From positions 62,001 to 126,000 of the forward strand of contig CAJYTY010000008.1 of assembly GCA_913777945.1 (NCBI GenBank): 64,000 nt of DNA. The letters run 5' to 3'. Within the stretch, counting starts at the first letter, position 1; the number at the start of each line of letters is the position of its first letter. The position numbers were made by a program, and so were the translations under genes. The notes beneath the pieces are model-generated. The model ran no database searches and was not told the origin of the DNA. It saw only the letters and a list, made by a program, of their open reading frames with translations. This stretch comes from an uncultured Acinetobacter sp. GTDB taxonomy: Bacteria; Pseudomonadota; Gammaproteobacteria; Pseudomonadales; Moraxellaceae. Below, piece after piece: positions 1 to 64,000 of this stretch.

Positions 1-1
1 G

Positions 2-2158
2 CCTCCACCGAAACCGAAGAAGAAGTGTGGTGGTATCGCGCAGATTGTGATGATTGTAGTGGCTATAGTCGTAACAATTTATACTGCGGGGGCAGCATCG
101 GCAGCCTTTGGTGCTTTGGCAGCAGGAGGTGGAATCGGCGGTGCAGCGGCAGCTGCAGGCACTGCAATTGCTAGTGGATCGGCTTTTGGAATTGGTGGTG
201 CGGCCTTAGCAGGATCCACTGGGCTTATAGGTATCTCAGCAGCAGCAGTTGGAGCTGCTGCTGGTAGTGCAGCTTCGCAATTGGCTGGTAAAGCAATGGG
301 AGTTGTAGATAGCTTCTCATGGTCACAAGTGGGAGTATCTGCATTAACAGCAGGGGCGACTGCTGGTGTAGGCGCAGGAATAGGACAACTTGCGACGAAA
401 GGCTATAGTTGGGCACAAACAGCTTCTAATGCGATCAATGCGGTAAATAATGGTACAGCAAGTTGGACGCAAGCCGCAGGTGTTGGGGCATATGCAGGTG
501 CAGTTGGTTACGGTTCAAATTATATCGCTAATCAGGTATTTGGTAATAATCAAAGCTTTAGTTGGGCTGGGTTAGGTTCATCAATTGTTGGTTCAATGGC
601 TGGAGCTGGTTTAGGTAAGTCTGGAGCATTTAATGGATTTGGCAAATTAGCGAGTCCTTATGCATATTCAGTTGCTGGTGCGAGTGCAGCAGCCACGATA
701 GAAGATAAATGGTTTGGTGGAGTAAGACCAGATTATTTGAATGTTTCAATGGCAGCTATTGCAAATACAGTAGGTAGACAGTTTGGTGAAAATGCTCAGA
801 GTTGGTTTGCAAATGGAACAACCAAAACTGTTTCTATATATGATGAAAATGTTTTTAGTTTCTTACCAACTGAGTATAGTAGTCAGCAGTCGATGTACGG
901 AGATGCTAGCCGCCTTAATGGCTCTCTTCCTGATACTATTCAGTTACCAACAATTGTAAGTAGTGCAAGTAATTCTGAGGACATTGACGACTTCGAAGGA
1001 ATGCATTTAGAGATTGAAAAAGAAGCTCCTAGAGATCTTAATATTGCTAGTGCTTTAGATGGTGTAAATAGTTTCTTCAATAATCGTATAGCGGCTATTA
1101 AAGAATGGGGTAATGCATCTGTACCATTCCAGTACTCGTGGGCAACGCCAAAGATAAATACAGGAAACTCAAGATTAGATAAATATTATTTCCAGCCAGT
1201 AAATGACTTAGTGAATACTGTGGCGAATGTTGGATGGAATGCCTTAAAGTTTGCTGGGAACACAGCCACAATTATGGGTAACTCTCCAACTGCTGCTCTG
1301 AGCGTTTTAACGGGTGATTATGATGAATCTCAACGCACTTATGATGCATTGTTATTCTCTAACCCTGCAACAGGTTCAATTGCAGGTGGAGCAAGAGCTG
1401 GGCTTGGTTATATACGTGATGTGAGAGAGTTTAATAAAGTTGCTACAGTTGGACGAGCGATAGGTTCAAGTCAAAGAGGTAGTGCTAGTATTGGTTTATT
1501 AAATGATATTCCTGTTGGTAGTACGACTGGGGAAGTATTAACAGCGTCTGCACCAGCTTCTCCAATAAAAGCATTATACCCAAGCACAGCAAGCACACAG
1601 ATTAAAGCTCCATTTGTTAGTACTACATCACGTACTTTACATTTCGATAATATTGATACATTTAACAGGGCAGCCAATAATCCAATTCCAAATACCTCTT
1701 ATAAACATGGTGGTGTTACGTGGACTACAGATAGTCAAGCGCGTATTTCAATGATTGAGGGGGAGGTTTCTCTGAAGAATCATGGACGTTATGTTACATC
1801 TGGAGAACCTCAACAAGCAACATTTGGTAAAGGATGGGCTTTTGAGGATGTTGCTTTTCATTTAATTGGTAATCAGTTTGATGGACCAACGAATGGATTG
1901 AATTTAGTTCCAGGAAGTGGTCGTTCCATTATATTATCTGATGGTACAAAGTTGAAAAATTTAAATTTGAGTCGTTACAAAACAGACTTTGAAAACCCTG
2001 TAGCTGAGATTTATAAGCAAACAGGTAAAAATGTTCCTGTTAAGATTGAGGCAATTTATGATAGTAATACAATTCGTCCAGAAGGTTTTGTAACTAAATA
2101 TCAGAAAGCAGATGGCACTTGGATTAGAGTTCAATTTGAAAATAGAGCGGGAGGATAA
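2..2158 (+). CDS. C-terminal part of a large polymorphic toxin with nuclease domain (5' end outside window)
   Basis: The frame is open from the first bases of the window, so the gene starts upstream. A Pro/Lys-rich stretch and one hydrophobic segment precede a long Gly/Ala-rich region of about 250 residues, as seen in pre-toxin parts of Acinetobacter filamentous haemagglutinin/CdiA-like or Rhs-like proteins. The last ~150 residues resemble DNA/RNA non-specific endonucleases of the Endonuclease_NS_2 type: GGVTWTTDSQARISMIEG, then FHLIGNQFDGP, whose His would be the catalytic base, then NLVPG with the metal-binding Asn, and the closing VKIEAIYDS strand. By family analogy it kills competing cells by nucleic-acid cleavage after contact-dependent delivery. 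An immunity gene follows immediately. Whether the carrier is CdiA or another polymorphic toxin cannot be told from this end. Confidence 0.8.
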   Translation, partial: PPPKPKKKCGGIAQIVMIVVAIVVTIYTAGAASAAFGALAAGGGIGGAAAAAGTAIASGSAFGIGGAALAGSTGLIGISAAAVGAAAGSAASQLAGKAMGVVDSFSWSQVGVSALTAGATAGVGAGIGQLATKGYSWAQTASNAINAVNNGTASWTQAAGVGAYAGAVGYGSNYIANQVFGNNQSFSWAGLGSSIVGSMAGAGLGKSGAFNGFGKLASPYAYSVAGASAAATIEDKWFGGVRPDYLNVSMAAIANTVGRQFGENAQSWFANGTTKTVSIYDENVFSFLPTEYSSQQSMYGDASRLNGSLPDTIQLPTIVSSASNSEDIDDFEGMHLEIEKEAPRDLNIASALDGVNSFFNNRIAAIKEWGNASVPFQYSWATPKINTGNSRLDKYYFQPVNDLVNTVANVGWNALKFAGNTATIMGNSPTAALSVLTGDYDESQRTYDALLFSNPATGSIAGGARAGLGYIRDVREFNKVATVGRAIGSSQRGSASIGLLNDIPVGSTTGEVLTASAPASPIKALYPSTASTQIKAPFVSTTSRTLHFDNIDTFNRAANNPIPNTSYKHGGVTWTTDSQARISMIEGEVSLKNHGRYVTSGEPQQATFGKGWAFEDVAFHLIGNQFDGPTNGLNLVPGSGRSIILSDGTKLKNLNLSRYKTDFENPVAEIYKQTGKNVPVKIEAIYDSNTIRPEGFVTKYQKADGTWIRVQFENRAGG

Positions 2159-2159
2159 A

Positions 2160-2552
2160 ATGAATTTTTTAAGAAAATCTGAATTAATCAATTCTATACT
2201 TCAACAAATTGCATCTTTGGCTGTAAGTGATTGGCGAAATATTGTCTATTATACTGAAAGACTTAGAGATAATAATATTGGATTAAGAAATAAGGATACA
2301 GCCTTATGTTGGATTGGTAACAATCTAAAATTATATACGAATGATCATCCTTTACGTTCTTCTATGGAACCTTATAAAACAGTAAATATTCTTTTTGAAG
2401 AATGTGAAAAATCTGGTGATAATTGGTGTGCTTTATCTTTATTTTTAGATCATAATGGAAAATATTCTAGTAAATTTTATTATGAGGGTACACCTTTACT
2501 TGATGGAAATGATGCTGAAGTATCAAAAAGATTGGCAGAAATAAATCCTTAA
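2160..2552 (+). CDS. Cognate immunity protein of the nuclease toxin (YezG/DUF600-like)
   Basis: The gene has 130 codons, starts one base after the toxin stop codon and carries a strong GGGAGG ribosome site inside the toxin's end. It is a small acidic cytosolic protein without signal peptide. The second half (WCALSLFLDHNGKYSSKFYY) resembles the YezG/DUF600 immunity family, which protects against nuclease toxins such as YeeF. The family assignment is tentative; the immunity role is inferred mainly from tight linkage to a toxin C-terminus. A longer reading from 2112 would overlap the toxin gene and is not needed. Confidence 0.7.
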   Translation: MNFLRKSELINSILQQIASLAVSDWRNIVYYTERLRDNNIGLRNKDTALCWIGNNLKLYTNDHPLRSSMEPYKTVNILFEECEKSGDNWCALSLFLDHNGKYSSKFYYEGTPLLDGNDAEVSKRLAEINP

Positions 2553-2617
2553 AATGCCAAACTGATTGACAATATGATTTTAACTGAGATTTATTCAACT
2601 CATTCATAACTAGGTTG

Positions 2618-2648
2618 TCTCACTCTACTGTTATTAGGTGGAGTGAGA
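2618..2648. other. Hairpin in the gap after the immunity gene
   Basis: Eleven-base arms TCTCACTCTAC and GTGGAGTGAGA pair with a single G-T wobble around a 9-base loop. No T-run follows, so it is a weak candidate for a terminator of the toxin-immunity unit. The right arm region resembles the signal-peptide coding stretch about 120 bp further on (both contain GGTGGAGT), which hints at a small local duplication. Nothing else is visible in the rest of the 2553-2718 gap. Confidence 0.3.
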
Positions 2649-2718
2649 TAAGCTAAGTGTTTGAATTGATGGTCCATCACGTTATAATTCTACTGTCTTT
2701 AAATATGCTACTTTATAT

Positions 2719-3174
2719 ATGAAAAATAAGAAATTAATTCTACCGTTGTCGGGTGGAGTACTTTGGTTGGCATGTAGTTCAAGGCAGTGGCAAGCAGACC
2801 TGATTCACCGTGAGTATCGACCTTTGATTAAATCCGTTTGTATCGAAAACAATCCTAGAGTCAAAATTGACCATTTTTAGGAAATGCTCATTAATCGATT
2901 AGCAAGCCATCATATTCAAATACAAGTATTTAATGCTCCATTTAAACTAAGTACTTGTGAATTTACGTTGAACTACGATGCAAGCGAAGATTACAAAACC
3001 GTATTCTTTATCGGTGATATGACGTTAAAACTGTATAACCGTGTTGGGCAAAGAATAGGACTGTCTGAATATCATGTTTATCGAGGTGGTGGGCTTGATC
3101 TCACAAAATATCAAGGTAACGATATAAAAATTAATCGAGTGGTCGATGGACTTTTAGATACAAGAAAGAAGTAG
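2719..3174 (+). pseudogene. Small lipoprotein gene interrupted by an in-frame TAG
   Basis: From ATG 2719 the frame encodes a short basic start, a hydrophobic stretch and a lipobox-like LWLACSS, then stops at TAG 2878-2880 after 53 codons and continues open in the same frame to 3174. Read through, it would give a 151-residue secreted lipoprotein. I do not recognise the family. The downstream part alone could start at ATG 2884 but would lack its export signal. A nonsense mutation in a formerly intact lipoprotein gene explains the arrangement best; a sequencing error or readthrough is the alternative. Confidence 0.5.
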
Positions 3175-3194
3175 GAATTACTTCTTCCTTTTTT
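3166..3194 (+). terminator. Rho-independent terminator between converging genes
   Basis: Arms AAGAAGTA and TACTTCTT surround a 5-base loop, followed by CC and six T residues. It overlaps the stop codon of the lipoprotein remnant and lies just before the end of the converging TPR gene. Confidence 0.55.
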
Positions 3195-3209
3195 GAGAAC
3201 CTTACTAAA

Positions 3210-3866
3210 TTAGTGCGGCCCATTTTCATCATCAATCGTATCGAGGTACGCACCTAAAAAGCCAGTGAGCTTTTTCTGCTCGGTTGGTGCATTCGTAGAT
3301 TCAGCTTTAGTTTGATTGAGGTTATTCGCTTGTGGAGCCTCAGAGGCATTCGTAGTAGATGCAAAGAGAGGTGCACTAGCGGCTGCGTGCTCCACTTGTG
3401 TAATGACACGTTTAATATCATTATTCAGTGCTTCATTAGAACATACCGCAATACCTTCTTGAAAATGATGAATCGCATCACTGGTTTGCTCTTTAAACAG
3501 AGCTAAATAACCAAGAGAAAAAGCTGCAAGTGCGGGATCGTGTGAACTCAATGACAGACTGCTAAAAAGTTGCTCTGCTTGCAGCGTCTGTTGGGTTTGT
3601 AAATGCAATAGACCAAGTTGGAACTGAGCAATATCAAAAGTTGGATTGATTTTTATTGCATGTTGTAGTGTCGTAATTGCACGTTCAAATAACCCAATTT
3701 CTGCATATTGCATGGCTAGAAAATAACAAGCAGCGTCATGTTCTGGTTGAACATTCAATAATTCAGTTAAATAACGAATTGCAGAGTGGGCATCTCCATG
3801 TTCACTGGCATGAATGGCAAGCTTGAGTGTTTCATCTGCATCGAAAGGGGATAAAAATTCATTCAT
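3210..3866 (-). CDS. TPR-repeat protein, second gene of a pair divergent to the flagellar cluster
   Basis: A cytosolic protein of 218 residues without signal peptide. About four tetratricopeptide-like helical hairpins fill residues 10-150, followed by an Ala/Thr/Asn/Gln-rich linker and a conserved-looking tail (TGFLGAYLDTIDDE). The start at 3866 is preferred over the ATG at 3872 because AAGAAG then lies six bases upstream. It follows the 395-aa TPR gene after about 13 bases, so the two form an operon. TPR proteins serve as chaperones in type III export, and the position next to fliQ suggests, but does not prove, a role in the flagellar-type system. Confidence 0.8.
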   Translation of the reverse strand: MNEFLSPFDADETLKLAIHASEHGDAHSAIRYLTELLNVQPEHDAACYFLAMQYAEIGLFERAITTLQHAIKINPTFDIAQFQLGLLHLQTQQTLQAEQLFSSLSLSSHDPALAAFSLGYLALFKEQTSDAIHHFQEGIAVCSNEALNNDIKRVITQVEHAAASAPLFASTTNASEAPQANNLNQTKAESTNAPTEQKKLTGFLGAYLDTIDDENGPH

Positions 3867-3879
3867 GAACATCTTCTTT

Positions 3880-5067
3880 TTAATTTAAGTGTTTTGGAAA
3901 ATCAGAATGCTGAGCTAGCCATTCATTGACAAGCGTTTGTCCAGAACGATCACTACTTGGCGCTCTTCTGATCAAGATACTATTCATCTTTTGTTGAGCA
4001 GCTTCAGATGATCCCTGATTATTCAGTAAAACATATTCAGCGAATGTTGCTGCCATACTATGTTCATCCAGCTCAAAAGCTTTTTTGATCCATTGTTTTG
4101 CTGCTACCGTATTATGGCGCATGGCTTCAACAACAGCGATGCCACCATAACTATCTGCAAATTCGGTATTGAGGGGTAATGCAATTTCAAATGCCCAAGC
4201 TGCTTTATCAATATTGTTTTTGAGAACATAACACCAACCCAAGACTTGCCACGTACCGACGTGATCTTTCATATATTCAACAGCTTTAAGTAGATATTTT
4301 TCAGCCTGATCAATATTGGTTTCATAGAACTCAAGTTGGCCTAAACCAGACCATGCCCGCCCTGATCGAGGGTGATGCTCTAAAATCAAATTGAAGTTAT
4401 TTCTAGCATCGGTGATGTTACGGGCATTCAATTGAATTTCAGCCAGTGCCAATAATGCTTCAAGTTGATAGGGTTGAATGTTGATTGCTTTAAGCGCTGT
4501 TGCTTTTGCATTGGCATAATCAGAAAGATTATGATCGGTTTCATATTGCAATAAAGCAAGATTGCCCAACGCTTCTGCGTTGGATGGATTTAATGCAATG
4601 GCTTTTTCAAGCGCATGTATTGCGTCTTCTGGACATTCCAAATGGTGCATGATTCTTGCGTAGAGTACATAGGTATTGGCATCTAAAGTGCTCGAAAATT
4701 CGATTAAGGGCTGTAAAAGACTTTGCGCTTTTTTGTAATCGCCTAAATAGAGTTGAGCATAGGCAAGGTTGTGCAATACAGTCGCATTTTCAAACTCAGT
4801 ACCTAGCACATGTTCCCCAAAAATAATAGCATTCTGAAAATTACCGAGTTGTAAACAAACCAAGCTGGCTAGACTGCTTACTTGAGGCTCTTGAATATTT
4901 TGAGTTTGAATATGCACCAACATTCGCTTGAGCGTATCAACCTGATTTTCGGCTAGACTGAGCTCAAGAATTGATGTAATTAAATGAGTGTTTTTAGGAT
5001 CTTGTTCTAAAAAACCAAGCCATCTTTGAAGTTGACTCGTCGAATCTGAAGGGGTAGTTGCTGTCAT
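3880..5067 (-). CDS. TPR-repeat protein, first gene of a pair divergent to the flagellar cluster
   Basis: This 395-residue protein is almost entirely tetratricopeptide repeats, visible as A..YxxxG..A/L patterns such as NATVLHNLAYAQLYLGDY, and PSNAEALGNLALLQYE and GRAWSGLGQLEFYETN further on. It has no signal peptide or membrane segment, so it should be a cytosolic scaffold or chaperone. It is transcribed away from fliQ across a 137-bp intergenic region and is followed by a second TPR gene. I cannot assign a substrate. The shared intergenic region makes a functional link with the flagellar-type cluster plausible. Confidence 0.82.
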   Translation of the reverse strand: MTATTPSDSTSQLQRWLGFLEQDPKNTHLITSILELSLAENQVDTLKRMLVHIQTQNIQEPQVSSLASLVCLQLGNFQNAIIFGEHVLGTEFENATVLHNLAYAQLYLGDYKKAQSLLQPLIEFSSTLDANTYVLYARIMHHLECPEDAIHALEKAIALNPSNAEALGNLALLQYETDHNLSDYANAKATALKAINIQPYQLEALLALAEIQLNARNITDARNNFNLILEHHPRSGRAWSGLGQLEFYETNIDQAEKYLLKAVEYMKDHVGTWQVLGWCYVLKNNIDKAAWAFEIALPLNTEFADSYGGIAVVEAMRHNTVAAKQWIKKAFELDEHSMAATFAEYVLLNNQGSSEAAQQKMNSILIRRAPSSDRSGQTLVNEWLAQHSDFPKHLN

Positions 5068-5122
5068 AATACCAAAGGATGCCTACATTTTTATAGTCAT
5101 AGCATAAAATATATATATATGT

Positions 5123-5151
5123 TTGAGAAGAAATAATATTCTTCAAAATAT
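5123..5151 (+). promoter_or_regulatory. Candidate sigma-70 promoter with inverted repeat ahead of fliQ
   Basis: TTGAGA at 5123-5128 and AAATAT at 5146-5151 are 17 bases apart. The spacer contains an inverted repeat, GAAGAA (5127-5132) and TTCTTC (5139-5144), which could be an operator. I see no GG-N10-GC sigma-54 or sigma-28-type flagellar promoter in the 137-bp gap. The assignment rests on pattern only. Confidence 0.3.
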
Positions 5152-5204
5152 GTTTGTTTGTTTGTGTCTTTTCGTTAAAATATGTGCTGTTTGGAGCTCA
5201 CACA

Positions 5205-5468
5205 ATGAATCAAGACCAGCTTTTATATTTATTAAAAGAAACATTATTAACAACAGCTTTAGTTGCTGCACCTGTGTTATTGGCAATTATGATCATTGGT
5301 TTGCTTGTGAGTATTTTACAAGTCGCAACGCAAATTCAGGAAATGACACTGACGTTCATTCCAAAATTAATAGTCGCAGTACTTGTTCTCTTGGTTTTGG
5401 GAAGCTGGATGGTGAATCACTTACGTGTTTTTGCTATAGAAATGTTTCTCAAAGCAGCAAGTTTTTAG
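5205..5468 (+). CDS. fliQ: Flagellar-type export gate protein FliQ
   Basis: FliQ is a small membrane subunit of the type III export gate in the inner membrane. The 87-residue product has two hydrophobic segments and the family motif running SILQVATQIQEMTLTFIPKL, very close to other FliQ proteins, and the usual length (about 89). ATG 5205 is chosen over the in-frame start at 5154 because GGAG lies upstream and it restores the normal N-terminus. It opens the long co-directional flagellar cluster, with fliR three bases after its stop. Confidence 0.96.
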   Translation: MNQDQLLYLLKETLLTTALVAAPVLLAIMIIGLLVSILQVATQIQEMTLTFIPKLIVAVLVLLVLGSWMVNHLRVFAIEMFLKAASF

Positions 5469-5471
5469 ATC

Positions 5472-6206
5472 ATGATGTTTGGATTTTTAGAATTTACGAC
5501 TGTTTTATTACTGTCATTGCGGTTGTTACCAATTTTTGTGGTCATGCCCCTCAATATTTTTGGCAAAGCACCAGTACTTTTTCGAATTATCATCGTCTTG
5601 GCTATTTCCATTATTATGGCGGGACTTGTACCGATACATGAAAATGTCTTAACGGTTTCACTGGTTATAAGTGAGTTTTTACTGGGTGTTGTCATTGCTT
5701 TCGGCTTTCATACTGCATTTGCCAGTTTAGATCTGATTGGAAAATTGCTCGATTTACAAATCGGTATTAATACGGCAGGTATATTCGACCCTTCGTCTAG
5801 TCATTTAGGCGGGATTGTTTCAGATCTTTTAATTGCAATTGCTGGTGTTATTTTTTTTATTCTCAACTTACATTATACATTACTACAAGGTTTAGTTGCT
5901 TTGTTTAAAATGGTTCCACTGGGTGCTTTTGACTTTCATTTACTTAATATAAAGAAATTAATTAGTGTCATGGGAGCGCAGTTTATTTTTGCATTTATTA
6001 TGCTACTTCCCGTAATTTTAGGTGTATGGCTTGTTGATCTTGCATTCGCAGTCATGTCTAGATCAATGCCTCAAGCAAATATTTACTTCTTGGCGCTACC
6101 TGTTAAGTTTATTGTAGGATTAATACTGTTGATGTTCAGTATGCCCATGATTGTACAAAACATTCCTAGGCTTTTTGAACAGCCTTTGAAGCTTATTATA
6201 TCTTAA
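5472..6206 (+). CDS. fliR: Flagellar-type export gate protein FliR
   Basis: FliR assembles with FliP and FliQ into the export gate inside the MS ring. The 244-residue protein is hydrophobic throughout, with about six membrane segments, and carries the family signature GKLLDLQIGINTAGIFDP (FliR proteins have a similar D.Q.G...A..FDP). The length is close to normal (about 260). It lies between fliQ and flhB, with no sign of damage. Confidence 0.95.
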   Translation: MMFGFLEFTTVLLLSLRLLPIFVVMPLNIFGKAPVLFRIIIVLAISIIMAGLVPIHENVLTVSLVISEFLLGVVIAFGFHTAFASLDLIGKLLDLQIGINTAGIFDPSSSHLGGIVSDLLIAIAGVIFFILNLHYTLLQGLVALFKMVPLGAFDFHLLNIKKLISVMGAQFIFAFIMLLPVILGVWLVDLAFAVMSRSMPQANIYFLALPVKFIVGLILLMFSMPMIVQNIPRLFEQPLKLIIS

Positions 6207-6225
6207 GCTAGTGGGGGAATAAATA

Positions 6226-7299
6226 ATGGATGATCAACAAGAAAAATCAGAACAGGCAACACCTTATAAATTAGAGCAAGCAAGGAAAAAAGGTAATGTT
6301 GCAAAGAGTATGGATTTATTATCTTTTACTATAATTACAGCTTTTATTACTGGGTTTGCTATTTTTTCAGGAAAAATTGCTTCAGAAGTATTTAAACAAA
6401 CGGCTTGGTGGCTCAATCACGCAGATCTTTTGGCTGAAAATTATATATCTAATGTCATTTATTGGGGAGATAAAAGTTTATCAAGGCTGTTGGCAGTAAT
6501 ATTTCCATTAATTTTTATTTTAATTATTGCTGCAATTGTCATAAGCCTTTTTTACAGTGGTTTTGTTTTTTCTTTTACTTCTTTGAAACCAGACCTGAAT
6601 CGATTAAATCCAGTTAAAGGATTAAAAAAGATATTCTCTAAAAGAATATTTGTTGAAGTTTTAAGAGTGGTAATTAAAGGATTACTTTTCTTTTTAGTTA
6701 CGTATTTTGCAATTCTGCATATTATTCAACAATTGACGAGCCATCTATCTAGAACGCCGCAAGCAATCGGTCTGGCATTTAATCAAGCGACAATTACTTT
6801 GATGTTGAGTTTAGTTGCAGTCATGGCAGCATTTGCACTTTTTGATATGTGGTATGCAAAACGAGAATTTTCAAAACAAATGCGTATGAGTCAGAAAGAG
6901 GTTAAGGATGAGTATCGTCATCGTGAAGGTAGTCCTGAATTAAAATCAAAACGGCGTCGTAATCAGCAGGAGTTCTTTTCTAAAGTAAAAGCGATTTCTC
7001 AGGTAAAAAAAGCAGATGTTGTGATTATTAATCCAACACATTATGCGGTTGCATTAATTTATCAGCCAGAAAAAATGCAAACACCTATTGTTTTAGCTAC
7101 AGGAACAGGTATGCTTGCGCACATGATTAGACGTGTAGCACGAAAAAATCAGGTGCCCATATTACATCGTCCAATTGTTGCAAGATATATTTATGCAAAA
7201 TGTGTGATTAACCAACCGATACCAACAGAAATACATAATGATGTGGTCGATATTTACCGTTGGGTGATTGCACTACCAAATTCAAAATTGAAGCTGTAA
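6226..7299 (+). CDS. flhB: Flagellar-type export switch protein FlhB
   Basis: FlhB controls the order of export, switching from rod/hook to late substrates after self-cleavage. The product has 357 residues: an N-terminal EKSEQATPYKLEQARKKGNV motif, four membrane segments and a cytoplasmic domain with the autocleavage site NPTH at about residues 269-272. The intact NPTH implies a working specificity switch, although no late (filament) substrate is encoded here. GGGGG at the 5' end supports ATG 6226. The flhA start follows after two bases. Confidence 0.96.
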   Translation: MDDQQEKSEQATPYKLEQARKKGNVAKSMDLLSFTIITAFITGFAIFSGKIASEVFKQTAWWLNHADLLAENYISNVIYWGDKSLSRLLAVIFPLIFILIIAAIVISLFYSGFVFSFTSLKPDLNRLNPVKGLKKIFSKRIFVEVLRVVIKGLLFFLVTYFAILHIIQQLTSHLSRTPQAIGLAFNQATITLMLSLVAVMAAFALFDMWYAKREFSKQMRMSQKEVKDEYRHREGSPELKSKRRRNQQEFFSKVKAISQVKKADVVIINPTHYAVALIYQPEKMQTPIVLATGTGMLAHMIRRVARKNQVPILHRPIVARYIYAKCVINQPIPTEIHNDVVDIYRWVIALPNSKLKL

Positions 7300-7301
7300 A
7301 G

Positions 7302-9377
7302 ATGATAGATAAAAAGAACCTAAAAATTGACTTTTATAATCTAGCATTAGTTGTTGGAGTGATTGGCATTCTATTAGTGCTATTTACGCCGATACCGACA
7401 TGGCTACTTGATTTTTTACTTCTTACTAATTTTGCTGCAGCATTACTCATTTTATTGTTGGCTTTAGATACAGAAAAGCCTTTGAGCTTTTCCACGTTTC
7501 CTTCTTTATTACTGATTACCACCTTATTTCGTTTAGCTCTCAATATCTCCTCAACTCGTTTGATTCTCGATCATGCTGATGCAGGAAAAGTGATTGCTGC
7601 TGTAGGTAACTATATGGTGGCAGGTAATTTGGTTGTTGGTTTTGTGGTTTTCTTTATTCTGGTCGTTGTCCAATATATTGTGATTACCAATGGTGCGCAA
7701 CGTGTTGCAGAAGTTGCTGCCCGTTTTACTTTAGATTCTTTGCCTGGTAAGCAAATGAGTATTGATGCTGACCTAAATATGGGGTTAGTTGATTCTGAAG
7801 AAGCAAAACGTCGTAGACATCAGCTAGAACAGGAATCTAACTTTTATGGTGCTATGGATGGTGCTTCAAAATTTGTAAAAGGCGATGCAATTGCGGGCGT
7901 TATTATTATTGTTATTAACATCATTGGTGGGCTATCAATTGGTATGTTACAACGCGGGATGGGATGGCGTGAAGCTTTACAGCATTACTCATTGTTGACA
8001 ATCGGTGATGGTATTGTAACGCAAATTCCATCATTAATTATTTCTGTTGCAGCAGGTATTATTATTACGCGTGCGGCTACAGATACACGTTTAGGACAAG
8101 CACTAGGTAGTCAGTTTTTTGCATATCCACAAACAATCATGATTGTGGGACTAACATTATTTTTAATGTTATTTTTACCAGGTTTACCTGTTATTCCTAT
8201 TCTATTTTTATTAATTATTATCTCTGCAGCTGTTTGGTATTCTTTGAAATATAAGAAGAAACAAAAGCATGAAACAGATCAGAATGAATCAGAAAATGAG
8301 GAATCAATACAGTCTGAACAGAATCACTCTAAGACTTTAGGTTCAGCAGCATTTGAATTAAAAATTAGCGCAAACTTAGAACCTTATATTTTAGAAGGAT
8401 CTAAAACATTGTATCAACGGTATAGTGGATTACAAAAACAGCTCTCCCTGGATCTGGGTGTTTTTCTACCAAAGCTATCTATAGCTGTGGATAAAAAATT
8501 ACAGGAAAACCATTATCAAATTTTGATTTATAGTGCTGTGGTTGCAAGAGGGAATGTAAATTATTTAAAAGTTCTAGCGATTAACTCTGGAAATGCTGCT
8601 ATGGACAGTATTCTTGGAGAAGAAACGAAAGAACCCACTTATGGTTTGCCCGCTTTATGGATTGAAGAAAATCAGAAGCAACAAGCGAAAGCATTAGGTT
8701 TTACAATCGTCGATCCTGAAACCGTGATTTTGACTCATTTATCTGAAAATATTAAACGTTATCTGAGTGAGTTTTTAACGCGCGCTGAAACTGAAAAGTT
8801 AATTCAATTACATAGAGACAGCATGGGAACTTTATTAGATGAACTCATTCCAGCAGTCCTAACCTATTCAGATATACAAAGAGTGTTGCAATTATTACTC
8901 AAAGAACAAATCAGTATAAAAAATATTGAGAAAATTCTTGAGGTATTAGTTGATTTTGGTCGAGTAAACAAGGTTCCTGAAGAGTTAGCTGAAAAAGTCA
9001 GGGAACGTCTGGGCTCAATTATTTATGAGCGATTTCTTGATGTTGAGGGTACATTGCACGTCATGACCATCGCACCTGAATTAGAAAGCCACATGCTCGC
9101 GATGGTGAGAGTGAATAATGAAAGTATGTTGCCACCACAGTATATCGATAAATTTTTAAGAAGTGTCGTACAGGAAACAGAGAAACAACTCGCAAATAAT
9201 GTACAACCCATTTTATTATGCTCACCAGCGCTTAGACGACCTCTTAGAGCCATGATTTCACGTGCTATTCCTCATGTGGAAGTTTTATCGATTGCTGAGC
9301 TGGCGCAGTTTATCCAAATAGCTTCGGCAGGAATCATTTCAGTTCAAGACTTTCATCCAATGGAGGTGATTGTATGA
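7302..9377 (+). CDS. flhA: Flagellar-type export apparatus protein FlhA
   Basis: FlhA is the large export-gate subunit whose cytoplasmic ring docks chaperones, substrates and the ATPase. Starting at ATG 7302 the product is 691 residues, the usual length. Eight membrane segments fill the first half, including the FHIPEP-type region (LPGKQMSIDADLNMGL, with EEAKRRR after it). An acidic linker follows near residues 325-345 and then the full cytoplasmic domain. The longer reading from 7260 would overlap flhB. flgF starts inside its stop codon (ATGA overlap). Confidence 0.96.
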   Translation: MIDKKNLKIDFYNLALVVGVIGILLVLFTPIPTWLLDFLLLTNFAAALLILLLALDTEKPLSFSTFPSLLLITTLFRLALNISSTRLILDHADAGKVIAAVGNYMVAGNLVVGFVVFFILVVVQYIVITNGAQRVAEVAARFTLDSLPGKQMSIDADLNMGLVDSEEAKRRRHQLEQESNFYGAMDGASKFVKGDAIAGVIIIVINIIGGLSIGMLQRGMGWREALQHYSLLTIGDGIVTQIPSLIISVAAGIIITRAATDTRLGQALGSQFFAYPQTIMIVGLTLFLMLFLPGLPVIPILFLLIIISAAVWYSLKYKKKQKHETDQNESENEESIQSEQNHSKTLGSAAFELKISANLEPYILEGSKTLYQRYSGLQKQLSLDLGVFLPKLSIAVDKKLQENHYQILIYSAVVARGNVNYLKVLAINSGNAAMDSILGEETKEPTYGLPALWIEENQKQQAKALGFTIVDPETVILTHLSENIKRYLSEFLTRAETEKLIQLHRDSMGTLLDELIPAVLTYSDIQRVLQLLLKEQISIKNIEKILEVLVDFGRVNKVPEELAEKVRERLGSIIYERFLDVEGTLHVMTIAPELESHMLAMVRVNNESMLPPQYIDKFLRSVVQETEKQLANNVQPILLCSPALRRPLRAMISRAIPHVEVLSIAELAQFIQIASAGIISVQDFHPMEVIV

Positions 9378-10099
9378 CCGATCCAATTATGCAGCTTGCA
9401 CACGTGATTCAGCAGGAATTTAATGCTTTAAAAACAATCTCGCAGAATACTGCAAATATCAATACTGTTGGATATAGAAGTGAGAATGTATTTAGCACGC
9501 TTACACCATCATCATCTGCTACAAAAACATTTTCTGATTTAACACAACGGCAAACTACATCTTACCTCAATTCAAATAATGGTTCATTTATAGATACAAA
9601 CAGAGGGCTTGATTTTGCTTTGTCGGGTAAAGGCTGGTTTGTTGTTGCGACAAATGATGACTTTTCCCTGACGCGGGATGGACATTTTCATGTTGATAAA
9701 AATGGTTATCTACTTACTCGCCAAGGATTATATGTTTTAGGGCAAGCTGCGAAACCAATTATTATAACGGAAAAGAATCTGGAAACTTTAAAGGTTGATT
9801 CAAGTGGTTATATTCATAATGCTGAAAATGATACTGCCATAAATCAAATTTTGGTTGTATATGCGGAAAGTGATGATGTTAAAGCTGAAGGAAATGCATT
9901 ATATTCAGCATCGGCAGTGAAACAAGCTGATCAAAGTCAGTATCAGATTTTTCAAGGTAAACTGGAACAGTCGAATGCTGTTATGAGTCAGGACATGGTT
10001 AAAATTATGGAATTGTCTAGACATATTGAGAGTTTACAACGAGCAGTAAACACATATGATAATTTATTAGATAACGGTATAAATCAATTGGGGAAATAA
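9374..10099 (+). CDS. flgF: Flagellar proximal rod protein FlgF
   Basis: This is an axial rod protein, exported through the type III gate and assembled in the periplasm. The 241-residue product has the N-terminal heptad region with the axial signature NTANINTVGYRSENVF and a C-terminal coiled segment (MVKIMELSRHIESLQRAVNTY). The internal LDFALSGKGWFVV matches rod/hook proteins. It precedes flgG, as in other flagellar loci. A strong GGAGGTGA ribosome site lies at the end of flhA. Confidence 0.9.
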   Translation: MTDPIMQLAHVIQQEFNALKTISQNTANINTVGYRSENVFSTLTPSSSATKTFSDLTQRQTTSYLNSNNGSFIDTNRGLDFALSGKGWFVVATNDDFSLTRDGHFHVDKNGYLLTRQGLYVLGQAAKPIIITEKNLETLKVDSSGYIHNAENDTAINQILVVYAESDDVKAEGNALYSASAVKQADQSQYQIFQGKLEQSNAVMSQDMVKIMELSRHIESLQRAVNTYDNLLDNGINQLGK

Positions 10100-10100
10100 A

Positions 10101-10856
10101 ATGATTGATGCAATCAGTATTGCAAACTCAGGTTTGCTTGCTCAGCAGAAATGGTTAGACACGATCTCAAGTAATATCTCGAATATGCAAACAATGGGCT
10201 ATAAAAAAGAAACTGCACAATTTGCTAATCTGGTCGCGATGAATAATCGTAATAATACAGTTTCGGAGCAGGGTATCGGTGTGTCCTTGGCACAGACCTA
10301 TACTGATTTTAAAAATGGTGATGTACAAACAACAAACCAGCCTTATGATTTTGCAATTCAAGGCAAGGGTTTTTTTGAGATTGAACAGGCCGATGGAAGT
10401 CTGGCATATACCAGAGTCGGTCAGTTTCATGTTAATGCTGATGGGCAACTTGCATTGGCTAGTGGGCAGACTTTGACATCAGATATTCGTATACCACCCG
10501 ATGTTGAACGAATTGTTTTAGCCAATGATGGGACATTAAATGGAAAGGTTATTGGTACTGGCGAAGAAATAGAGCTGGGTAAAATAGAACTCACCCGTTT
10601 TGAAAATGATAGTCAATTGAAAAAGCTGGGTAGTGGCTTATATACCGCCACTCAATCCAGTGGCGAACCTGAATATGGAGAGCTGAGTAAAGATGGTATG
10701 GGGGGTGTTCTTCAGGGTCATTTAGAAATGTCGAATGTAGACTTAGTCAGTGAAATTTCAAATCTAATCATGGCACAGAGAGCATACCAGCTCAATGCAA
10801 GGGTATTGCAAGCTGGAGATCAGATTATGGAAACGATTAATAACTTAAGACGTTAA
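10101..10856 (+). CDS. flgG: Flagellar distal rod protein FlgG
   Basis: FlgG forms the distal rod that crosses the P and L rings. The 251-residue product has the axial motif NISNMQTMGYKKE near the N-terminus, DFAIQGKGFFEI, SLAYTRVGQFHV, and a C-terminal LEMSNVDLVSEISNLI then QRAYQLNARVLQ, all typical of FlgG. The length is near the usual 260. It is separated from flgF by one base and from flgA by one base. Confidence 0.95.
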   Translation: MIDAISIANSGLLAQQKWLDTISSNISNMQTMGYKKETAQFANLVAMNNRNNTVSEQGIGVSLAQTYTDFKNGDVQTTNQPYDFAIQGKGFFEIEQADGSLAYTRVGQFHVNADGQLALASGQTLTSDIRIPPDVERIVLANDGTLNGKVIGTGEEIELGKIELTRFENDSQLKKLGSGLYTATQSSGEPEYGELSKDGMGGVLQGHLEMSNVDLVSEISNLIMAQRAYQLNARVLQAGDQIMETINNLRR

Positions 10857-10857
10857 C

Positions 10858-11538
10858 ATGCGTTTAAGGGTATTGATCATATGTATAGTGTTGTTAGTCC
10901 CAATACAAGTCTACGCATGTGAAGGACTTACGGATCATCAGTTTGTTGAGACAGCAAATCAGTTGGTACAAGGGCAGCTTGAAAAGGAAAGTACTTCAAG
11001 ATTATTTCCTTTATTCACTGCTTCAGACCATCTATATTCGAAGTTACAGTTAGTCACTTCTATTTATCAGCCGAGAATTGGTTTTGAAGTTTTAGATTGT
11101 GATCCGCTAACAATGACTAATCGAGTTAAAGTGATGTGGTTTCGACCTGAAATTAAAAAAAGGGCATGGGTTTTTAAACAAAATGCAAGTCGTAATCAAT
11201 CTCTTGATAAGATTTCAGTGGATTATCAAGAGATTGATGTTATTAAGGAAAGGATAACCATTACGGCGCTTGCCATTGGGCCATTTAATGAAAATGTTTG
11301 GCTGGCTCAGTCTGTGAAGCTAAATGAACCAATTTTAAAGAAACATTTGAAAGAAACTCCTTGGGTTTATAAAGATCAGCAAGTTAGAGTTTTGGCTATT
11401 TCAGGTGATATTACGATTGAAACGGTAGGGATTGCTCAACAATTTGGGCAATATTTAGATAGAGTGAATGTGCGTTTACTGAATAATCAACTAGTAAGAA
11501 CGACTGTTGTAAAAAAAGGAACGGTTAAAATTGATTAA
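10858..11538 (+). CDS. flgA: P-ring assembly chaperone FlgA
   Basis: FlgA is a periplasmic chaperone needed to build the FlgI P ring. The product (226 residues) has an N-terminal signal peptide ending near VYA and a C-terminal SAF/ChapFlgA-like domain: VRVLAISGDITIETVGIAQQ followed by RVNVRLLNNQLVRTTVVKKG. The N-terminal half is weakly conserved, which is normal for FlgA. Its position just before flgH and flgI supports the call. The end overlaps the TTG start of flgH. Confidence 0.85.
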   Translation: MRLRVLIICIVLLVPIQVYACEGLTDHQFVETANQLVQGQLEKESTSRLFPLFTASDHLYSKLQLVTSIYQPRIGFEVLDCDPLTMTNRVKVMWFRPEIKKRAWVFKQNASRNQSLDKISVDYQEIDVIKERITITALAIGPFNENVWLAQSVKLNEPILKKHLKETPWVYKDQQVRVLAISGDITIETVGIAQQFGQYLDRVNVRLLNNQLVRTTVVKKGTVKID

Positions 11539-12103
11539 TAAAACTCTTTTAATTGTATGCATTTTATTGACTAGTCATGCATTTGCTCAAACTAGTTTGA
11601 TTAATGCTGATAATTATCAAGCTTTAACAAGTGACAGGCGTGCAGTAAATGTTGGTGATATTTTGACTATTCTAGTGGCCGAGTCGACATCTGCAAAGTC
11701 ATCTGTTGGAACGAATGCAAAAAATAAAACCAATTTATCTTTTTCTGCAAGCACTTTGACTGCTAAAGCGGATGCTGGGTTAGGTTTAGAAGGCGGTGCT
11801 AGTGGTGAAGGGAATACATCTAGACAAGGTCAATTAAAAACTGTTGTGTCTGTGCAAGTTAAAGAAAAGCTTCCTAATGGGTATTTGAGAGTTGAGGGAA
11901 GTCAAGAGGCGATTATAAATAATGATAAGCAGCTCATCCAAATAAGTGGTTTTATTCGGCCTGATGATATTAGTTATGATAATACTGTTTATTCATATCG
12001 TTTAGCTGATGCAAAGATTCAAATAAATGGTAAAGGTGTTGCTGACGATGCTCAAAAACTTAGTATTTTTTATAAGCTTTTTCATTGGTTAAGAATAATA
12101 TGA
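11531..12103 (+). CDS. flgH: L-ring protein FlgH lacking the lipoprotein cysteine
   Basis: FlgH forms the outer-membrane L ring around the rod. The product (190 residues) has VNVGDILTILVAESTSAKSS, a Gly/Ala-rich stretch, LPNGYLRVEGSQEAI and ISGFIRPDDISYDNTVYS, all clear FlgH hallmarks. The start is TTG, overlapping flgA. FlgH is normally a lipoprotein with a cysteine at the mature N-terminus, but here the signal sequence (LLTSHAFAQT) ends in a signal-peptidase-I type AFA site and there is no lipobox cysteine. Outer-membrane anchoring must therefore differ from the usual. Confidence 0.93.
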   Translation: MINKTLLIVCILLTSHAFAQTSLINADNYQALTSDRRAVNVGDILTILVAESTSAKSSVGTNAKNKTNLSFSASTLTAKADAGLGLEGGASGEGNTSRQGQLKTVVSVQVKEKLPNGYLRVEGSQEAIINNDKQLIQISGFIRPDDISYDNTVYSYRLADAKIQINGKGVADDAQKLSIFYKLFHWLRII

Positions 12104-13203
12104 AAAAAGTATTGATTGGATTAATAAGTTCACTTTTTTTAAATCCATCTGCTATTGCAGCAGCCAATATGGTGAGATTGAAAGATCTGGTTCGTATCCA
12201 AGATGATAGAGAACATGCATTAATTGGCTATGGTCTTGTTGTTGGATTGTCCCGCAGTGGCGATTCAGATCGAAATAGTACAACGAGACAGGCTTTGGTA
12301 AATACTTTAAAGAATTTCAATGTCAATATAAATGAGAAGGATCTTAATTCTCGAAATACAGCGGCGGTAATGATTACTGCAAAAATGCCTCCATTTAGTG
12401 AGGTTGGGGATAAGTTTGACGTTGAAGTTTCTTCGATTGGTGATGCTAGAAGTTTGTTAGGTGGGACCTTAATCTTAACTCCTCTTTATGGGCCAGATAA
12501 TAAATTATATGCTTTAGCACAAGGACCACTGATTGTAGGGGGGTATTCATTCGAAGTGAATGGTAATGCAGCTCAGAAAAATCATTCTACGGTTGGTCGT
12601 ATTCCTAAAGGCGCATATTTGGAAAAATCCGTTGAAAATAATACCCCGCAAGATAAGCTGGTGCTTGTTTTAAACCAGCCAGACTATACAACAGCAAATA
12701 GGATTGCTCAGGTTATTTCAAAACAAGGTGCCAATGTCAGAGTTGTACATGCAGGTAAAATCGAAATTTCAGTTAGTCCTTATGTACAAATTCCTAATTT
12801 GATTGCAAGTATTGAGCGATTAGAAGTAGAGCCTGATCAGATTGCAAAAATTGTAATTAATGAGAAAACAGGGACGATTGTTGCAGGGGCCAATGTGCGA
12901 ATTAGTGAGGTTAATATTTCACAAGGAAATTTGAATGTTAAAGTAGATACGGAGTATCTTGTTTCACAACCAACGTTGATTGGTCGAAATTACAATAATA
13001 ATGTTTCAACAGAAGTCGTTCCTCAAACTGATTTAAAAGTGACTGAAAATACAGCAAATTTTGTATCTCTACCTAAAGGTGCGACCGTTGCAGGTTTAGT
13101 TCAGGCACTGCAAAAAATTCGTTTAAGTACAAGAGATATAATTACCATTATTCAGGCGATTAAAGATGCTGGTGCTTTAAATGCTGATTTAGTCATACAA
13201 TAA
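12100..13203 (+). CDS. flgI: P-ring protein FlgI
   Basis: FlgI forms the peptidoglycan-level bushing of the rod. From ATG 12100, overlapping the flgH stop, the product is 367 residues with a cleavable signal peptide (ending SAIAA). RLKDLVRIQDDREHALIGYG and LVVGL, SIGDARSLLGGTLILTPLYG and the C-terminal GATVAGLVQALQKI match FlgI closely. The length is normal. The upstream TTG at 12085 would only add five residues and overlap flgH more deeply. Confidence 0.96.
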   Translation: MKKVLIGLISSLFLNPSAIAAANMVRLKDLVRIQDDREHALIGYGLVVGLSRSGDSDRNSTTRQALVNTLKNFNVNINEKDLNSRNTAAVMITAKMPPFSEVGDKFDVEVSSIGDARSLLGGTLILTPLYGPDNKLYALAQGPLIVGGYSFEVNGNAAQKNHSTVGRIPKGAYLEKSVENNTPQDKLVLVLNQPDYTTANRIAQVISKQGANVRVVHAGKIEISVSPYVQIPNLIASIERLEVEPDQIAKIVINEKTGTIVAGANVRISEVNISQGNLNVKVDTEYLVSQPTLIGRNYNNNVSTEVVPQTDLKVTENTANFVSLPKGATVAGLVQALQKIRLSTRDIITIIQAIKDAGALNADLVIQ

Positions 13204-13217
13204 GGAAATATGTTCAC

Positions 13218-13562
13218 ATGAATGATATTGCAAGTATTAGTCATACCCTTGTTAATGCAATGAATATACAAGATACACGTATAAAAGTTGCATCTATGAA
13301 TATAGCAAATCTTAATGTACCAGGCGGTAAAGGGATTTTTTTTGATTATAAGCATTTAATGAAGGATGTATCCTTACAAAACTTAGCTTATAATCAAATT
13401 AGCATGAGTAAATACCAAAGTAATCTTCCTCAGAGTTCAATTAAACTTGATGAGCAGACATTCGAAGCAGTGACTGCTAGCGGTCGTTATCAAGGTATTG
13501 CGGAAATATTAAATAGGAGCTATGGCTTGATGCAATTAGCTATACAAGGGAAAGAGTTCTAA
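13218..13562 (+). CDS. flgB: Proximal rod protein FlgB
   Basis: This small axial rod subunit sits nearest the MS ring. The 114-residue product has an N-terminal helix with the axial-type sequence ASMNIANLNVPGGKGIFFD and a C-terminus RYQGIAEILNRSYGLMQLAI typical of FlgB. It overlaps flgC by one base and continues the order flgB-flgC-fliE found in many flagellar loci. It is somewhat shorter than usual (about 138). Confidence 0.88.
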   Translation: MNDIASISHTLVNAMNIQDTRIKVASMNIANLNVPGGKGIFFDYKHLMKDVSLQNLAYNQISMSKYQSNLPQSSIKLDEQTFEAVTASGRYQGIAEILNRSYGLMQLAIQGKEF

Positions 13563-13963
13563 TGCAGCTTTCAACAAACGTATCTATTCAGGATGTAATT
13601 GCTTTTGGGTTAAAACATGAAAAGGCACGAGTAGAAGCTGCCAGTTATAATATTGCGATTGCAAATGTGGCATTAGCTAATAAAGATGCGAGCTCTGTTC
13701 TACAAGTTAAGACACATCCCAATTTTCTAAATGATATAAAGAACAATGTCTATTTGGATAATGTGGCGAATTATAAAACCAGAAGTGCATATGAGCCTAA
13801 TCATCCTTTAGCAGATAATAAGGGAATGGTATTTTATCCTGAGATTAATACAGCAACAGAAATGGCAACATTGGTTTCTGCAAGTAGAGCATATGATGCC
13901 AATATTCGTATTTTTAATAGTATTAAAGATATGACAGCTAAAGCTTATGAGATTGGAAAATAA
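13562..13963 (+). CDS. flgC: Proximal rod protein FlgC
   Basis: The 133-residue product is an axial rod subunit. An N-terminal helix (HEKARVEAASYNIAIANVAL) is followed by YEPNHPLADNKGMVFYP and EMATLVSASRAYDANIRIFN, the typical FlgC C-terminal signature. The canonical N-terminal axial tetrapeptide is degenerate (the N-terminal motif has lost the usual TPGY). Length and position agree with FlgC. Confidence 0.9.
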   Translation: MQLSTNVSIQDVIAFGLKHEKARVEAASYNIAIANVALANKDASSVLQVKTHPNFLNDIKNNVYLDNVANYKTRSAYEPNHPLADNKGMVFYPEINTATEMATLVSASRAYDANIRIFNSIKDMTAKAYEIGK

Positions 13964-13967
13964 CTAG

Positions 13968-14264
13968 ATGCACACGCTAGATGCAATAAATTTTGATCCG
14001 ACTGTAAAGTTGCCAAAATTAGATACTAAATTGAATCTGCCAACAGCAACCAAGCACATCAGTTTTTTAGACATGCTTAATCGTAATGATGAGCTATATA
14101 AAAATGCAACTGAGAAAGCTATGCAATATGCTGCTGGGGAGAATATACCTGTGCATGATGTTATGGTCTCCATGCAAAATGCAAAGTTGTCATTTCAATT
14201 CGCTGTTCAAGTTAGAAATAAGCTAGTTGAGAGTTACCAAGAAATTACACGTATGCAAATCTAA
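13968..14264 (+). CDS. fliE: MS-ring/rod junction protein FliE
   Basis: FliE links the MS ring and export gate to the rod. The 98-residue product has a variable N-terminus and the diagnostic C-terminus SFQFAVQVRNKLVESYQEIT ending in MQI, nearly the same as other FliE proteins. It lies directly before fliF, the usual arrangement. Confidence 0.95.
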   Translation: MHTLDAINFDPTVKLPKLDTKLNLPTATKHISFLDMLNRNDELYKNATEKAMQYAAGENIPVHDVMVSMQNAKLSFQFAVQVRNKLVESYQEITRMQI

Positions 14265-14289
14265 GCAGCTAGTTTGAGTAAGAGAAAGA

Positions 14290-15630
14290 ATGAACTTTTG
14301 GGGTAAGTCTGCTTTTTTTATAAGTGGAATTGTTGTTATAATTCTTGGATTCATTGGGGCGTGTTGGTGGTTTTTAAAACCGACTTATGTCCCTTTGCTA
14401 CAACAAGAAAACAAAGAGATTCAAGCAAGTGTAATCAATGTATTAGATTCATCTAATATTGCTTATACGATTAAAAATAATATTATTGAAGTTGAAGAAA
14501 GTAAAATCGGTGAGGCAAAAATTGCATTAGATAAAGGGGGCTTGAGTAACCCTGAGACAGTGGGATTTGAACTGTTTAATGAAACTGATTATGGAATGTC
14601 AGATTTTGCACAAAAAATTAACTTTCAGCGGGCACTGGAAGGAGAGTTGGCAAGATCTATCATGTCTATGGAGGGTATAAAGTATGCACGTGTACATCTA
14701 ACGCCTGAAAAAGATACGATATACGAAATTGATAAAGCAACCGCTAAAGCATCTGTTGTAGTGGAAACCAAAAATAATTACCAACTCAATAAAGATACTG
14801 TTGAAGGTATTCAAAATTTAGTTGCTTCAGCCGTAAGTGGTTTAGATTCTAAAAGTGTAGTGCTGTTAAATGGGCACGGAGAAATTGTTAGTAATAATTT
14901 AAACAATTCTGTTAACGCTTTGAAACGATCTGAAGACGTTGAATCAAAAATAGAAGCCAAAGTAAGAAGTATTTTATTTCAATCTTTTAATATTAGTAAA
15001 GTTAGTGTTTCTGCCAATGTACAAGTCAATTTTGATAAAAGAAAAGTGACGAGTGAAAAGCCGATTCTTTCTGATGCTGGGATTTTATTACTAAATAAAA
15101 AAGAATCGTCTTCAACCACTTCAAATGGAGGAAATGTTAGTAATTCGCAGAAAGATAGTAGTAGAGATAATGAATATGCTGTAGGGAAGGAAACTTCTGA
15201 GATTGAATATGCGACTGGTAAAATTAGTAAGATAAGTGTTGGTGTTGTTGTTCCTAATACATTAAGTTTTGTTCAGCTACAAAATATTCAACAGGTACTA
15301 GAAGTTGGATTAGGTATTGATAAGAAGCGAGGTGACAACCTTATACTTGTCAGCAGTATGCTTGAACCAATAGAGATAAAACCAGAACAGACACCGCAAA
15401 CTGAAGTTTCGCATAATGTTGTTACCCCAGCTAATTCTTCGTTTTTAAGTCCATTTAACATTGTTCTGATCATTTCTTTGCTTTTGCTGCTTATGTTTAT
15501 TATCTTTAAATTGATCGGAAAGAAAACGACGTTAAGACAAGAAATTGAGCAGACTTCTTTATCTGAGGAAGAGCGAGAGCAGGTTATCGTAAATTTAAAA
15601 TATTGGTTAGGTAAAGATGGATTTAAATGA
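14290..15630 (+). CDS. fliF: MS-ring protein FliF (short form)
   Basis: FliF builds the inner-membrane MS ring that houses the export gate. The 446-residue product has an N-terminal membrane segment, ring-building domains with DFAQKINFQRALEGELARSI and YARVHLTPEKDTIYEI, and a second membrane segment near residues 395-415. The short C-terminal cytoplasmic tail has EREQVIVNLKYWLGKDG, resembling the FliG-binding helix of other FliF proteins. It is about 100 residues shorter than enterobacterial FliF, mostly in the periplasmic part. The gene overlaps the next one by 14 bases. Confidence 0.95.
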   Translation: MNFWGKSAFFISGIVVIILGFIGACWWFLKPTYVPLLQQENKEIQASVINVLDSSNIAYTIKNNIIEVEESKIGEAKIALDKGGLSNPETVGFELFNETDYGMSDFAQKINFQRALEGELARSIMSMEGIKYARVHLTPEKDTIYEIDKATAKASVVVETKNNYQLNKDTVEGIQNLVASAVSGLDSKSVVLLNGHGEIVSNNLNNSVNALKRSEDVESKIEAKVRSILFQSFNISKVSVSANVQVNFDKRKVTSEKPILSDAGILLLNKKESSSTTSNGGNVSNSQKDSSRDNEYAVGKETSEIEYATGKISKISVGVVVPNTLSFVQLQNIQQVLEVGLGIDKKRGDNLILVSSMLEPIEIKPEQTPQTEVSHNVVTPANSSFLSPFNIVLIISLLLLLMFIIFKLIGKKTTLRQEIEQTSLSEEEREQVIVNLKYWLGKDGFK

Positions 15631-16051
15631 ATCAACTTTACGAAGTTGGGTACTCAAGTTTTATAGTTTAAGTAGACATGATCAAGAAAAAATTGAGACA
15701 AGTTTATCTATCCCTGAAAGACAAAGGCTGGATGAGTTATTAATTCAGATTGATGCGTTCGGACTAGATGCAAACACAGTTATTATTGATGAAATTGTTG
15801 ATCATGACTTGAAAAGCAAGGACTTGTCTTTAGAACTACTTGAAAAATTGGTATTAAGCATCTCTCCATTTTGGTATTCCTTGGTGAGCAATAAATTGTT
15901 CTCTGATGTTTCTTTAGCGAAGAAGCCTGCTTATTTTGAAGAGTTTACGCGCCATAGAGACACTCTTAAAGATTTTGTGTTGGCACCCAAAATGCAAGCG
16001 ACTTTAGATATGTATTTCCATGAGAAGGTTGTTCATGAGTACGAAAAATAA
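15617..16051 (+). CDS. Small protein in the fliG position, not recognisable as full FliG
   Basis: In most flagellar loci fliG (about 330 aa) lies between fliF and fliH. Here the slot holds a 144-residue soluble, mostly helical, acidic protein. It begins MDLNESTLRSWVLKFYSL and contains SIPERQRLDELLIQIDAFGL. No membrane segment or signal peptide is seen. I find none of the FliG middle-domain EHPQ motif or the charged torque helix of the C-terminal domain. Because FliF keeps a tail resembling the FliG-binding helix, this protein may correspond to a FliG N-domain or to an adaptor like SctK of injectisomes. That is inference from position. Confidence 0.6.
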   Translation: MDLNESTLRSWVLKFYSLSRHDQEKIETSLSIPERQRLDELLIQIDAFGLDANTVIIDEIVDHDLKSKDLSLELLEKLVLSISPFWYSLVSNKLFSDVSLAKKPAYFEEFTRHRDTLKDFVLAPKMQATLDMYFHEKVVHEYEK

Positions 16052-16748
16052 AGCATCTTCAGGATTGTTAAAGGTAGTCCATAAAAGTGCAGATACTGTT
16101 ACATTAGGGCAAAAGTCAACAGAGCATCTACTTCTTAAGCCAGAACAGGCTTCTGCCTTAAGCAATACTCTTCATATACAGGACAATTTGTATGAAAAAA
16201 ATCAAAAAGATAATTTGGTTGAAAAAGAGATCGCTTATCTAAAAGAACAATACGATCTAGAATATAAGAAATCACTTGAAGCCGAAAAATTGAAGTTAAA
16301 ACGGCTTCATGATCAACAGTTAGTATTATTAGAGAATCGATTCAAAGAAAAAATAGACACTTTGAATAATTGTATTGCTGAGTTTGATAGAAATCTAAAA
16401 AAGTTAAATGCTTACATTGAAAAAATTTCTATCAATGTTATAGATACCATCTTGGAAAAAATGGTTTTTAGTTTATCGGGTCATGAGCAATTTATTATTG
16501 AACTTATCAAAAAAGCGGTATATCAACATCGTTTAGACCAAGGATTTATTTTAAAGGTCTCTTTAACAGATTTTGACATGATCAAAAGAATTATTAATGA
16601 GAACGATGCTTTAAGCCTTTACTCTATTCAGATCACCAAAGATAGCAGCTTAAATACTGGTCAATTACTGATTGAATTAAATAGATCTATTATAGATATT
16701 AGTTTTAGTCAACAAGTGAACAATGTTAGGCAATTATTAAATGATTAG
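16035..16748 (+). CDS. fliH: Export ATPase regulator FliH-like
   Basis: FliH is the stator-like partner that holds the FliI ATPase at the gate. The 237-residue product has a long charged coiled-coil centre (DLEYKKSLEAEKLKLKRLHD region) and a C-terminal half like FliH/V-ATPase E subunits, and it lies directly before fliI. ATG 16035 is preferred over 16020 because AGAAGG lies six bases upstream. The sequence is divergent; the call rests on architecture plus position. Confidence 0.8.
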   Translation: MSTKNKASSGLLKVVHKSADTVTLGQKSTEHLLLKPEQASALSNTLHIQDNLYEKNQKDNLVEKEIAYLKEQYDLEYKKSLEAEKLKLKRLHDQQLVLLENRFKEKIDTLNNCIAEFDRNLKKLNAYIEKISINVIDTILEKMVFSLSGHEQFIIELIKKAVYQHRLDQGFILKVSLTDFDMIKRIINENDALSLYSIQITKDSSLNTGQLLIELNRSIIDISFSQQVNNVRQLLND

Positions 16749-18087
16749 TGATATTGATGATATTGTTCGTTCAATTTTGAAAAAAATTGAGGTTCCTTCG
16801 TTTAGTCAATTTGTTGGCAGGATTAAGGAAATTAGTGGCGTAAGTATTGAGGCAACAGGATTAAATGTAAGCATAGGTGAAGTTGTTTTAATTATCAGTA
16901 ATGAGACTTCTGTCAAGATGTTCGCAGAAGTGATTTCTGTGAACGATCACTTTTTTACATTAATGCCTTTTGGTGATATTCATGGACTTAGCCTCGATTG
17001 CAAGGTTGTATCTTCAGCCAAATCTATTCAAATTCCAGTAGGCCTTGATCTAAGAGGAAGGGTTTTTGATGCGTTAGGCCAGCCTATTGATGGAAAGCAG
17101 TTACCAGAATTGATTGAATATCTTTCGAAAAACTTAACATCAATAAATCCACTGCATCGTACTCCAATTACACAAAAATTAAATACTGGCATAAAGGCAA
17201 TCGATTTATTTACACCAATTGGGATTGGGCAACGTATTGGAATTTTTGCGGGTAGTGGTGTTGGTAAAAGTACTTTATTGGGTATGTTATGTAAATATGC
17301 CACTGCAGATGTAATTATTGTTGCCTTGATTGGCGAACGAGGACGTGAAGTAACGGATTTTCTTTCAAATGTTTTGGGTGAAAATGGACTAAAAAGATCT
17401 ATTGTTTACGTAGCTACAGCAGAACAACCCGCTGTGTTTCGACGGTTCATCGCATATACAGCAACAGCGGTAGCCGATTGGTACAGAGCTAAAGGCTTTA
17501 ATGTCTTATTGGTTATGGATTCAATTACAAGATTTGCTTACGCGCAACGGGAAATTGGTTTAGCTGCTTCAGAACCGACAGGTCTAAGAGGATATCCTGC
17601 TTCAGTATTTTCACAGCTACCACCTTTGGTTGAAAGAGGTGGGGCATTGATTGGCCAAGGTGCTATTACGGCTATTTATACAATCCTTGTGGAAGGGGAT
17701 GACTTTAATGAACCCATATCAGACCATATGCGATCCATATTAGATGGACATATTATGCTGGATCGTTCTTTAGCGGATAAAGGACATTTTCCTTCTATAA
17801 ATGTATTGAGAAGTATTAGTCGTCTTTCAAATGTATTGCACACCAAGGAACAAAAAAATGTAATTCACCAACTTAAACGATATCTAGCTTTATATGAAGA
17901 GTTTTCTGATATGATTCAGCTTGGAGCCTATCAAGCTGGGCAAAATATATTATTGGATCGCATTATAAAAAATAAGCCAAATATCGATGCGATGCTAGTC
18001 CAACTCGAAAATGAATCTATGATGAGTGAAAATATTTGGGTAAGCGCAAAAAATATTATAGGTGAAATTGCTACTATGGATGAATAG
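16741..18087 (+). CDS. fliI: Flagellar-type export ATPase FliI
   Basis: FliI energises unfolding and release of export substrates. The 448-residue protein has the Walker A motif GSGVGKST near residue 170, IIVALIGERGREVTDFL, Walker B VLLVMDSITRFAYAQREIGL and PPLVERGG, typical of type III export ATPases. The length is normal. It overlaps the end of fliH and is followed by fliJ two bases later. It has no sign of decay. Confidence 0.97.
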   Translation: MISDIDDIVRSILKKIEVPSFSQFVGRIKEISGVSIEATGLNVSIGEVVLIISNETSVKMFAEVISVNDHFFTLMPFGDIHGLSLDCKVVSSAKSIQIPVGLDLRGRVFDALGQPIDGKQLPELIEYLSKNLTSINPLHRTPITQKLNTGIKAIDLFTPIGIGQRIGIFAGSGVGKSTLLGMLCKYATADVIIVALIGERGREVTDFLSNVLGENGLKRSIVYVATAEQPAVFRRFIAYTATAVADWYRAKGFNVLLVMDSITRFAYAQREIGLAASEPTGLRGYPASVFSQLPPLVERGGALIGQGAITAIYTILVEGDDFNEPISDHMRSILDGHIMLDRSLADKGHFPSINVLRSISRLSNVLHTKEQKNVIHQLKRYLALYEEFSDMIQLGAYQAGQNILLDRIIKNKPNIDAMLVQLENESMMSENIWVSAKNIIGEIATMDE

Positions 18088-18089
18088 GC

Positions 18090-18494
18090 ATGGTAATTAA
18101 TCTTTTAAAGAAAAAACAATCTGTTGCAAGTTATTTTAAATTGCAATATATGGTTCTAGAGAATGAAGTGAGTATTTTAAAAGCTAAAAGCCAAAAAGCT
18201 GAATACTTGACTGAAAAGTGTAGGGAAGAATATTTGTCAGCAGTAAAAGATATTTCTGAACTTCAGCAGTTTTTTGGTTTTTCGTTAGGTAACAGGACTT
18301 ATGATGATAGTCTCCTCATAATTCATAAAAAATACAATGAGTTTTTATCAAATCAAAATATGAGTGAAGAGCTTAAAAAACAGCTTTATGAAAAAAAGCA
18401 TCTTTTAGTATTACAGAAAAGAAAGATTGATCATTTGAATGATATTATCAAAGAGCATCGTTTTTTTGAAATTCATAATGATTTAGGTGAGTAA
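18090..18494 (+). CDS. fliJ: FliJ-like export chaperone
   Basis: The gene follows fliI by two bases and encodes 134 residues that are nearly all charged alpha-helix, suited to the antiparallel coiled coil of FliJ, which sits in the FliI hexamer and contacts FlhA. Sequence conservation in this family is low, so the call rests on length, coiled-coil character and the fliH-fliI-fliJ order. Confidence 0.75.
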   Translation: MVINLLKKKQSVASYFKLQYMVLENEVSILKAKSQKAEYLTEKCREEYLSAVKDISELQQFFGFSLGNRTYDDSLLIIHKKYNEFLSNQNMSEELKKQLYEKKHLLVLQKRKIDHLNDIIKEHRFFEIHNDLGE

Positions 18495-18500
18495 GCTGAC

Positions 18501-19142
18501 ATGGAAAGCATCAAAATAGATCACCTTGCAAGGACTGTTTACGATAACAAAGAAGAACTTGGAAATAAGGCTAAAAAAGCAGCATCTGCTTCAGGTAAAA
18601 GCTTTTTAAATGATATAAAACAAAAAGATATAAAGGAGGATGAGAGTCGATTGATAAAAACTGATTTCTCTAAAAAACATTCAAAACTCAATAATTATAC
18701 TGAATTGTATGATTTAAAAAATATTGCTACGAATCATTTGTGCTATTTGGAAGAGGTTAGAAATATTCCATTTGAAATTTCAGATCATATATTGGCAACG
18801 GGATATCTGACAAGTTATGGAACGCTTTTAGAAAACAAAACTGAACAACGGCTTACGGCAAGTGGAAAGATAGAAAACAATAAGCAATATTTTGAGTTTT
18901 TTGCTAAAAGCAATCTTCAAATTGAGCGAAATGATTTAATAGACTTGCCGATAGAAATTAGAGGTCTGAGTGGTATCCCATCTGAGGTTTTAAAAAAAAA
19001 TATATTAATTACTAAATCAGAGCTATTTATTCGGGATTTTCATGGTGATCATTCTGAGTTACTGAAAAATATTAAAAGACAATTGCCTGATAATATTGAT
19101 AGAATATGGCTGAATGGTAAAATTGTTTGGTCGAAAACTTAG
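18501..19142 (+). CDS. Unrecognised protein in the fliK (hook-length control) position
   Basis: Between fliJ and flgD, where fliK usually lies, is a 213-residue soluble protein. The first ~75 residues are Lys/Glu-rich and likely disordered. The rest (FEISDHILATGYLTSYGTLL to the final IDRIWLNGKIVWSKT) looks folded. I do not see the proline/glutamine-rich ruler or the conserved LRPEHLG-type C-domain of FliK. It could be a very divergent FliK or a novel component. Position and an intact FlhB NPTH site favour a hook-length or switching role. Confidence 0.5.
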   Translation: MESIKIDHLARTVYDNKEELGNKAKKAASASGKSFLNDIKQKDIKEDESRLIKTDFSKKHSKLNNYTELYDLKNIATNHLCYLEEVRNIPFEISDHILATGYLTSYGTLLENKTEQRLTASGKIENNKQYFEFFAKSNLQIERNDLIDLPIEIRGLSGIPSEVLKKNILITKSELFIRDFHGDHSELLKNIKRQLPDNIDRIWLNGKIVWSKT

Positions 19143-19152
19143 TGGAATTCAC

Positions 19153-19566
19153 ATGGCGATAGATGCTCTCGGGAATAGTTTAGGCTCTGCTGCCAGTGAG
19201 GTGAGTAGAAGTAACTTAAGCCAAAATGATTTCATTAAGTTATTTATGACAGAGTTAACATTTCAAGATCCGCTTGAACCTATCAATAATAGAGAGTTTC
19301 TCGCTCAAATGGCTCAATTTACCAATCTAGAGCAAGCTCGACTTACCAATGAAAATATTAGCAACTTGGTTTCTATTAATGCGACTTTGCAGTCACTCGG
19401 GATTATTGGGAAACAAGTAGAAATTGTAACGGACAGTGGCACGAATGTCACTGGTACAGTGTCTGCAGTTAATTTTTCTCCAGATGGCTCTTTAATAAGT
19501 GTAAAGCAAGCTGATGGTGGTTTTTTAACTAATATTAAATTATCTCAAATTAAAACAGTAAGGTAA
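19153..19566 (+). CDS. flgD: Hook cap protein FlgD
   Basis: FlgD caps the growing hook and guides FlgE assembly. From ATG 19153 the product has 137 residues with the conserved N-terminal region SQNDFIKLFMTELTFQDPLE and FLAQMAQFTNLEQ, then LGIIGKQVEI and a short beta domain. It is shorter than enterobacterial FlgD (about 230), lacking most of the C-terminal domains, as in some compact FlgD proteins. It directly precedes flgE. Confidence 0.94.
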   Translation: MAIDALGNSLGSAASEVSRSNLSQNDFIKLFMTELTFQDPLEPINNREFLAQMAQFTNLEQARLTNENISNLVSINATLQSLGIIGKQVEIVTDSGTNVTGTVSAVNFSPDGSLISVKQADGGFLTNIKLSQIKTVR

Positions 19567-19571
19567 TAAAA

Positions 19572-20726
19572 ATGACACAGGCACATTTTAATGGAGTAAG
19601 TGGCTTAATTGCATTTTCTACTCAGCTGAACAATGTTTCTCAAAATATTAGTAATATGAATACTCCAGGCTATAAAGGGAAGGATAGCTTCTTAAAAGAT
19701 GTCGAAAGCAATAATGGTGCCGGTCTTGGAGTAAGCTATCAAGGAACAGGCACACGTACAAAAAATGGTGATTCGAAACAAACCGGTAATCAAACTGATT
19801 TATATATTAATGGTAAAGGATATTTTATATTAAAAGATTCTAAGCAAGAACTTTACTATACCCGTGCGGGTCAATTTAAATTTGATGAGAAAGGGGATTT
19901 AGTTGATCAATCTGGTATGTACAATGTCATGGGGTTTAATGGTACCAAACTGGAAGCGATAAATATAAAAAACTATCAGTCTTTAGCTCCAGCGCAAACA
20001 ACTACCCTCAATATAAAAGGCACTTTGAGTTCAGCTGAAACAGCACCTTATAAACTGAATAATGTAAATGTTTATGATGCTACTGGAACATTGCGAAAAT
20101 TATCGATTAATTTTGAAAAACAATTGGATAATTCAGCGGTAGGGAGTAAATGGTCATACACAATTGTTGATGAAAAAAATAAAACGCTTAATAATGGAGT
20201 TATCAATTTTACATTGGCAGGAACTGTACTAGATCAGTTTCTTGATATTAAATTAGATTTTGATGATGGTATGCAAAATTTAAAACTTGATATCAGCGGG
20301 GTAAGCGTTATTTCTGCTGGAAGTAGTAGTGTACAGGCAGATGCAACTGACGGCGGGCCTCGGGCAGGAATTGTCAGTTATAATTTTAGTGAAGATGGTA
20401 TTTTAGAAATAAGCTATAACAATGGTCAGAAGAAAAAAACAAATCAGGCAATTGGTTTGGCAAGCTTTTCTGATGAGTCAAAGCTTACTCAAGACCAAAG
20501 TGCTTTATTACATAAGCCAGAAAATGTCAAAGTTAGCTATAGTAAGCCTGATTTAGAGTATTTTGGGAAAATTCAAGGCGGATATATCGAGCTTGCAAAC
20601 ATCGATTTAGCTCAGGAATTTGGTAATATTTTGATTATCCAAAGAGGCTATCAAGCGAGTTCACGGGTAATGAATGTTGCAAATGAAATGTTAGAACAGC
20701 TTTATAACTCTTCTCGCGGTGGTTAA
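19572..20726 (+). CDS. flgE: Hook protein FlgE
   Basis: FlgE is the structural subunit of the hook. The 384-residue product has the N-terminal axial signature NISNMNTPGYKGKDSF, then LYINGKGYFIL, LYYTRAGQFKFDEKGDLVD, and a C-terminal IELANIDLAQEFGNILIIQR followed by GYQASSRVMN, all standard for FlgE. Its length is close to normal (about 400). An intact hook gene without hook-filament junction genes is the striking part of this cluster. Confidence 0.95.
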   Translation: MTQAHFNGVSGLIAFSTQLNNVSQNISNMNTPGYKGKDSFLKDVESNNGAGLGVSYQGTGTRTKNGDSKQTGNQTDLYINGKGYFILKDSKQELYYTRAGQFKFDEKGDLVDQSGMYNVMGFNGTKLEAINIKNYQSLAPAQTTTLNIKGTLSSAETAPYKLNNVNVYDATGTLRKLSINFEKQLDNSAVGSKWSYTIVDEKNKTLNNGVINFTLAGTVLDQFLDIKLDFDDGMQNLKLDISGVSVISAGSSSVQADATDGGPRAGIVSYNFSEDGILEISYNNGQKKKTNQAIGLASFSDESKLTQDQSALLHKPENVKVSYSKPDLEYFGKIQGGYIELANIDLAQEFGNILIIQRGYQASSRVMNVANEMLEQLYNSSRGG

Positions 20727-20729
20727 TAG

Positions 20730-21470
20730 ATGAAATATGGTTTAGGTTTTCTTTCTCAAAAAGAAAAAAGCCAATTAATTGATATTATTAATCAATCAAT
20801 GATCACATGGTGTGAAGAGTGGATAAATTCGAATATCATATCTGTAGTACAGATTGAGAAATATTCGAAGGTTCATCATGATTTATCAGATTTTGATTTT
20901 TATGGTCTAAATAGTCAGCCTATCATTGGTTTTTTAAAAAATGATATGGATACCTGGATTAATGTTCTATTTAGAAATATGAAGGGGTTTATTCCTAAAG
21001 ATGAAGTTACTCTACACTTAATTGAAAATGCCAAAAAAGATCTACTTGCTAAAATTTATAATAATAGCGATTTAGATGATTGTCATAATAATTGGACTCA
21101 GATGAGCAATATTGATTTTGACGGTATACCAATAATTGCTTATATTCAACTTGGGGAAGAGGAGTTAAAACTATTATTAGACTCTCACTTACTGAATAGT
21201 AAAGATGATATAGATCTAGTGAATACACCTGTATCTATTCATTCTCTTCATGATGAAGTTGTCGTTATACAAACTAAATTTGCACTAGATAAATTATCAG
21301 TTTCTGACTTTCTTGGTATACAAGTTGGTGATGTTATTAAGTCTAATCATTATATTACACAACCTTTCAGCATATCTTGTAAGGGACATGAAATTGCTTT
21401 AGCTTCTTTAGGCCAGGCAGAAAACCACCGTGCAATTCTATTAACATCAAATCATGAGATTAAAAAGTGA
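20730..21470 (+). CDS. Short FliM-like C-ring protein with SpoA domain
   Basis: The gene lies before fliN. It encodes 246 residues; the last ~70 (DKLSVSDFLGIQVGDVIKSN to the HRAILL end) resemble the SpoA domain shared by FliM, FliN and SctQ. FliM is normally about 330 residues with an N-terminal CheY-binding EIDALL motif and a CheC-like middle domain with GGXG. Neither motif is seen here, although the N-terminus FLSQKEKSQLIDII faintly recalls the FliM start. A C-ring or export pod subunit without rotational switching is the likely role. Confidence 0.75.
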   Translation: MKYGLGFLSQKEKSQLIDIINQSMITWCEEWINSNIISVVQIEKYSKVHHDLSDFDFYGLNSQPIIGFLKNDMDTWINVLFRNMKGFIPKDEVTLHLIENAKKDLLAKIYNNSDLDDCHNNWTQMSNIDFDGIPIIAYIQLGEEELKLLLDSHLLNSKDDIDLVNTPVSIHSLHDEVVVIQTKFALDKLSVSDFLGIQVGDVIKSNHYITQPFSISCKGHEIALASLGQAENHRAILLTSNHEIKK

Positions 21471-21781
21471 CTACCCAAATTAATGAAATTAATTTACCAA
21501 ATTTGACAGAAGTTATTGATAACACTGCTGGTAATTTAGTGGATAAGCTTACAGTAGTGGAGCAGGTTGAAGTTGAACTCATCGTAGAGGTTGGCTCTGT
21601 GAAAATAACAATTGGTGAGTTATTGAATTTAAAGTCAGGTAGTCTGGTTAAATTAGATCAATCTGTTGATGAACATTTAAAGTTATATTTAAAAGAACAC
21701 TTGATTGGTTATGGAAAACTAGTTGCTGTTGATGATGTACTTGGGTTTCAAGTGACACAACTAAATAAGAATAGTTCTTGA
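21467..21781 (+). CDS. fliN: C-ring protein FliN
   Basis: The 104-residue product is a single SpoA domain: VEVELIVEVGSVKITIGELL, LKSGSLVKLDQ and YGKLVAVDDVLGFQVT, matching FliN, which docks FliH-FliI at the C ring. The start is GTG, overlapping the stop of the FliM-like gene (GTGA). The length is slightly below E. coli FliN (137) because of a short N-terminus. Confidence 0.9.
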   Translation: MTTQINEINLPNLTEVIDNTAGNLVDKLTVVEQVEVELIVEVGSVKITIGELLNLKSGSLVKLDQSVDEHLKLYLKEHLIGYGKLVAVDDVLGFQVTQLNKNSS

Positions 21782-21782
21782 A

Positions 21783-22103
21783 ATGAATTTTAAACAGGAT
21801 GAATTAATCTCTTCTGGCTATATTATTTATACGTTAGGAACTACAGTAGTTTTATTGTTAGCTACTTATTTTATATTATTTTTTTTTAAGAAAAAGCTAG
21901 TTTCTAAATTTTCTCAGCAAATGAAAAATGGTGAGAAATATAAAGTAATAAAGTTATCATCTAGATCTTCCTTATATATTCTCGATAGGGAAGATTATGA
22001 TCTTGTAATTGTTGAGTCAAATAAAAATGTTTCTATTACGCATATACCTAAGTGTAATAGTAATAAGATATCTAGTGATAGGCAAAGTTATAATGAGCCA
22101 TAA
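21783..22103 (+). CDS. fliO: Export apparatus assembly protein FliO
   Basis: FliO helps assemble FliP. The 106-residue product has one N-terminal membrane segment (TLGTTVVLLLATYFILFFF), a basic stretch, and a small cytoplasmic domain with KVIKLSSRSSLYIL and DLVIVESNKNVSI, in line with FliO. The family is poorly conserved, so position between fliN and fliP carries much weight. Its end overlaps the fliP start. Confidence 0.82.
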   Translation: MNFKQDELISSGYIIYTLGTTVVLLLATYFILFFFKKKLVSKFSQQMKNGEKYKVIKLSSRSSLYILDREDYDLVIVESNKNVSITHIPKCNSNKISSDRQSYNEP

Positions 22104-22821
22104 AGCATTCCTTAAAATATTGATAGCTCTGTTTAGCATATGTATTAGTTTTAATTGTTTTGCAGCGATAGAACCACAACAAAGTAATATCATGAGTATG
22201 TTGAATCCTACTTCTACTTTTATTTCTCTCACAATATTAAGTTTAATCCCTTTAATTTTGATTGCAACGACGACATTTGTCAGAAATGTAATAGTTCTAT
22301 CGATTATGCGGCAAGCATTGGGCTTGCAACAGACCCCACCAAATATTGTACTCATTCTGCTTTCCTTTTTTTTAGTAATGATTGTGATGGGGCCGACATT
22401 TGAAGTGGTCAATCAGGTTGCATTCCAGCCCTATTTGGAAAACAAAATCACGATACAGGATTTTTTTACCAAAGCTTGGGAGCCATTAAAAACTTTTATG
22501 ATTACTCAGACGCATCAATCGGATATAAAGTTAATTTATGAGTTATCAAAGATACCTCTGCCTGTAGATAGTACAAGTATTACACCAATTAAACTTATAC
22601 CAGCTTTTATGCTGAGTGAATTAAAAATTGCTTTCCAAATAGGTTTTGTTATTTTACTCCCTTTTTTAATAATCGATATTATTGTGGCCTCTATTTTGAT
22701 GTCATTAGGGATGATTATGGTACCACCAATAACGATATCTTTACCAATAAAGTTATTATTATTTCTTTTGATTGATGGTTGGAGTTTGTTATTTGAGGTA
22801 TTAATTAGAAGTGCGAGTTGA
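22093..22821 (+). CDS. fliP: Flagellar-type export gate protein FliP
   Basis: FliP forms the core of the export gate. From ATG 22093, overlapping fliO, the product is 242 residues with an N-terminal signal peptide (ending CFAA), RNVIVLSIMRQALGLQQTPP, a periplasmic loop, and LIPAFMLSELKIAFQIGFVI with LSLGMIMVPP-type sequence later, all diagnostic for FliP. The length is normal. It is the last gene of the cluster before IS remnants begin. The earlier in-frame TTG at 22009 overlaps most of fliO and is unlikely. Confidence 0.96.
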   Translation: MSHKAFLKILIALFSICISFNCFAAIEPQQSNIMSMLNPTSTFISLTILSLIPLILIATTTFVRNVIVLSIMRQALGLQQTPPNIVLILLSFFLVMIVMGPTFEVVNQVAFQPYLENKITIQDFFTKAWEPLKTFMITQTHQSDIKLIYELSKIPLPVDSTSITPIKLIPAFMLSELKIAFQIGFVILLPFLIIDIIVASILMSLGMIMVPPITISLPIKLLLFLLIDGWSLLFEVLIRSAS

Positions 22822-22991
22822 GTAGCTATTATTAGAAACGAAGCACGCGATAGCCAGCAGTACATAATATTAACATGTCTCATGCTCTAGATGGATGGCT
22901 TTTTAGTAGACTAGTTGTAGACGATATTTAGGCTTATTGACTCTAGCGTTATATGTTAACGCATCGTATTGAGAGGGTTCTACTTTTAAGT
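22822..22991. other. Gap between fliP and the IS5 remnant
   Basis: This 170-bp stretch holds no recognisable gene or terminator. An 18-codon frame from ATG 22873 ends quickly at TAG and has no homologue I recognise; it could be the cut start of a former next gene. The IS5-type end begins at 22992. Confidence 0.4.
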
Positions 22992-23360
22992 GGCTTTGTT
23001 GCATAAAACTATTCTTACAGGCTTCTTCAGCAATATAATTCTCAGATGAAGAAGCTAGTACCTAAAATTTATCGCACAACAAATTGGCCCTCGTATAACC
23101 AAGCATTAGTGAATAGAGGAAATATCTCAATTTGGTTTGATTGCTCTACTCAATGGTATGCTCAACCACAGCGTAAACATGGACGAAATCGAACCTATTC
23201 TGATGCGGCTATCCAATGCTGTTTAATGATCAAATTCCTATTTAGACTCTCTTTACGCATAGTTACAGGCTTTGTCCAAAGCTTAATAAACTTGCCAGAT
23301 TGGATTGAACAGCGCCAGACTACACGACGCTTTGCAGAAGGCAAAAGTAGATTGATATAG
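22992..23360 (+). mobile_element. IS5-family insertion sequence remnant (left end)
   Basis: GGCTTTGTTGCATAAA at 22992 is the type of terminal inverted repeat seen on Acinetobacter IS5-family elements, and a transposase start follows. The element is cut near 23358, where an IS630-type remnant begins, so only the left ~370 bp remain. Confidence 0.75.
23046..23360 (+). pseudogene. IS5-family transposase, N-terminal fragment with frameshift
   Basis: The start (MKKLVPKIYRTTNWPSYNQA) and QPQRKHGRNRTYSDAAIQCC match IS5-family DDE transposases common in Acinetobacter. After about residue 80 the frame shifts: the expected PDYTTLCRRQK appears in another frame at about 23313-23345. The remaining two thirds, including the catalytic DDE residues, are missing. 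Confidence 0.8.
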
Positions 23361-23378
23361 CTAGATTAAAAAAGTTTA

Positions 23379-24185
23379 CTACATTTGGTTAAATGCTATA
23401 TCTAAAGCTTCAATAACAGTTTTCTGTTTTTGACTGACCATATGTCTGACTTTTCTTTTTAAAACCGACCATGCTTTTTCAATCGGATTTAGATCTGGGC
23501 TATATGCAGGCAAATACATCAGCCTCGCATTGTATCGATGAACCACTTCATCAATTTGTTGACCCTTGTGAATCGAAGCATTGTCTAGAATCAATAAATA
23601 CTTTTGAGATTCATCTGCTTTATCTTTAGTTAAGTTTTTAAGTAAATATTCAAGCCATCCAGCAAATATATTGCGATCACATGAATCATGAAAAATTAAA
23701 GGAGATATAAATCGGAAAGTTGCACTGGATCGAACAGCACTGATCATACTCAGTCGAGTTCCATGTCCACCTGATTTTATTGCATGACAACGTTTTCCTT
23801 TTTTAGACCAGCCATAATCGGCAACTTCATTGCTATTTATGCCAGATTCATCAATATATTAAAATATTGGACTGACCATATTGTTCTTCCCATTGAGGGA
23901 GAAACCACTGAAATACGGCTCTTCCTATTTTGCAGGCTTGTCTGTAGAGAAAACTCTTTTTTTATGACTCCAACCCAGCTTTTTTAAAGTAAATAGGATA
24001 TTGGCAGAGTTGATGCTATAACCAAATGTTTGTTCAAATAATGGTACTAGATCTTTAGCCTCTGAAAATGCTGTTGTTTCAACAAAGCTTTTGAATGCCT
24101 GTAAGTCTTTAATTTTATAGGGTCGACCTGCTTTTTCAGGATGAGGTCTATTTGCATTACCTTTTACACGCTCCAGTTTAATCCA
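23379..24185 (-). pseudogene. IS630-family transposase, broken by frameshift and stop
   Basis: Reading leftwards from about 24180, frames encode KLERVKGNANRPHPEKAGRP, an IS630-type N-terminal region, then SINSANILFTLKKLGWSHKK and YIDESGINSNEVADYGWSKK, and finally the intact C-terminal 122-residue piece (23747-23379) with LLILDNASIHK and LPAYSPDLNPIEKAWSVLKR, the DDE catalytic end. At least one stop codon and frame changes lie around 23860-23960. The start of the gene is cut by the IS3 element. It is non-functional. Confidence 0.75.
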
Positions 24186-24258
24186 GTGGTAATCCCCCCT
24201 AAAAATAAAAGGATATAAAAGTAGAATTTTCTCTTAAGATCAAAGCAGGAGATTCTGC

Positions 24259-24525
24259 ATGAAAACATCTAAATTTACTGACAGTCAGATTATGTCTATT
24301 TTGAAACAAGCGGAGTCTGGCACGCCTGTTGCCACCCTTTGCCGTGAACACGGTATGAGTAATGCGACTTTTTACAAATGGCGGGCTAAATATGGCGGCA
24401 TGGATGCCTCATTAATTACTCGATTGAAAGAACTAGAAGCCGAAAATGCCAAGCTAAAAAAGATGTATGCTGAAGAGAGGCTCAAAGCTGAAATCATTCA
24501 GGAAGCCATGTCAAAAAAGTGGTAA
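24259..24525 (+). CDS. IS3-family transposase OrfA
   Basis: The 88-residue protein has an N-terminal helix-turn-helix ([38 protein letters not shown]) and a C-terminal leucine-zipper-like segment, typical of IS3 OrfA. Its end overlaps orfB at an A6G run (near 24513), the usual site of programmed -1 frameshifting that produces the OrfAB transposase. Confidence 0.9.
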
Positions 24526-25438
24526 AGCCATCTTGTCGTCGTCAGATGGCACAACAAGCCGTTGGTGATCATGCCATCAGTATTCGTTTGGCCTGCCGTG
24601 CATTTAGTATCAGTGAAACCTGCTACCGTTATCAGTCCAAATTGAACGATGACAATGCACTGATTGCAGAACAATTGATTGAAATCACCGAAGAAAATAC
24701 AGATTGGGGCTTCGGGCTATGCTTCTCTTATCTACGCCATGTTGAGAAGTGTGGTTGGAATCATAATCGTGTTTACCGTATTTACTGTGAGCTGGCATTG
24801 AATCTGCGGATCAAACCAAGAAGACGATTAAAACGACATGTACCTGAACCATTGAAGGAACCAACTCGTCCAAATCAAGTATGGTCATTGGATTTTATGC
24901 ATGATCAGTTAAGTGATGGACGAAGTTACCGTTTGCTTAACGTAATTGACGACTATCGACGTGAGGGTTTAATGATTGAAGCAGGTTTTTCACTGCTTGC
25001 ACTGCGCGTCATTCGTACACTTAACCAGTTGCTCGAGTGGAGAGACAAACCGCTTGTGATTCGCTGCGACAATGGACCTGAATTTATCAGCCACGAATTC
25101 GTACGTTGGGCAGCTGAGCATGGTATAGCTAAACAAGTTGTTTATACTACAACTATTTAATAAATAAATTTATATATATCAATATTTTAAATCTTAAAAA
25201 GTGTAGTGTAAAATGATCATTTTGCTATATCCGTATTGAATATATTCAACCAGGCAAGCCACAACAAAATGCTTATATCGAACGATACAATCGTACAATG
25301 CGTTATAGTTGGGTGAGCAAACATTTGTTCGATACATTGGAGCAAGTACAAGATTATGCAACACAGTGGTTGTGGCACTACAATCATGAACGACCACATC
25401 AAGCTAACGGAGGCAAACCACCTTTGATAGCTGCTTAA
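24519..25438 (+). pseudogene. IS3-family transposase OrfB, split by a 98-bp insert
   Basis: The frame encodes an rve-type integrase core: [20 protein letters not shown] and [11 protein letters not shown] carry the first two catalytic Asp residues. It is broken after HGIA at 25131 by an AT-rich insert. Beyond the insert, IEYIQPGKPQQNAYIERYNR, with the catalytic Glu, continues to a stop at 25438. Removing 25132-25229 restores one open frame reading HGIAIRIEYIQPGK. The element can no longer make its own active transposase. Confidence 0.85.
25132..25229. repeat. 98-bp MITE-like insert in the IS3 transposase
   Basis: The insert is very AT-rich and non-coding. Its excision, including one copy of a TA dinucleotide, exactly restores the host reading frame, so a 96-bp element with a TA duplication is the simplest reading. 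The ends carry imperfect inverted sequences (TTTATACTACAA near the left, complement of TTTACACTACAC near the right), plus a central AAAATGATCATTTT palindrome on the right side. TA targets and short inverted ends fit IS630/mariner-type miniature elements. Confidence 0.65.
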
Positions 25439-25479
25439 CCTCTACTTTTAAATTCAGTTATTTATGGGAGGATTACCAC

Positions 25480-26143
25480 GCAATTTCTCTCAGTTAACTT
25501 ATGGAACCAGATCCAATTGAATTGGAAGGTGGATTAAATCCATATATTTACGCTGATAGTAATCCTTTAAGTAATGTTGATCCAAGTGGATTAGATTGTA
25601 TTGGTGATAGCTGTTCTGATGGTTTTGAACAAGGAATGTATGATTGGTGGCCAGATTATAAATTTGGGACGGATTTATATAATTCTTTTTCAAGTAGAAG
25701 TAATCAGTTCTCTCTATGGGAAGGATTTGATGGACTTTCCTTTATTGAATTTAATTCAGCAAAAGCCTTACAGACGCTTAACCGTTTAATAAAACCACTT
25801 GGTATCTCAACTTGGGAAATGACTTCGCCAACAATTAGTAGAGCAATTATTAGAGAAAGTGAGCCATCAATTATTACAACTGAAAATTTTTTTCCAAAAA
25901 AGTCGTTTTATCGAAAAAGTTAAAATTCAGGCTTCTTCTGGAGATTATCATGCCTTTCCACAATCAGTTGATAGTTTTGCTGCCTCTAAAGGAAAACTAA
26001 CTAGTTTTATGGGAGGAGATAAAAATTATAAATTGAAATTAGAAATTCAAGGTTCGTACCATGGAAAAGATGATGTTTTTGAATATATCCGTAATTATGA
26101 TGGTGCTATTAATCATTGTTTATTCATTCCAAATAACAGATAG
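25480..26143 (+). pseudogene. Rhs core C-terminus with frameshifted toxin domain
   Basis: Right of the IS3 end the frame carries the end of an Rhs repeat core (EPDPIELEGGLNPYIYADSN then PLSNVDPSGLD), followed by a variable C-terminal toxin. At the T7/A6-rich stretch near 25885-25900 the frame changes: the toxin continues in another frame as KIQASSGDYHAFPQSVDSFA to GAINHCLFIPNN at 26143. The 5' bulk of the rhs gene is missing, replaced by the IS. It is therefore an orphan toxin tip, now frameshifted. Confidence 0.75.
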
Positions 26144-26155
26144 TTTAGGAATTTT

Positions 26156-26455
26156 ATGTTAAGTCATATTTTTGAGTTATATTCAAGTAATGGTGAAAGT
26201 TTGATTGATATTGGTATAAATGAGGCCGTTTTGCCAATAGAGTATATTGATAAAGCTCTTTTTTTATTTTTTGAAAATAATATTTTGGTTTCAGGAGGAG
26301 ACTTGTATATTAAAAACTCTGTGGATGGTTTTGAATCTTTTTACGCTGATTGATTTTATCATGGTGCGGATTGCTTAGAAAGTATAGAAAATGCTAGAGG
26401 CTATTTAGATCAGTTTAAGAGTAAGGATGTGTATGTTTCTTTTATTGTGAAATGA
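26156..26455 (+). pseudogene. Rhs immunity gene with in-frame TGA
   Basis: It starts 12 bases after the toxin fragment. The frame reads 65 codons (MLSHIFELYSSNGESLIDIG...) to TGA 26351-26353 and then continues open for 33 more codons (FYHGADCLESIENARGYLDQ) to 26455. The TGA most likely replaced a Trp codon. Both the toxin and its partner are thus disrupted. It resembles Imm40-type immunity proteins in outline only. Confidence 0.6.
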
Positions 26456-26871
26456 GCTTAACTATTTATAATACAACACGAAAAGTCTCATATAAGCCTT
26501 AATAAAACTCGGGTAATATTGTCGACATAAATAGAATTTTATCTCCTCGCTGTAAAGACATTAAAGTTAAAATTAGATATTAAACAGCCTTTAAAAACTG
26601 CTTTCTATACAAAAAATTATTTGATTCAATATGGGCTATGGCTTTAGAAAAGAATGGATTTTCATACTCTTTCAATTACTTTGTAAGGAATATTTTTATT
26701 TTACGAGTAATTAAAAAAATCTCAGATATATAACATCTAAGTGAATCCATTGCAGATTCATTATCACGATCCAATCTGCATACATCCTTTGGCCTGCTCC
26801 CCCAGCAGGCCTTTTTTTATGCCGCACATTAATTCATTTATTCATTAATCACATTATAGAGGAAGAACATC
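26456..26871. other. Non-coding leader region before the DUF932 gene
   Basis: The 416 bp hold no convincing reading frame. The first 300 bp are AT-rich and degenerate. A strong terminator hairpin lies at 26791-26818 about 50 bp before the next gene start, so either an upstream transcript ends here or the gene has an attenuated leader. Confidence 0.5.
26791..26818 (+). terminator. Strong rho-independent terminator
   Basis: Arms GGCCTGCT and AGCAGGCC enclose a 5-base C-rich loop, followed by seven T residues. Confidence 0.85.
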
Positions 26872-27933
26872 ATGGCACATCAACTTGAACAAATGGCCTA
26901 TGTTGGCGATACCCCTTGGCATGGTCTAGGCAATCAACTCACACCGAATCAATCGATTGAAGTCTGGGCACAACAAGCAGGCATGGACTGGCGGATTGAA
27001 TCTTCAAATGTCAGTTATATGGCCAAGAATGATAAAGAGCAAAACATGATTCTGCCATTTGAAGAACAACGGGTACTGTATCGATCAGATACCCATGCAC
27101 CATTATCCGTAGTTAGCCAGCGCTTTCACGAAGTTCAACCGCTCCAGATTCTGGAATTCTATCGGGATTTGACCGAACAATCAGGCTTTGAACTGGAAAC
27201 CGCAGGTGTCCTCAAAGGCGGTAAAAAGTTCTGGGCACTGGCTAAAACAGGGCAGAGTACTGCCCTAAAAGGTAAAGACCTAAGCCATGGCTACATCTTA
27301 TTGGCAACTGCCTGCGATGGTACCTTAGCGACCACGGCACAATTTACATCTATTCGGGTGGTATGTAACAATACCTTAGCCATTGCACTGCAATCCAAAC
27401 ATGCTAGCGAAGCTTCAGGCATGACTGGCGTCGTCAAAGTGCCGCACAGCACCCGTTTCGATGCAGAAAAAGTCAAGCAACAATTGGGTATTTGCGTACG
27501 GGGTTGGGAGGAACACATGTATCAAATGAAACAACTCAGTCAGCGTAAAGTGACTCAAGCTGAAGCGGCGGCCTATTTCGATGCCGTATTTAATAACACC
27601 AGTCTCAGTCCAACCGAGCAAGATGACAGTATTATTCAGTTCTATCGCAATGTAACAGCGCAAGGAAGCCAATCCAATAAAGTTGATAAAAAAATGGAAC
27701 CGAATGGACGCACTATGTCAAAAGTCATGACTATGTTCAACGGGCATGGCCGTGGGGCAGAACTCAGTTCAGCCAAAGATACCGCTTATGGCTTACTGTG
27801 TTCCATTACGGAATTTTGTGATCATGAACGTCGAGCCATGAATCAGGACAATCGCTTAGATTTGGCATGGTTCGGTGCAGGGGCAGACTTAAAACAACGC
27901 GGATTGGAACAGGCATTGCGTTTAATTGTTTAA
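26872..27933 (+). CDS. DUF932 phage/plasmid-like protein
   Basis: The 353-residue soluble protein begins MAHQLEQMAYVGDTPWHGLG and contains FTSIRVVCNNTLAIAL, both typical of the DUF932 family (phage/plasmid-like protein), which is common on Acinetobacter plasmids and islands near a YqaJ-type exonuclease. The molecular function of the family is not settled. GAGGAAG lies just upstream of the start. The base composition is richer in GC than its neighbours, in line with a separate origin. It is intact. Confidence 0.88.
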   Translation: MAHQLEQMAYVGDTPWHGLGNQLTPNQSIEVWAQQAGMDWRIESSNVSYMAKNDKEQNMILPFEEQRVLYRSDTHAPLSVVSQRFHEVQPLQILEFYRDLTEQSGFELETAGVLKGGKKFWALAKTGQSTALKGKDLSHGYILLATACDGTLATTAQFTSIRVVCNNTLAIALQSKHASEASGMTGVVKVPHSTRFDAEKVKQQLGICVRGWEEHMYQMKQLSQRKVTQAEAAAYFDAVFNNTSLSPTEQDDSIIQFYRNVTAQGSQSNKVDKKMEPNGRTMSKVMTMFNGHGRGAELSSAKDTAYGLLCSITEFCDHERRAMNQDNRLDLAWFGAGADLKQRGLEQALRLIV

Positions 27934-28009
27934 GTTTAGATTCAGACTTCAGATGATTTCATTGGATCAATATGATCCTGTAAATCTCCCTGAACTCAAA
28001 TACTTCTTT

Positions 28010-28036
28010 GCCACATATCCAGATGTGGCTTTTTTT
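28010..28036 (+). terminator. Terminator after the DUF932 gene
   Basis: GCCACAT and ATGTGGC arms, a 6-base loop and seven T residues, 77 bp after the DUF932 stop. Confidence 0.85.
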
Positions 28037-28069
28037 ATACCTAAAATTTAATAATCAGAGGACATCTAT

Positions 28070-28231
28070 ATGAACTCAGCTTTAATTCAACCTTATTCTA
28101 CTCGAGCAAATATCTATCCGCATCGCCCTAAACTCACTCATTGAAAACGCGTTGTAGATACCAAAAACCTAAGTCAGGCCGAATAGCTGAAAGTCCTTTG
28201 CCAAGATCTTGGCATTAAAGACTGTGTCTAG
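28070..28231 (+). pseudogene. Decayed start of a YqaJ-like recombinase/exonuclease gene
   Basis: From ATG 28070 (with AGAGGACA upstream) the frame reads MNSALIQPYSTRANIYPHRP, then TGA at 28142 in place of an expected Arg codon, KRVVDTKNLSQAE, TAG in place of an expected Trp codon, and LKVLCQDLGIKD. This matches the N-terminus of YqaJ-like nucleases that follow DUF932 genes in Acinetobacter (recall). The rest of the gene is gone; 28232-28380 contains nothing recognisable. Confidence 0.6.
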
Positions 28232-28380
28232 AGACTGTAGACATAGTCTTTAAAGGCAGAGTTTTGCTAATGCAAAATTCGAAATTTATTTAGAAAAACC
28301 TCTGAAGCTTTCTGAAATTAATACAAATCGAAATGATGTAAGAAAAATTAATGTAGCTGAGATTGATTTGATATATGTTT

Positions 28381-28415
28381 GTAAAATCAACAATAATCAA
28401 AATTGTTGATTTTAC
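28381..28415. terminator. Perfect 14-bp AT-rich palindrome at the end of the defence operon
   Basis: GTAAAATCAACAAT and its exact complement flank a 7-base loop, 20 bp downstream of the HNH gene's stop codon on the minus strand. It is a probable terminator for the leftward operon although the T-run is poor. Confidence 0.5.
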
Positions 28416-28434
28416 TTGATATATTTAGAGAATT

Positions 28435-29295
28435 TTATCTAAAACCACCATTACAATACCAATTACTTTGAGCCAAAGCTTGATACATAGCAGTTTGCCA
28501 AGAATTTGGATGCTTAAGATAATAAGCTAGAGCATCCAACATAAGTTGTTGTCTAACACCTACAAACCCATTTGAATCCCAAGCGTAAAGTAAAGAATCC
28601 CTTAGTACGGCTATTTGATTGCTAGCTTCAATTGAATACTTAAGTTTTAAATCAAAATCATTAAAATGAGTGTGAACGCGTGCTTTATCATCTTCATTCC
28701 AATGAGAGGGAGGAATTACACAATAATCAATAATTGCCGGTGTTGTTTCAATAACATTCGCATAAAGCCACTGATCTTCAATAAAATTATCATGATCAAA
28801 ATAAGGATGTAAGCTTTGTGCACGAAAAGTTGTAGGAAAACTAGTCTTTTTGCCTGTATTACAATCTTTACACGATGGTATTAAATTTAATGGAGTTACT
28901 GATAGCTGAGGAAATTTATTTTTAGGTAAATAATGATCAAGCGTTGAGGCATACCCAACACCACAATATGGACATTTACCTAATGGAGCTAGAGAAATTA
29001 ATTGATCGTAATAAATTCTGGCTGGTTTAGTCGCAGGTACAAAATGTGAGCTATAGACAGCACGAAGTTCTTTTTTTGTAACATTACCTAATGCAATTGC
29101 ATCATTCTCACAATGATTAGGAGGTATTGTATAAAGCAGACTTATTAAAGCTTTATTTCCATAATCTGAAGATGATTGAATAATATTAGTCATGATGCTT
29201 TGTAAACGTGTATAGAGATCATCATCTGTAATACTGTTGATACAAGCCTCATAGACAATCTGAATATCTAAGTTAGGTCGATTAATTGCTCTCAT
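28435..29295 (-). CDS. HNH endonuclease, PtuB-like effector of a Septu-type system
   Basis: The 286-residue protein has an HNH/zinc-finger core near residues 105-155: CPYCGVGYASTLDHYLPKNK followed by NLIPSCKDCNTGKK, with two CxxC pairs and the His/Asn catalytic set. It starts four bases after the ATPase gene and is co-transcribed with it. An ATPase plus HNH pair in this order is the Septu (PtuA-PtuB) layout; such systems cut nucleic acid upon phage infection. The helix-rich N-terminal and C-terminal parts are not recognised. Standalone TIGR02646-like HNH proteins are an alternative. Confidence 0.75.
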   Translation of the reverse strand: MRAINRPNLDIQIVYEACINSITDDDLYTRLQSIMTNIIQSSSDYGNKALISLLYTIPPNHCENDAIALGNVTKKELRAVYSSHFVPATKPARIYYDQLISLAPLGKCPYCGVGYASTLDHYLPKNKFPQLSVTPLNLIPSCKDCNTGKKTSFPTTFRAQSLHPYFDHDNFIEDQWLYANVIETTPAIIDYCVIPPSHWNEDDKARVHTHFNDFDLKLKYSIEASNQIAVLRDSLLYAWDSNGFVGVRQQLMLDALAYYLKHPNSWQTAMYQALAQSNWYCNGGFR

Positions 29296-29299
29296 TTAA

Positions 29300-30880
29300 T
29301 CATCCTAAGTCAGAATTTTTCAAGTTTATCATTGCTCTAAGAATAGCCTTTCCTTCAAATCCTAACTGATTATGATATTCAGTTTCTATCTCTTCGTAAG
29401 TTTTACCATCAGATACAGATCGTTCTAGTAACTCGTGATAGCCCGACTTGGTAACTTCTAATCCAAAAACTTCTCTAGTTAGTACACCTACATTTTCAGC
29501 AAAAGTTTCACTCTCTGGTCTATCTATTGTGCTAGTTAGCCTAATTCTTCTGATAATTGAAACACATGCTTTAGGGACTTCTTGTAGTAAAACAGGTGAA
29601 TGAGTTGCGATTATTGCAACTCCATTTCGGTTAGTAAGTAGGTCTGATAATGCACGAGTAAATGCTGATAATAATGGAGGGTGTAAATGGCTTTCAGGTT
29701 CATCGAGTAAAACAAGTGTTTTTTCTTCAACTGTCTCTACAAGTCTAGTAATAGTTAGTAGAACAATTGCGTGACCCGAACTCATTCGATTAAATAATCT
29801 CATAGAAGCAGTATAGAATTCATTTTTGTCAATGTTCATATCAACTTTATAAATTTCTAAAAGACTACAAAGATTCATCTCTGCAAAATTGAAATCAGAT
29901 TCTAGTTTCTTGACTGCTTTCTCCCAACGATTTGATTTTGCAGTAAGTGATAAGCAAAGCTTAAGACTTGAAGCAAAATCTTTAGCCAAATCATCCTTGC
30001 TCTTGACTACCCAAGATTCATCATCAGTATTTATAGTTCTTTTTTTTAAGCCAACATAGGTATATTTCATTCCTGCGTTTGCATCTTTTTGATCTTTTGG
30101 GGGGAGGAAAGGATCAAATGCACTAAAAGAAATAGAGACGATACCTGCGAAGTAATCTTCTTTAAATTTAACAGGAGCTCCCCAACTTGATAAGATAGTT
30201 GAAAAAAAACCTGTTTGTTCATCAGAACCTCTATCTGGTAAAAGAGCATCAACCATATTATTTAATAAAGTAGTTTTTCCAACTCCATTTCTACCTATTA
30301 GAACATGTATGTTTGAAGGGGGCTTTGAATGGGGTTCTACACTAAAATTCAGTTTAATACCAGAGTAACGATCATTAGATGATTTCTCATATGTAAAATT
30401 GAAGTCAGTAAGAGGGGCTTCATTTTTTAATATTCTTTGAAATTGATTCTTGATAACTGTTGAGTTCACAGATCTGAGGAGGGACGCCTGAAATACATTT
30501 TCATTATTGGCAAGGTTTAACAGATTAGTATCAAAAACTACATCATTTAGTGATGATAAAAGATTTGAAACGATTTCTAGTGGAAATTTATCTACTAAAT
30601 TTCTATAAAAGTCAGCATCTTGTCCTAAAGAAAAAAAAATTTCTGGTAGTTTTTCAAAAGAGTTTTCTAATGCATGACTAGTCCAACCTGAGTTTTGACC
30701 ACAGAAACCAATTTTTATACTACCTAAATAATGCTTGACACCAACATGGTCAAAAAAAACTGTTTGAAATAATGTTTTATAACCATAGTCATCCCAATTA
30801 TTCGGTTCAAGAAATACTGTATTTATTGCACTTGATGGAATCGACTTACGATATGGTAAACTCGTAATTAATATAGACAT
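29300..30880 (-). CDS. SMC/ABC-type ATPase, PtuA-like subunit of a Septu-type system
   Basis: The 526-residue protein has a Walker A motif (IGRNGVGKTTLLNN) near residue 195, an RMSSGHAIVL signature, Walker B and D-loop TLVLLDEPESHLHPPLLSAF near 388 and an IIATHSPVLLQE H-loop, i.e. an OLD/RecF-like ATPase. About 190 residues of unrecognised N-terminal domain precede it. ATG 30880 is chosen because GGAGG lies just upstream; the reading from 30916 has none. It heads a two-gene leftward operon with the HNH gene and is divergent from hamA. The PtuA name is inferred from the pairing. Confidence 0.75.
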   Translation of the reverse strand: MSILITSLPYRKSIPSSAINTVFLEPNNWDDYGYKTLFQTVFFDHVGVKHYLGSIKIGFCGQNSGWTSHALENSFEKLPEIFFSLGQDADFYRNLVDKFPLEIVSNLLSSLNDVVFDTNLLNLANNENVFQASLLRSVNSTVIKNQFQRILKNEAPLTDFNFTYEKSSNDRYSGIKLNFSVEPHSKPPSNIHVLIGRNGVGKTTLLNNMVDALLPDRGSDEQTGFFSTILSSWGAPVKFKEDYFAGIVSISFSAFDPFLPPKDQKDANAGMKYTYVGLKKRTINTDDESWVVKSKDDLAKDFASSLKLCLSLTAKSNRWEKAVKKLESDFNFAEMNLCSLLEIYKVDMNIDKNEFYTASMRLFNRMSSGHAIVLLTITRLVETVEEKTLVLLDEPESHLHPPLLSAFTRALSDLLTNRNGVAIIATHSPVLLQEVPKACVSIIRRIRLTSTIDRPESETFAENVGVLTREVFGLEVTKSGYHELLERSVSDGKTYEEIETEYHNQLGFEGKAILRAMINLKNSDLG

Positions 30881-31036
30881 CACACCTCCTCTTAATAGCC
30901 TAATAACATATCGCAATAAAAAGCATCAAACAATTTAAAAAAAGCATTTGTTAAAAATTTGTGGTAACTTCTGTAAGTCTTTATAACAAAATAACAAACT
31001 TGATGGAAACCAAACAATTGAAATATTGGAGATTAT

Positions 31037-31978
31037 ATGACTGAACTCAATGAAATTGAATGGGAAAAGTTGAGAAGCGATGAACATGTTTGGGTAGATC
31101 AGCACCTGATTGAATATCCATTCATTGAAAAAAATAAATTCATAATGCGACTGCATTCAGTTGACTTTTCAGGGACTCAGCAGGATTTAACTGCTTTAAT
31201 TGATTCTATAGCTGATTCTATTGAAAAATATGTTTTTGACTCTAAACAAAGAGAAAGATTTCGGAAAAATGGGATAAATGCTTTTAGAAAAGCTGTATCA
31301 TTTTTTGGAGAAACCAATCCAGATATAGATGGTAAATATGGTGAGTTATTTTTATATATCTTAGCTGAAGCAATATTAAAAACACCTTTAGTTTCACATA
31401 AGCTGTCCATTTTGACTAACCCTAATGATCAAGTTAAGGGAGGCGATGGAATTTTTTTTGGTATATATAAAGATGAAATGGCCATCTTAATAGGAGAATC
31501 TAAAATACATCAGCAGTTTTCAGGAGCTCTTGATAGTTCATTGGATTCTTTAGATAGATTTCATCAAAATTATACGAGCAGTACATTAGATCATGAACTA
31601 TTTATTGCAAGATCTAATATCTCCCAAAATTTTTCAATTGAACAATTAGATGCGTTACTTGAAGCTTTTACACCAGGTACGGCTCAATATAAATTATGCA
31701 ATAAAGCACATCCAGTATTATTAGTATTTGAAAGTAAAGAAATATCTAATATTGAAAAAAAAGCAAAAAATAGACAAGAAGCTCAAGAGCTTTTTTCAGC
31801 GTGGGCATTGAAAAGAATTAAAGAAGCTAGTGAATTACTAAATAGAAAGTTAGAAATATATGGTGAACTTGAAAAGGTTTATTTAGATATTTTTTTGATA
31901 CCACTTAATAATGTTTCAACTTTCAAAAAATCATTATATAAAGCCATACATGGGATTGAATATAAAACAAAGGAGTAA
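31037..31978 (+). CDS. hamA: Hachiman defence protein HamA (DUF1837)
   Basis: The 313-residue protein matches the DUF1837 layout: a central VKGGDGIFFGIYKDEMAIL and IGESKIH, in which the D...ExK residues (GGDG near 134, ESK near 154) form a PD-(D/E)XK-like nuclease site. By family, HamA is the nuclease effector held by the HamB helicase and released on infection. GGAG precedes ATG 31037. It is followed two bases later by hamB. The segment is very AT-rich compared with the catabolic region. Confidence 0.88.
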   Translation: MTELNEIEWEKLRSDEHVWVDQHLIEYPFIEKNKFIMRLHSVDFSGTQQDLTALIDSIADSIEKYVFDSKQRERFRKNGINAFRKAVSFFGETNPDIDGKYGELFLYILAEAILKTPLVSHKLSILTNPNDQVKGGDGIFFGIYKDEMAILIGESKIHQQFSGALDSSLDSLDRFHQNYTSSTLDHELFIARSNISQNFSIEQLDALLEAFTPGTAQYKLCNKAHPVLLVFESKEISNIEKKAKNRQEAQELFSAWALKRIKEASELLNRKLEIYGELEKVYLDIFLIPLNNVSTFKKSLYKAIHGIEYKTKE

Positions 31979-31980
31979 TT

Positions 31981-34572
31981 TTGGTGAGTCACAATACTTA
32001 CGAGGCCGCAATATCACATCCAATATTTATCGAAGTATTTGATAATTTATTAAGAAATCTATTTTTATCTTCACGTAACCAAAATAGCTTAATTGATATA
32101 CCAATAAATAAAATAAAAAAAGCAACATGGCTTGCTTCAATTGCTGCATTAGGTGAAGGGGATAAGGAAAAAAATTTAGCAAGTGCTTATGGCGCTTTAT
32201 TGTATTTGTCTGATACAGAGAATGAATTATACACAAAAGCTTGTTATGTAATGCAGTCAAGAACTGGAAATATTATTTCGAGTACACATTTACCAAAAAT
32301 TTTTAATAATAAAAAGTATCAACGTGATTTTGGTTCTCTTTTAAACATGGAGTTAGCTGGTAATAGAGCTGAACTTGAGCAAAAATTTTCTGATGATTCA
32401 GAAATTTATTTTACAAAATTTCAATCAACATTGTGGAGTTCTTTGAAGAGTGGTAACAATATAGCGATTTCCGCACCTACATCGTCAGGCAAATCATACA
32501 TAATTAAAAAGTATATCTATGAATTAATAAATAAAGATTTAAGAAATGTAATTTATATCGTGCCAACTAAGGCATTAATTAATCAAGTGAGTAATGATCT
32601 AAATTTAATGGTTAAGGATAAAGCACATGTATTTACAACATATAAAGAAAGCGATGAATTAAAACCAACAATATACGTATTAACTCCAGAAAGAACTTTA
32701 AAGCTGTTGCAAGATAATGAATTCTTATCCCCATCTTTGGTATTTATGGATGAGATTCATAATTTAGAAGATAGTTCAAGAGGAGCTGTTTTCGAAAATG
32801 CACTTTATAGAATGACTGATAAATGGGAAAAAGCACAATTTGTAGTAGCGGGTCCTTTTATTGATGGGCTTGCTAAGTCTATATCTAATATTTCAAATAT
32901 AGATTTAATTAATCATAAAACATTTTCATCACCTGTATTTCAGCTTAAAGTCTCAATAACATTTACTCCAAAAGCTAAAACTGCTTTATATAAGATAGTG
33001 AGTATTACTGGAAATATTTTAAATGGTGATCTTAGGTTTAAAAACTCTTTATATAGTAAAGCTAAATCAAATAAGGGAGATGCATTAGCAGCAATAATGG
33101 AACTATTTGATCCAGATGATCAAAATATTATTTATGCACCTACAAAAAAAGAAGCTGAATCATGGGCCCAAAAAATTGCGCCAGTTATAGGCTCATTAAA
33201 TCCTGACATAGTAAATGGAGCAGATCAAAAAATTAAGGACTTGATTGAGTTCTTGGAAGATGAAGTCCACCCTAAATATTCTTTAATAAGAGCATTAAGA
33301 TTAGGTGTGGCTTTTCATCATAGTGGTTTACCTGACATTGCTAGATTAGAAATAGAAGAATTGTATTCTCAAGCATGTATTAAAAATATTGTATGTACAT
33401 CTACTCTCGTTCAAGGGGTAAATTTACCTGCGGATCGATTAATTATTATTAATCCAAAAGTCAATACTCAAGAAATGAGTAATTTTGAGTTTTTTAACCT
33501 AATAGGAAGGGCCGGCAGAGCTAATACAAAACTATATGGAGAAGTTTACTGTATTGATATTGTTGAAAATGAATGGGGGGAAGATAGATTCTTGACAGAA
33601 GTGGATAAAACAGTTTCATCTGTGACAGTTAAATCTATAAATAATAATAAGGAAATTATATCTGATGTTGTTAGCTTATCCAAAGACGATATTAAAGAAA
33701 ACTATGATAATGATATTTTGTATCAATTGGCTTCATATCTAAGATCCTTATATAATGTTGATAAAAAACAATTGGAAAAGTATGTTTCATCATCTGATCT
33801 TTCAATTGATTTAAAAGAAAAATTGAATATTAAGCTTGAAACAGTATCAAAAAATCTTTCTATACCCAATGAGTTAATTTCCAAAAATCCATTTATTGAT
33901 CCCATTCTTCAAGATGAATTTTATAAAAGAGTGCTTAATGATGGAGTTGATAATTGGTTGATCAATAGAAAACCTTTTGATAAAGGCGGTAAAAATAGTA
34001 AATTAGTAAGTTTCAAAGAAAAAAGTTATTACTATCAATTTTGGTCAGTAATGGAAAGATTAAATGAAATATTTGATTTTGAAAGTGAAATAAATTTTAA
34101 GAAATATGAAGATTATATAAATGTTGGTTTAATTGTGAAAGATAGTCACCAATGGATGTTAGGTAAAAGACATAAATATTTTATTGAAAATAAAATTGGT
34201 TTAGAATCATTTGACGAAAATAAAATTGATAAGATTGCACGATATGTAACAAATCATATCAGTAGAAACATTACATTTATAGCAGTTAAATATTTAATGT
34301 TATGGTCGGATGTAATATCAAGTTTTTTGTCAGAAGAGGATGAGGAAAAAAAATCATATATTTTAAATCTACCAACAATGTTAGAACTTGGCAGTTATGA
34401 TCCTGTTATTTTAGAGTTAATGAACCTAGGTATAAATAGATCTATTGCTATAAAAATAAAGCCATTGCTTAAATTTCAGGAAGATATGTCAATTGAAGAA
34501 ACTCTAGTAAGATTTGATAAAAACAAAATGCCAGCTTTATTTAAAAGATATTTGAAAAGAGCAGGTTTTTAG
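31981..34572 (+). CDS. hamB: Hachiman defence helicase HamB
   Basis: The 863-residue superfamily 2 helicase has Walker A SAPTSSGKSYIIKK near 164, VIYIVPTKALINQ, DEIH box FMDEIHNLED near 257, and the C-terminal helicase motifs FHHSGLPDIARLEIEELY, CTSTLVQGVNLPADRL and IGRAGRANT. The long C-terminal half is typical of HamB. The start is TTG 31981 or the next codon GTG 31984, with AAAGGAG upstream. It senses aberrant DNA and controls HamA, by family knowledge. It is intact. Confidence 0.9.
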   Translation: MVSHNTYEAAISHPIFIEVFDNLLRNLFLSSRNQNSLIDIPINKIKKATWLASIAALGEGDKEKNLASAYGALLYLSDTENELYTKACYVMQSRTGNIISSTHLPKIFNNKKYQRDFGSLLNMELAGNRAELEQKFSDDSEIYFTKFQSTLWSSLKSGNNIAISAPTSSGKSYIIKKYIYELINKDLRNVIYIVPTKALINQVSNDLNLMVKDKAHVFTTYKESDELKPTIYVLTPERTLKLLQDNEFLSPSLVFMDEIHNLEDSSRGAVFENALYRMTDKWEKAQFVVAGPFIDGLAKSISNISNIDLINHKTFSSPVFQLKVSITFTPKAKTALYKIVSITGNILNGDLRFKNSLYSKAKSNKGDALAAIMELFDPDDQNIIYAPTKKEAESWAQKIAPVIGSLNPDIVNGADQKIKDLIEFLEDEVHPKYSLIRALRLGVAFHHSGLPDIARLEIEELYSQACIKNIVCTSTLVQGVNLPADRLIIINPKVNTQEMSNFEFFNLIGRAGRANTKLYGEVYCIDIVENEWGEDRFLTEVDKTVSSVTVKSINNNKEIISDVVSLSKDDIKENYDNDILYQLASYLRSLYNVDKKQLEKYVSSSDLSIDLKEKLNIKLETVSKNLSIPNELISKNPFIDPILQDEFYKRVLNDGVDNWLINRKPFDKGGKNSKLVSFKEKSYYYQFWSVMERLNEIFDFESEINFKKYEDYINVGLIVKDSHQWMLGKRHKYFIENKIGLESFDENKIDKIARYVTNHISRNITFIAVKYLMLWSDVISSFLSEEDEEKKSYILNLPTMLELGSYDPVILELMNLGINRSIAIKIKPLLKFQEDMSIEETLVRFDKNKMPALFKRYLKRAGF

Positions 34573-35430
34573 TGAATTAGCTTAAAATAATAGATGATGA
34601 TGTATGTCTGGAATTTTTATGGCGATTCAGGCTTACAAAGTTATGAATTTTCTATGATGGACATATGTAGTCTACAAACCTAATTAAGTACACTATTCAG
34701 TCACAATTCATTTGAAATGACGCATAACTTAAAGCTCCGAAAGCCGAAACTTTCAGACTTACATTAATTTTATTAATCGTAAAATATTTGATTAATATAA
34801 ACTCTTCTCGACTTTGAGCGTTGTGTTGGTATACTTGAACCGAACCCAGTATTTAAGAGCAATTAAACTGTATTTTAAAGTGGTAAGACACATATCAATG
34901 CAGTTCTATTTCGTATCGTAAAAACTGGATTCTATATTATTAACTCAAGCTCTATCTCTAGATTAATGCAGAAAATATCACTCCATGAAATACTGGTTTT
35001 ATCCTCTTGGAATACAAAATGTTCAACATCTGTATAGGGCTGAGTTTTAGTTAACCCTTTCAACTTGTGATAAATTATCTGATGCAGTAAAAGCATTAAA
35101 ACAATTAAAGATTTGAGAGAATAACACTTATAAAAAGACTAAAAACAGTAGATTCATATTAGATGAAATGTCAGATTTAGATGCTTTGATTAAAAAGTAT
35201 AGAACTTATGACGTTACTATAGAAATATTATTAGTTCAGTTGAGCCTAGATTATTCTGAACTGAATTCTCGTGTTGAATCAGTATTAGGGCAATGGGCAT
35301 GTATTATTAAATAGACCTTGAATGCTGAAACTTATTATATTATTAAATAAGTATAATCTCTATCAGACTTTATGAGGGAAAATAAATTAATGCTTTTGCC
35401 ATGTAAGGCGGAAGCATAGATTTTATGCTA
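34573..35430. other. 858-bp AT-rich gap with degenerate coding scraps
   Basis: No intact gene is visible. Short frames look like remnants: 29 codons from ATG 34594 (MMMYVWNFYGDSGLQ), a scrap near 35045-35115 and a 48-codon frame 35168-35314 (MSDLDALIKKYRTYDVTIEI). None is recognised. It separates the defence genes from the integrase and looks like eroded island cargo. Confidence 0.45.
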
Positions 35431-36705
35431 TTAATTTTGTGTATTACAAAACTCAGCCCAATCCTCCATTAATCCCTTGCGTTTTTCGAGATAAGCTCTA
35501 CGTAAATAAGCAGCTTCAACTTCGTCAGGTAGTTTATGTGCCAATACATGCTCACAGACCTCACGTGGGTAGTCAGTTTTGTCCGCTGACCAGTCACGGA
35601 AGGTGGAACGGAAACCATGTGTTGTAATCACTCGATTTTGTTTAGGATCTATATAGCCTAAGCCATCTTCTTCAACTTTTTGTTCATGCATTCGTTTGAT
35701 TAGAGTGGTTAATGACATATCTGATAACATTTCACCAGTACGTGGTGCAGGAAAAATGAAATCTTGTGGCTGAGTATATGCTTGAATTGATTTAAGTAAA
35801 TTAATAGCTTCTTGAGACAGGGGAACACGATGTTCTTTATCTGCTTTCATTCGTTCTTTTGGAATAACCCACACTTTATTATTAAAATCAATTTCATGCC
35901 ATTTAGCCCCAAAAATCTCACCAGAGCGACAGACTGTTAAAATCGCAAATTCCAGAGCTTTAGGTGAAATCCCTTTTTTTTGTCTTAGGTATTGAATGAA
36001 TTCATATAGCTGTTCATAAGGTAGAGATGGGTGAGGGCGTGATTCCTGCTTTAAGTTCCCTAATATTGGCTCAAGATTACCTTTCCATGCAGCTGGGTTA
36101 TCACCTTCAAAATATCCCATAGCTTTGGCATAATCAAAAATAGTTTCTACACGGCCACGAATGCGTTTGGCTGTTTCATTTTTCTCAATCCAGATAGGTT
36201 TGAGGGCTTCTGCTATATCAACTTTAGTGATGGTGCTAATGGTGAGATTACCCAAAGTTGGATAGATATAAGTTTCCAGTGTCGATGACCATTGCCCAAT
36301 ATGCTTTTCATTTTTGAGTTCACGGGTTTTATTTATAATAACAACTTTGGCACATTCACTGAATGTTTTGTTCCTTAACTGCTGGATTCTTTGCTTTTCA
36401 AGTTGTTCTTGTTTATGGGAAATTGGATCAATGCCATTTCGTATTTGTAGTCTCAATTCAGTTGCTTTAGTGCGGGCTTCAGCTAAAGAAACTTCAGGAT
36501 AGGGACCAATACCGATATCACGGCGATGAGGTTTTAGTTTTCCGTCTTTATCCAGACGTTTTCCTACTACTGCACGCAAAATCCAAACACGGGAATTACC
36601 TTCGACGTTCAGGCAGAGGCCATCAACACCGCCAACAGAATGTCGCCCAGTTGTCTTAATTTTTGCTACACTGAGTGCAGATAGCTCTTTAGATTTCTTT
36701 GGCAT
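35431..36705 (-). CDS. P4-type tyrosine integrase
   Basis: The 424-residue recombinase has an N-terminal DUF4102 arm-binding domain (AKIKTTGRHSVGGVDGLCL, IGPYPEVSLAEARTKA), a core-binding SAM-like domain and a C-terminal catalytic domain: Arg in VCRSGEIFGAKW near 257, HGFRSTFRDW near 362, and LAHKLPDEVEAAYLRR with the nucleophile Tyr near 398. It should insert and excise a genomic island. It sits at the boundary between AT-rich accessory DNA (left) and catabolic chromosome (right). I cannot identify the attachment site by eye. Confidence 0.92.
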   Translation of the reverse strand: MPKKSKELSALSVAKIKTTGRHSVGGVDGLCLNVEGNSRVWILRAVVGKRLDKDGKLKPHRRDIGIGPYPEVSLAEARTKATELRLQIRNGIDPISHKQEQLEKQRIQQLRNKTFSECAKVVIINKTRELKNEKHIGQWSSTLETYIYPTLGNLTISTITKVDIAEALKPIWIEKNETAKRIRGRVETIFDYAKAMGYFEGDNPAAWKGNLEPILGNLKQESRPHPSLPYEQLYEFIQYLRQKKGISPKALEFAILTVCRSGEIFGAKWHEIDFNNKVWVIPKERMKADKEHRVPLSQEAINLLKSIQAYTQPQDFIFPAPRTGEMLSDMSLTTLIKRMHEQKVEEDGLGYIDPKQNRVITTHGFRSTFRDWSADKTDYPREVCEHVLAHKLPDEVEAAYLRRAYLEKRKGLMEDWAEFCNTQN

Positions 36706-37178
36706 ATCTTAATTTACCCCACAACCTACCCCACATAAAATACTAGAAATGGTAGGCTTGGGCAAGATGACTTAGGATAATAAAATTATTAAATAATTGA
36801 AAAATATATATTTATAATATTAATTAGGATTGCTTAGGACTATTGTTATACGGACACCGCTTCCGCCAAATACAAAAAAGCCCTGAAAAAATCAGGGCTT
36901 TTTTATTTTAAGCGTTGATGCTGATGCAGCATAGTCTTTCTAAAATGTAAATCTGGAGTTTCATCACACATTTTAGATTGCCGTTGTGAATTTTGAAATT
37001 TCGTTTTAACTGAATCAAAAAAACAAAATATCTTCATCGTGAATCAATCATCAAATGAAAACCAAAAAATAGAGTGTCGACATAAGTTTAATTAAGCCAA
37101 ATTGGCTTTTCTCCATACTTTTTATACAATTGATTTATAAAATAATAATGAAAATTCTCATTTAACGATAAATCCGCT
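36706..37178. other. Gap between integrase and tetR gene
   Basis: 473 bp without a gene. It starts with a C-rich stretch directly upstream of the integrase (two CCCCACA copies near 36718-36743), which could be arm-type binding or attachment sequence, and holds a terminator hairpin. The rest is AT-rich with no feature recognised. Confidence 0.4.
36874..36904 (+). terminator. Rho-independent terminator right of the integrase
   Basis: AAGCCCTGA and TCAGGGCTT arms, a 5-base A loop and flanking A and T runs, so it could work in both directions. No gene on the plus strand ends just upstream, which suggests that its original gene was displaced by island insertion. Confidence 0.75.
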
Positions 37179-37823
37179 ATGGCCAACAAGATCGCGTCGA
37201 AATCATTAAAGACATTAGAGCGGCGTCACCTCATTATCGATAAAACACTGGCATTGATTGCACAAAAAGGAATAGATGGCGTTTCAATTGCGGAAATTGC
37301 CAAAGCCACCAGTTTGGGTCATGGTCAAATCTATCGCTGTTTCCAAGATAAAAATGAAATTTTAAAGCAGGTGATTCAGCAGGTGACACAAAAACGTCTG
37401 ATTCTATTTCATTTGGGCAATCACGACATTCATAAAAAAGCTAAAGAAATCAGTACAATTTATCAGAGCGATTTAACTAATGATGAAGTGAGACTGATTT
37501 ATGAATTAATGAAATTAAACCAGCAACATCCACTCTTTGTGTATGCACAAGAAGCAGATGACAGCTTGACAGAATTTGGTCTACAAATGCTGCGCTTTAA
37601 ATATCCGCAGGCCACTGAAGCACAGATTGTGGCCTTATCGGAAATGGTGGCGATATTTACAGAAGGAAGTTTACTTCGCCGTTTACACGGCTTTTCCAGT
37701 CGTGCCGACATTGAGCGACTCGAACAGATGTTTGTGGTATGTTTAAACGCACTGGATGAAATGCTTGATGTGCCTCAGCACTCATCAAGTGCTACAACAG
37801 GTCATGAATCAAATTTCAGATAA
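37179..37823 (+). CDS. TetR-family transcriptional regulator
   Basis: The 214-residue protein has an N-terminal TetR DNA-binding domain (IDKTLALIAQKGIDGVSIAE, TSLGHGQIYRCFQDKNEIL) and a helical ligand domain. It converges on tcuB, with 23 bp between the stops. Its ligand is unknown and it may or may not control the tcu genes. Confidence 0.85.
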   Translation: MANKIASKSLKTLERRHLIIDKTLALIAQKGIDGVSIAEIAKATSLGHGQIYRCFQDKNEILKQVIQQVTQKRLILFHLGNHDIHKKAKEISTIYQSDLTNDEVRLIYELMKLNQQHPLFVYAQEADDSLTEFGLQMLRFKYPQATEAQIVALSEMVAIFTEGSLLRRLHGFSSRADIERLEQMFVVCLNALDEMLDVPQHSSSATTGHESNFR

Positions 37824-37846
37824 TATCCCACCTGATTCTTTTGAGC

Positions 37847-38995
37847 TTAAGCTGATGTGTCCTGTTGGGTGGTATGCTGGCGTGTTTCAATGGCAAATTT
37901 GATTAAAGATGCGCTGCGGTAAAAACCATGTGCGAACTTTCCAAAAGGCATGGTAATAAAGAAGGTCATGACTGTGGCTAAGTGGAAAATTAGTAAAAGC
38001 GCCATGTATGGAGAACTACGAAATGCCATGAGCGCTAAGCCTGAAGCACTGACTAAAATTAAAAGGAAAATAAAGCCTCGATCTACAGGTTTTTGCTCGC
38101 GGTCACCATGTAGTGGATGGCGTTTAAGATTTAAATAGAGCAGGCTAGATGGCCCAACCACTAAGCCGATTCCACCCAGCGTACCCAAAATAACAGGCAA
38201 GCTTAGGTAAGGATAAGGTGCATGGAGGTTAAGGAAATAGTGATATAAAGTCGCTACACCTGTGGCTGCAAAGCAAAGCATAAAGCCATAAAACGTCAGG
38301 TGATGGAACACACGACGAATGTGTGTGTAACGGTCATCTTGCTCATTACAGCCTTTACCATGTCCACCATCTAAATATTTAAGCGTTAACACATTTTGAG
38401 AGGCTTGAACCAGATCGGGTTTCTCAACTTTACCATGAATAACGTTAGATGTTTGTCGCCAAAATTTACCAATTCCAATGCCGAGCAAAACAATGGCAAC
38501 TGTAAAGGTCGCTCCAAACAATAGAGCCAAAAAGTTATGCGGGAAAATCGCATAGAAATTACCTTGATAGCCTGCAAACAGGTCGGTACCTTTGTACCGC
38601 ACCATAGCGAGCATGCATAAAAAGAAAATAAGTGTTAATACCGAAACAAAAGGAATTCCCACAGATTTATAAAGTCGCCCTAAAGGCTGCGGGGTCGCAA
38701 ACTCTTGGTAAGTTTCTAAACGTACTTGCGCCATCGCTTTGGGAATGTTTACCCCAAACTCGTGTGGCGGGGCATATTGGCAAGCGTGTAAACACGCACC
38801 ACAGTTATGGCACAGGTTTGCGAGATAATGAATATCGGCTTGATTAAACTCAAGGCGCTTGGTCATGGCGGCAAACACGGCACAAAACGACTCACAGTAA
38901 CGACAAGCATTACAAATCTGTAGCGCTCTTTGAACTTCCTGCTCATGCTCAGAGAGCTGAACAACTGGAATTAGGGCTTGAGTACTAGCATTCAT
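37847..38995 (-). CDS. tcuB: Tricarballylate utilisation membrane iron-sulfur protein TcuB
   Basis: TcuB reoxidises the flavin of TcuA by passing electrons to the quinone pool. From ATG 38995, overlapping the end of tcuA, the product has 382 residues: two cysteine clusters ([11 protein letters not shown] and [13 protein letters not shown]) for 4Fe-4S centres, then about six membrane segments. The length equals the enterobacterial protein (about 380). The longer reading from 39100 runs inside tcuA. The operon is tcuA-tcuB. Confidence 0.92.
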
Positions 38996-40391
38996 GTTCA
39001 ACTCCTTGTGATAGTGCATAGCGGGCTGCATTTTTTCCGGCAATGCGTCCAAAGGTCGTGCCGATCGACATGCCAACGCCTGCGGTATAACCCTGACCAA
39101 GTACGTTACCTGCCATCATTTCACCTGCCACAAATAAGTTGCGGCTGGCTTTATTGTTAAAACGCACAGCAGCATCGTCTTCGACTTTTAAGCCTAAATA
39201 GGTAAAGGTAATGCCGGGTTTAAGCGCATAGGCATAGAAGGGCGGGCGATCGAACGGAACGGCCCAATGGGTCTTGTTGGGAACGATATTTTGAGTGGTA
39301 CAATCGTCTAAAACCGTATGGTTAAAGGTGCCTTGTACGCAGGCTTGGTTAAATTCGTCTACGGTATGGCATAAGGTTTTTGCATCTAGCCCGATTTTTT
39401 CGGCCAGCTCTTGAATGCTATTTGCTTTTACCCCCGCAAACACAGGTGGCATAAAGCGACCAATGGCTTTTGAATCAATAATGGAATAGGCGATTTGCTG
39501 TGGCTGTTTGGCCACAAGGCGACCCCAAATCGCATAACGTTTTGGCCAGAAGTCTTCGCCTTCATCGTAAAAACGTTTGGCCTTGTTATTAACCACAATT
39601 CCCAGTGAAACGCAGTCAATACGGGTGCAGATGCCACCGTCATATAACGGTGCGCGTGCATCTACAGCCACACAGTGCGATTGCGATGGATCACCAATCA
39701 TATCGGCGCCTTGATCGATCATAAATTTGAGTAAGTTGCCTTGATTAAAGCGGGTTCCACGGATAATAAAATTATCGGCAGGCCATTCACCGTTTTCATT
39801 TTGTCCCCATGCTGCCCTCAACCATTCTAAATTTGACTCAAATCCCCCGGCGGCCAATACACAGCTTTTTGCTTGAAACACACGGCCATCTTCTGCAATT
39901 GCAGCTTCAAAATGTCCTTGATTTAACTTGAGATCTTTAATTTTGGTGTTGTATAAAATCTCAATACCAAGTGCTTGCGCACTTCGGTAGTAGGCGTTGA
40001 TGAGGGCTTTACCACCACCCATAAAAAAGGCATTGGTACGCGCAACATGTAAAGCACCTGATAGCGGCGGCTGAAAATTGACACCATGTTTACGCATCCA
40101 GTCGCGACATGTTGCCGTGCTACGAATGACCAGACGGGCCAAGTGTTCATTGGTTTTGCCAGCAGTGACTTTAAGTAGGTCTTGCCAATATTCTTCTTCG
40201 GGATAGGCATCGACCAGTACATCTTGAGGAGCATCATGCATGCAACGGAGGTTACGAGTGTGCTGTGAATTACCACCACGCCATTCTTTAGGCGCTGCCT
40301 CTAAAACTATCACAGAAGCACCACTCTCTTTTGCTGTGAGCGCGGCACACAGTGCGGCATTTCCACCCCCAATGACAATCACATCATGCAT
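38985..40391 (-). CDS. tcuA: FAD-dependent tricarballylate dehydrogenase TcuA
   Basis: The 468-residue flavoprotein has an N-terminal dinucleotide-binding motif ([15 protein letters not shown]), [18 protein letters not shown] and a C-terminal [20 protein letters not shown], all typical of the fumarate-reductase-like TcuA family. It oxidises tricarballylate to cis-aconitate, feeding the TCA cycle. tcuB overlaps its end and a LysR gene precedes it on the same strand. Confidence 0.92.
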
Positions 40392-40494
40392 AGATTTCTT
40401 CCCTTTTTAGCTCAGGCTAATGTAGCTTTAAAAGGCAATATGCAGTGAGAGGCTCAGCTTGAATGGGTGTTTAGTAAAAATAAATACAAATGGC

Positions 40495-41424
40495 TTAAGT
40501 GTTTATAAGTTTCGCACCGGGCCAGCGATTTTCTTGAATCAAGTTGGTTACACATGTACGAATCACCACTTTAGTGGCTAAAGTGGCAGGCGAGAGTTCT
40601 TCTTCAGACAAACTAATTAAGTAGTTAATACGCTCAATGGCAGGTTCTACAACGCGTAGTAAACATAAATCTTGGCGTGAGGTTAATGCGGCACCCGCAG
40701 GTTGAATAGTCGCCATTTCGAGTTGGCTGATACTTTCCATCAGCAAATGCAGTCCATCAATCTCATAGGCCACTTTAAGTTGATGAATTTTGTGTTCGAG
40801 CAACAAGCGCAGGCCATGTCGTTGGCTCGGTAAAATCAGGGGAAGTGCTTTAAGCTGTGTATGCGTAATGGTTTGCGTGTCGATACAACTTTCAAGGTGA
40901 TACTGACTCAGCACTTCTTTAGGCGAGATTAAAAATATTTGCTCTTTGACCAAAGGCTGTATAGCCCATTGTGGATCGACATCGTCACGAAAGATGATAG
41001 CCACATCGAGCTGCCTTGCATTAACTAAAGCTTTTAAATCACCCGATAATCCTTCTATTAAACGGACTTTAATGTCGGGGTAACGGTTTCTCATGAGTTT
41101 TAAAAAATGTGTGCCAATCACAGCCGCCACACTTGGTGAAAAACCGACGGTCACATGACCACTTAAGCGTGAAGAATGTGCAGAATCTACGGCATGCTCT
41201 AGGTGCCTAAGCGCCAGTTGTACTTGTTGAAAAAATGCTAAACCCGCAGGGGTGGGGACTGTACCCAAAGTAGTACGTTGTAAAAGGCGAATAGAAAGCT
41301 CGCTTTCTAATTTTGAGATTTGCTGACTTAATGCAGAAGTGCCAATATCGAGATTTTTTGCAGCTTTACCCAAACTTCCAGACTCGATCACGGTAATAAA
41401 ATACTTTAATTGTTTGAGTTCCAC
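40495..41424 (-). CDS. LysR-family regulator next to tcuA (TcuR-like)
   Basis: The 309-residue protein has an N-terminal winged HTH (ELKQLKYFITVIESGSLGKA, SALSQQISKLESELSIRLLQ) and a LysR substrate domain. It is transcribed in the same direction as tcuA, 103 bp upstream, unlike the usual divergent arrangement. A clear paralogue lies at 44019-44948. The position suggests control of tricarballylate use. Confidence 0.88.
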   Translation of the reverse strand: MELKQLKYFITVIESGSLGKAAKNLDIGTSALSQQISKLESELSIRLLQRTTLGTVPTPAGLAFFQQVQLALRHLEHAVDSAHSSRLSGHVTVGFSPSVAAVIGTHFLKLMRNRYPDIKVRLIEGLSGDLKALVNARQLDVAIIFRDDVDPQWAIQPLVKEQIFLISPKEVLSQYHLESCIDTQTITHTQLKALPLILPSQRHGLRLLLEHKIHQLKVAYEIDGLHLLMESISQLEMATIQPAGAALTSRQDLCLLRVVEPAIERINYLISLSEEELSPATLATKVVIRTCVTNLIQENRWPGAKLINT

Positions 41425-41555
41425 GGCAAATACTACATTGTCCTTTGTTCATTATTCTACACGGGTTTATCGCTTTGTATTTTGTTCTATCAGGCTGCGT
41501 AAACCGCCGAAAGAATAAAGGCAACATCCTCTCAAAATGCTGCCTTTTAGAGCTT

Positions 41556-42350
41556 TTATTGTTTAACCTGCTCAAGACCCTGTTCTTCAATCGTTTGTGT
41601 CGCTTGAGGCGATTTTACAAATTGAATCAGCTCTTTTGCTGCTTTTACATATTCAGAGTGTTTACCAATACCAGCAGCAAATACCGTGACTTTTTGGTAA
41701 GGCGCAGGAATCGGGCCGACCAAATCAACTTGACCATATTGGCCAGTAAACGGTTTGATTTCACTAATTTGCTGGAAGCCAATATCAAACTGTCCTTCAG
41801 CAATACGTTTTGCAACGCGGTCGCCGACGACTTTTTCTGCTTTACTTGAAATTAATTTGTATTCGACCGGTGGAAAGCTTGGGAAAACCTCTTTTTCAAG
41901 ATGCGTACCGCTCGCACTTGCTGAATAGCCAATGTGCTTAGCATTGAGTAAAACTTGTTCAAATTTTGCCGCAGAGCTAATGTCTGGCTTTGGTGCACCT
42001 TTGGGAACAGCCATGCCAATACTTGAATTGACTAGAGTACGTTGTGAATCTGGATCGACATACCCTTTTTCTGCAAGCTTACTGAGTTCTGGAGCAGCCA
42101 GCATCACCACATCAAAACGCTCACCACGATCGAGACGGTTTGGAATTGCAGTGGGCGATGCACCCATTGATGAACCAGAAGACAGATGAACTGTGTGACC
42201 AGTTTGTTTTTCAAATAATGGAATGAGTTTTTCCATAGATGAATAAAAACCGCCAGAGCTGATCACTTCGAGCGTGTCTGCATGGGTGAATGTAGAGCCT
42301 AAACCTGCACCAGCTAAGCACATACTTAATACAATCGGAGATTTTTTCAT
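41556..42350 (-). CDS. Periplasmic solute-binding protein without ABC partners
   Basis: The 264-residue protein has a signal peptide (ending FTHA) and a type-2 periplasmic binding fold like ModA/SBP_bac_11: DTLEVISSGGFYSSMEKLIP, HTVHLSSGSSMGASP and FDVVMLAAPELSKLAEKGYV. No permease or ATPase genes are adjacent. It lies between tcuC and a LysR gene, so it may bind a tricarboxylate or sense the substrate. That assignment is inference. Confidence 0.8.
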   Translation of the reverse strand: MKKSPIVLSMCLAGAGLGSTFTHADTLEVISSGGFYSSMEKLIPLFEKQTGHTVHLSSGSSMGASPTAIPNRLDRGERFDVVMLAAPELSKLAEKGYVDPDSQRTLVNSSIGMAVPKGAPKPDISSAAKFEQVLLNAKHIGYSASASGTHLEKEVFPSFPPVEYKLISSKAEKVVGDRVAKRIAEGQFDIGFQQISEIKPFTGQYGQVDLVGPIPAPYQKVTVFAAGIGKHSEYVKAAKELIQFVKSPQATQTIEEQGLEQVKQ

Positions 42351-42439
42351 AGTAACTCACTTGAAGGACACAAGAACACAGCACGGTTGCAATATGCACG
42401 CCGTGCTGTTCATTAAAATTTTCAAATGATGCTGATGTG

Positions 42440-43750
42440 TTAGACACTCAGTTTTGCCGGTTCAACAACTGCGTCAGGATTGTTCTTTTTAGCACCACGG
42501 CATAAATACAGGCTTGAGATCAGGCTACATACGGCAGCAAACATGAGCCAAAAAGCCGGAGTGCTTGGGTTGCCAGTGTGCTCAACCAAGAAGGTGCAGG
42601 CCATCGGCGTCATGCCACCAAAAATCGCAGCGGCAAGACTAAATGCCAAAGAAAAGCCAACTGTACGTACGCGTTTTGGCATTACTTCTGCCAGCGTGGC
42701 AACCATGGTGCCGTTATACAGACCAAAGAAGAAAGAGAAGTACGCAAGTGCAATGATCAGGTTGGTAAAACTAATGTCACTGACCAACCAGCTTAAAACC
42801 GGATAACTGGTAAAAATTGCAAGTGTCGTAATGCCGACCAGCACAGGACGACGGCCAATTTTGTCGGAAAGCAAGCCACCCATAGGTAACCAGAAGAAAT
42901 TGGATAACCCTACAAATACAGTCGCTAAAAGGCTATCTGTGATCGACATTTCTAAAGTACGTTTTGCATAGACAGTGGTGTAAACCGTAATGAAATAGAA
43001 CGTGGTCGTGGTCATGGCACTCATCATCATACCGGCCAGTACAATGCGCCAATTGCTTGCCAATGTGCTAAAAATTTCTTTGGTCGTTGGATGGGTTTTT
43101 TGTGATTTAAAGTCTTCTGTTTCTTCCAGAGTACGACGGAACACAAAAATAAGCGGAATGATCAAACATCCAATTAAAAATGGAATACGCCAGCCCCAGT
43201 CACTGACCTGAGCATGGCTCAATACCGAATTCAGCCAATAACCCAGTAACGCTGCAAATACTACTGCAATTTGCTGGCTACCCGATTGCCAACTGGTAAT
43301 AAAACCACGGTTTTTGTCTGTGGCAATTTCGGCCAGATAAATCGATACACCACCGGATTCAACACCGGCAGAAAAGCCTTGCAATAATCGTCCGATCACC
43401 ACCAAGATGGGTGCAATGATGCCGATCGCATCGTAACTTGGAACAAAGGTAATTAAAATAGTACCCAGTGCCATTAAACTTAAAGTGATAATCAGACCTT
43501 TACGACGCCCTACGCGGTCGACATAGGCGCCTAGAAAAATCGCCCCCAACGGTCGCATTAAAAAACCTGCCGCGAATACGGTAAAGGTCATCATAAGTGA
43601 GACGTATTCATTTTCTGAATGAAAAAACTTGGCTGCAATATAGGTTGCATAAAATCCAAAAAGAAAAAAATCATATTGTTCTAAGAAATTGCCACTGGTG
43701 ACATTTAGAATTTTTTTAAACGTAGCACTACGTTTAGCAACCTGTTCCAT
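42440..43750 (-). CDS. tcuC: MHS-type MFS transporter, probable tricarballylate permease TcuC
   Basis: The 436-residue inner-membrane carrier has 12 predicted segments and MHS-family motifs: [40 protein letters not shown] and ETEDFKSQK after segment six, and it is close to citrate/tricarballylate-proton symporters. ATG 43750 has a perfect AAGGAGG site upstream. It belongs with tcuA and tcuB although two genes intervene. Confidence 0.87.
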
Positions 43751-44018
43751 TAAGACCTCCTTGGTCTGAAAAATGGAAACCATCACGTGTCTCTTTTTTT
43801 ATGACCGCATGGTTCGTCTTAAGGTGTCGTATTGATCGTGACACAACGTTATGCAGATATTTTGGTAAGAGAGGGTGATACCGTGTTTCCAGTTCAAACG
43901 ACTTATCAAAGTTTGATAAAGAACAATTCATTTATCATGTGGCAGAAATGTACGAGGAAAAACAGAAAAGGAGTGAGAGTCTAAAAGTAATTGGGTATTT
44001 AAAAAAATTAATGACCCT

Positions 44019-44948
44019 TTATAAAATGAGTTCGGAACACGGCCAGATTTGTGCGCGAATTAATTCTTTTACACAGGCTTTAATGGCTGATTTGGCTGCC
44101 AGTGCTGCTGGCGAAAGCTCTTCTTCTGCCAGACTGACCAGATAATTAATTCGCTCGATTTCAGGATCAATCACTTTTAAGAGCTGGATCTGGTGCTTGT
44201 ATTTCTGTAAACAAGCACTTCCTGGCCGGACACTGGCCAGATCTAGATGAATCAGGCTATCCATGAGCAGGTGTAGGCCATCAATCTCATACACCACATT
44301 GAGTTGACCAATTTTGTGTTCGAGCAGTTTACGTAAACTGTGGCGCTGTCGGGGGAGGACCAGTGGAATATCCCCAATTTGCTGTGACTGAATAATGCCC
44401 GTTTGCAAGCAATCCGACAAACCATGTTTGATCAGCACTTCTTTTCGTGCCATCAGATACATTTGCTCTTTAACCAAGGGCTGAATGGCCCATTGCTTAT
44501 CAATTTCATGAGTAAAAATAATGGCAATATCAAGCTGGCGCGAATTAATTGACTGAATCAGATTGCCTGACAGCGTTTCGACAATTTCTAGGCGAATATC
44601 CGGGTAGCGTTCAGACATTAATTTCATTAAAGGGATGCCAATCAATGCACTGATGGTTGGCGGAAAACCCAAACTCACATGACCAGACAGACGTGCTGAA
44701 TGCGCTGCATCAATCGCAAAATTAATCTGACGCAAAATTAATTGAGAGTGTTTTAAAAAAGCAAGACCCGCGGGGGTTGGAGTCACACCAAATGCATTAC
44801 GTTGTAATAAACGAATGCTGAGCTCTTGTTCTAGCTTGGTAATTTGCTGACTAATGGCAGAAGCACCGACATCTAACTTTTGAGCGGCTTTACCAATACT
44901 GCCTGCCTCAACCACGGTTGAAAAATATTTAATTTGTTTGATTTCCAT
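44019..44948 (-). CDS. LysR-family regulator, paralogue of the tcuA-proximal one
   Basis: Most of this LysR regulator aligns without gaps to the protein at 40495-41424 (shared QWAIQPLVKEQ, EIDGLHLLM, EEELSPA blocks). The HTH is IKYFSTVVEAGSIGKAAQKL. It lies upstream of tcuC on the same strand. ATG 44948 matches the paralogue's start; 44966 is also possible. Two closely related regulators bracket the transporter/binding-protein genes. Confidence 0.87.
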   Translation of the reverse strand: MEIKQIKYFSTVVEAGSIGKAAQKLDVGASAISQQITKLEQELSIRLLQRNAFGVTPTPAGLAFLKHSQLILRQINFAIDAAHSARLSGHVSLGFPPTISALIGIPLMKLMSERYPDIRLEIVETLSGNLIQSINSRQLDIAIIFTHEIDKQWAIQPLVKEQMYLMARKEVLIKHGLSDCLQTGIIQSQQIGDIPLVLPRQRHSLRKLLEHKIGQLNVVYEIDGLHLLMDSLIHLDLASVRPGSACLQKYKHQIQLLKVIDPEIERINYLVSLAEEELSPAALAAKSAIKACVKELIRAQIWPCSELIL

Positions 44949-45189
44949 ACGCAGCGTTTCGCTCATGATCCATGCAAATACTGGACTGATACTGCCGTTT
45001 TCGCAGCCAGTTATACCGCATCATAGCAGGATTAAAAAACGCAACAAGCCACAGATTCTTCATTTGACCTATTCACAACTGCGCCGTGGTACGCTTATGA
45101 TCAAAAATATATTTCATGACTTTTCACGTATCTGGTTTTAAGAGTATTCAGGAGATCGTTGCAATATACACATTTCACATTTAGATCAT

Positions 45190-45549
45190 TTGGTTCTAAC
45201 CGTGCAAGATATCGAAGCCACATGTGAGTTTTATGCACGCGTGATGGGTTTTGAAGTTATTGTATTTGGAGACAATCGTAAAGCGCTTAAGTTTGGTCAG
45301 CAAAAGATCAATTTACATCAGGCTGGAAAAGAGTTTGAGCCTAAAGCTGAGCATCCGACCAAAGGCTCAGCCGATTTATGTTTTATAGCTCAAACGCCGC
45401 TTGAACAGGTGATTGCGCACTTAAATGCCGAGCAAATTGCAATTTGCGAAGGGCCTGTGAATCGTACCGGTGCTGTAGGCAGTATTCGCTCGGTCTACAT
45501 ACGCGATCCAGATCTAAATCTGATTGAAATTTCAAACTATACCGATTGA
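45190..45549 (+). CDS. VOC (glyoxalase/bleomycin-resistance fold) family protein
   Basis: The product resembles small VOC metalloproteins: VLTVQDIEATCEFYARVMGF, RKALKFGQQKINLHQAG and a closing YIRDPDLNLIEISNY with the metal-binding Glu. The first codon given is a TTG inside the first beta strand. In-frame sequence upstream (IHISHLDH) clearly continues the domain and contains the usual metal-binding His, but no ATG, GTG or TTG lies there. AGGAG at about 45149 suggests translation from an ATA or ATT near 45166-45172, or a mutated start. Substrate unknown. Confidence 0.75.
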   Translation: MVLTVQDIEATCEFYARVMGFEVIVFGDNRKALKFGQQKINLHQAGKEFEPKAEHPTKGSADLCFIAQTPLEQVIAHLNAEQIAICEGPVNRTGAVGSIRSVYIRDPDLNLIEISNYTD

Positions 45550-45559
45550 GACCTTAAAT

Positions 45560-46492
45560 TTACACCGTGTCGGGTTGAATGTGATTCTGCGAGAATAACT
45601 CGTCCTGAATCCAGTTTAAAAACATCTCGATTTTGGGAATAAATTGGTGCGTGCGCGGATAAACCAGATGATGTGCCGAAACTGGAATGGAGAATGAATC
45701 GGGAAAAACACGCACTAATTTGCCCGAATCCAGATAATTTTGAGTAAGTAAGTTACTTTCCAGCACGAATCCCAAGCCGTGTGTCGCCGCTTCAAGCGAC
45801 ATATAAGAGCGGTCAAAACTAAAGGTATAAGGAAATTCAGGAATACTCAGACCTTGATGGGCAAACCACTGCGGCCAAGTCACCAATGTCGAGCGTGACA
45901 AAATCAGCTCCTTTTTAAGCAAATCTTTGGGTTCGTATACCGGGCTTCTCGTCAAGAGTTTGGGTGAGGCCAGTACCTCAAGCTGTTCATTCCGAATGGT
46001 TCTGATTTCGACCCCCGTCCAGTTCGGTAAACCATGCCGAATATCGATATCAATTTTATCTCGGGTAAAGTGCAGGTTTTCGTACGAGCACGACAGATTT
46101 ACCTGTAGCATCGGAAATTTTTCTTTAAACGCCTCAAGCCGTGGCAACAACCACAGCAAACCAAAGCTCGGCGATGAGTGAATGTACAGACTGTCTTTAG
46201 GGCTTTTATCTGCCGCTTTTTCTGTGGCAAGCATCAGATTGTGCAAAATGGTGGTCACTTCGTGAAAGTAGCGTTCTCCAGACGGGGTCAGCGTGACACC
46301 ACGTGCGCCGCGAATAAACAGGCTTTGTCCAATCATGTCTTCTAGTTTGGCAATCTGATGACTCACTGCTGAAGGCGTTAAATTTAGATTGTCTGCTGCT
46401 TTGGCCACATTACCTAGCCGTGCTGTTTGCTCAAAAGCCTGAAGGGTTTTGATGGACGGAATCTGATTAAAATTGTTTTCACGGCTATCCAT
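45560..46492 (-). CDS. LysR-family regulator (GcvA-like) of the SDR/transketolase cluster
   Basis: The 310-residue protein has an N-terminal HTH (SIKTLQAFEQTARLGNVAKA, TPSAVSHQIAKLEDMIGQSL) and a GcvA-type effector domain. It is divergent from the SDR gene at 46649 across 156 bp, the classical arrangement for a LysR activator, so it probably controls the SDR-MFS-transketolase genes. Confidence 0.87.
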   Translation of the reverse strand: MDSRENNFNQIPSIKTLQAFEQTARLGNVAKAADNLNLTPSAVSHQIAKLEDMIGQSLFIRGARGVTLTPSGERYFHEVTTILHNLMLATEKAADKSPKDSLYIHSSPSFGLLWLLPRLEAFKEKFPMLQVNLSCSYENLHFTRDKIDIDIRHGLPNWTGVEIRTIRNEQLEVLASPKLLTRSPVYEPKDLLKKELILSRSTLVTWPQWFAHQGLSIPEFPYTFSFDRSYMSLEAATHGLGFVLESNLLTQNYLDSGKLVRVFPDSFSIPVSAHHLVYPRTHQFIPKIEMFLNWIQDELFSQNHIQPDTV

Positions 46493-46536
46493 AGTTCTGT
46501 CCGGTTTTTGCGTTTTATTCTGCTTTGATTATGTTT

Positions 46537-46559
46537 AGGCATGAATTTTTTTCATGCCT
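46537..46559. promoter_or_regulatory. Perfect 9-bp inverted repeat between divergent LysR and SDR genes
   Basis: AGGCATGAA and TTCATGCCT flank five T residues in the 156-bp divergent region. It is a candidate binding site for the LysR regulator; a short hairpin is the alternative. Confidence 0.4.
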
Positions 46560-46648
46560 TGCTGAATTCTATCGTATTGCTGCCTGCACTGAAAAGAGCG
46601 AATCTAGCGCAAAAGCACACAAATAAAGTTAAACGAAGAGGATTGAGC

Positions 46649-47398
46649 ATGTTACTACAAGGAAAAGTGGCGTTAATTACTGGTGCAGCATCTGCACGAG
46701 GTATTGGGCGTGCAACAGCAGAAATTTTTGCACAGCAAGGCGCCAAAGTGGTGGTGGTCGATTTAGATCTTGAACAAAGCCAGCACGCTGCGCAGGCACT
46801 GGGCGAAGGTCATCTTGGGCTTGCGGCAAACGTGGCCAATGAAGAGCAGGCCAAAGCGGCAGTCGATGCGGCAATTCTGCATTTTGGAAAAATCGATATT
46901 TTGGTGAATAATGCCGGAATTACTCAGCCCATCAAAACACTCGATATTCAACGTAATGATTACGATCGCGTGCTCGATGTGAGTTTACGCGGCACATTAA
47001 TCATGTCTCAAGCGGTTATCCCATCCATGAAAGCCAGTGGAGGCGGGAGTATTGTATGCCTGTCATCGGTATCGGCACAGCGTGGCGGCGGTATTTTTGG
47101 CGGACCACATTACAGTGCAGCCAAAGCAGGCGTGCTGGGGTTGGCCAAAGCGATGGCGCGCGAGTTTGGTGCAGATAATATTCGCGTTAACTCACTTACG
47201 CCCGGACTCATCCAAACCGATATCACGGGTGGACTCATGAATGATGATCGTCGCCATGATATTTTGGCCGGAATTCCACTAGGCCGTTTAGGTAAAGCGC
47301 AAGATGTGGCCAATGCTGCGCTATTTTTAGCCAGCGATTTGTCGGCCTATCTCACGGGTGTGACATTAGATGTCAATGGCGGGATGCTCATTCACTAA
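46649..47398 (+). CDS. Short-chain dehydrogenase/reductase
   Basis: From ATG 46649 (AGAGG upstream) the product has 249 residues, a normal SDR length. It shows the cofactor motif ALITGAASARGIGRATAE, an Asp after the second strand (VVVVDLDLE) favouring NAD, NNAG, and the catalytic Ser and YSAAKAG Tyr-Lys. It starts a co-directional group with an MFS carrier and a two-part transketolase. It probably oxidises a sugar or polyol taken up by the carrier. The longer reading from 46541 lacks support. Confidence 0.88.
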   Translation: MLLQGKVALITGAASARGIGRATAEIFAQQGAKVVVVDLDLEQSQHAAQALGEGHLGLAANVANEEQAKAAVDAAILHFGKIDILVNNAGITQPIKTLDIQRNDYDRVLDVSLRGTLIMSQAVIPSMKASGGGSIVCLSSVSAQRGGGIFGGPHYSAAKAGVLGLAKAMAREFGADNIRVNSLTPGLIQTDITGGLMNDDRRHDILAGIPLGRLGKAQDVANAALFLASDLSAYLTGVTLDVNGGMLIH

Positions 47399-47473
47399 TG
47401 GTTTAAACCAAAAATTAAAATAGAGTAACGGCCACACGAGGATAGCGTGGCCACACATACAGGGACTCAAGTA

Positions 47474-48772
47474 ATGGATACGGTTTATTTTCAAGAATCG
47501 GATGCAGTGCGTAAATCTGCGTATCGAAAAATTGCGTTTCGGCTGATGCCATTTTTAATGTTGTGTTATTTCTGTGCTTACCTCGATCGCGTTAATGTCG
47601 GTTTTGCCAAACTGCAAATGATGAACGATTTGCAATTTAGTGAAGCGGTATACGGTTTAGGTGCAGGAATCTTTTTTCTCGGTTATTTTTTATGTGAAGT
47701 GCCCAGCAATATCGTTTTACATAAAGTCGGTGCACGCCGCTGGATTGCCCGCATCATGATTACGTGGGGGATTTTGTCGGGTTGTTTCGCCTTTGTACAA
47801 ACAGAATGGCAGTTTTATACCTTGCGCTTTCTACTGGGCGTAGCAGAAGCCGGACTGGCACCGGGATTACTCCTTTATCTCACGTACTGGTTTCCATCGT
47901 ACCGACGTGCCCGCATGACCGTGCTTTGGTTTATTGCCATTCCGATCTCGGGCATGATTGGCGGTCCGATCTCGGGCTTGATTATGGACCAGATGAACAA
48001 TGTGCGCGGTTGGCACGGCTGGCAGTGGATGTTTGTACTCGAAGCCATTCCCACGGTTGTGGTTGGGCTTCTGGTTTTGGCAATACTTAAAGACTCGGTC
48101 AATGATGCCAACTGGTTAACAGACGACGAAAAAAGTCTGGTTAAAAAAGAAATTGCCGAAGATAACCAGCACAAACAAGGCCATGGCAGCATTAAAGATT
48201 TTATTCGTGACCGTCGATTATGGTTGCTGGCAGGGATCTATTTCTGCGTGGTGATGGGACAGTACGCCATTACCTTCTGGCTACCTACACTCATTCGCAA
48301 CTCCGGAATCAGCGATAACTGGCATATCGGATTACTCACCAGCTTACCGTATATGTGTGCCATTTTTGTAATGCTCATGGCGGGCCGCAGTGGTGACCAT
48401 TTTAGAGAACGCCGTTGGCATTTGATCATACCGATGTGTGCAGGTGCAGCAGCACTGACACTGGCCACTCTGTTTGTCTCTAACCTGACCGTTTCATTGA
48501 TTTTCCTCTGTATCGCGGCTTCAGGTGTACTGACTGCATCATCATTGTTCTGGATGTTGCCTACCAACTTTTTAGGTGGCGTATCTGCCGCAGCTGGTAT
48601 TGCAGCAGTCAACAGTTTTGCCAATCTTGCCGGATTTTGCTCACCGTATTTGATCGGTTGGGTAACGACCAATACGGGATCCAATGCCATCGGCATGTTC
48701 ATTATAACCGCGGTTCTGTTGTTCGGTGCGACCTTGGTGTCTCGTGTTCCAGCAAAACTGGTCAATCGTTAA
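47474..48772 (+). CDS. MFS transporter of the anion:cation symporter type
   Basis: A 432-residue carrier with 12 membrane segments and ACS-family motifs: RLMPFLMLCYFCAYLDRVNV and FFLGYFLCEVPSNIVLHKVG. This family takes up organic acids such as tartrate, glucarate or phthalate. ATG 47474 has AGGGA upstream; the GTG at 47447 is less likely. It lies between the SDR and transketolase genes, pointing to a shared pathway of unknown substrate. Confidence 0.87.
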   Translation: MDTVYFQESDAVRKSAYRKIAFRLMPFLMLCYFCAYLDRVNVGFAKLQMMNDLQFSEAVYGLGAGIFFLGYFLCEVPSNIVLHKVGARRWIARIMITWGILSGCFAFVQTEWQFYTLRFLLGVAEAGLAPGLLLYLTYWFPSYRRARMTVLWFIAIPISGMIGGPISGLIMDQMNNVRGWHGWQWMFVLEAIPTVVVGLLVLAILKDSVNDANWLTDDEKSLVKKEIAEDNQHKQGHGSIKDFIRDRRLWLLAGIYFCVVMGQYAITFWLPTLIRNSGISDNWHIGLLTSLPYMCAIFVMLMAGRSGDHFRERRWHLIIPMCAGAAALTLATLFVSNLTVSLIFLCIAASGVLTASSLFWMLPTNFLGGVSAAAGIAAVNSFANLAGFCSPYLIGWVTTNTGSNAIGMFIITAVLLFGATLVSRVPAKLVNR

Positions 48773-48784
48773 AAAGGAAAGAAA

Positions 48785-49636
48785 ATGACAATGTTAAATA
48801 TCGATCGCGCTGGGCAAATTGCCGAACTTCATCAACGCGCCTATAACATTCGCCAGCACGCATTGCGTATGGGGCAGGTACAAGGGCAAGGATACGTAGG
48901 GCAGGCACTGGGTGCAGCCGATTTACTTGCTGTGGCATATTTTCATGCCATGAAGTATCAACCTGAAAGTCCAGAATGGGAAGGTCGTGACCGTTTTTAT
49001 CTTTCGATTGGTCACTATGCAATTGCACTTTATGCCGCGCTGATCGAGGCCAAAATTGTGCCTCTCGACGAGCTGGAAAGCTATGGAGCTGATGACAGCC
49101 GTTTACCAATGTCAGGCATGGCCTCTTACACGCCCGGTATGGAAATTACCGGTGGCTCGCTCGGACACGGTTTGGGCATTGCAGTGGGGGCTTGCTTGGC
49201 ACTCAAACAAAAAAAATCCGATGCTTTTGTGTATAACCTGCTTTCCGATGGTGAATTAAACGAAGGCTCAACTTGGGAAGCGGTGATGTCGGCTTCACAC
49301 TGGAAACTCGACAACCTGATTGCAATTATTGATGTCAATAATCAGCAAGCTGACGGCCACTCAAGTGAAATTCTGGCATTCGAGCCGATTGTAGATCGAT
49401 GGGAAGCCTTTGGCTGGTTTACCCAGCGTGTTGATGGCAATGATGTACCTGCCTTGCTCAATGCGTTTGATCAAGCCAAACAGCATACCGGACAGCGCCC
49501 ACGAGTAATTATTTGTGACACCAAAATGGGCAAAGGCGTATCGTTTCTGGAAAGCCGTGAAAAAACTCACTTTATTCGTGTCGATGAACACGAGTGGGAT
49601 CAAGCATTAAATATTTTGACGCATTATGGTCAATAA
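48785..49636 (+). CDS. Transketolase N-terminal subunit
   Basis: A 283-residue protein equal to the thiamine-diphosphate-binding N-terminal third of transketolase: GSLGHGLGIAVGACLALKQK, SDGELNEGSTWEAVMSASHW and DVNNQQADGHS. It starts after AAAGGAAAG and is followed 12 bp later by the C-terminal half as a separate gene. Split transketolases of this kind often serve dedicated sugar or C2-transfer pathways. Confidence 0.9.
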   Translation: MTMLNIDRAGQIAELHQRAYNIRQHALRMGQVQGQGYVGQALGAADLLAVAYFHAMKYQPESPEWEGRDRFYLSIGHYAIALYAALIEAKIVPLDELESYGADDSRLPMSGMASYTPGMEITGGSLGHGLGIAVGACLALKQKKSDAFVYNLLSDGELNEGSTWEAVMSASHWKLDNLIAIIDVNNQQADGHSSEILAFEPIVDRWEAFGWFTQRVDGNDVPALLNAFDQAKQHTGQRPRVIICDTKMGKGVSFLESREKTHFIRVDEHEWDQALNILTHYGQ

Positions 49637-49648
49637 GGAGCATTTCTG

Positions 49649-50656
49649 ATGAGCCAGTTAACACATCCGCCAAAGAAAAAACTTACTACCTCAGCCATGA
49701 TTGCTTCAATTGCTGCGGAAGGACAACCTACCAAGCCAGCGCCATTTGGTCATGCCCTTAATGCACTCGCAAAAGAGCGCGACGATATTGTCGGATTATC
49801 GGCCGATTTGTCGAAATACACCGATCTGCACATTTTTGCCAAAGAAAATCCGGATAAATTTTTTCAGATGGGTATGGCTGAACAACTCTTAATGAGTGCA
49901 GCCGCAGGTATGGCACGTGAAGGCTTTGTTCCTTTTGCAACCACCTATGCGGTGTTTGCATCGCGCCGTGCTTACGACTTTATCTGTATGGCGATTGCAG
50001 AAGATAATTTAAACGTCAAGATTGTCGCGGCTCTACCGGGCCTGACCACAGGTTACGGACCTAGCCATCAGGCTACCGACGATATCGCGATTTTTCGCGC
50101 AATGCCGAACTTGATGGTGATCGATCCATGCGATGCGCTGGAAATCGAGCAGGCCATTCCTCAGATTGCAGCGCATAAAGGGCCGGTTTATATGCGTTTA
50201 TTGCGTGGTCAAGTACCTTTAGTACTCGATAAATACAACTACGAGTTTAAACTTGGCAAGGCCCAAGTGATTAAGCCTGGCAAAGATTTGTTGATGATCT
50301 CCACAGGCTTACTGACCATGCGTGCCCTTGAAGCCGCCGAAGCTTTGGCGCAAGAAGGGATAGACGTGGCAGTGCTACACGTACCAACCATCAAGCCACT
50401 CGATGAAGACACCATTTTGCAGGAAGTGGCTCAAGGCGGGCGCCCGGTACTAACCGCAGAAAATCATTCGCTGGTAGGTGGGCTTGGAGAAGCGGTAGGT
50501 GCTTTGCTCCTTAAACATGGTCAGCATCCGCATTTTGATATGATTGGGCTGCCAGATGCCTTTTTAGATGCAGGCGCGCTACCCACCTTGCATGACCGCT
50601 ATGGTATTTCGACCGAAGCAGTGAAAGACAAAATCAAGGCACATGTGGCCAAGTAA
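49649..50656 (+). CDS. Transketolase C-terminal subunit
   Basis: The 335-residue protein has the pyrimidine-binding domain (FFQMGMAEQLLMSAAAGMAR with the catalytic Glu; PGLTTGYGPSHQATDDIAIF) and the C-terminal transketolase domain (TAENHSLVGGLGEAVGALLL). It pairs with the preceding gene to form one enzyme. A strong terminator lies about 100 bp downstream, closing the operon. Confidence 0.9.
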   Translation: MSQLTHPPKKKLTTSAMIASIAAEGQPTKPAPFGHALNALAKERDDIVGLSADLSKYTDLHIFAKENPDKFFQMGMAEQLLMSAAAGMAREGFVPFATTYAVFASRRAYDFICMAIAEDNLNVKIVAALPGLTTGYGPSHQATDDIAIFRAMPNLMVIDPCDALEIEQAIPQIAAHKGPVYMRLLRGQVPLVLDKYNYEFKLGKAQVIKPGKDLLMISTGLLTMRALEAAEALAQEGIDVAVLHVPTIKPLDEDTILQEVAQGGRPVLTAENHSLVGGLGEAVGALLLKHGQHPHFDMIGLPDAFLDAGALPTLHDRYGISTEAVKDKIKAHVAK

Positions 50657-50756
50657 TGACTCTACAAGTGTTTAAGCGCGCCCCAAAGTCACGCTCAATT
50701 GAGGATTAATTATCGAAAAACACGACAGCATTTATTTCAAAACAAGTTAAAAAAGT

Positions 50757-50799
50757 ACAGCACCACCTATAAGAAGTCTTTTAGGTGGTGCTGTTTTTT
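50757..50799 (+). terminator. Strong terminator after the transketolase operon
   Basis: Arms ACAGCACCACCTA and TAGGTGGTGCTGT with a 12-base loop and a run of six T residues. Confidence 0.9.
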
Positions 50800-51001
50800 A
50801 AGATGCCACTAAGCTCATGGCATATACACCTCTACATGTATAGGCTTAGAAAAGTAATCAAATCCGCCAAACTGTTTACACTTTGCGAACTTCGACTTAA
50901 GTCTAAAAGATAAGTTGATATTCAATTTATTTAAATAAATTAATTATTTTCAATGAATTAATGGTTTTAATGCTAAAAAAGTAAACGCGTGAGTTTTTTA
51001 T

Positions 51002-51013
51002 ATTGTCGACAAT
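51002..51013. promoter_or_regulatory. Palindromic candidate operator upstream of the GntR/prp operon
   Basis: ATTGTCGACAAT is a perfect 12-bp palindrome 67 bp before the GntR start. A half-matching ATTGTTGACATC lies near 51065, overlapping the start region. FadR-type GntR proteins bind short palindromes of this style, so autoregulation is plausible. The gap 50657-51079 otherwise holds only the terminator. Confidence 0.45.
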
Positions 51014-51079
51014 GTGATTGCAATTTGCGTTATCTGTGCGTATTTTAACAATAGCATCGTCGTAATTGTTGACATCATC

Positions 51080-51760
51080 ATGACCGAACTTCTTGAGCCA
51101 GCCGCGCGCGCAAGTACACAAGAAACCCTGACCGATCAGATTTTTAAAAAAATTCAATCGGCCATTGTCAGTGGTGAAATCGCAGCGGGCAGTAAAATTT
51201 CGGAGCCAGAATTGGCACGTGTTTATGGCATCAGCCGCGGGCCGTTGCGAGAAGCCATTCATCGGCTAGAAGGACAAAAACTAGTCGAGCGTACCGCACA
51301 TGTGGGCGCGCGGGTGGTATCGCTGTCACATCAGCAATTGCGAGAGCTATATCAGATTCGTGAAAACCTAGAAGGTCTGGCTTGCCGACTAGCCGCGCAA
51401 AGCATCGACAAACAGCAAATCTTAAATTTGCGTGACGTATTGCATCTGCACGCGCAAGATCCCGATTTCAAAGAAGGTAAGGGCTACTATTTACAAGAAG
51501 GCCAAGACGATTTTCATTACTGCATTATTAAAAATTGTGGCAACAAAACCTTGGAAAAAATGCTCTGCGATGAACTCTATCATTTAATTCGAATGTATCG
51601 GGTGCAGTATTCCAAAACCCCGAATCGTCCGCACAGGGCACTGTCTGAACATTTACATATTTTAAACGCGATTGCCGAAGGAGATGCTGAACTGGCAGAA
51701 CTTCTGATGCGCCGGCATATCGCAGCATCGTATCGCAATATCGAACAACATTTTATTTAA
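51080..51760 (+). CDS. GntR-family regulator of the propionate operon
   Basis: From ATG 51080 the product has 226 residues: a winged HTH ([40 protein letters not shown]) and a FadR/VanR-type FCD ligand domain with H residues for metal binding. It lies 23 bp before prpB on the same strand, the usual position of the propionate regulator in Acinetobacter and Pseudomonas (recall). It likely responds to 2-methylcitrate or a related intermediate. Confidence 0.88.
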
Positions 51761-51783
51761 TTGACAGGGAGAGAGACCAACAC

Positions 51784-52668
51784 ATGTCTACAGTATCAGC
51801 AGGACAGAAATTTAGAGATGCAGTCGCCAGTGAACGTCCATTACAGGTGGTGGGTGCAATCAATGCCAACCATGCCTTATTGGCCAAACGTGCAGGCTAT
51901 AAAGCCATTTATTTGTCGGGTGGTGGGGTTGCGGCGGGTTCGCTTGGTTTACCCGATTTAGGTATTAGTAATTTAGATGATGCATTGATCGATGTGCGCC
52001 GTATTACGGATGTATGCGATTTGCCTTTGCTGGTCGATGCCGACACAGGCTTTGGCGCTTCAGCATTTAATATTGCCCGTACCACCAAATCGCTAATTAA
52101 ATTTGGTGCTGCCGCCATGCACATTGAAGATCAGGTCGGTGCCAAGCGTTGTGGTCATCGTCCAAATAAAGCTATTGTGAGCCAAGAAGAAATGGTCGAC
52201 CGGATTAAAGCGGCGGTTGATGCACGTACCGATGAAAATTTTGTGATTATGGCACGTACCGATGCACTGGCTGTCGATGGTTTACAAGCTGCGATTGATC
52301 GTGCAGGCGCATATATCGAAGCCGGTGCAGACATGCTATTTCCAGAAGCCATTACCGAGCTTGCAATGTACAAGCAATTTGCGCAGGCGACTGGCGCACC
52401 CATTTTGGCCAATATTACCGAGTTTGGTTCTACGCCACTATTTACCACCGATGAACTGGCCTCTGCCGATGTCAGCCTTGCGTTGTATCCGCTTTCTGCA
52501 TTTCGTGCCATGAACAAGGCAGCCGAAACGGTTTATGAAACCTTGCGTAAAGAAGGCACACAAAAGAATGTGGTCGACATCATGCAAACGCGTAAAGAGC
52601 TGTATGAGCGTATTAATTACTATGCGTTTGAAGACTATTTAGATAACGCATTTGCGAAAAAGAAATAA
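51784..52668 (+). CDS. prpB: 2-methylisocitrate lyase PrpB
   Basis: PrpB splits 2-methylisocitrate to pyruvate and succinate. The 294-residue protein has the family's DADTGFG metal-binding motif and the active-site [14 protein letters not shown] loop. GGGAGAGAG lies upstream. It is the first enzyme gene after the regulator; prpC follows after a 216-bp gap. Confidence 0.95.
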
Positions 52669-52695
52669 ACAAGCCCTCTTTGAAAAGAAGCGGAA

Positions 52696-52715
52696 ACGAT
52701 GGTCTTGGCCATCGT
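52696..52715. other. Hairpin in the 216-bp prpB-prpC gap
   Basis: ACGATGG and CCATCGT pair around a 6-base loop. No T-run follows. The gap (52669-52884) is longer than others in the operon and richer in GC; it may hold a processing site or an internal promoter. No gene is seen. Confidence 0.35.
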
Positions 52716-52884
52716 GAGGGCGGCATGGATGCAGCTACATTGGACGGCCTTGCACTGCTTTTAAAGCGATTAAAGCTCCGATGAGGCGCAAGGCGAAGTG
52801 GTTAATCTCGAAATAAGAAGTGAAAATGGTACGACTCCATCGTGCCTAATAAATAAATTCAGATCGATAGGAAAGGACAATCTT

Positions 52885-54042
52885 ATGAGCTCAAATGAAA
52901 CAACAACAGGCTTTAAACCAAAAAAATCAGTTGCATTAAGTGGACAAGTGGCAGGCAACACCGCGCTCTGTACCGTCGGCCGTAGCGGTAACGACTTGCA
53001 TTATCGTGGCTATGACATTTTAGATCTCGCTGTAGGCAGCCAGTTTGAAGAAGTGGCACACTTGCTGGTTCATGGCAAATTACCAAATCAAGCTGAGCTT
53101 AAAGCGTATAAAGCCAAATTAAAGGCACTTCGTGGCTTACCGGCAGCACTCAAAACAGCACTTGAACAGCTTCCGCCGTCTGCTCACCCCATGGATGTGA
53201 TGCGTACGGGCGTGTCGGTATTGGGCTGTTTAACCCCAGAACATGAAGACCATAACGAAGCCGGCGCAAAAGACATTGCCGATAAACTTATGGCCAGCCT
53301 CGGTTCGATGCTGCTGTACTGGTATCACTTTAGCAACAATGGGCGCCGTATTGAGGTCGAAACCGACGACGACTCAATCGCAGCGCATTTCCTGCACTTG
53401 TTGCATGGCGAAAAACCATCTGAAGAATGGATTCAGGCCATGCACACCTCACTCATTTTGTATGCAGAGCACGAGTTTAATGCATCTACCTTTACCTCAC
53501 GCGTAGTCGCCGGTACAGGTTCGGATATGTACTCGGCCATTACCGGTGGAATTGGCGCACTACGTGGTCCTAAACACGGCGGTGCCAATGAGGTGGCCTT
53601 TGTGATTCAGCAACGTTATGACAATGCAGACGAAGCTGAGGCAGACATTCGAAGCCGTGTAGAGAAGAAAGAAGTGGTGATCGGATTTGGTCATCCGGTT
53701 TATACCGTATCTGATCCGCGTAATGAAGTGATTAAAAAAGTGGCCTACGATTTGGCGCAGTCCCAGCAAAACACCAAGATGTATTTGATCGCGGAGCGTT
53801 TGGAAGCCGTGATGAAAGAAGTAAAGAATATGTTTCCAAACCTCGACTGGTTTAGCGCGGTAAGTTACCACCTGATGGGTGTGCCAACAGCCATGTTTAC
53901 ACCATTGTTCGTGATTGCACGTACCGCAGGCTGGTCGGCGCACGTGATCGAGCAGCGTCAAGACGGCAAGATTATTCGTCCAAGTGCGAACTATACCGGC
54001 CCAGAAAATCTCGAATTTAAACCGTTGGCGGAGCGTGGCTAA
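52885..54042 (+). CDS. prpC: 2-methylcitrate synthase PrpC
   Basis: PrpC condenses propionyl-CoA with oxaloacetate. From ATG 52885 the product has 385 residues with the citrate-synthase motifs [29 protein letters not shown] (catalytic His), VIGFGHPVY and a final [26 protein letters not shown] lies upstream. Its stop overlaps the acnD start. Confidence 0.94.
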
Positions 54043-56675
54043 TGTCAAATCCATATCGTAAACCGTTGCCGAATGCTGCACTTGGCGATACCCTGCTTGA
54101 CTATTACGACGTGCGTCAAGCCGTTGAAGATATTCAGCCAGGTGCTTACCAGACATTGCCTTATACCTCAAAAGTGCTGGCCGAGCAGTTGGTTCGTAAA
54201 GCAGATCCTGCGCATCTGACCGATTATTTAAAGCAGTTGATCGAACGCCGTCAGGATCTAGATTTTCCTTGGTATCCGGCGCGTGTGGTCTGTCATGATA
54301 TTTTAGGCCAAACCGCGCTGGTTGACCTTGCGGGCCTGCGGGATGCTATTGCAGATAAAGGCGGCGATCCGTCTAAAGTGAATCCAGTGGTGCCGACGCA
54401 ACTGATTGTCGACCATTCGCTTGCGGTCGAATATGGCGGATTCGATCCCGATGCCTTTGAGAAAAACCGCGCGATTGAAGACCGTCGTAATGAAGACCGT
54501 TTTCATTTTATCGAATGGACCAAAACTGCATTTAAAAATGTCGATGTCATTCCTGCCGGAAACGGCATCATGCACCAGATCAATCTGGAAAAAATGTCGC
54601 CAGTAGTTCAGGCACGTGATGGTGTAGCTTATCCAGATACCTGTGTCGGCACCGATTCACATACTCCACATACCGATGCATTGGGTGTTATTTCGATAGG
54701 TGTCGGTGGCTTGGAAGCAGAGAACGTGATGCTGGGCCGTGCTTCTTGGATGCGTTTGCCCGATATCATTGGCGTCGAGCTGGTCGGGCAGCGTCAGGCC
54801 GGCATTACCGCGACCGATATCGTACTGGCTTTAACTGAATTTTTACGAAAAGAACGCGTGGTTGGGGCATATCTGGAGTTTTTTGGCGAGGGAGCCGACA
54901 GCATGTCGGTGGGTGACCGTGCCACCATTTCAAACATGACACCAGAATATGGCGCCACCGCAGCCATGTTTTATATCGACCAGAACACCATCGACTATTT
55001 GCGCCTGACAGGCCGTGAAGATGCTCAAGTGGCATTGGTTGAGCAATATGCAAAAGAAATCGGTCTTTGGGCATCTGAAATGACTCAAGCCGAATACCCG
55101 CGCGTACTGCGTTTTGATTTATCCACTGTTACACGCAACATTGCAGGCCCATCTAATCCGCATGCCCGTGTTTCAACCTCCGACTTGGCAGCAAAAGGCA
55201 TTGCAGGCAATTTAGATGTAGCCAAAGCACAAGAAGCAGAAGGCTTGATGCCAGATGGCGCCGTCATCATTGCGGCGATTACCTCTTGTACCAATACCTC
55301 AAACCCACGTAATACCGTGGCCGCAGGGCTACTCGCACGTAAGGCCAACGAGTTAGGTTTAGTTCGTAAGCCTTGGGTAAAATCTTCTTTTGCACCGGGA
55401 TCAAAAGCGGCAGCGCTTTACCTAGAAGAAGCGGGCGTACTCAAAGACTTAGAGCAACTCGGTTTTGGTATTGTGGCCTATGCCTGTACCACGTGTAACG
55501 GGATGTCTGGCGCGCTTGATCCTAATATTCAGCAAGAAATTATCGACCGCGATTTGTACGCAACGGCTGTACTTTCGGGCAACCGTAACTTCGACGGGCG
55601 TATTCATCCATATGCAAAGCAGGCCTTTTTGGCATCTCCACCGCTCGTGGTGGCGTATGCGATTGCCGGCACCATTCGTTTTGACATCGAAAAAGATGCA
55701 CTCGGCACCGACCAAAACGGCAACGCCATTTACCTTAAAGACATCTGGCCATCCGATGCCGAAATAGATGCACTGGTTAAAGAGGCGGTGAAGCCTGAAC
55801 AGTTCCGTAAAGTGTATATTCCCATGTTTGATCTGGGTGAGGTTGAACAGGCCGAAAGCCCACTGTACAACTGGCGCCCACAAAGTACCTATATTCGCCG
55901 TCCGCCATATTGGGAAGGCGCGCTGGCTGCACCACGCACTTTGACCAATATGCGTCCGCTGGCAATCTTGGGTGATAACATCACCACCGACCATTTATCA
56001 CCTTCAAATGCGATTATGATGGATTCGGCAGCAGGTGAATACTTGCATAAAATGGGCGTACCAGAAGAAGACTTCAACTCATATGCAACCCACCGTGGCG
56101 ACCATTTAACTGCACAACGTGCCACTTTCGCCAACCCGAAATTGTTTAATGAAATGGTGGTACGCTCCGACGGTACCATTAAGCAAGGTTCAAAAGCGCG
56201 TGTCGAGCCAGAAGGCGAAGTGATGCGGATGTGGGAAGCCATTGAAACCTACATGAACCGTAAGCAACCGTTGATCATTGTTGCGGGTGCAGATTATGGC
56301 CAGGGGTCTAGCCGTGACTGGGCTGCAAAAGGTGTACGCCTTGCCGGTGTAGAAGCGATTGTGGCCGAAGGGTTTGAGCGTATTCACCGCACTAACCTTG
56401 TAGGTATGGGCGTATTACCGCTTGAGTTTAAAGCAGGTGTAAACCGTAAAACCTTAAAACTCGATGGTACAGAGCTATATAGCGTGATTGGGAATATTGC
56501 ACCGCGTTCGACGTTAACTTTGGTGATTGAGCGTGCTACAGCGGATGGTAAGGAAGAGATTCTGGAAGTGCCTGTAACGTGCCGTTTAGATACTGAAGAA
56601 GAAGTGTCTGTATATGAAGCGGGTGGGGTGTTACAGCGCTTTGCGCAAGATTTTTTAGAGGGACAGGTGGCTTGA
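54042..56675 (+). CDS. acnD: Fe-S 2-methylcitrate dehydratase AcnD
   Basis: AcnD dehydrates 2-methylcitrate. The 877-residue aconitase-family protein has the three cluster cysteines in SCTNTSNPRN and ACTTCNGMSG, the VDHSLAVEYGGFDPDAFEKN motif and the swivel-domain GADYGQGSSRDWAAKG. Its length matches AcnD (about 865), and the position after prpC supports AcnD over housekeeping AcnA. The usual partner gene prpF does not follow. Confidence 0.93.
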   Translation: MSNPYRKPLPNAALGDTLLDYYDVRQAVEDIQPGAYQTLPYTSKVLAEQLVRKADPAHLTDYLKQLIERRQDLDFPWYPARVVCHDILGQTALVDLAGLRDAIADKGGDPSKVNPVVPTQLIVDHSLAVEYGGFDPDAFEKNRAIEDRRNEDRFHFIEWTKTAFKNVDVIPAGNGIMHQINLEKMSPVVQARDGVAYPDTCVGTDSHTPHTDALGVISIGVGGLEAENVMLGRASWMRLPDIIGVELVGQRQAGITATDIVLALTEFLRKERVVGAYLEFFGEGADSMSVGDRATISNMTPEYGATAAMFYIDQNTIDYLRLTGREDAQVALVEQYAKEIGLWASEMTQAEYPRVLRFDLSTVTRNIAGPSNPHARVSTSDLAAKGIAGNLDVAKAQEAEGLMPDGAVIIAAITSCTNTSNPRNTVAAGLLARKANELGLVRKPWVKSSFAPGSKAAALYLEEAGVLKDLEQLGFGIVAYACTTCNGMSGALDPNIQQEIIDRDLYATAVLSGNRNFDGRIHPYAKQAFLASPPLVVAYAIAGTIRFDIEKDALGTDQNGNAIYLKDIWPSDAEIDALVKEAVKPEQFRKVYIPMFDLGEVEQAESPLYNWRPQSTYIRRPPYWEGALAAPRTLTNMRPLAILGDNITTDHLSPSNAIMMDSAAGEYLHKMGVPEEDFNSYATHRGDHLTAQRATFANPKLFNEMVVRSDGTIKQGSKARVEPEGEVMRMWEAIETYMNRKQPLIIVAGADYGQGSSRDWAAKGVRLAGVEAIVAEGFERIHRTNLVGMGVLPLEFKAGVNRKTLKLDGTELYSVIGNIAPRSTLTLVIERATADGKEEILEVPVTCRLDTEEEVSVYEAGGVLQRFAQDFLEGQVA

Positions 56676-56713
56676 TATTTAGTCTATAGTTGATTGAATT
56701 TTGTTCTAAATAG

Positions 56714-56741
56714 CCCTATCGTAATGATGGGGTTTTATTTT
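56714..56741 (+). terminator. Probable terminator after acnD
   Basis: CCCTATC and GATGGGG (one G-T pair) with a 5-base loop, followed by a T-rich tail. Confidence 0.5.
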
Positions 56742-56752
56742 TGAGCATACTA

Positions 56753-56971
56753 ATGGAAAGATATTTAGATTTAGATGGTGACTCTGGGGTTATTGCATAT
56801 GAAATTGGTGATACATATATAAGAGTGCAGTTTGATAGAACCTTTAAAATTTATACTTATAGTTATCGAAGTGTGGGAGCCGGCCGAGTTGAAGATATGA
56901 AACAATTAGCTAGAAATGGAGATGGTCTAAATTCTTATATTATGAGATATGCTAAAATTTTATATGAATAA
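56753..56971 (+). CDS. Small KTSC-like hypothetical protein
   Basis: From ATG 56753 the product has 72 residues: DLDGDSGVIAYEIGDTYIRV, a compact beta region and NGDGLNSYIMRYAKILYE at the end. The pattern resembles KTSC-type small domains of unknown function. It is more AT-rich than acnD. The TTG at 56741 is less likely as start. Confidence 0.6.
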   Translation: MERYLDLDGDSGVIAYEIGDTYIRVQFDRTFKIYTYSYRSVGAGRVEDMKQLARNGDGLNSYIMRYAKILYE

Positions 56972-57050
56972 TTTAATTATTAGAATTCGATAAAAATATT
57001 CAGGATAAGATTTTTTAATATTAAATTTAATTTTTTGGTTAAGTATAAAT

Positions 57051-57527
57051 ATGTCTGTTGAAAACATTTTTGAAAAAATTGATTTATTAAATAAGGCTGT
57101 AAGAGATTATTTCATAAAGTTAAATGAACATAGTATATGGTTGTTTCTTTCAATAATGGGTTGGATAGGTATACCTAATGAGCAAAAATCTATAAAGATA
57201 TTAGCCTTAATAGGAATAGTTCTTTTCTTTTTTTACTATATTTCAACTTCTAAGTTATGGAAAGAGGCAACCGAATTATCAGAAGAGGGTGGAGGTAAAA
57301 CATTTAAGGATTTGTTTTCATATTATAAAAATGAAGTTGAGCGAAGTAATTTGTCAGCGGATGATAAAAATAATGCCTTGAATAAGTTGGTGGAAATTGA
57401 AAATAGATATTTCAATTTCATAAAAAATGGATTTAAGATTATCTGTAATAATTATTGTTTCTTTTTTACGATGATTTTTTTTATTCTAGTGCTTTTTAAT
57501 CAATATAGTGAACTTAAAGTATGGTGA
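57051..57527 (+). CDS. Hypothetical membrane protein
   Basis: The 158-residue product has a hydrophobic segment near residues 25-40, a second at 47-62 (ILALIGIVLFFFYYIS), a charged helical loop and a C-terminal segment (CFFFTMIFFILVLFN). I do not recognise the family. It is AT-rich like horizontally acquired genes; a terminator hairpin follows. Confidence 0.6.
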   Translation: MSVENIFEKIDLLNKAVRDYFIKLNEHSIWLFLSIMGWIGIPNEQKSIKILALIGIVLFFFYYISTSKLWKEATELSEEGGGKTFKDLFSYYKNEVERSNLSADDKNNALNKLVEIENRYFNFIKNGFKIICNNYCFFFTMIFFILVLFNQYSELKVW

Positions 57528-57560
57528 AACTATTAATATAATAAGTATTTATGAAAAACA

Positions 57561-57742
57561 AAAAAAGCCCAACATCCTGTTGGGCTTTTTTCGTATTTCG
57601 TTACTAGGTATAACTCCTGTCGTACCTCACGTCCTGATGCTTAAACTTATTGTTGTTGTTTTATGTTTCGGAACGTCCTGTTCCTGTATGACTTTAGAAT
57701 AGACCTAGAGCAGCAAGCTGCCAATCCGCAAAATCCTTAAAA
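57561..57742. repeat. Repeat copy 1 (terminator plus conserved tail)
   Basis: A terminator hairpin (AGCCCAACA and TGTTGGGCT with T-run) followed by a tail that recurs at 58138-58298. From GGGC 57582 to 57706 the two copies differ at one base in about 125; a further GCTGCCAATCCGCAAAATCC block matches after a ten-base variable stretch. No coding frame is convincing. Confidence 0.85.
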
Positions 57743-57873
57743 TAATGTACGTCAAAACGTACACAACAGCACTTCGCTATTAAATCATGACCGTTTGTCA
57801 GAAAGGTCAATATATAATCAAAAGTATCACGCTATAGTATATGTACCATTTCTAAAATATATGGAGAACAAAA

Positions 57874-58017
57874 ATGGTTACAGCTGGCGAAAAACCTGGA
57901 ACAGGCTTCTATTTTTGTGTCCAATGCGGACATCGCGTTTACTTAGAAATTGGTACAGATCGACTACCTCCGTGTACCAAATGCCTTGGCAAGCAATTTA
58001 GTAGTAAGCTTGCCTAA
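57874..58017 (+). CDS. Zinc-ribbon small protein
   Basis: A 47-residue protein with two Cys pairs, FYFCVQCGHRVYLE and PPCTKCLGKQF, forming a zinc-ribbon or rubredoxin-like knuckle. GGAGA precedes the ATG. Small proteins of this kind are common in Acinetobacter; function unknown. The gene is flanked by two copies of the 180-bp repeat. Confidence 0.75.
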   Translation: MVTAGEKPGTGFYFCVQCGHRVYLEIGTDRLPPCTKCLGKQFSSKLA

Positions 58018-58051
58018 GCCGCATAATACAAAACAGCTATCCGCTATTTTG

Positions 58052-58082
58052 AAAAATCCCTGTCAACCAACGGGATTTTTTT
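58052..58082 (+). terminator. Terminator of the zinc-ribbon gene
   Basis: AAAAATCCC and GGGATTTTT arms with an 11-base loop and T-rich tail. Confidence 0.7.
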
Positions 58083-58116
58083 ATTGATAATACTCAGCCA
58101 TCATTCAAATAAGCAA

Positions 58117-58298
58117 AAAAAAGCCCGACATCCAGTCGGGCTTTTTTCGTATTTCGTTACTAGGTATAACTCCTGTCGTACCTCACGTCCTGATGCTTAA
58201 ACTTATTGTTGTTGTTTTATGTTTTGGAACGTCCTGTTCCTGTATGACTTTAGAATAGACCTTTACCATTGGGCTGCCAATCCGCAAAATCCTTAAAA
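58117..58298. repeat. Repeat copy 2 (terminator plus conserved tail)
   Basis: A hairpin (AAAAAAGCCCGAC and GTCGGGCTTTTTT) with a compensated stem relative to copy 1, then the nearly identical tail 58138-58262 and the GCTGCCAATCC block. It lies 556 bp after copy 1 in the same orientation. Confidence 0.85.
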
Positions 58299-58348
58299 TT
58301 TTGTACGCCAAAGCCTACAAAATTTTATTTCACCATTGGGCCTTTGGC

Positions 58349-58528
58349 TTAAAAGAATCGTTTAGTACGTTTGGGTTTGGTCGAGGCAATACTTTTACTG
58401 GTTTGCACAATTACTTTTATGCCGCCTTCAACAAATTCGTATTTAGACAGCTTGAAATGTAGGTTTTCATTTAAAAAAGTCCACATTGCCATGATAGAAG
58501 GAAGTTGTATGGTCATTTCAGTTTTCAT
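58349..58528 (-). CDS. Small hypothetical protein
   Basis: On the minus strand, ATG 58528 opens a 59-codon frame (MKTEMTIQLPSIMAMWTFLN, then KLSKYEFVEGGIKVIVQTSK and a basic end RTKRFF). The even residue composition looks more like a real protein than the overlapping plus-strand frame 58371-58565. I do not recognise the family. No strong ribosome site is visible. Confidence 0.45.
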   Translation of the reverse strand: MKTEMTIQLPSIMAMWTFLNENLHFKLSKYEFVEGGIKVIVQTSKSIASTKPKRTKRFF

Positions 58529-58879
58529 GAGTGTACTGTTCTTATTTATGATGCTGCCAATTTAGCATTGCTCAAAATGTTTCAATAGTACAAAGCTGTT
58601 ATACAAATAATGCACTCGCGCAACAAAACGTTGATTTTTCTTTCTATTTGTAATTTTATTTTAACTCAAGATATCAGTAGCATAGTGCTAAGGTGACGTT
58701 TTTTAAATAGTAATATCAGTATAAAATTTAATCTATTATCGGTGCTGTTCTCCCGCACTCACCGAACGTGAACAAAGACTCACGTACTGTATAAAATCTA
58801 CACATTAAACCCTCACCAGAAATGATCATTCAGCTTTAGATTGATAAACCAATGCATGCTCTTTATTTAAGGAAATCAC
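58529..58879. other. Gap upstream of the hydrolase gene
   Basis: 351 bp with no gene. AT-rich first half; a mild hairpin-forming stretch (ACGTGAACAAAGACTCACGT) near 58768-58790. TAAGGA lies just before the hydrolase start. Confidence 0.4.
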
Positions 58880-59758
58880 ATGTCACTTTACGAAAATCAA
58901 TACAATATAAGCGCTGAAAACACTGCATATAAAACCAATAAAGCAAAATTATATGTCAAAGACTGGGGCCAAGGAGAGCCTGTGGTACTGATTCATGGTT
59001 GGCCGTTGTCTTCAGACAGTTGGGACTGGATCGCGATTAAACTGGTCGAAGCTGGCTTTCGTGTGGTGAGTTATGACCGTCGTGGTTTTGGTCGTTCAGA
59101 GCAAACATGGTCGGGTTATGACTACGATACTTTTGCCGATGATTTACGCGGTGTAATTGAAGACAAACAGCTCACCAATGTCACTTTGGTGGGGTTCTCT
59201 ATGGGAGGCGGCGAAATTGCACGTTACTTGAGTCGTCATCAAGCCAAAGATATTAAACAGGTGGCTTTAATTTCATCGGTCGTGCCGTTTTTATTAAAAA
59301 CCGATAATCATCCTGAAGGTGTAGACGGCTCAGTCTTTCAAGGCATGATTGAAGGCATCTTAGATGAACGTCCAAAGTTTTTTAATCACTTCTTTAAAGA
59401 TTTTTATGGTGTAGGCTTTCTAAGCCATGCGGTCAGTGATGAATTTATTAAATGGAATACCCAAGTGGCGATGCAAGCCAGTTTGAAAGCCACAGTCGAT
59501 TGTGTAAGAGCCTTTGCCTATACAGATTTCAGACCCGATCTGGCCGCTTTTACCGTGCCAGTGCTGGTGATTCATGGAACAGCGGATAAAACTGTTCCGA
59601 TTGGGATTACCGCACATGCGGTGCAAAAAGCGTTGCCGAATGCCAAACTCATCGAGTATGTAGATGAGCCACATGGTGTGTTAGCGACGCAACAAGAACG
59701 CGTAGCGCAAGATTTGCTCGATTTCTTGGGTGTACAGCATTCAGTCGATCGTTTTTAA
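58880..59758 (+). CDS. Alpha/beta hydrolase (chloroperoxidase/esterase-like)
   Basis: The 292-residue protein has the HGW oxyanion motif (VVLIHGWPLSSDSW), nucleophile elbow GFSMGGGE near residue 110, the acid Asp in IHGTADKTVP and the His in DEPHGVL, the full catalytic triad of non-haem chloroperoxidase-like esterases. No signal peptide. It is monocistronic with its own terminator. Substrate unknown. Confidence 0.88.
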   Translation: MSLYENQYNISAENTAYKTNKAKLYVKDWGQGEPVVLIHGWPLSSDSWDWIAIKLVEAGFRVVSYDRRGFGRSEQTWSGYDYDTFADDLRGVIEDKQLTNVTLVGFSMGGGEIARYLSRHQAKDIKQVALISSVVPFLLKTDNHPEGVDGSVFQGMIEGILDERPKFFNHFFKDFYGVGFLSHAVSDEFIKWNTQVAMQASLKATVDCVRAFAYTDFRPDLAAFTVPVLVIHGTADKTVPIGITAHAVQKALPNAKLIEYVDEPHGVLATQQERVAQDLLDFLGVQHSVDRF

Positions 59759-59800
59759 GTAGGCAGTGTAAGCTTTTTTACTCATGCTATAAAACATCGA

Positions 59801-59832
59801 AAAAAACCTGCTCCTTAAAGCAGGTTTTTTTT
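59801..59832 (+). terminator. Terminator after the hydrolase gene
   Basis: AAAAAACCTGC and GCAGGTTTTTT arms with an 8-base loop and long T-run. Confidence 0.85.
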
Positions 59833-59951
59833 ATGAGGGCGATCAACTTCAGCAAAACAAATGTTATTTAAAAATTCGACTCAAAACGCTTAAACCATGC
59901 TCGAAACTTTGACCACAATCCAGTACATTACAGTGTTTTTTTGAATTGCAT

Positions 59952-60848
59952 ATGGGGCCTATGGCGATTGTCTGGATTTTATTTACGTTGATGGCGGCAT
60001 TTATGCAGGCGTGGCGTAATGCATTTCAAAAGCAGCTCAGTAGCAGTGTCGATATCTATGGCACCACCTTGGCCCGATTTTTATTTTCGCCAGTATTTGC
60101 ACTGAGTTATCTTGCTTTTTTATATCATCAGCAGCCTATCACTGCGCACGTCAGCTTTTCTCCAAAATTTTGGCTGTGTATTGTGATTGCTGGAGTGAGC
60201 CAGATTTATGCCACCGCCTTAATGGTTAAATTGTTTCAGCAAAAAAATTATGCTATTGGGGTGGGGCTTGCCAAAAGTGAAGCGATTTTGGCCGCTTTGG
60301 TGGGGGTATTGTTTCTACAAGAGCATCTAACCGCATGGGGCTGGGTGGGCGTGTCGATTGGTGCAGTTGCGGTATTTCTACTCAGTAAAGGTCGGCAGCA
60401 GAGTGAATTGTCGCTAAAAACTCTCATGATTGGTTTGGGAAGTGGCCTGTGTTTTGCCGTTACATCACTATTGGTACGTGAAGCCAGTTTAGAGCTCGAC
60501 ATGCTGCCATTTTTACATCGCGCTGCGTGGGTGCTATGTAGTCTGATCAGTTTTCAATGCATCATCATGCTGTTGTATCTGGGAATCTTTAGCCGACAAA
60601 CGCTTTATCATATGTGGCAACGAATTGGACTAACCTTTAAGGTCAGCGTTTGCAGTTTTTTGGCGTCTTTGGGGTGGTTTAGTGCCATGAGCATGCAAAC
60701 CGTTGCCATTGTTAAAACGTTAGGGCAGGTCGAGATTTTATTTAGTCTGTTAATTTCAGCTTTCTTTTTTAAAGAAAAGCTCGCCAGAACAGACCATATG
60801 GGTTTGTGGCTGGTGCTTGTGGCCGCAATTATGGTGATTTGGGCTTAA
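59952..60848 (+). CDS. EamA/DMT-family transporter
   Basis: About ten hydrophobic segments in two repeated halves, with EAILAALVGVLFLQEHLTAW and a matching VEILFSLLISAFFFKEKLAR in the second half, typical of EamA permeases exporting metabolites. The exact start is uncertain: ATG 59952 or ATG 59961. The track's TTG 59946 is least likely. Confidence 0.82.
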   Translation: MGPMAIVWILFTLMAAFMQAWRNAFQKQLSSSVDIYGTTLARFLFSPVFALSYLAFLYHQQPITAHVSFSPKFWLCIVIAGVSQIYATALMVKLFQQKNYAIGVGLAKSEAILAALVGVLFLQEHLTAWGWVGVSIGAVAVFLLSKGRQQSELSLKTLMIGLGSGLCFAVTSLLVREASLELDMLPFLHRAAWVLCSLISFQCIIMLLYLGIFSRQTLYHMWQRIGLTFKVSVCSFLASLGWFSAMSMQTVAIVKTLGQVEILFSLLISAFFFKEKLARTDHMGLWLVLVAAIMVIWA

Positions 60849-60923
60849 CCGTAAATAAAACTTTGATCACTCCATTGCGTTTATTGCAAGGTATGCTCAT
60901 TCCGATCATATATTACAGGATGT

Positions 60924-61619
60924 TTATTTGAGTCCTTGTAATACCTGCTTGGCATCTGAGTCACCTGCATCGGCAGCGCGTTGTAGCCACTTTTTGGCAA
61001 GGGGCAGATTTTTTGCTGTGCCTTCTGCATTTAAATACATCATGCCTAAATTATACTGTGCATCTTTTTCACCGTTTTCGGCTGCTTGTGTGTACCAGTG
61101 CAATGCTTGTGTATCATTTTTCTGGACGCCTTTACCGTTAGAATACATTTGCCCCAAGCTATATTGTGCAGGCGGGTAGTGCTGCTGTGCAGATTGACTC
61201 ATCCAGTTAAAGGCTTCTTGTGCATTTTGTGGGGTTCCTCGCCCTTCGCGATACATATGAGCGACTACATATTGCGCTTTGGCATGGCCAAACTTGGCTG
61301 CCCGTTTAAAATAATCGAGTGCGCGTGCTTCATCTTTTTTCACTCCCTGACCGACCAAATACAACATGCCAAGACTGTACTTGGCGCCTACGCTGCCATT
61401 GTCATCGGCGCGAGTGAGCCACTTGAGTGCTTCGGCATTATTAAGCTGAACACCTTGTTCACCACTTAAATGCATCATACCGTAATGATACTGGGCGGTG
61501 GCTTTGCCAGCCTCGGCCTCTTTACGAATATCACTGACGCTCGGTTCAGACCATGCTGCTACGCTAAGCGTACAGGCGGCAATCAAAATAATAATTTTTC
61601 GGTGGACGTAATTACGCAT
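60924..61619 (-). CDS. Exported Sel1-repeat protein
   Basis: A signal peptide (ending VAAWSE) is followed by about five Sel1-like repeats such as AKYSLGMLYLVGQGVKKDEA and AQYNLGMMYLNAEGTAKNLP, forming a periplasmic helical solenoid for protein binding. 231 residues. Function not predictable further. Confidence 0.87.
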   Translation of the reverse strand: MRNYVHRKIIILIAACTLSVAAWSEPSVSDIRKEAEAGKATAQYHYGMMHLSGEQGVQLNNAEALKWLTRADDNGSVGAKYSLGMLYLVGQGVKKDEARALDYFKRAAKFGHAKAQYVVAHMYREGRGTPQNAQEAFNWMSQSAQQHYPPAQYSLGQMYSNGKGVQKNDTQALHWYTQAAENGEKDAQYNLGMMYLNAEGTAKNLPLAKKWLQRAADAGDSDAKQVLQGLK

Positions 61620-61735
61620 ATCAAAACATCTTCTTGTATTTATTTTGATAAAACTTTAACCAAAATTTGAATGAATCTGCAACAGATGACTGTGAAATGG
61701 TTGGTCGAATGGTTTGTGATGCGCCAAGAAATAAA

Positions 61736-61760
61736 AAAGAGAGATGGGTTGTCTCTCTTT
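61736..61760 (-). terminator. Terminator after the LysE-type gene
   Basis: AAAGAGAGA and TCTCTCTTT arms around a 7-base loop. Read on the minus strand it ends in six T residues, 40 bp after the exporter gene. Confidence 0.75.
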
Positions 61761-61800
61761 AAATGTTTTATCGTTATGCTGATTAAGCGCGTGGTTAAAT

Positions 61801-62439
61801 CTATACGCTGGTCATGATCAGTTTGATGGCCATACCCATTAGCACCACACCAATGCCGCGTTCTACTACGGTTTCACGTTTTAAAAATGCCTGACGGATG
61901 CTGGCACGTGAAAACAGTAAGCTAACCAAAATAAACCATAAGGCGGTCACCACACACATCCAGACACCATAAAAAATCTGGATATTGGTGGGGGTATTCG
62001 GGCTAACTAAGGTCGTAAAAATAGCCAAAAAGAAAATGGTGGCTTTGGGGTTGAGTGCATTGGTCATAAATCCGGTACTGATGGCCTGCCATTTACTCAT
62101 TTTTGTATGCGCAGATGCAGGCTGCTCCAGATCAATCACGCCGCTAGATTTACTGGTAATCAGTTTCCAGCCCAGATAGCACAGGTACAATGCACCCGCA
62201 GATTTAAACAGCAGCATGAGCCACTCATTTTTTTGGATGAAAAATCCAACCCCAACCAAGGTATAAAGTACATGCACCGAAATTCCCATGCCAATACCAA
62301 TTGCGGTCAGGCAGCCAATAAGGTGGCCATAGCGTAAACTTTGACGCACACTGATCGCAAAATCGGGGCCGGGTAAAATCACTGCCAGCAGGTGAACAAT
62401 CGCTAAACTTAAAAATTCAGGCCAATAGTGTGTCAGCAT
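61801..62439 (-). CDS. LysE/RhtB-family amino-acid exporter
   Basis: The 212-residue protein has six membrane segments and family motifs VILPGPDFAISVRQSLRYGH and FMTNALNPKATIFFLAIF. It is divergent from a LysR gene 89 bp away, the usual arrangement for regulated LysE exporters. Confidence 0.9.
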   Translation of the reverse strand: MLTHYWPEFLSLAIVHLLAVILPGPDFAISVRQSLRYGHLIGCLTAIGIGMGISVHVLYTLVGVGFFIQKNEWLMLLFKSAGALYLCYLGWKLITSKSSGVIDLEQPASAHTKMSKWQAISTGFMTNALNPKATIFFLAIFTTLVSPNTPTNIQIFYGVWMCVVTALWFILVSLLFSRASIRQAFLKRETVVERGIGVVLMGMAIKLIMTSV

Positions 62440-62528
62440 CGGAAAGGTCCCAAAAATTTGTTAAGTCTTAGTGTAAAAAAACATGTAGATGATGATAATC
62501 TAGTAAAAATTCAAATTATTTTTGCTTC

Positions 62529-63452
62529 ATGAGCACAAATCAAAGTATTCATTATTTGCAGGAAATGGCCATTTTTGTGAAAGTGGTCGAAACGGGAAGT
62601 TTTTCTGAAACAGCCCGTCAGATGGGCGCTACACCGTCTGCAATTAGCCGTGCAATTTCTCGTCTGGAAAAAGTATTGGGCACGCGTTTGCTTCAGCGCA
62701 CAACGCGCAAGTTACGTTTAAGTGAAAGCGGCCAGCAGATTTATGTCAATTGTCTCGACATGGTCAATGCTGCGCAGGCCGTAATGGAAAGTTCAGGGCA
62801 GTTTCATAGTGAGCCGCAAGGTACAGTTCGTATGAGTGTACCCAAAGCGGTGGGGCATTTTATGCTGCATCCGCATATGCCAGAGTTTTTTCAGCGTTAT
62901 CCAAAAATTGATGTCCAGATGCTGCTCGAAGATCGTTATGTCGATTTTATCGATGACGGTGTCGATCTAGCCATTCGTATCACCGATCACCCGCCGGGTG
63001 GGTTAATGGGGCGGCGCTTGATTGAAATCAATCATCTGCTTTGCGCCACGCCGCAATATTTAGCCGAGCACGGCACTCCCGAACAGCCTCAAGACTTAAA
63101 ACAACACTCATGTATTTATTTGGGTGAACAACCCAGCGATTCGAAATGGAAATTCCAGCAAGGCTCGAAAACCATCACGGTACAGGTGAGCGGACGTTAC
63201 TCGGCCAATCACACGGGCATCCGTTTAGATGCTGCACTTAAACATATTGGCATTGCCAGCCTGCCGTATTTTGTGGCAAGACATGCCTTGCAAGACGGTC
63301 GGCTGATTCAGGTATTGCCAGACTGGTATTTTAAAACCTATTACAGTGGTGATGCATGGTTACTGTATCCACCCACGCGACATTTGCCGCCAAAGCTTAG
63401 TGTATTTATTCAATTTTTAGCAGAAAAACTTGCTTTAGAACCAACACTTTAA
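62529..63452 (+). CDS. LysR-family regulator
   Basis: The 307-residue protein has an HTH (MAIFVKVVETGSFSETARQM, SAISRAISRLEKVLGTRLLQ) followed by RTTRKLRLSESG and a CrgA-type effector domain. It is divergent from the LysE exporter and probably controls it. Confidence 0.9.
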   Translation: MSTNQSIHYLQEMAIFVKVVETGSFSETARQMGATPSAISRAISRLEKVLGTRLLQRTTRKLRLSESGQQIYVNCLDMVNAAQAVMESSGQFHSEPQGTVRMSVPKAVGHFMLHPHMPEFFQRYPKIDVQMLLEDRYVDFIDDGVDLAIRITDHPPGGLMGRRLIEINHLLCATPQYLAEHGTPEQPQDLKQHSCIYLGEQPSDSKWKFQQGSKTITVQVSGRYSANHTGIRLDAALKHIGIASLPYFVARHALQDGRLIQVLPDWYFKTYYSGDAWLLYPPTRHLPPKLSVFIQFLAEKLALEPTL

Positions 63453-63502
63453 ATGACTCATTGAGTATCTGGCTTTACACAGAAGAAATCTGACGTATAA
63501 TC

Positions 63503-63519
63503 ATAGACGACTGGTCTAT
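63503..63519. promoter_or_regulatory. NemR-like palindromic operator
   Basis: ATAGAC-GACTG-GTCTAT is an inverted repeat 16 bp before the TetR start. It closely resembles the TAGACC...GGTCTA boxes bound by NemR/AcuR-type TetR repressors (family knowledge), so autoregulation is likely. Confidence 0.65.
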
Positions 63520-63534
63520 TTTATTGTGAAGGTC

Positions 63535-64000
63535 ATGACAACACATCAAGCGCAAAAATCTGAAGCGAAACGGCAACATATCCTCGATACCGGATTTAGT
63601 TTGGTCTTACGTAAAGGATTTGTTGGCGTGGGTTTGCAAGAAATTTTAAAAACTAGCGGTGTTCCAAAGGGTTCTTTTTACCATTACTTCGATTCGAAGG
63701 AAGTCTTTGGTTGTGCTTTACTCAAGAACTACATATCCGATTATCAAATACGTTTAAATCAGTTGTGGGCCAGCGAGCAGTCTGCACGGGACAAATTACT
63801 CACGTATTTTCAATGCTGGATTGAAGATCCTTCTACCCAAGACAGTTGGGCCGAATCTTGCCTGATTGTAAAAATGGCCGCAGAAGTTGCAGATTTATCT
63901 GAAGACATGCGACTGATTATGGATGAAGGTGTGAAGCGTTTAACCGCGCGTATGGCGGACTTGATTGTGCAAGGGCAAAAAGAGGGCTCGATTGCTTCTG
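63535..64000 (+). CDS. TetR-family repressor (NemR/AcuR-like), cut by the window end
   Basis: The frame is open from ATG 63535 to the end of the window (155 codons). The HTH is LVLRKGFVGVGLQEILKTSG with VPKGSFYHYFDSKEVFGCAL, and SWAESCLIVKMAAEVADLSE follows, as in NemR/AcuR-type regulators that sense electrophiles. A matching palindrome lies in its promoter. Its target gene would lie to the right, outside the window. Confidence 0.85.
   Translation, partial: MTTHQAQKSEAKRQHILDTGFSLVLRKGFVGVGLQEILKTSGVPKGSFYHYFDSKEVFGCALLKNYISDYQIRLNQLWASEQSARDKLLTYFQCWIEDPSTQDSWAESCLIVKMAAEVADLSEDMRLIMDEGVKRLTARMADLIVQGQKEGSIAS

Follow-up and report, generated by a model that had tools for sequence, protein, structure and literature searches.

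Flagellar type III secretion (FT3SS) genes in a non-flagellated bacterium are known from Lysobacter enzymogenes OH11. According to the available part of PMC7277350, OH11 lacks flagellin and has kept the FT3SS genes, which do not form one operon. The system is functional, as an introduced flagellin was exported in an flhB- and fliI-dependent manner, and its reported role is in twitching motility, a function different from the toxin export proposed here. The available part of PMC9927559 describes OH11 as lacking fliG, flgL and fliD and as secreting FlgD, and states that FT3SS genes were reported to be needed for the secretion of antifungal toxins; an RHS partner is not named there ('rhs' occurs 0 times). 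In the accessible text of PMC13288982, Fulano et al. 2020 (CSBJ) is cited for toxin secretion. Like OH11, as far as it is described in these excerpts, the locus presented here has flagellar type III genes and no flagellin. A further link between a toxin-fold gene and flagellar genes was described for Firmicutes, where an RNase gene lies beside flagellar operons and flagellar delivery was raised as a question (Zhang et al. 2012, PMC3482391). As far as the partial text goes, that case differs from ours in that the flagellar operons are ordinary and the RNase is a small BECR-fold protein without RHS repeats. Our literature search, which left most subscription papers outside, found no account tying a flagellar-type system to RHS toxins.

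The window, that is the whole stretch of 64,000 nt that was analysed, contains the following features of the locus, with the basis of each assignment in brackets.

1..2158, plus strand, C-terminal ~719 codons of an RHS/YD-repeat gene (Pfam, upstream sequence)
2112..2552, plus strand, 146-aa ORF immediately behind the toxin gene, predicted to confer immunity (position only)
2884..3174, plus strand, 96-aa ORF (ORF call)
3210..3872, minus strand, TPR2, predicted secretion chaperone (TPR; kept in G131)
3880..5067, minus strand, TPR1, predicted secretion chaperone (TPR; kept in G131)
5205..5468, plus strand, fliQ (Pfam)
5472..6206, plus strand, fliR (Pfam)
6226..7299, plus strand, flhB (Pfam, model scores)
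7302..9377, plus strand, flhA (Pfam, model scores, trees)
9374..10099, plus strand, flgF (Pfam)
10101..10856, plus strand, flgG (Pfam)
10858..11538, plus strand, flgA (Pfam)
11531..12103, plus strand, flgH, L ring (Pfam)
12100..13203, plus strand, flgI, P ring (Pfam)
13218..13562, plus strand, flgB (Pfam)
13562..13963, plus strand, flgC (Pfam)
13968..14264, plus strand, fliE (Pfam)
14290..15630, plus strand, fliF, 446 aa (Pfam, model scores)
15617..16051, plus strand, orfG, 144 aa, predicted FliG-like N/middle part without torque (C) domain (profile comparison)
16035..16748, plus strand, fliH (Pfam)
16741..18087, plus strand, fliI, ATPase (Pfam, model scores)
18090..18494, plus strand, gene at the fliJ position, no trusted Pfam match (position)
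18501..19142, plus strand, orfK, gene at the fliK position (position)
19153..19566, plus strand, flgD, N-terminal capping domain only (Pfam)
19572..20726, plus strand, flgE-like hook protein, 384 aa (Pfam, model scores)
20730..21470, plus strand, short fliM-like protein, FliMN_C (Pfam, model scores)
21467..21781, plus strand, fliN (Pfam, model scores)
21783..22103, plus strand, gene at the fliO position (position)
22093..22821, plus strand, fliP, where the conserved unit ends on the right (Pfam, model scores, G131 alignment)

The operon is a plus-strand run of 24 consecutive ORFs from fliQ (ATG at 5205) to fliP (stop at 22821), the ends of which touch or overlap; no ORF has an internal stop. 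Of the 24 genes, 20 matched Pfam families of flagella or type III secretion systems, while orfG (15617) and the genes at the fliJ (18090), fliK (18501) and fliO (21783) positions gave no match at E ≤ 1e-3. ORF calls, Pfam matches and the lack of internal stops bore out the initial annotation, which had listed 24 co-directional, intact hook-basal-body genes. It had also described fliC, fliD, flgK, flgL, flgJ, mot, che and flhDC as absent from the window, and none of them appeared in the Pfam scan, which covered the 24 operon genes, 6 neighbours and 7 further ORFs. The Rfam scan of the window yielded 0 matches. The predicted FliK role of orfK is position-based, since neither the gene in the window nor the ORFs at its position in 7 relatives matched a Pfam family.

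The export gate, ATPase, FliF, rod, P/L rings, hook and FliN are common to the locus and the bacterial flagellum. Unlike the flagellum, the locus has no filament gene, no FliG torque domain or stator (MotB_plug) was detected in the Acinetobacter genomes carrying it, and its FlhA falls into a separate clade. It resembles the injectisome (NF-T3SS) in type III export without a motor and in predicted toxin delivery, but has P/L rings, rod and hook; secretin and needle were not among the Pfam matches of the locus, whereas FlgH, FlgI and hook were. FlhA from the window scored 746 bits with the FlhA model (below its own cut-off of 772) versus 597 with hrcV. For FliF and FliP the flagellar models clearly outscored those of the injectisome, and FlhB was a near-tie, slightly on the flagellar side (307.6 versus 297). 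In a 43-row tree (50 rows, of which 7 were dropped after a longer antisense frame had been picked) the FlhA proteins of the machine grouped together, separate from flagellar FlhA and SctV, in a single clade with support of 100/100, and an 80-row tree with quick settings gave an SH-aLRT of 100 for this clade; both trees have several long branches and are rooted at midpoints. The SctV rows lay outside the clade, and L165, labelled ordinary beforehand, grouped with SctV. One stop each inside the matched stretch was present in 4 of 29 machine FlhA rows (G190, G191, G195, G198). An injectisome was rejected, as FlhA scores and trees are not of the SctV type and P/L rings and hook are present instead of secretin and needle. 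Among the matches listed, the same gene order occurs in Pseudomonas, Xanthomonadaceae, Fluviicoccus, Pseudoalteromonas and Burkholderiales, and it is also found on a conjugative plasmid. The initial annotation stopped short here: the machine is a separate lineage across gamma- and betaproteobacteria and not an Acinetobacter oddity.

The RHS gene is a single open frame of 5353 codons, with its start at L087 position 4097, 13.9 kb to the left of the window. Its product contains RHS/YD repeats and an Endonuclease_NS_2 domain at the tip (Pfam), gave no PAAR match, and exceeds the usual size of T3SS cargo by far. By analogy, an N-terminal export signal is predicted for it. The 146-aa ORF that follows (2112..2552) had no Pfam match. 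TPR2 gave weak matches to T3SS-chaperone models and TPR1 matched SctY and LcrH/SycD models, all below cut-offs; a role of both as secretion chaperones is predicted by analogy. Together with the RHS gene, the small ORFs and the two TPR genes, the operon makes up a single unit of 37 kb. G131, a second Acinetobacter species whose genome is complete in one contig, carries the same unit with an RHS protein of 5193 aa. At the nucleotide level the two are homologous from ~180 bp ahead of the RHS gene to where fliP ends; the alignment is interrupted within the RHS gene and over its tip, and the flanks compared showed no match.

In G131 the 24 operon genes and both TPR genes have kept open frames and the same order, thus the locus is not decayed in this relative. 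The dN/dS values between window and G131 had a median of 0.07 and a range of 0.02–0.37 for the 26 genes, with dS above 1 (near saturation) in fliQ, fliR and orfG. Purifying selection acts on all 26 genes, in agreement with the earlier proposal that the locus is maintained by selection.

The tips of the three RHS proteins compared differ behind a conserved N-part. The G131 RHS gene has an immunity-like neighbour of the SUKH type (SUKH_6 protein), and a second, remote RHS copy in this genome carries a DUF3990 tip. Repeats, a variable C-terminal toxin and the immunity-like neighbour in G131 are features shared with RHS polymorphic toxins of T6SS, T7SS and other systems. Unlike these, the proteins described here have their own conserved N-terminal domain (RHS-N) tied to a flagellar-type machine, and their open frames span ~4000–9800 codons in many machine genomes.

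Counted without regard to shared ancestry, as in all comparisons of this kind here, the two Acinetobacter genomes with the machine FlhA both had RHS-N, and none of the 173 others did (2 of 175 in all). A third Acinetobacter FlhA row (G041; E 3.7e-4, 29% over 92 aa) contains a stop and was judged a chance match. Within the host's order, 13 of 390 genomes had RHS-N at E ≤ 1e-10 and all 13 had the machine FlgE, which in 8 of them was identified from a long, split pattern of hits once the RHS-N status was known; the remaining 377 genomes had none at this threshold. Seven of the 20 order genomes with RHS-N matches had only weak ones (E 1e-8 to 1e-3) and were excluded as likely YD-repeat matches. 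By score (≤177.2 bits), 65 of the 78 genomes compared for FlgE were classed as ordinary.

RHS-N was also found in all 27 chosen machine genomes, namely G131 and 26 relatives from the best 80 of 561 loci. Of these relatives, 19 had been mapped earlier and 7 were picked by taxon (L025, L027, L028, L030, L033, L034, L059); the other 54 loci, omitted from this test, are mostly from Actinobacteria or other phyla, with a few Proteobacteria (L029, L032, L037, L058). RHS-N and flgE lie on one contig within ~36 kb in 13 of the 26 relatives, a count that compared only RHS matches lying at loci with DNA in the set, and also in both Acinetobacter genomes and in both plasmid records. The linkage is not absolute, because the flgE contig of 13 of the 26 relatives had no detected RHS-N and the two RHS genes of G328 are ~216 kb away from flgE. 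In the DNA around all 80 of the best 80 of 561 loci, RHS-N lies within ~10 kb of flgE in 6. One of these is L029 (Sphingomonas), which is outside the 27 chosen genomes. A Lysobacter MAG has the gene order and the FlhA clade of the machine and five RHS-N matches, one of them beside flgE. The likeness to Lysobacter is based on this MAG, and OH11 is a likely relative. Toxin secretion by Lysobacter was reportedly claimed by Fulano et al. 2020 (Comput Struct Biotechnol J 18:3368). The giant RHS toxin, the likely cargo, is the regular genomic partner of the machine, which goes beyond the initial annotation.

We consider it probable, with good confidence, that the locus encodes a flagellum-derived type III system which exports giant RHS polymorphic toxins and does not drive a propeller. 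FliF and the P/L rings would form a channel across both membranes, and OrfG, the short FliM-like protein and FliN may constitute a static cytoplasmic sorting platform. Rod and hook would be exported by FlhA/FlhB/FliPQR with FliHIJ. The RHS protein, for which the TPR proteins presumably prevent folding and whose conserved N-terminus would serve for recognition, would follow after rod and hook, thread through the hook and fold outside. With its C-terminal toxin, which is exchangeable, it could then reach and kill a cell nearby, while the product of the gene after the RHS gene would protect the producer. In a wider sense, we regard it as fairly likely that such systems are a third type III class besides flagellum and injectisome: motor-less flagellum-derived hook-basal bodies that shoot giant RHS toxins at other bacteria or display them against these. 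They would be common among gamma- and betaproteobacteria, be carried on mobile islands and a conjugative plasmid, and in most hosts exist beside an ordinary flagellum. Conserved flagellar blocks without a propeller, paired with a gene for a giant toxin-like protein, are present in two or more Acinetobacter species and here and there in other Proteobacteria; the protein is likely exported against rival cells. If true, this adds a toxin-delivery route to bacterial warfare and, next to the injectisome, a second case of a flagellum converted into a weapon for secretion. It would also give a reason why some non-flagellated bacteria retain flagellar genes, and a predicted export route for the RHS genes of ~4000–9800 codons in machine genomes.

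Flagellin and FliG are encoded elsewhere in 30 of 35 genomes searched, as expected if the locus were part of an ordinary flagellum with filament, stator and regulators at other sites. However, 25 of 29 genomes have FlhA-family copies in addition to that of the machine. Both locus-bearing Acinetobacter genomes have one FlhA each, that of the locus machine. Genome-wide, flagellin (PF00669), FliG_C (PF01706) and MotB_plug (PF13677) were not matched in the complete G131 or in the window's own assembly G000 (64% complete, a weak negative). We rejected an ordinary flagellum on the basis of the single FlhA and the missing flagellin, FliG_C and MotB matches in G131, and consider it highly improbable. 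A transferred flagellum decaying toward loss would also explain a locus without a filament gene in a genome (G131) without detected stator or FliG torque domain. This is contradicted by the 26 genes that are open in two species with dN/dS of 0.02–0.37, and by the recurrence of a similar reduced gene set with its own FlhA clade in distant taxa; we give it hardly any credence. Selection, the single FlhA and the lack of flagellin, FliG_C and MotB matches in G131 support the earlier reading of a hook-tipped secretion or surface device rather than a motor.

Such a hook-basal body could also serve as a surface or adhesion structure or support type IV pilus motility, with the RHS gene a mere island neighbour. 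Twitching was lost in flhA, flhB, fliI and fliR mutants of OH11, as described in the available part of PMC7277350, and 13 of 26 relatives (from the best 80 of 561 loci) have an flgE contig without RHS-N, both of which fit this explanation. On the other hand, RHS-N and machine agree in presence and absence over 175 and 390 genomes, kinship ignored, and this agreement extends to genes that lie far apart, which would not be expected from hitch-hiking alone. We therefore think a mere neighbourhood unlikely. Very unlikely in our estimation is the exit of the RHS protein by another route while the machine exports something else; T6SS is reportedly used by RHS toxins of other bacteria, but the RHS protein has no PAAR match and its N-terminal domain tracks the flagellar-type machine. 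From these data we infer that the RHS protein is exported via the machine.

OrfG is predicted to be a FliG-like protein without torque domain. Its profile aligned to residues 12–189 of 340 of FliG with a probability of 85 (E 6e-6), limited to the N/middle part, and a 6-row OrfG profile gave a probability of 75 (E 2.5e-5), while two unrelated control profiles reached 0.0 and 0.1. Pfam and NCBIfam gave no FliG match for OrfG, and its identity to presumed relatives, chosen by gene position, is only 12–23%. OrfG was dropped as a marker for genome searches because the aligned ORFs are 12–23% identical to that of the window. The likeness of orfG to FliG was absent from the initial annotation, as was the giant RHS gene ending at position 2158.

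The operon comprises 24 open co-directional genes, and two TPR genes to its left point away from it.

3210-5067, oriented away from the operon: two TPR genes (TPR1 and TPR2)
5205-22821, all genes co-directional: hook-basal-body operon in the order fliQ, fliR, flhB, flhA, flgF, flgG, flgA, flgH, flgI, flgB, flgC, fliE, fliF, orfG, fliH, fliI, fliJ-position gene, fliK-position gene (orfK), flgD, flgE, short fliM, fliN, fliO-position gene, fliP

The RHS ORF ending at position 2158 was truncated by the window edge. When 20 kb more of the contig was included, it formed one open frame of 5353 codons, which begins MVAVISGSGLGLFNSS and is directly followed by a 146-aa ORF. The protein combines many RHS/YD repeats with a LysM domain and carries an Endonuclease_NS_2 domain at its C-terminus. 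The window is G000:C8:62001-126000, and since the G000 assembly (2.49 Mb) is only 64% complete, absences in it are weak evidence. Among 175 genomes of the genus, the machine-type FlhA was present in only one besides G000, namely G131, a single complete contig of 3.93 Mb, and the two proteins were 91% identical. A weak match in a third genome, G041 (E 3.7e-4), was taken as chance. FlgE relatives with 81-92% identity in the protein database were named Acinetobacter dispersus, sp. 3657 and sp. NIPH 542.

G131 showed the same arrangement: an RHS gene (product of 5193 aa) is followed by a SUKH-type neighbour, then by TPR2, TPR1 and the 24 genes. Nucleotide homology between both genomes extended from about 180 bp ahead of the RHS gene to the fliP end, interrupted within the RHS gene and at the RHS tip, and the compared flanks did not match each other. 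From the extent of this homology we concluded that the RHS gene through fliP forms one unit of about 37 kb. In a comparison of the two Acinetobacter species, all 26 genes tested were under purifying selection (dN/dS 0.02 to 0.37, median 0.07), with FliM and OrfK evolving fastest. Immediately 3' of fliP the window contains transposase pieces (22821-25160; DDE_Tnp_1_5, rve integrase core), while no transposase ORF was noticed after fliP in G131. Genes for a DUF932 protein, an AAA_21 ATPase and a DEAD/ResIII helicase, right of these pieces (26872-34572), are possibly a defence island.

Far from the machine, G131 has another giant RHS gene (5309 aa, G131:C1:1080780, L177:2765-18706), with the same N-terminus as the machine-linked copy and a DUF3990 domain at the tip. 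The long N-terminal parts of the three Acinetobacter copies were about 67-78% alike. The tips are variable: over the last 250 residues the three copies could not be clearly aligned, and the best pair, the two nuclease tips, reached 25% identity (E 0.001).

An alignment of six RHS N-terminal domains (RHS-N) was used to see where cargo candidate and machine occur together. Among the 175 Acinetobacter genomes RHS-N occurred in 2, those that also have the machine-type FlhA, and it was present in 27/27 hand-chosen machine genomes (G131 and 26 of the 80 best loci, out of 561, from a genome scan with a FlgE alignment), with a weakest best E of 1.5e-30. At the level of the order (390 genomes), 20 genomes matched at E<=1e-3, of which 13 also passed E<=1e-10. 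All 5 order genomes that matched the window's FlgE at E<=1e-50 are among these 13; the 8 others encode a long-hook FlgE of 653-732 aa. The FlgE profile matched 78 order genomes, and the remaining 65 had an ordinary-looking FlgE (177.2 bits or less). RHS-N and flgE were on one contig, at most about 36 kb apart, in 13 of the 26 relatives (12 and L009), with RHS-N upstream of fliQ or downstream of fliP. In the sequence retrieved for the 80 loci, it was present at a distance of about 10 kb or less from flgE in 6 (L009, L015, L016, L020, L028, L029) and in none of the actinobacterial ones. L029, from Sphingomonas, is outside the beta and gamma classes. Since an RHS-N gene adjoins flgE in this alphaproteobacterium (S. 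colocasiae, L029 14984-21154), the system may not be confined to gamma- and betaproteobacteria.

Gene order was mapped in 19 loci (L007-L023, L044, L073), a procedure that sometimes missed fast-evolving genes. The order flgH-flgI-flgC-fliE-fliF-fliI-flgD-flgE-fliN-fliP was kept in 18, the exception being the short contig L019. The taxa include Pseudomonas, Lysobacter, Xanthomonas arboricola, Pseudoxanthomonas, Stenotrophomonas, Fluviicoccus, Pseudoalteromonas, Variovorax, Paracidovorax, Delftia and Duganella. In 14/19 loci a gene of one cluster followed fliP, and where this gene was checked, in L015 and on a Burkholderia ubonensis plasmid, Pfam identified it as a sigma-70 factor; neither Acinetobacter locus has it beside fliP. 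This conjugative plasmid (L181, NZ_CP013415.1) carries the machine gene set, annotated piecemeal, together with the sigma factor, two TPR genes and a giant "hypothetical protein" gene that contains RHS-N. A Variovorax plasmid likewise has the set with a giant RHS-N gene, and these were the only 2 plasmid records matching FlgE at E<=1e-30.

The machine FlhA grouped as a single clade supported at 100/100 (26 of 43 tree rows) and again with broader flagellar sampling under quick settings (29 of 80 rows, SH-aLRT 100). It was separate from the flagellar FlhA of Proteobacteria, Actinobacteria and Bacillota, and five SctV proteins fell outside it (midpoint root); the trees left the branching order among the flagellar groups without resolution. 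FlhA, FliF and FliP were closer to flagellar than to injectisome NCBIfam models (746 versus 597, 161 versus 46 and 235 versus 174 bits), whereas FlhB was nearly tied (308 versus 297 bits). Both FlhA and FlhB stayed below the flagellar equivalog cut-offs.

We consider it supported that the machine is not a motor. FliG_C and flagellin were both absent from the same 5 of 35 genomes (G000, at 64% completeness, G131, a Lysobacter MAG, a Fluviicoccus MAG and Caenimonas) and both present in the other 30. MotB_plug was also absent from these 5 and present in all 3 other genomes tested. Exactly one machine-type FlhA (at least 596.6 bits) was encoded in each of 29/29 genomes, with other FlhA-family copies at 473.5 bits or less. 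The presence of flagellin, FliG_C and further FlhA copies argues that most hosts run the machine alongside an ordinary flagellum. G328 encodes four FlhA-family proteins, the machine's, one ordinary flagellar and two SctV-type.

The gene for the 144-aa OrfG lies between fliF and fliH, the usual site of fliG. Aligned ORFs from this position (17 relatives and the window's) matched FliG residues 12-189 of 340 (probability 85, pairwise E 6e-6), and a six-row alignment gave probability 75 and E 2.5e-5, with controls at 0.0 and 0.1. The torque domain lies outside the match. OrfG had no match in Pfam or NCBIfam, and therefore its relationship to FliG stays a prediction from sequence.

We propose that the hook channel would export the RHS protein, with the common N-terminus as putative export signal and the TPR proteins as candidate chaperones, while the OrfG/FliM/FliN ring would be static. 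The targets would be competing bacteria; that they are bacterial is favoured by the SUKH-type neighbour of the RHS gene in G131, as SUKH proteins have an immunity role.

Search listings of the published literature gave no account of a flagellar-type system tied to RHS toxins. A term search of Abby and Rocha 2012 (PMC3459982) gave no mention of Acinetobacter, Lysobacter or Rhs, and the sections consulted of PMC9410377, PMC8156572 and PMC9380563 held nothing further on RHS. In Firmicutes a BECR-fold RNase gene adjoins flagellar operons, with no RHS link in the part consulted (Zhang et al. 2012, PMC3482391). The FT3SS genes of non-flagellated Lysobacter enzymogenes OH11 are described to export introduced flagellin and to influence twitching (PMC7277350). 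This strain lacks fliG, flgL and fliD, secretes FlgD, and reportedly requires the FT3SS genes for antifungal toxin secretion (PMC9927559). Antimicrobial toxin secretion by a flagellar T3SS is also mentioned in PMC13288982, citing Fulano et al. 2020 (CSBJ).

Among G266, G351, G473, G492, G519 and others, several genomes combine the long-hook FlgE (653-732 aa) with open RHS frames of about 7600-8800 codons. A correlation of hook size with cargo size is doubtful, since in G519 the hook is short (412 codons open) although the RHS frames have 9769 and 6445 codons. In Pseudomonas sp. MRCP1333 (L007 14809-21164) the tail portion of an RHS gene lies on the opposite strand past the end of fliP, and the RHS-N match sits on a separate small contig.
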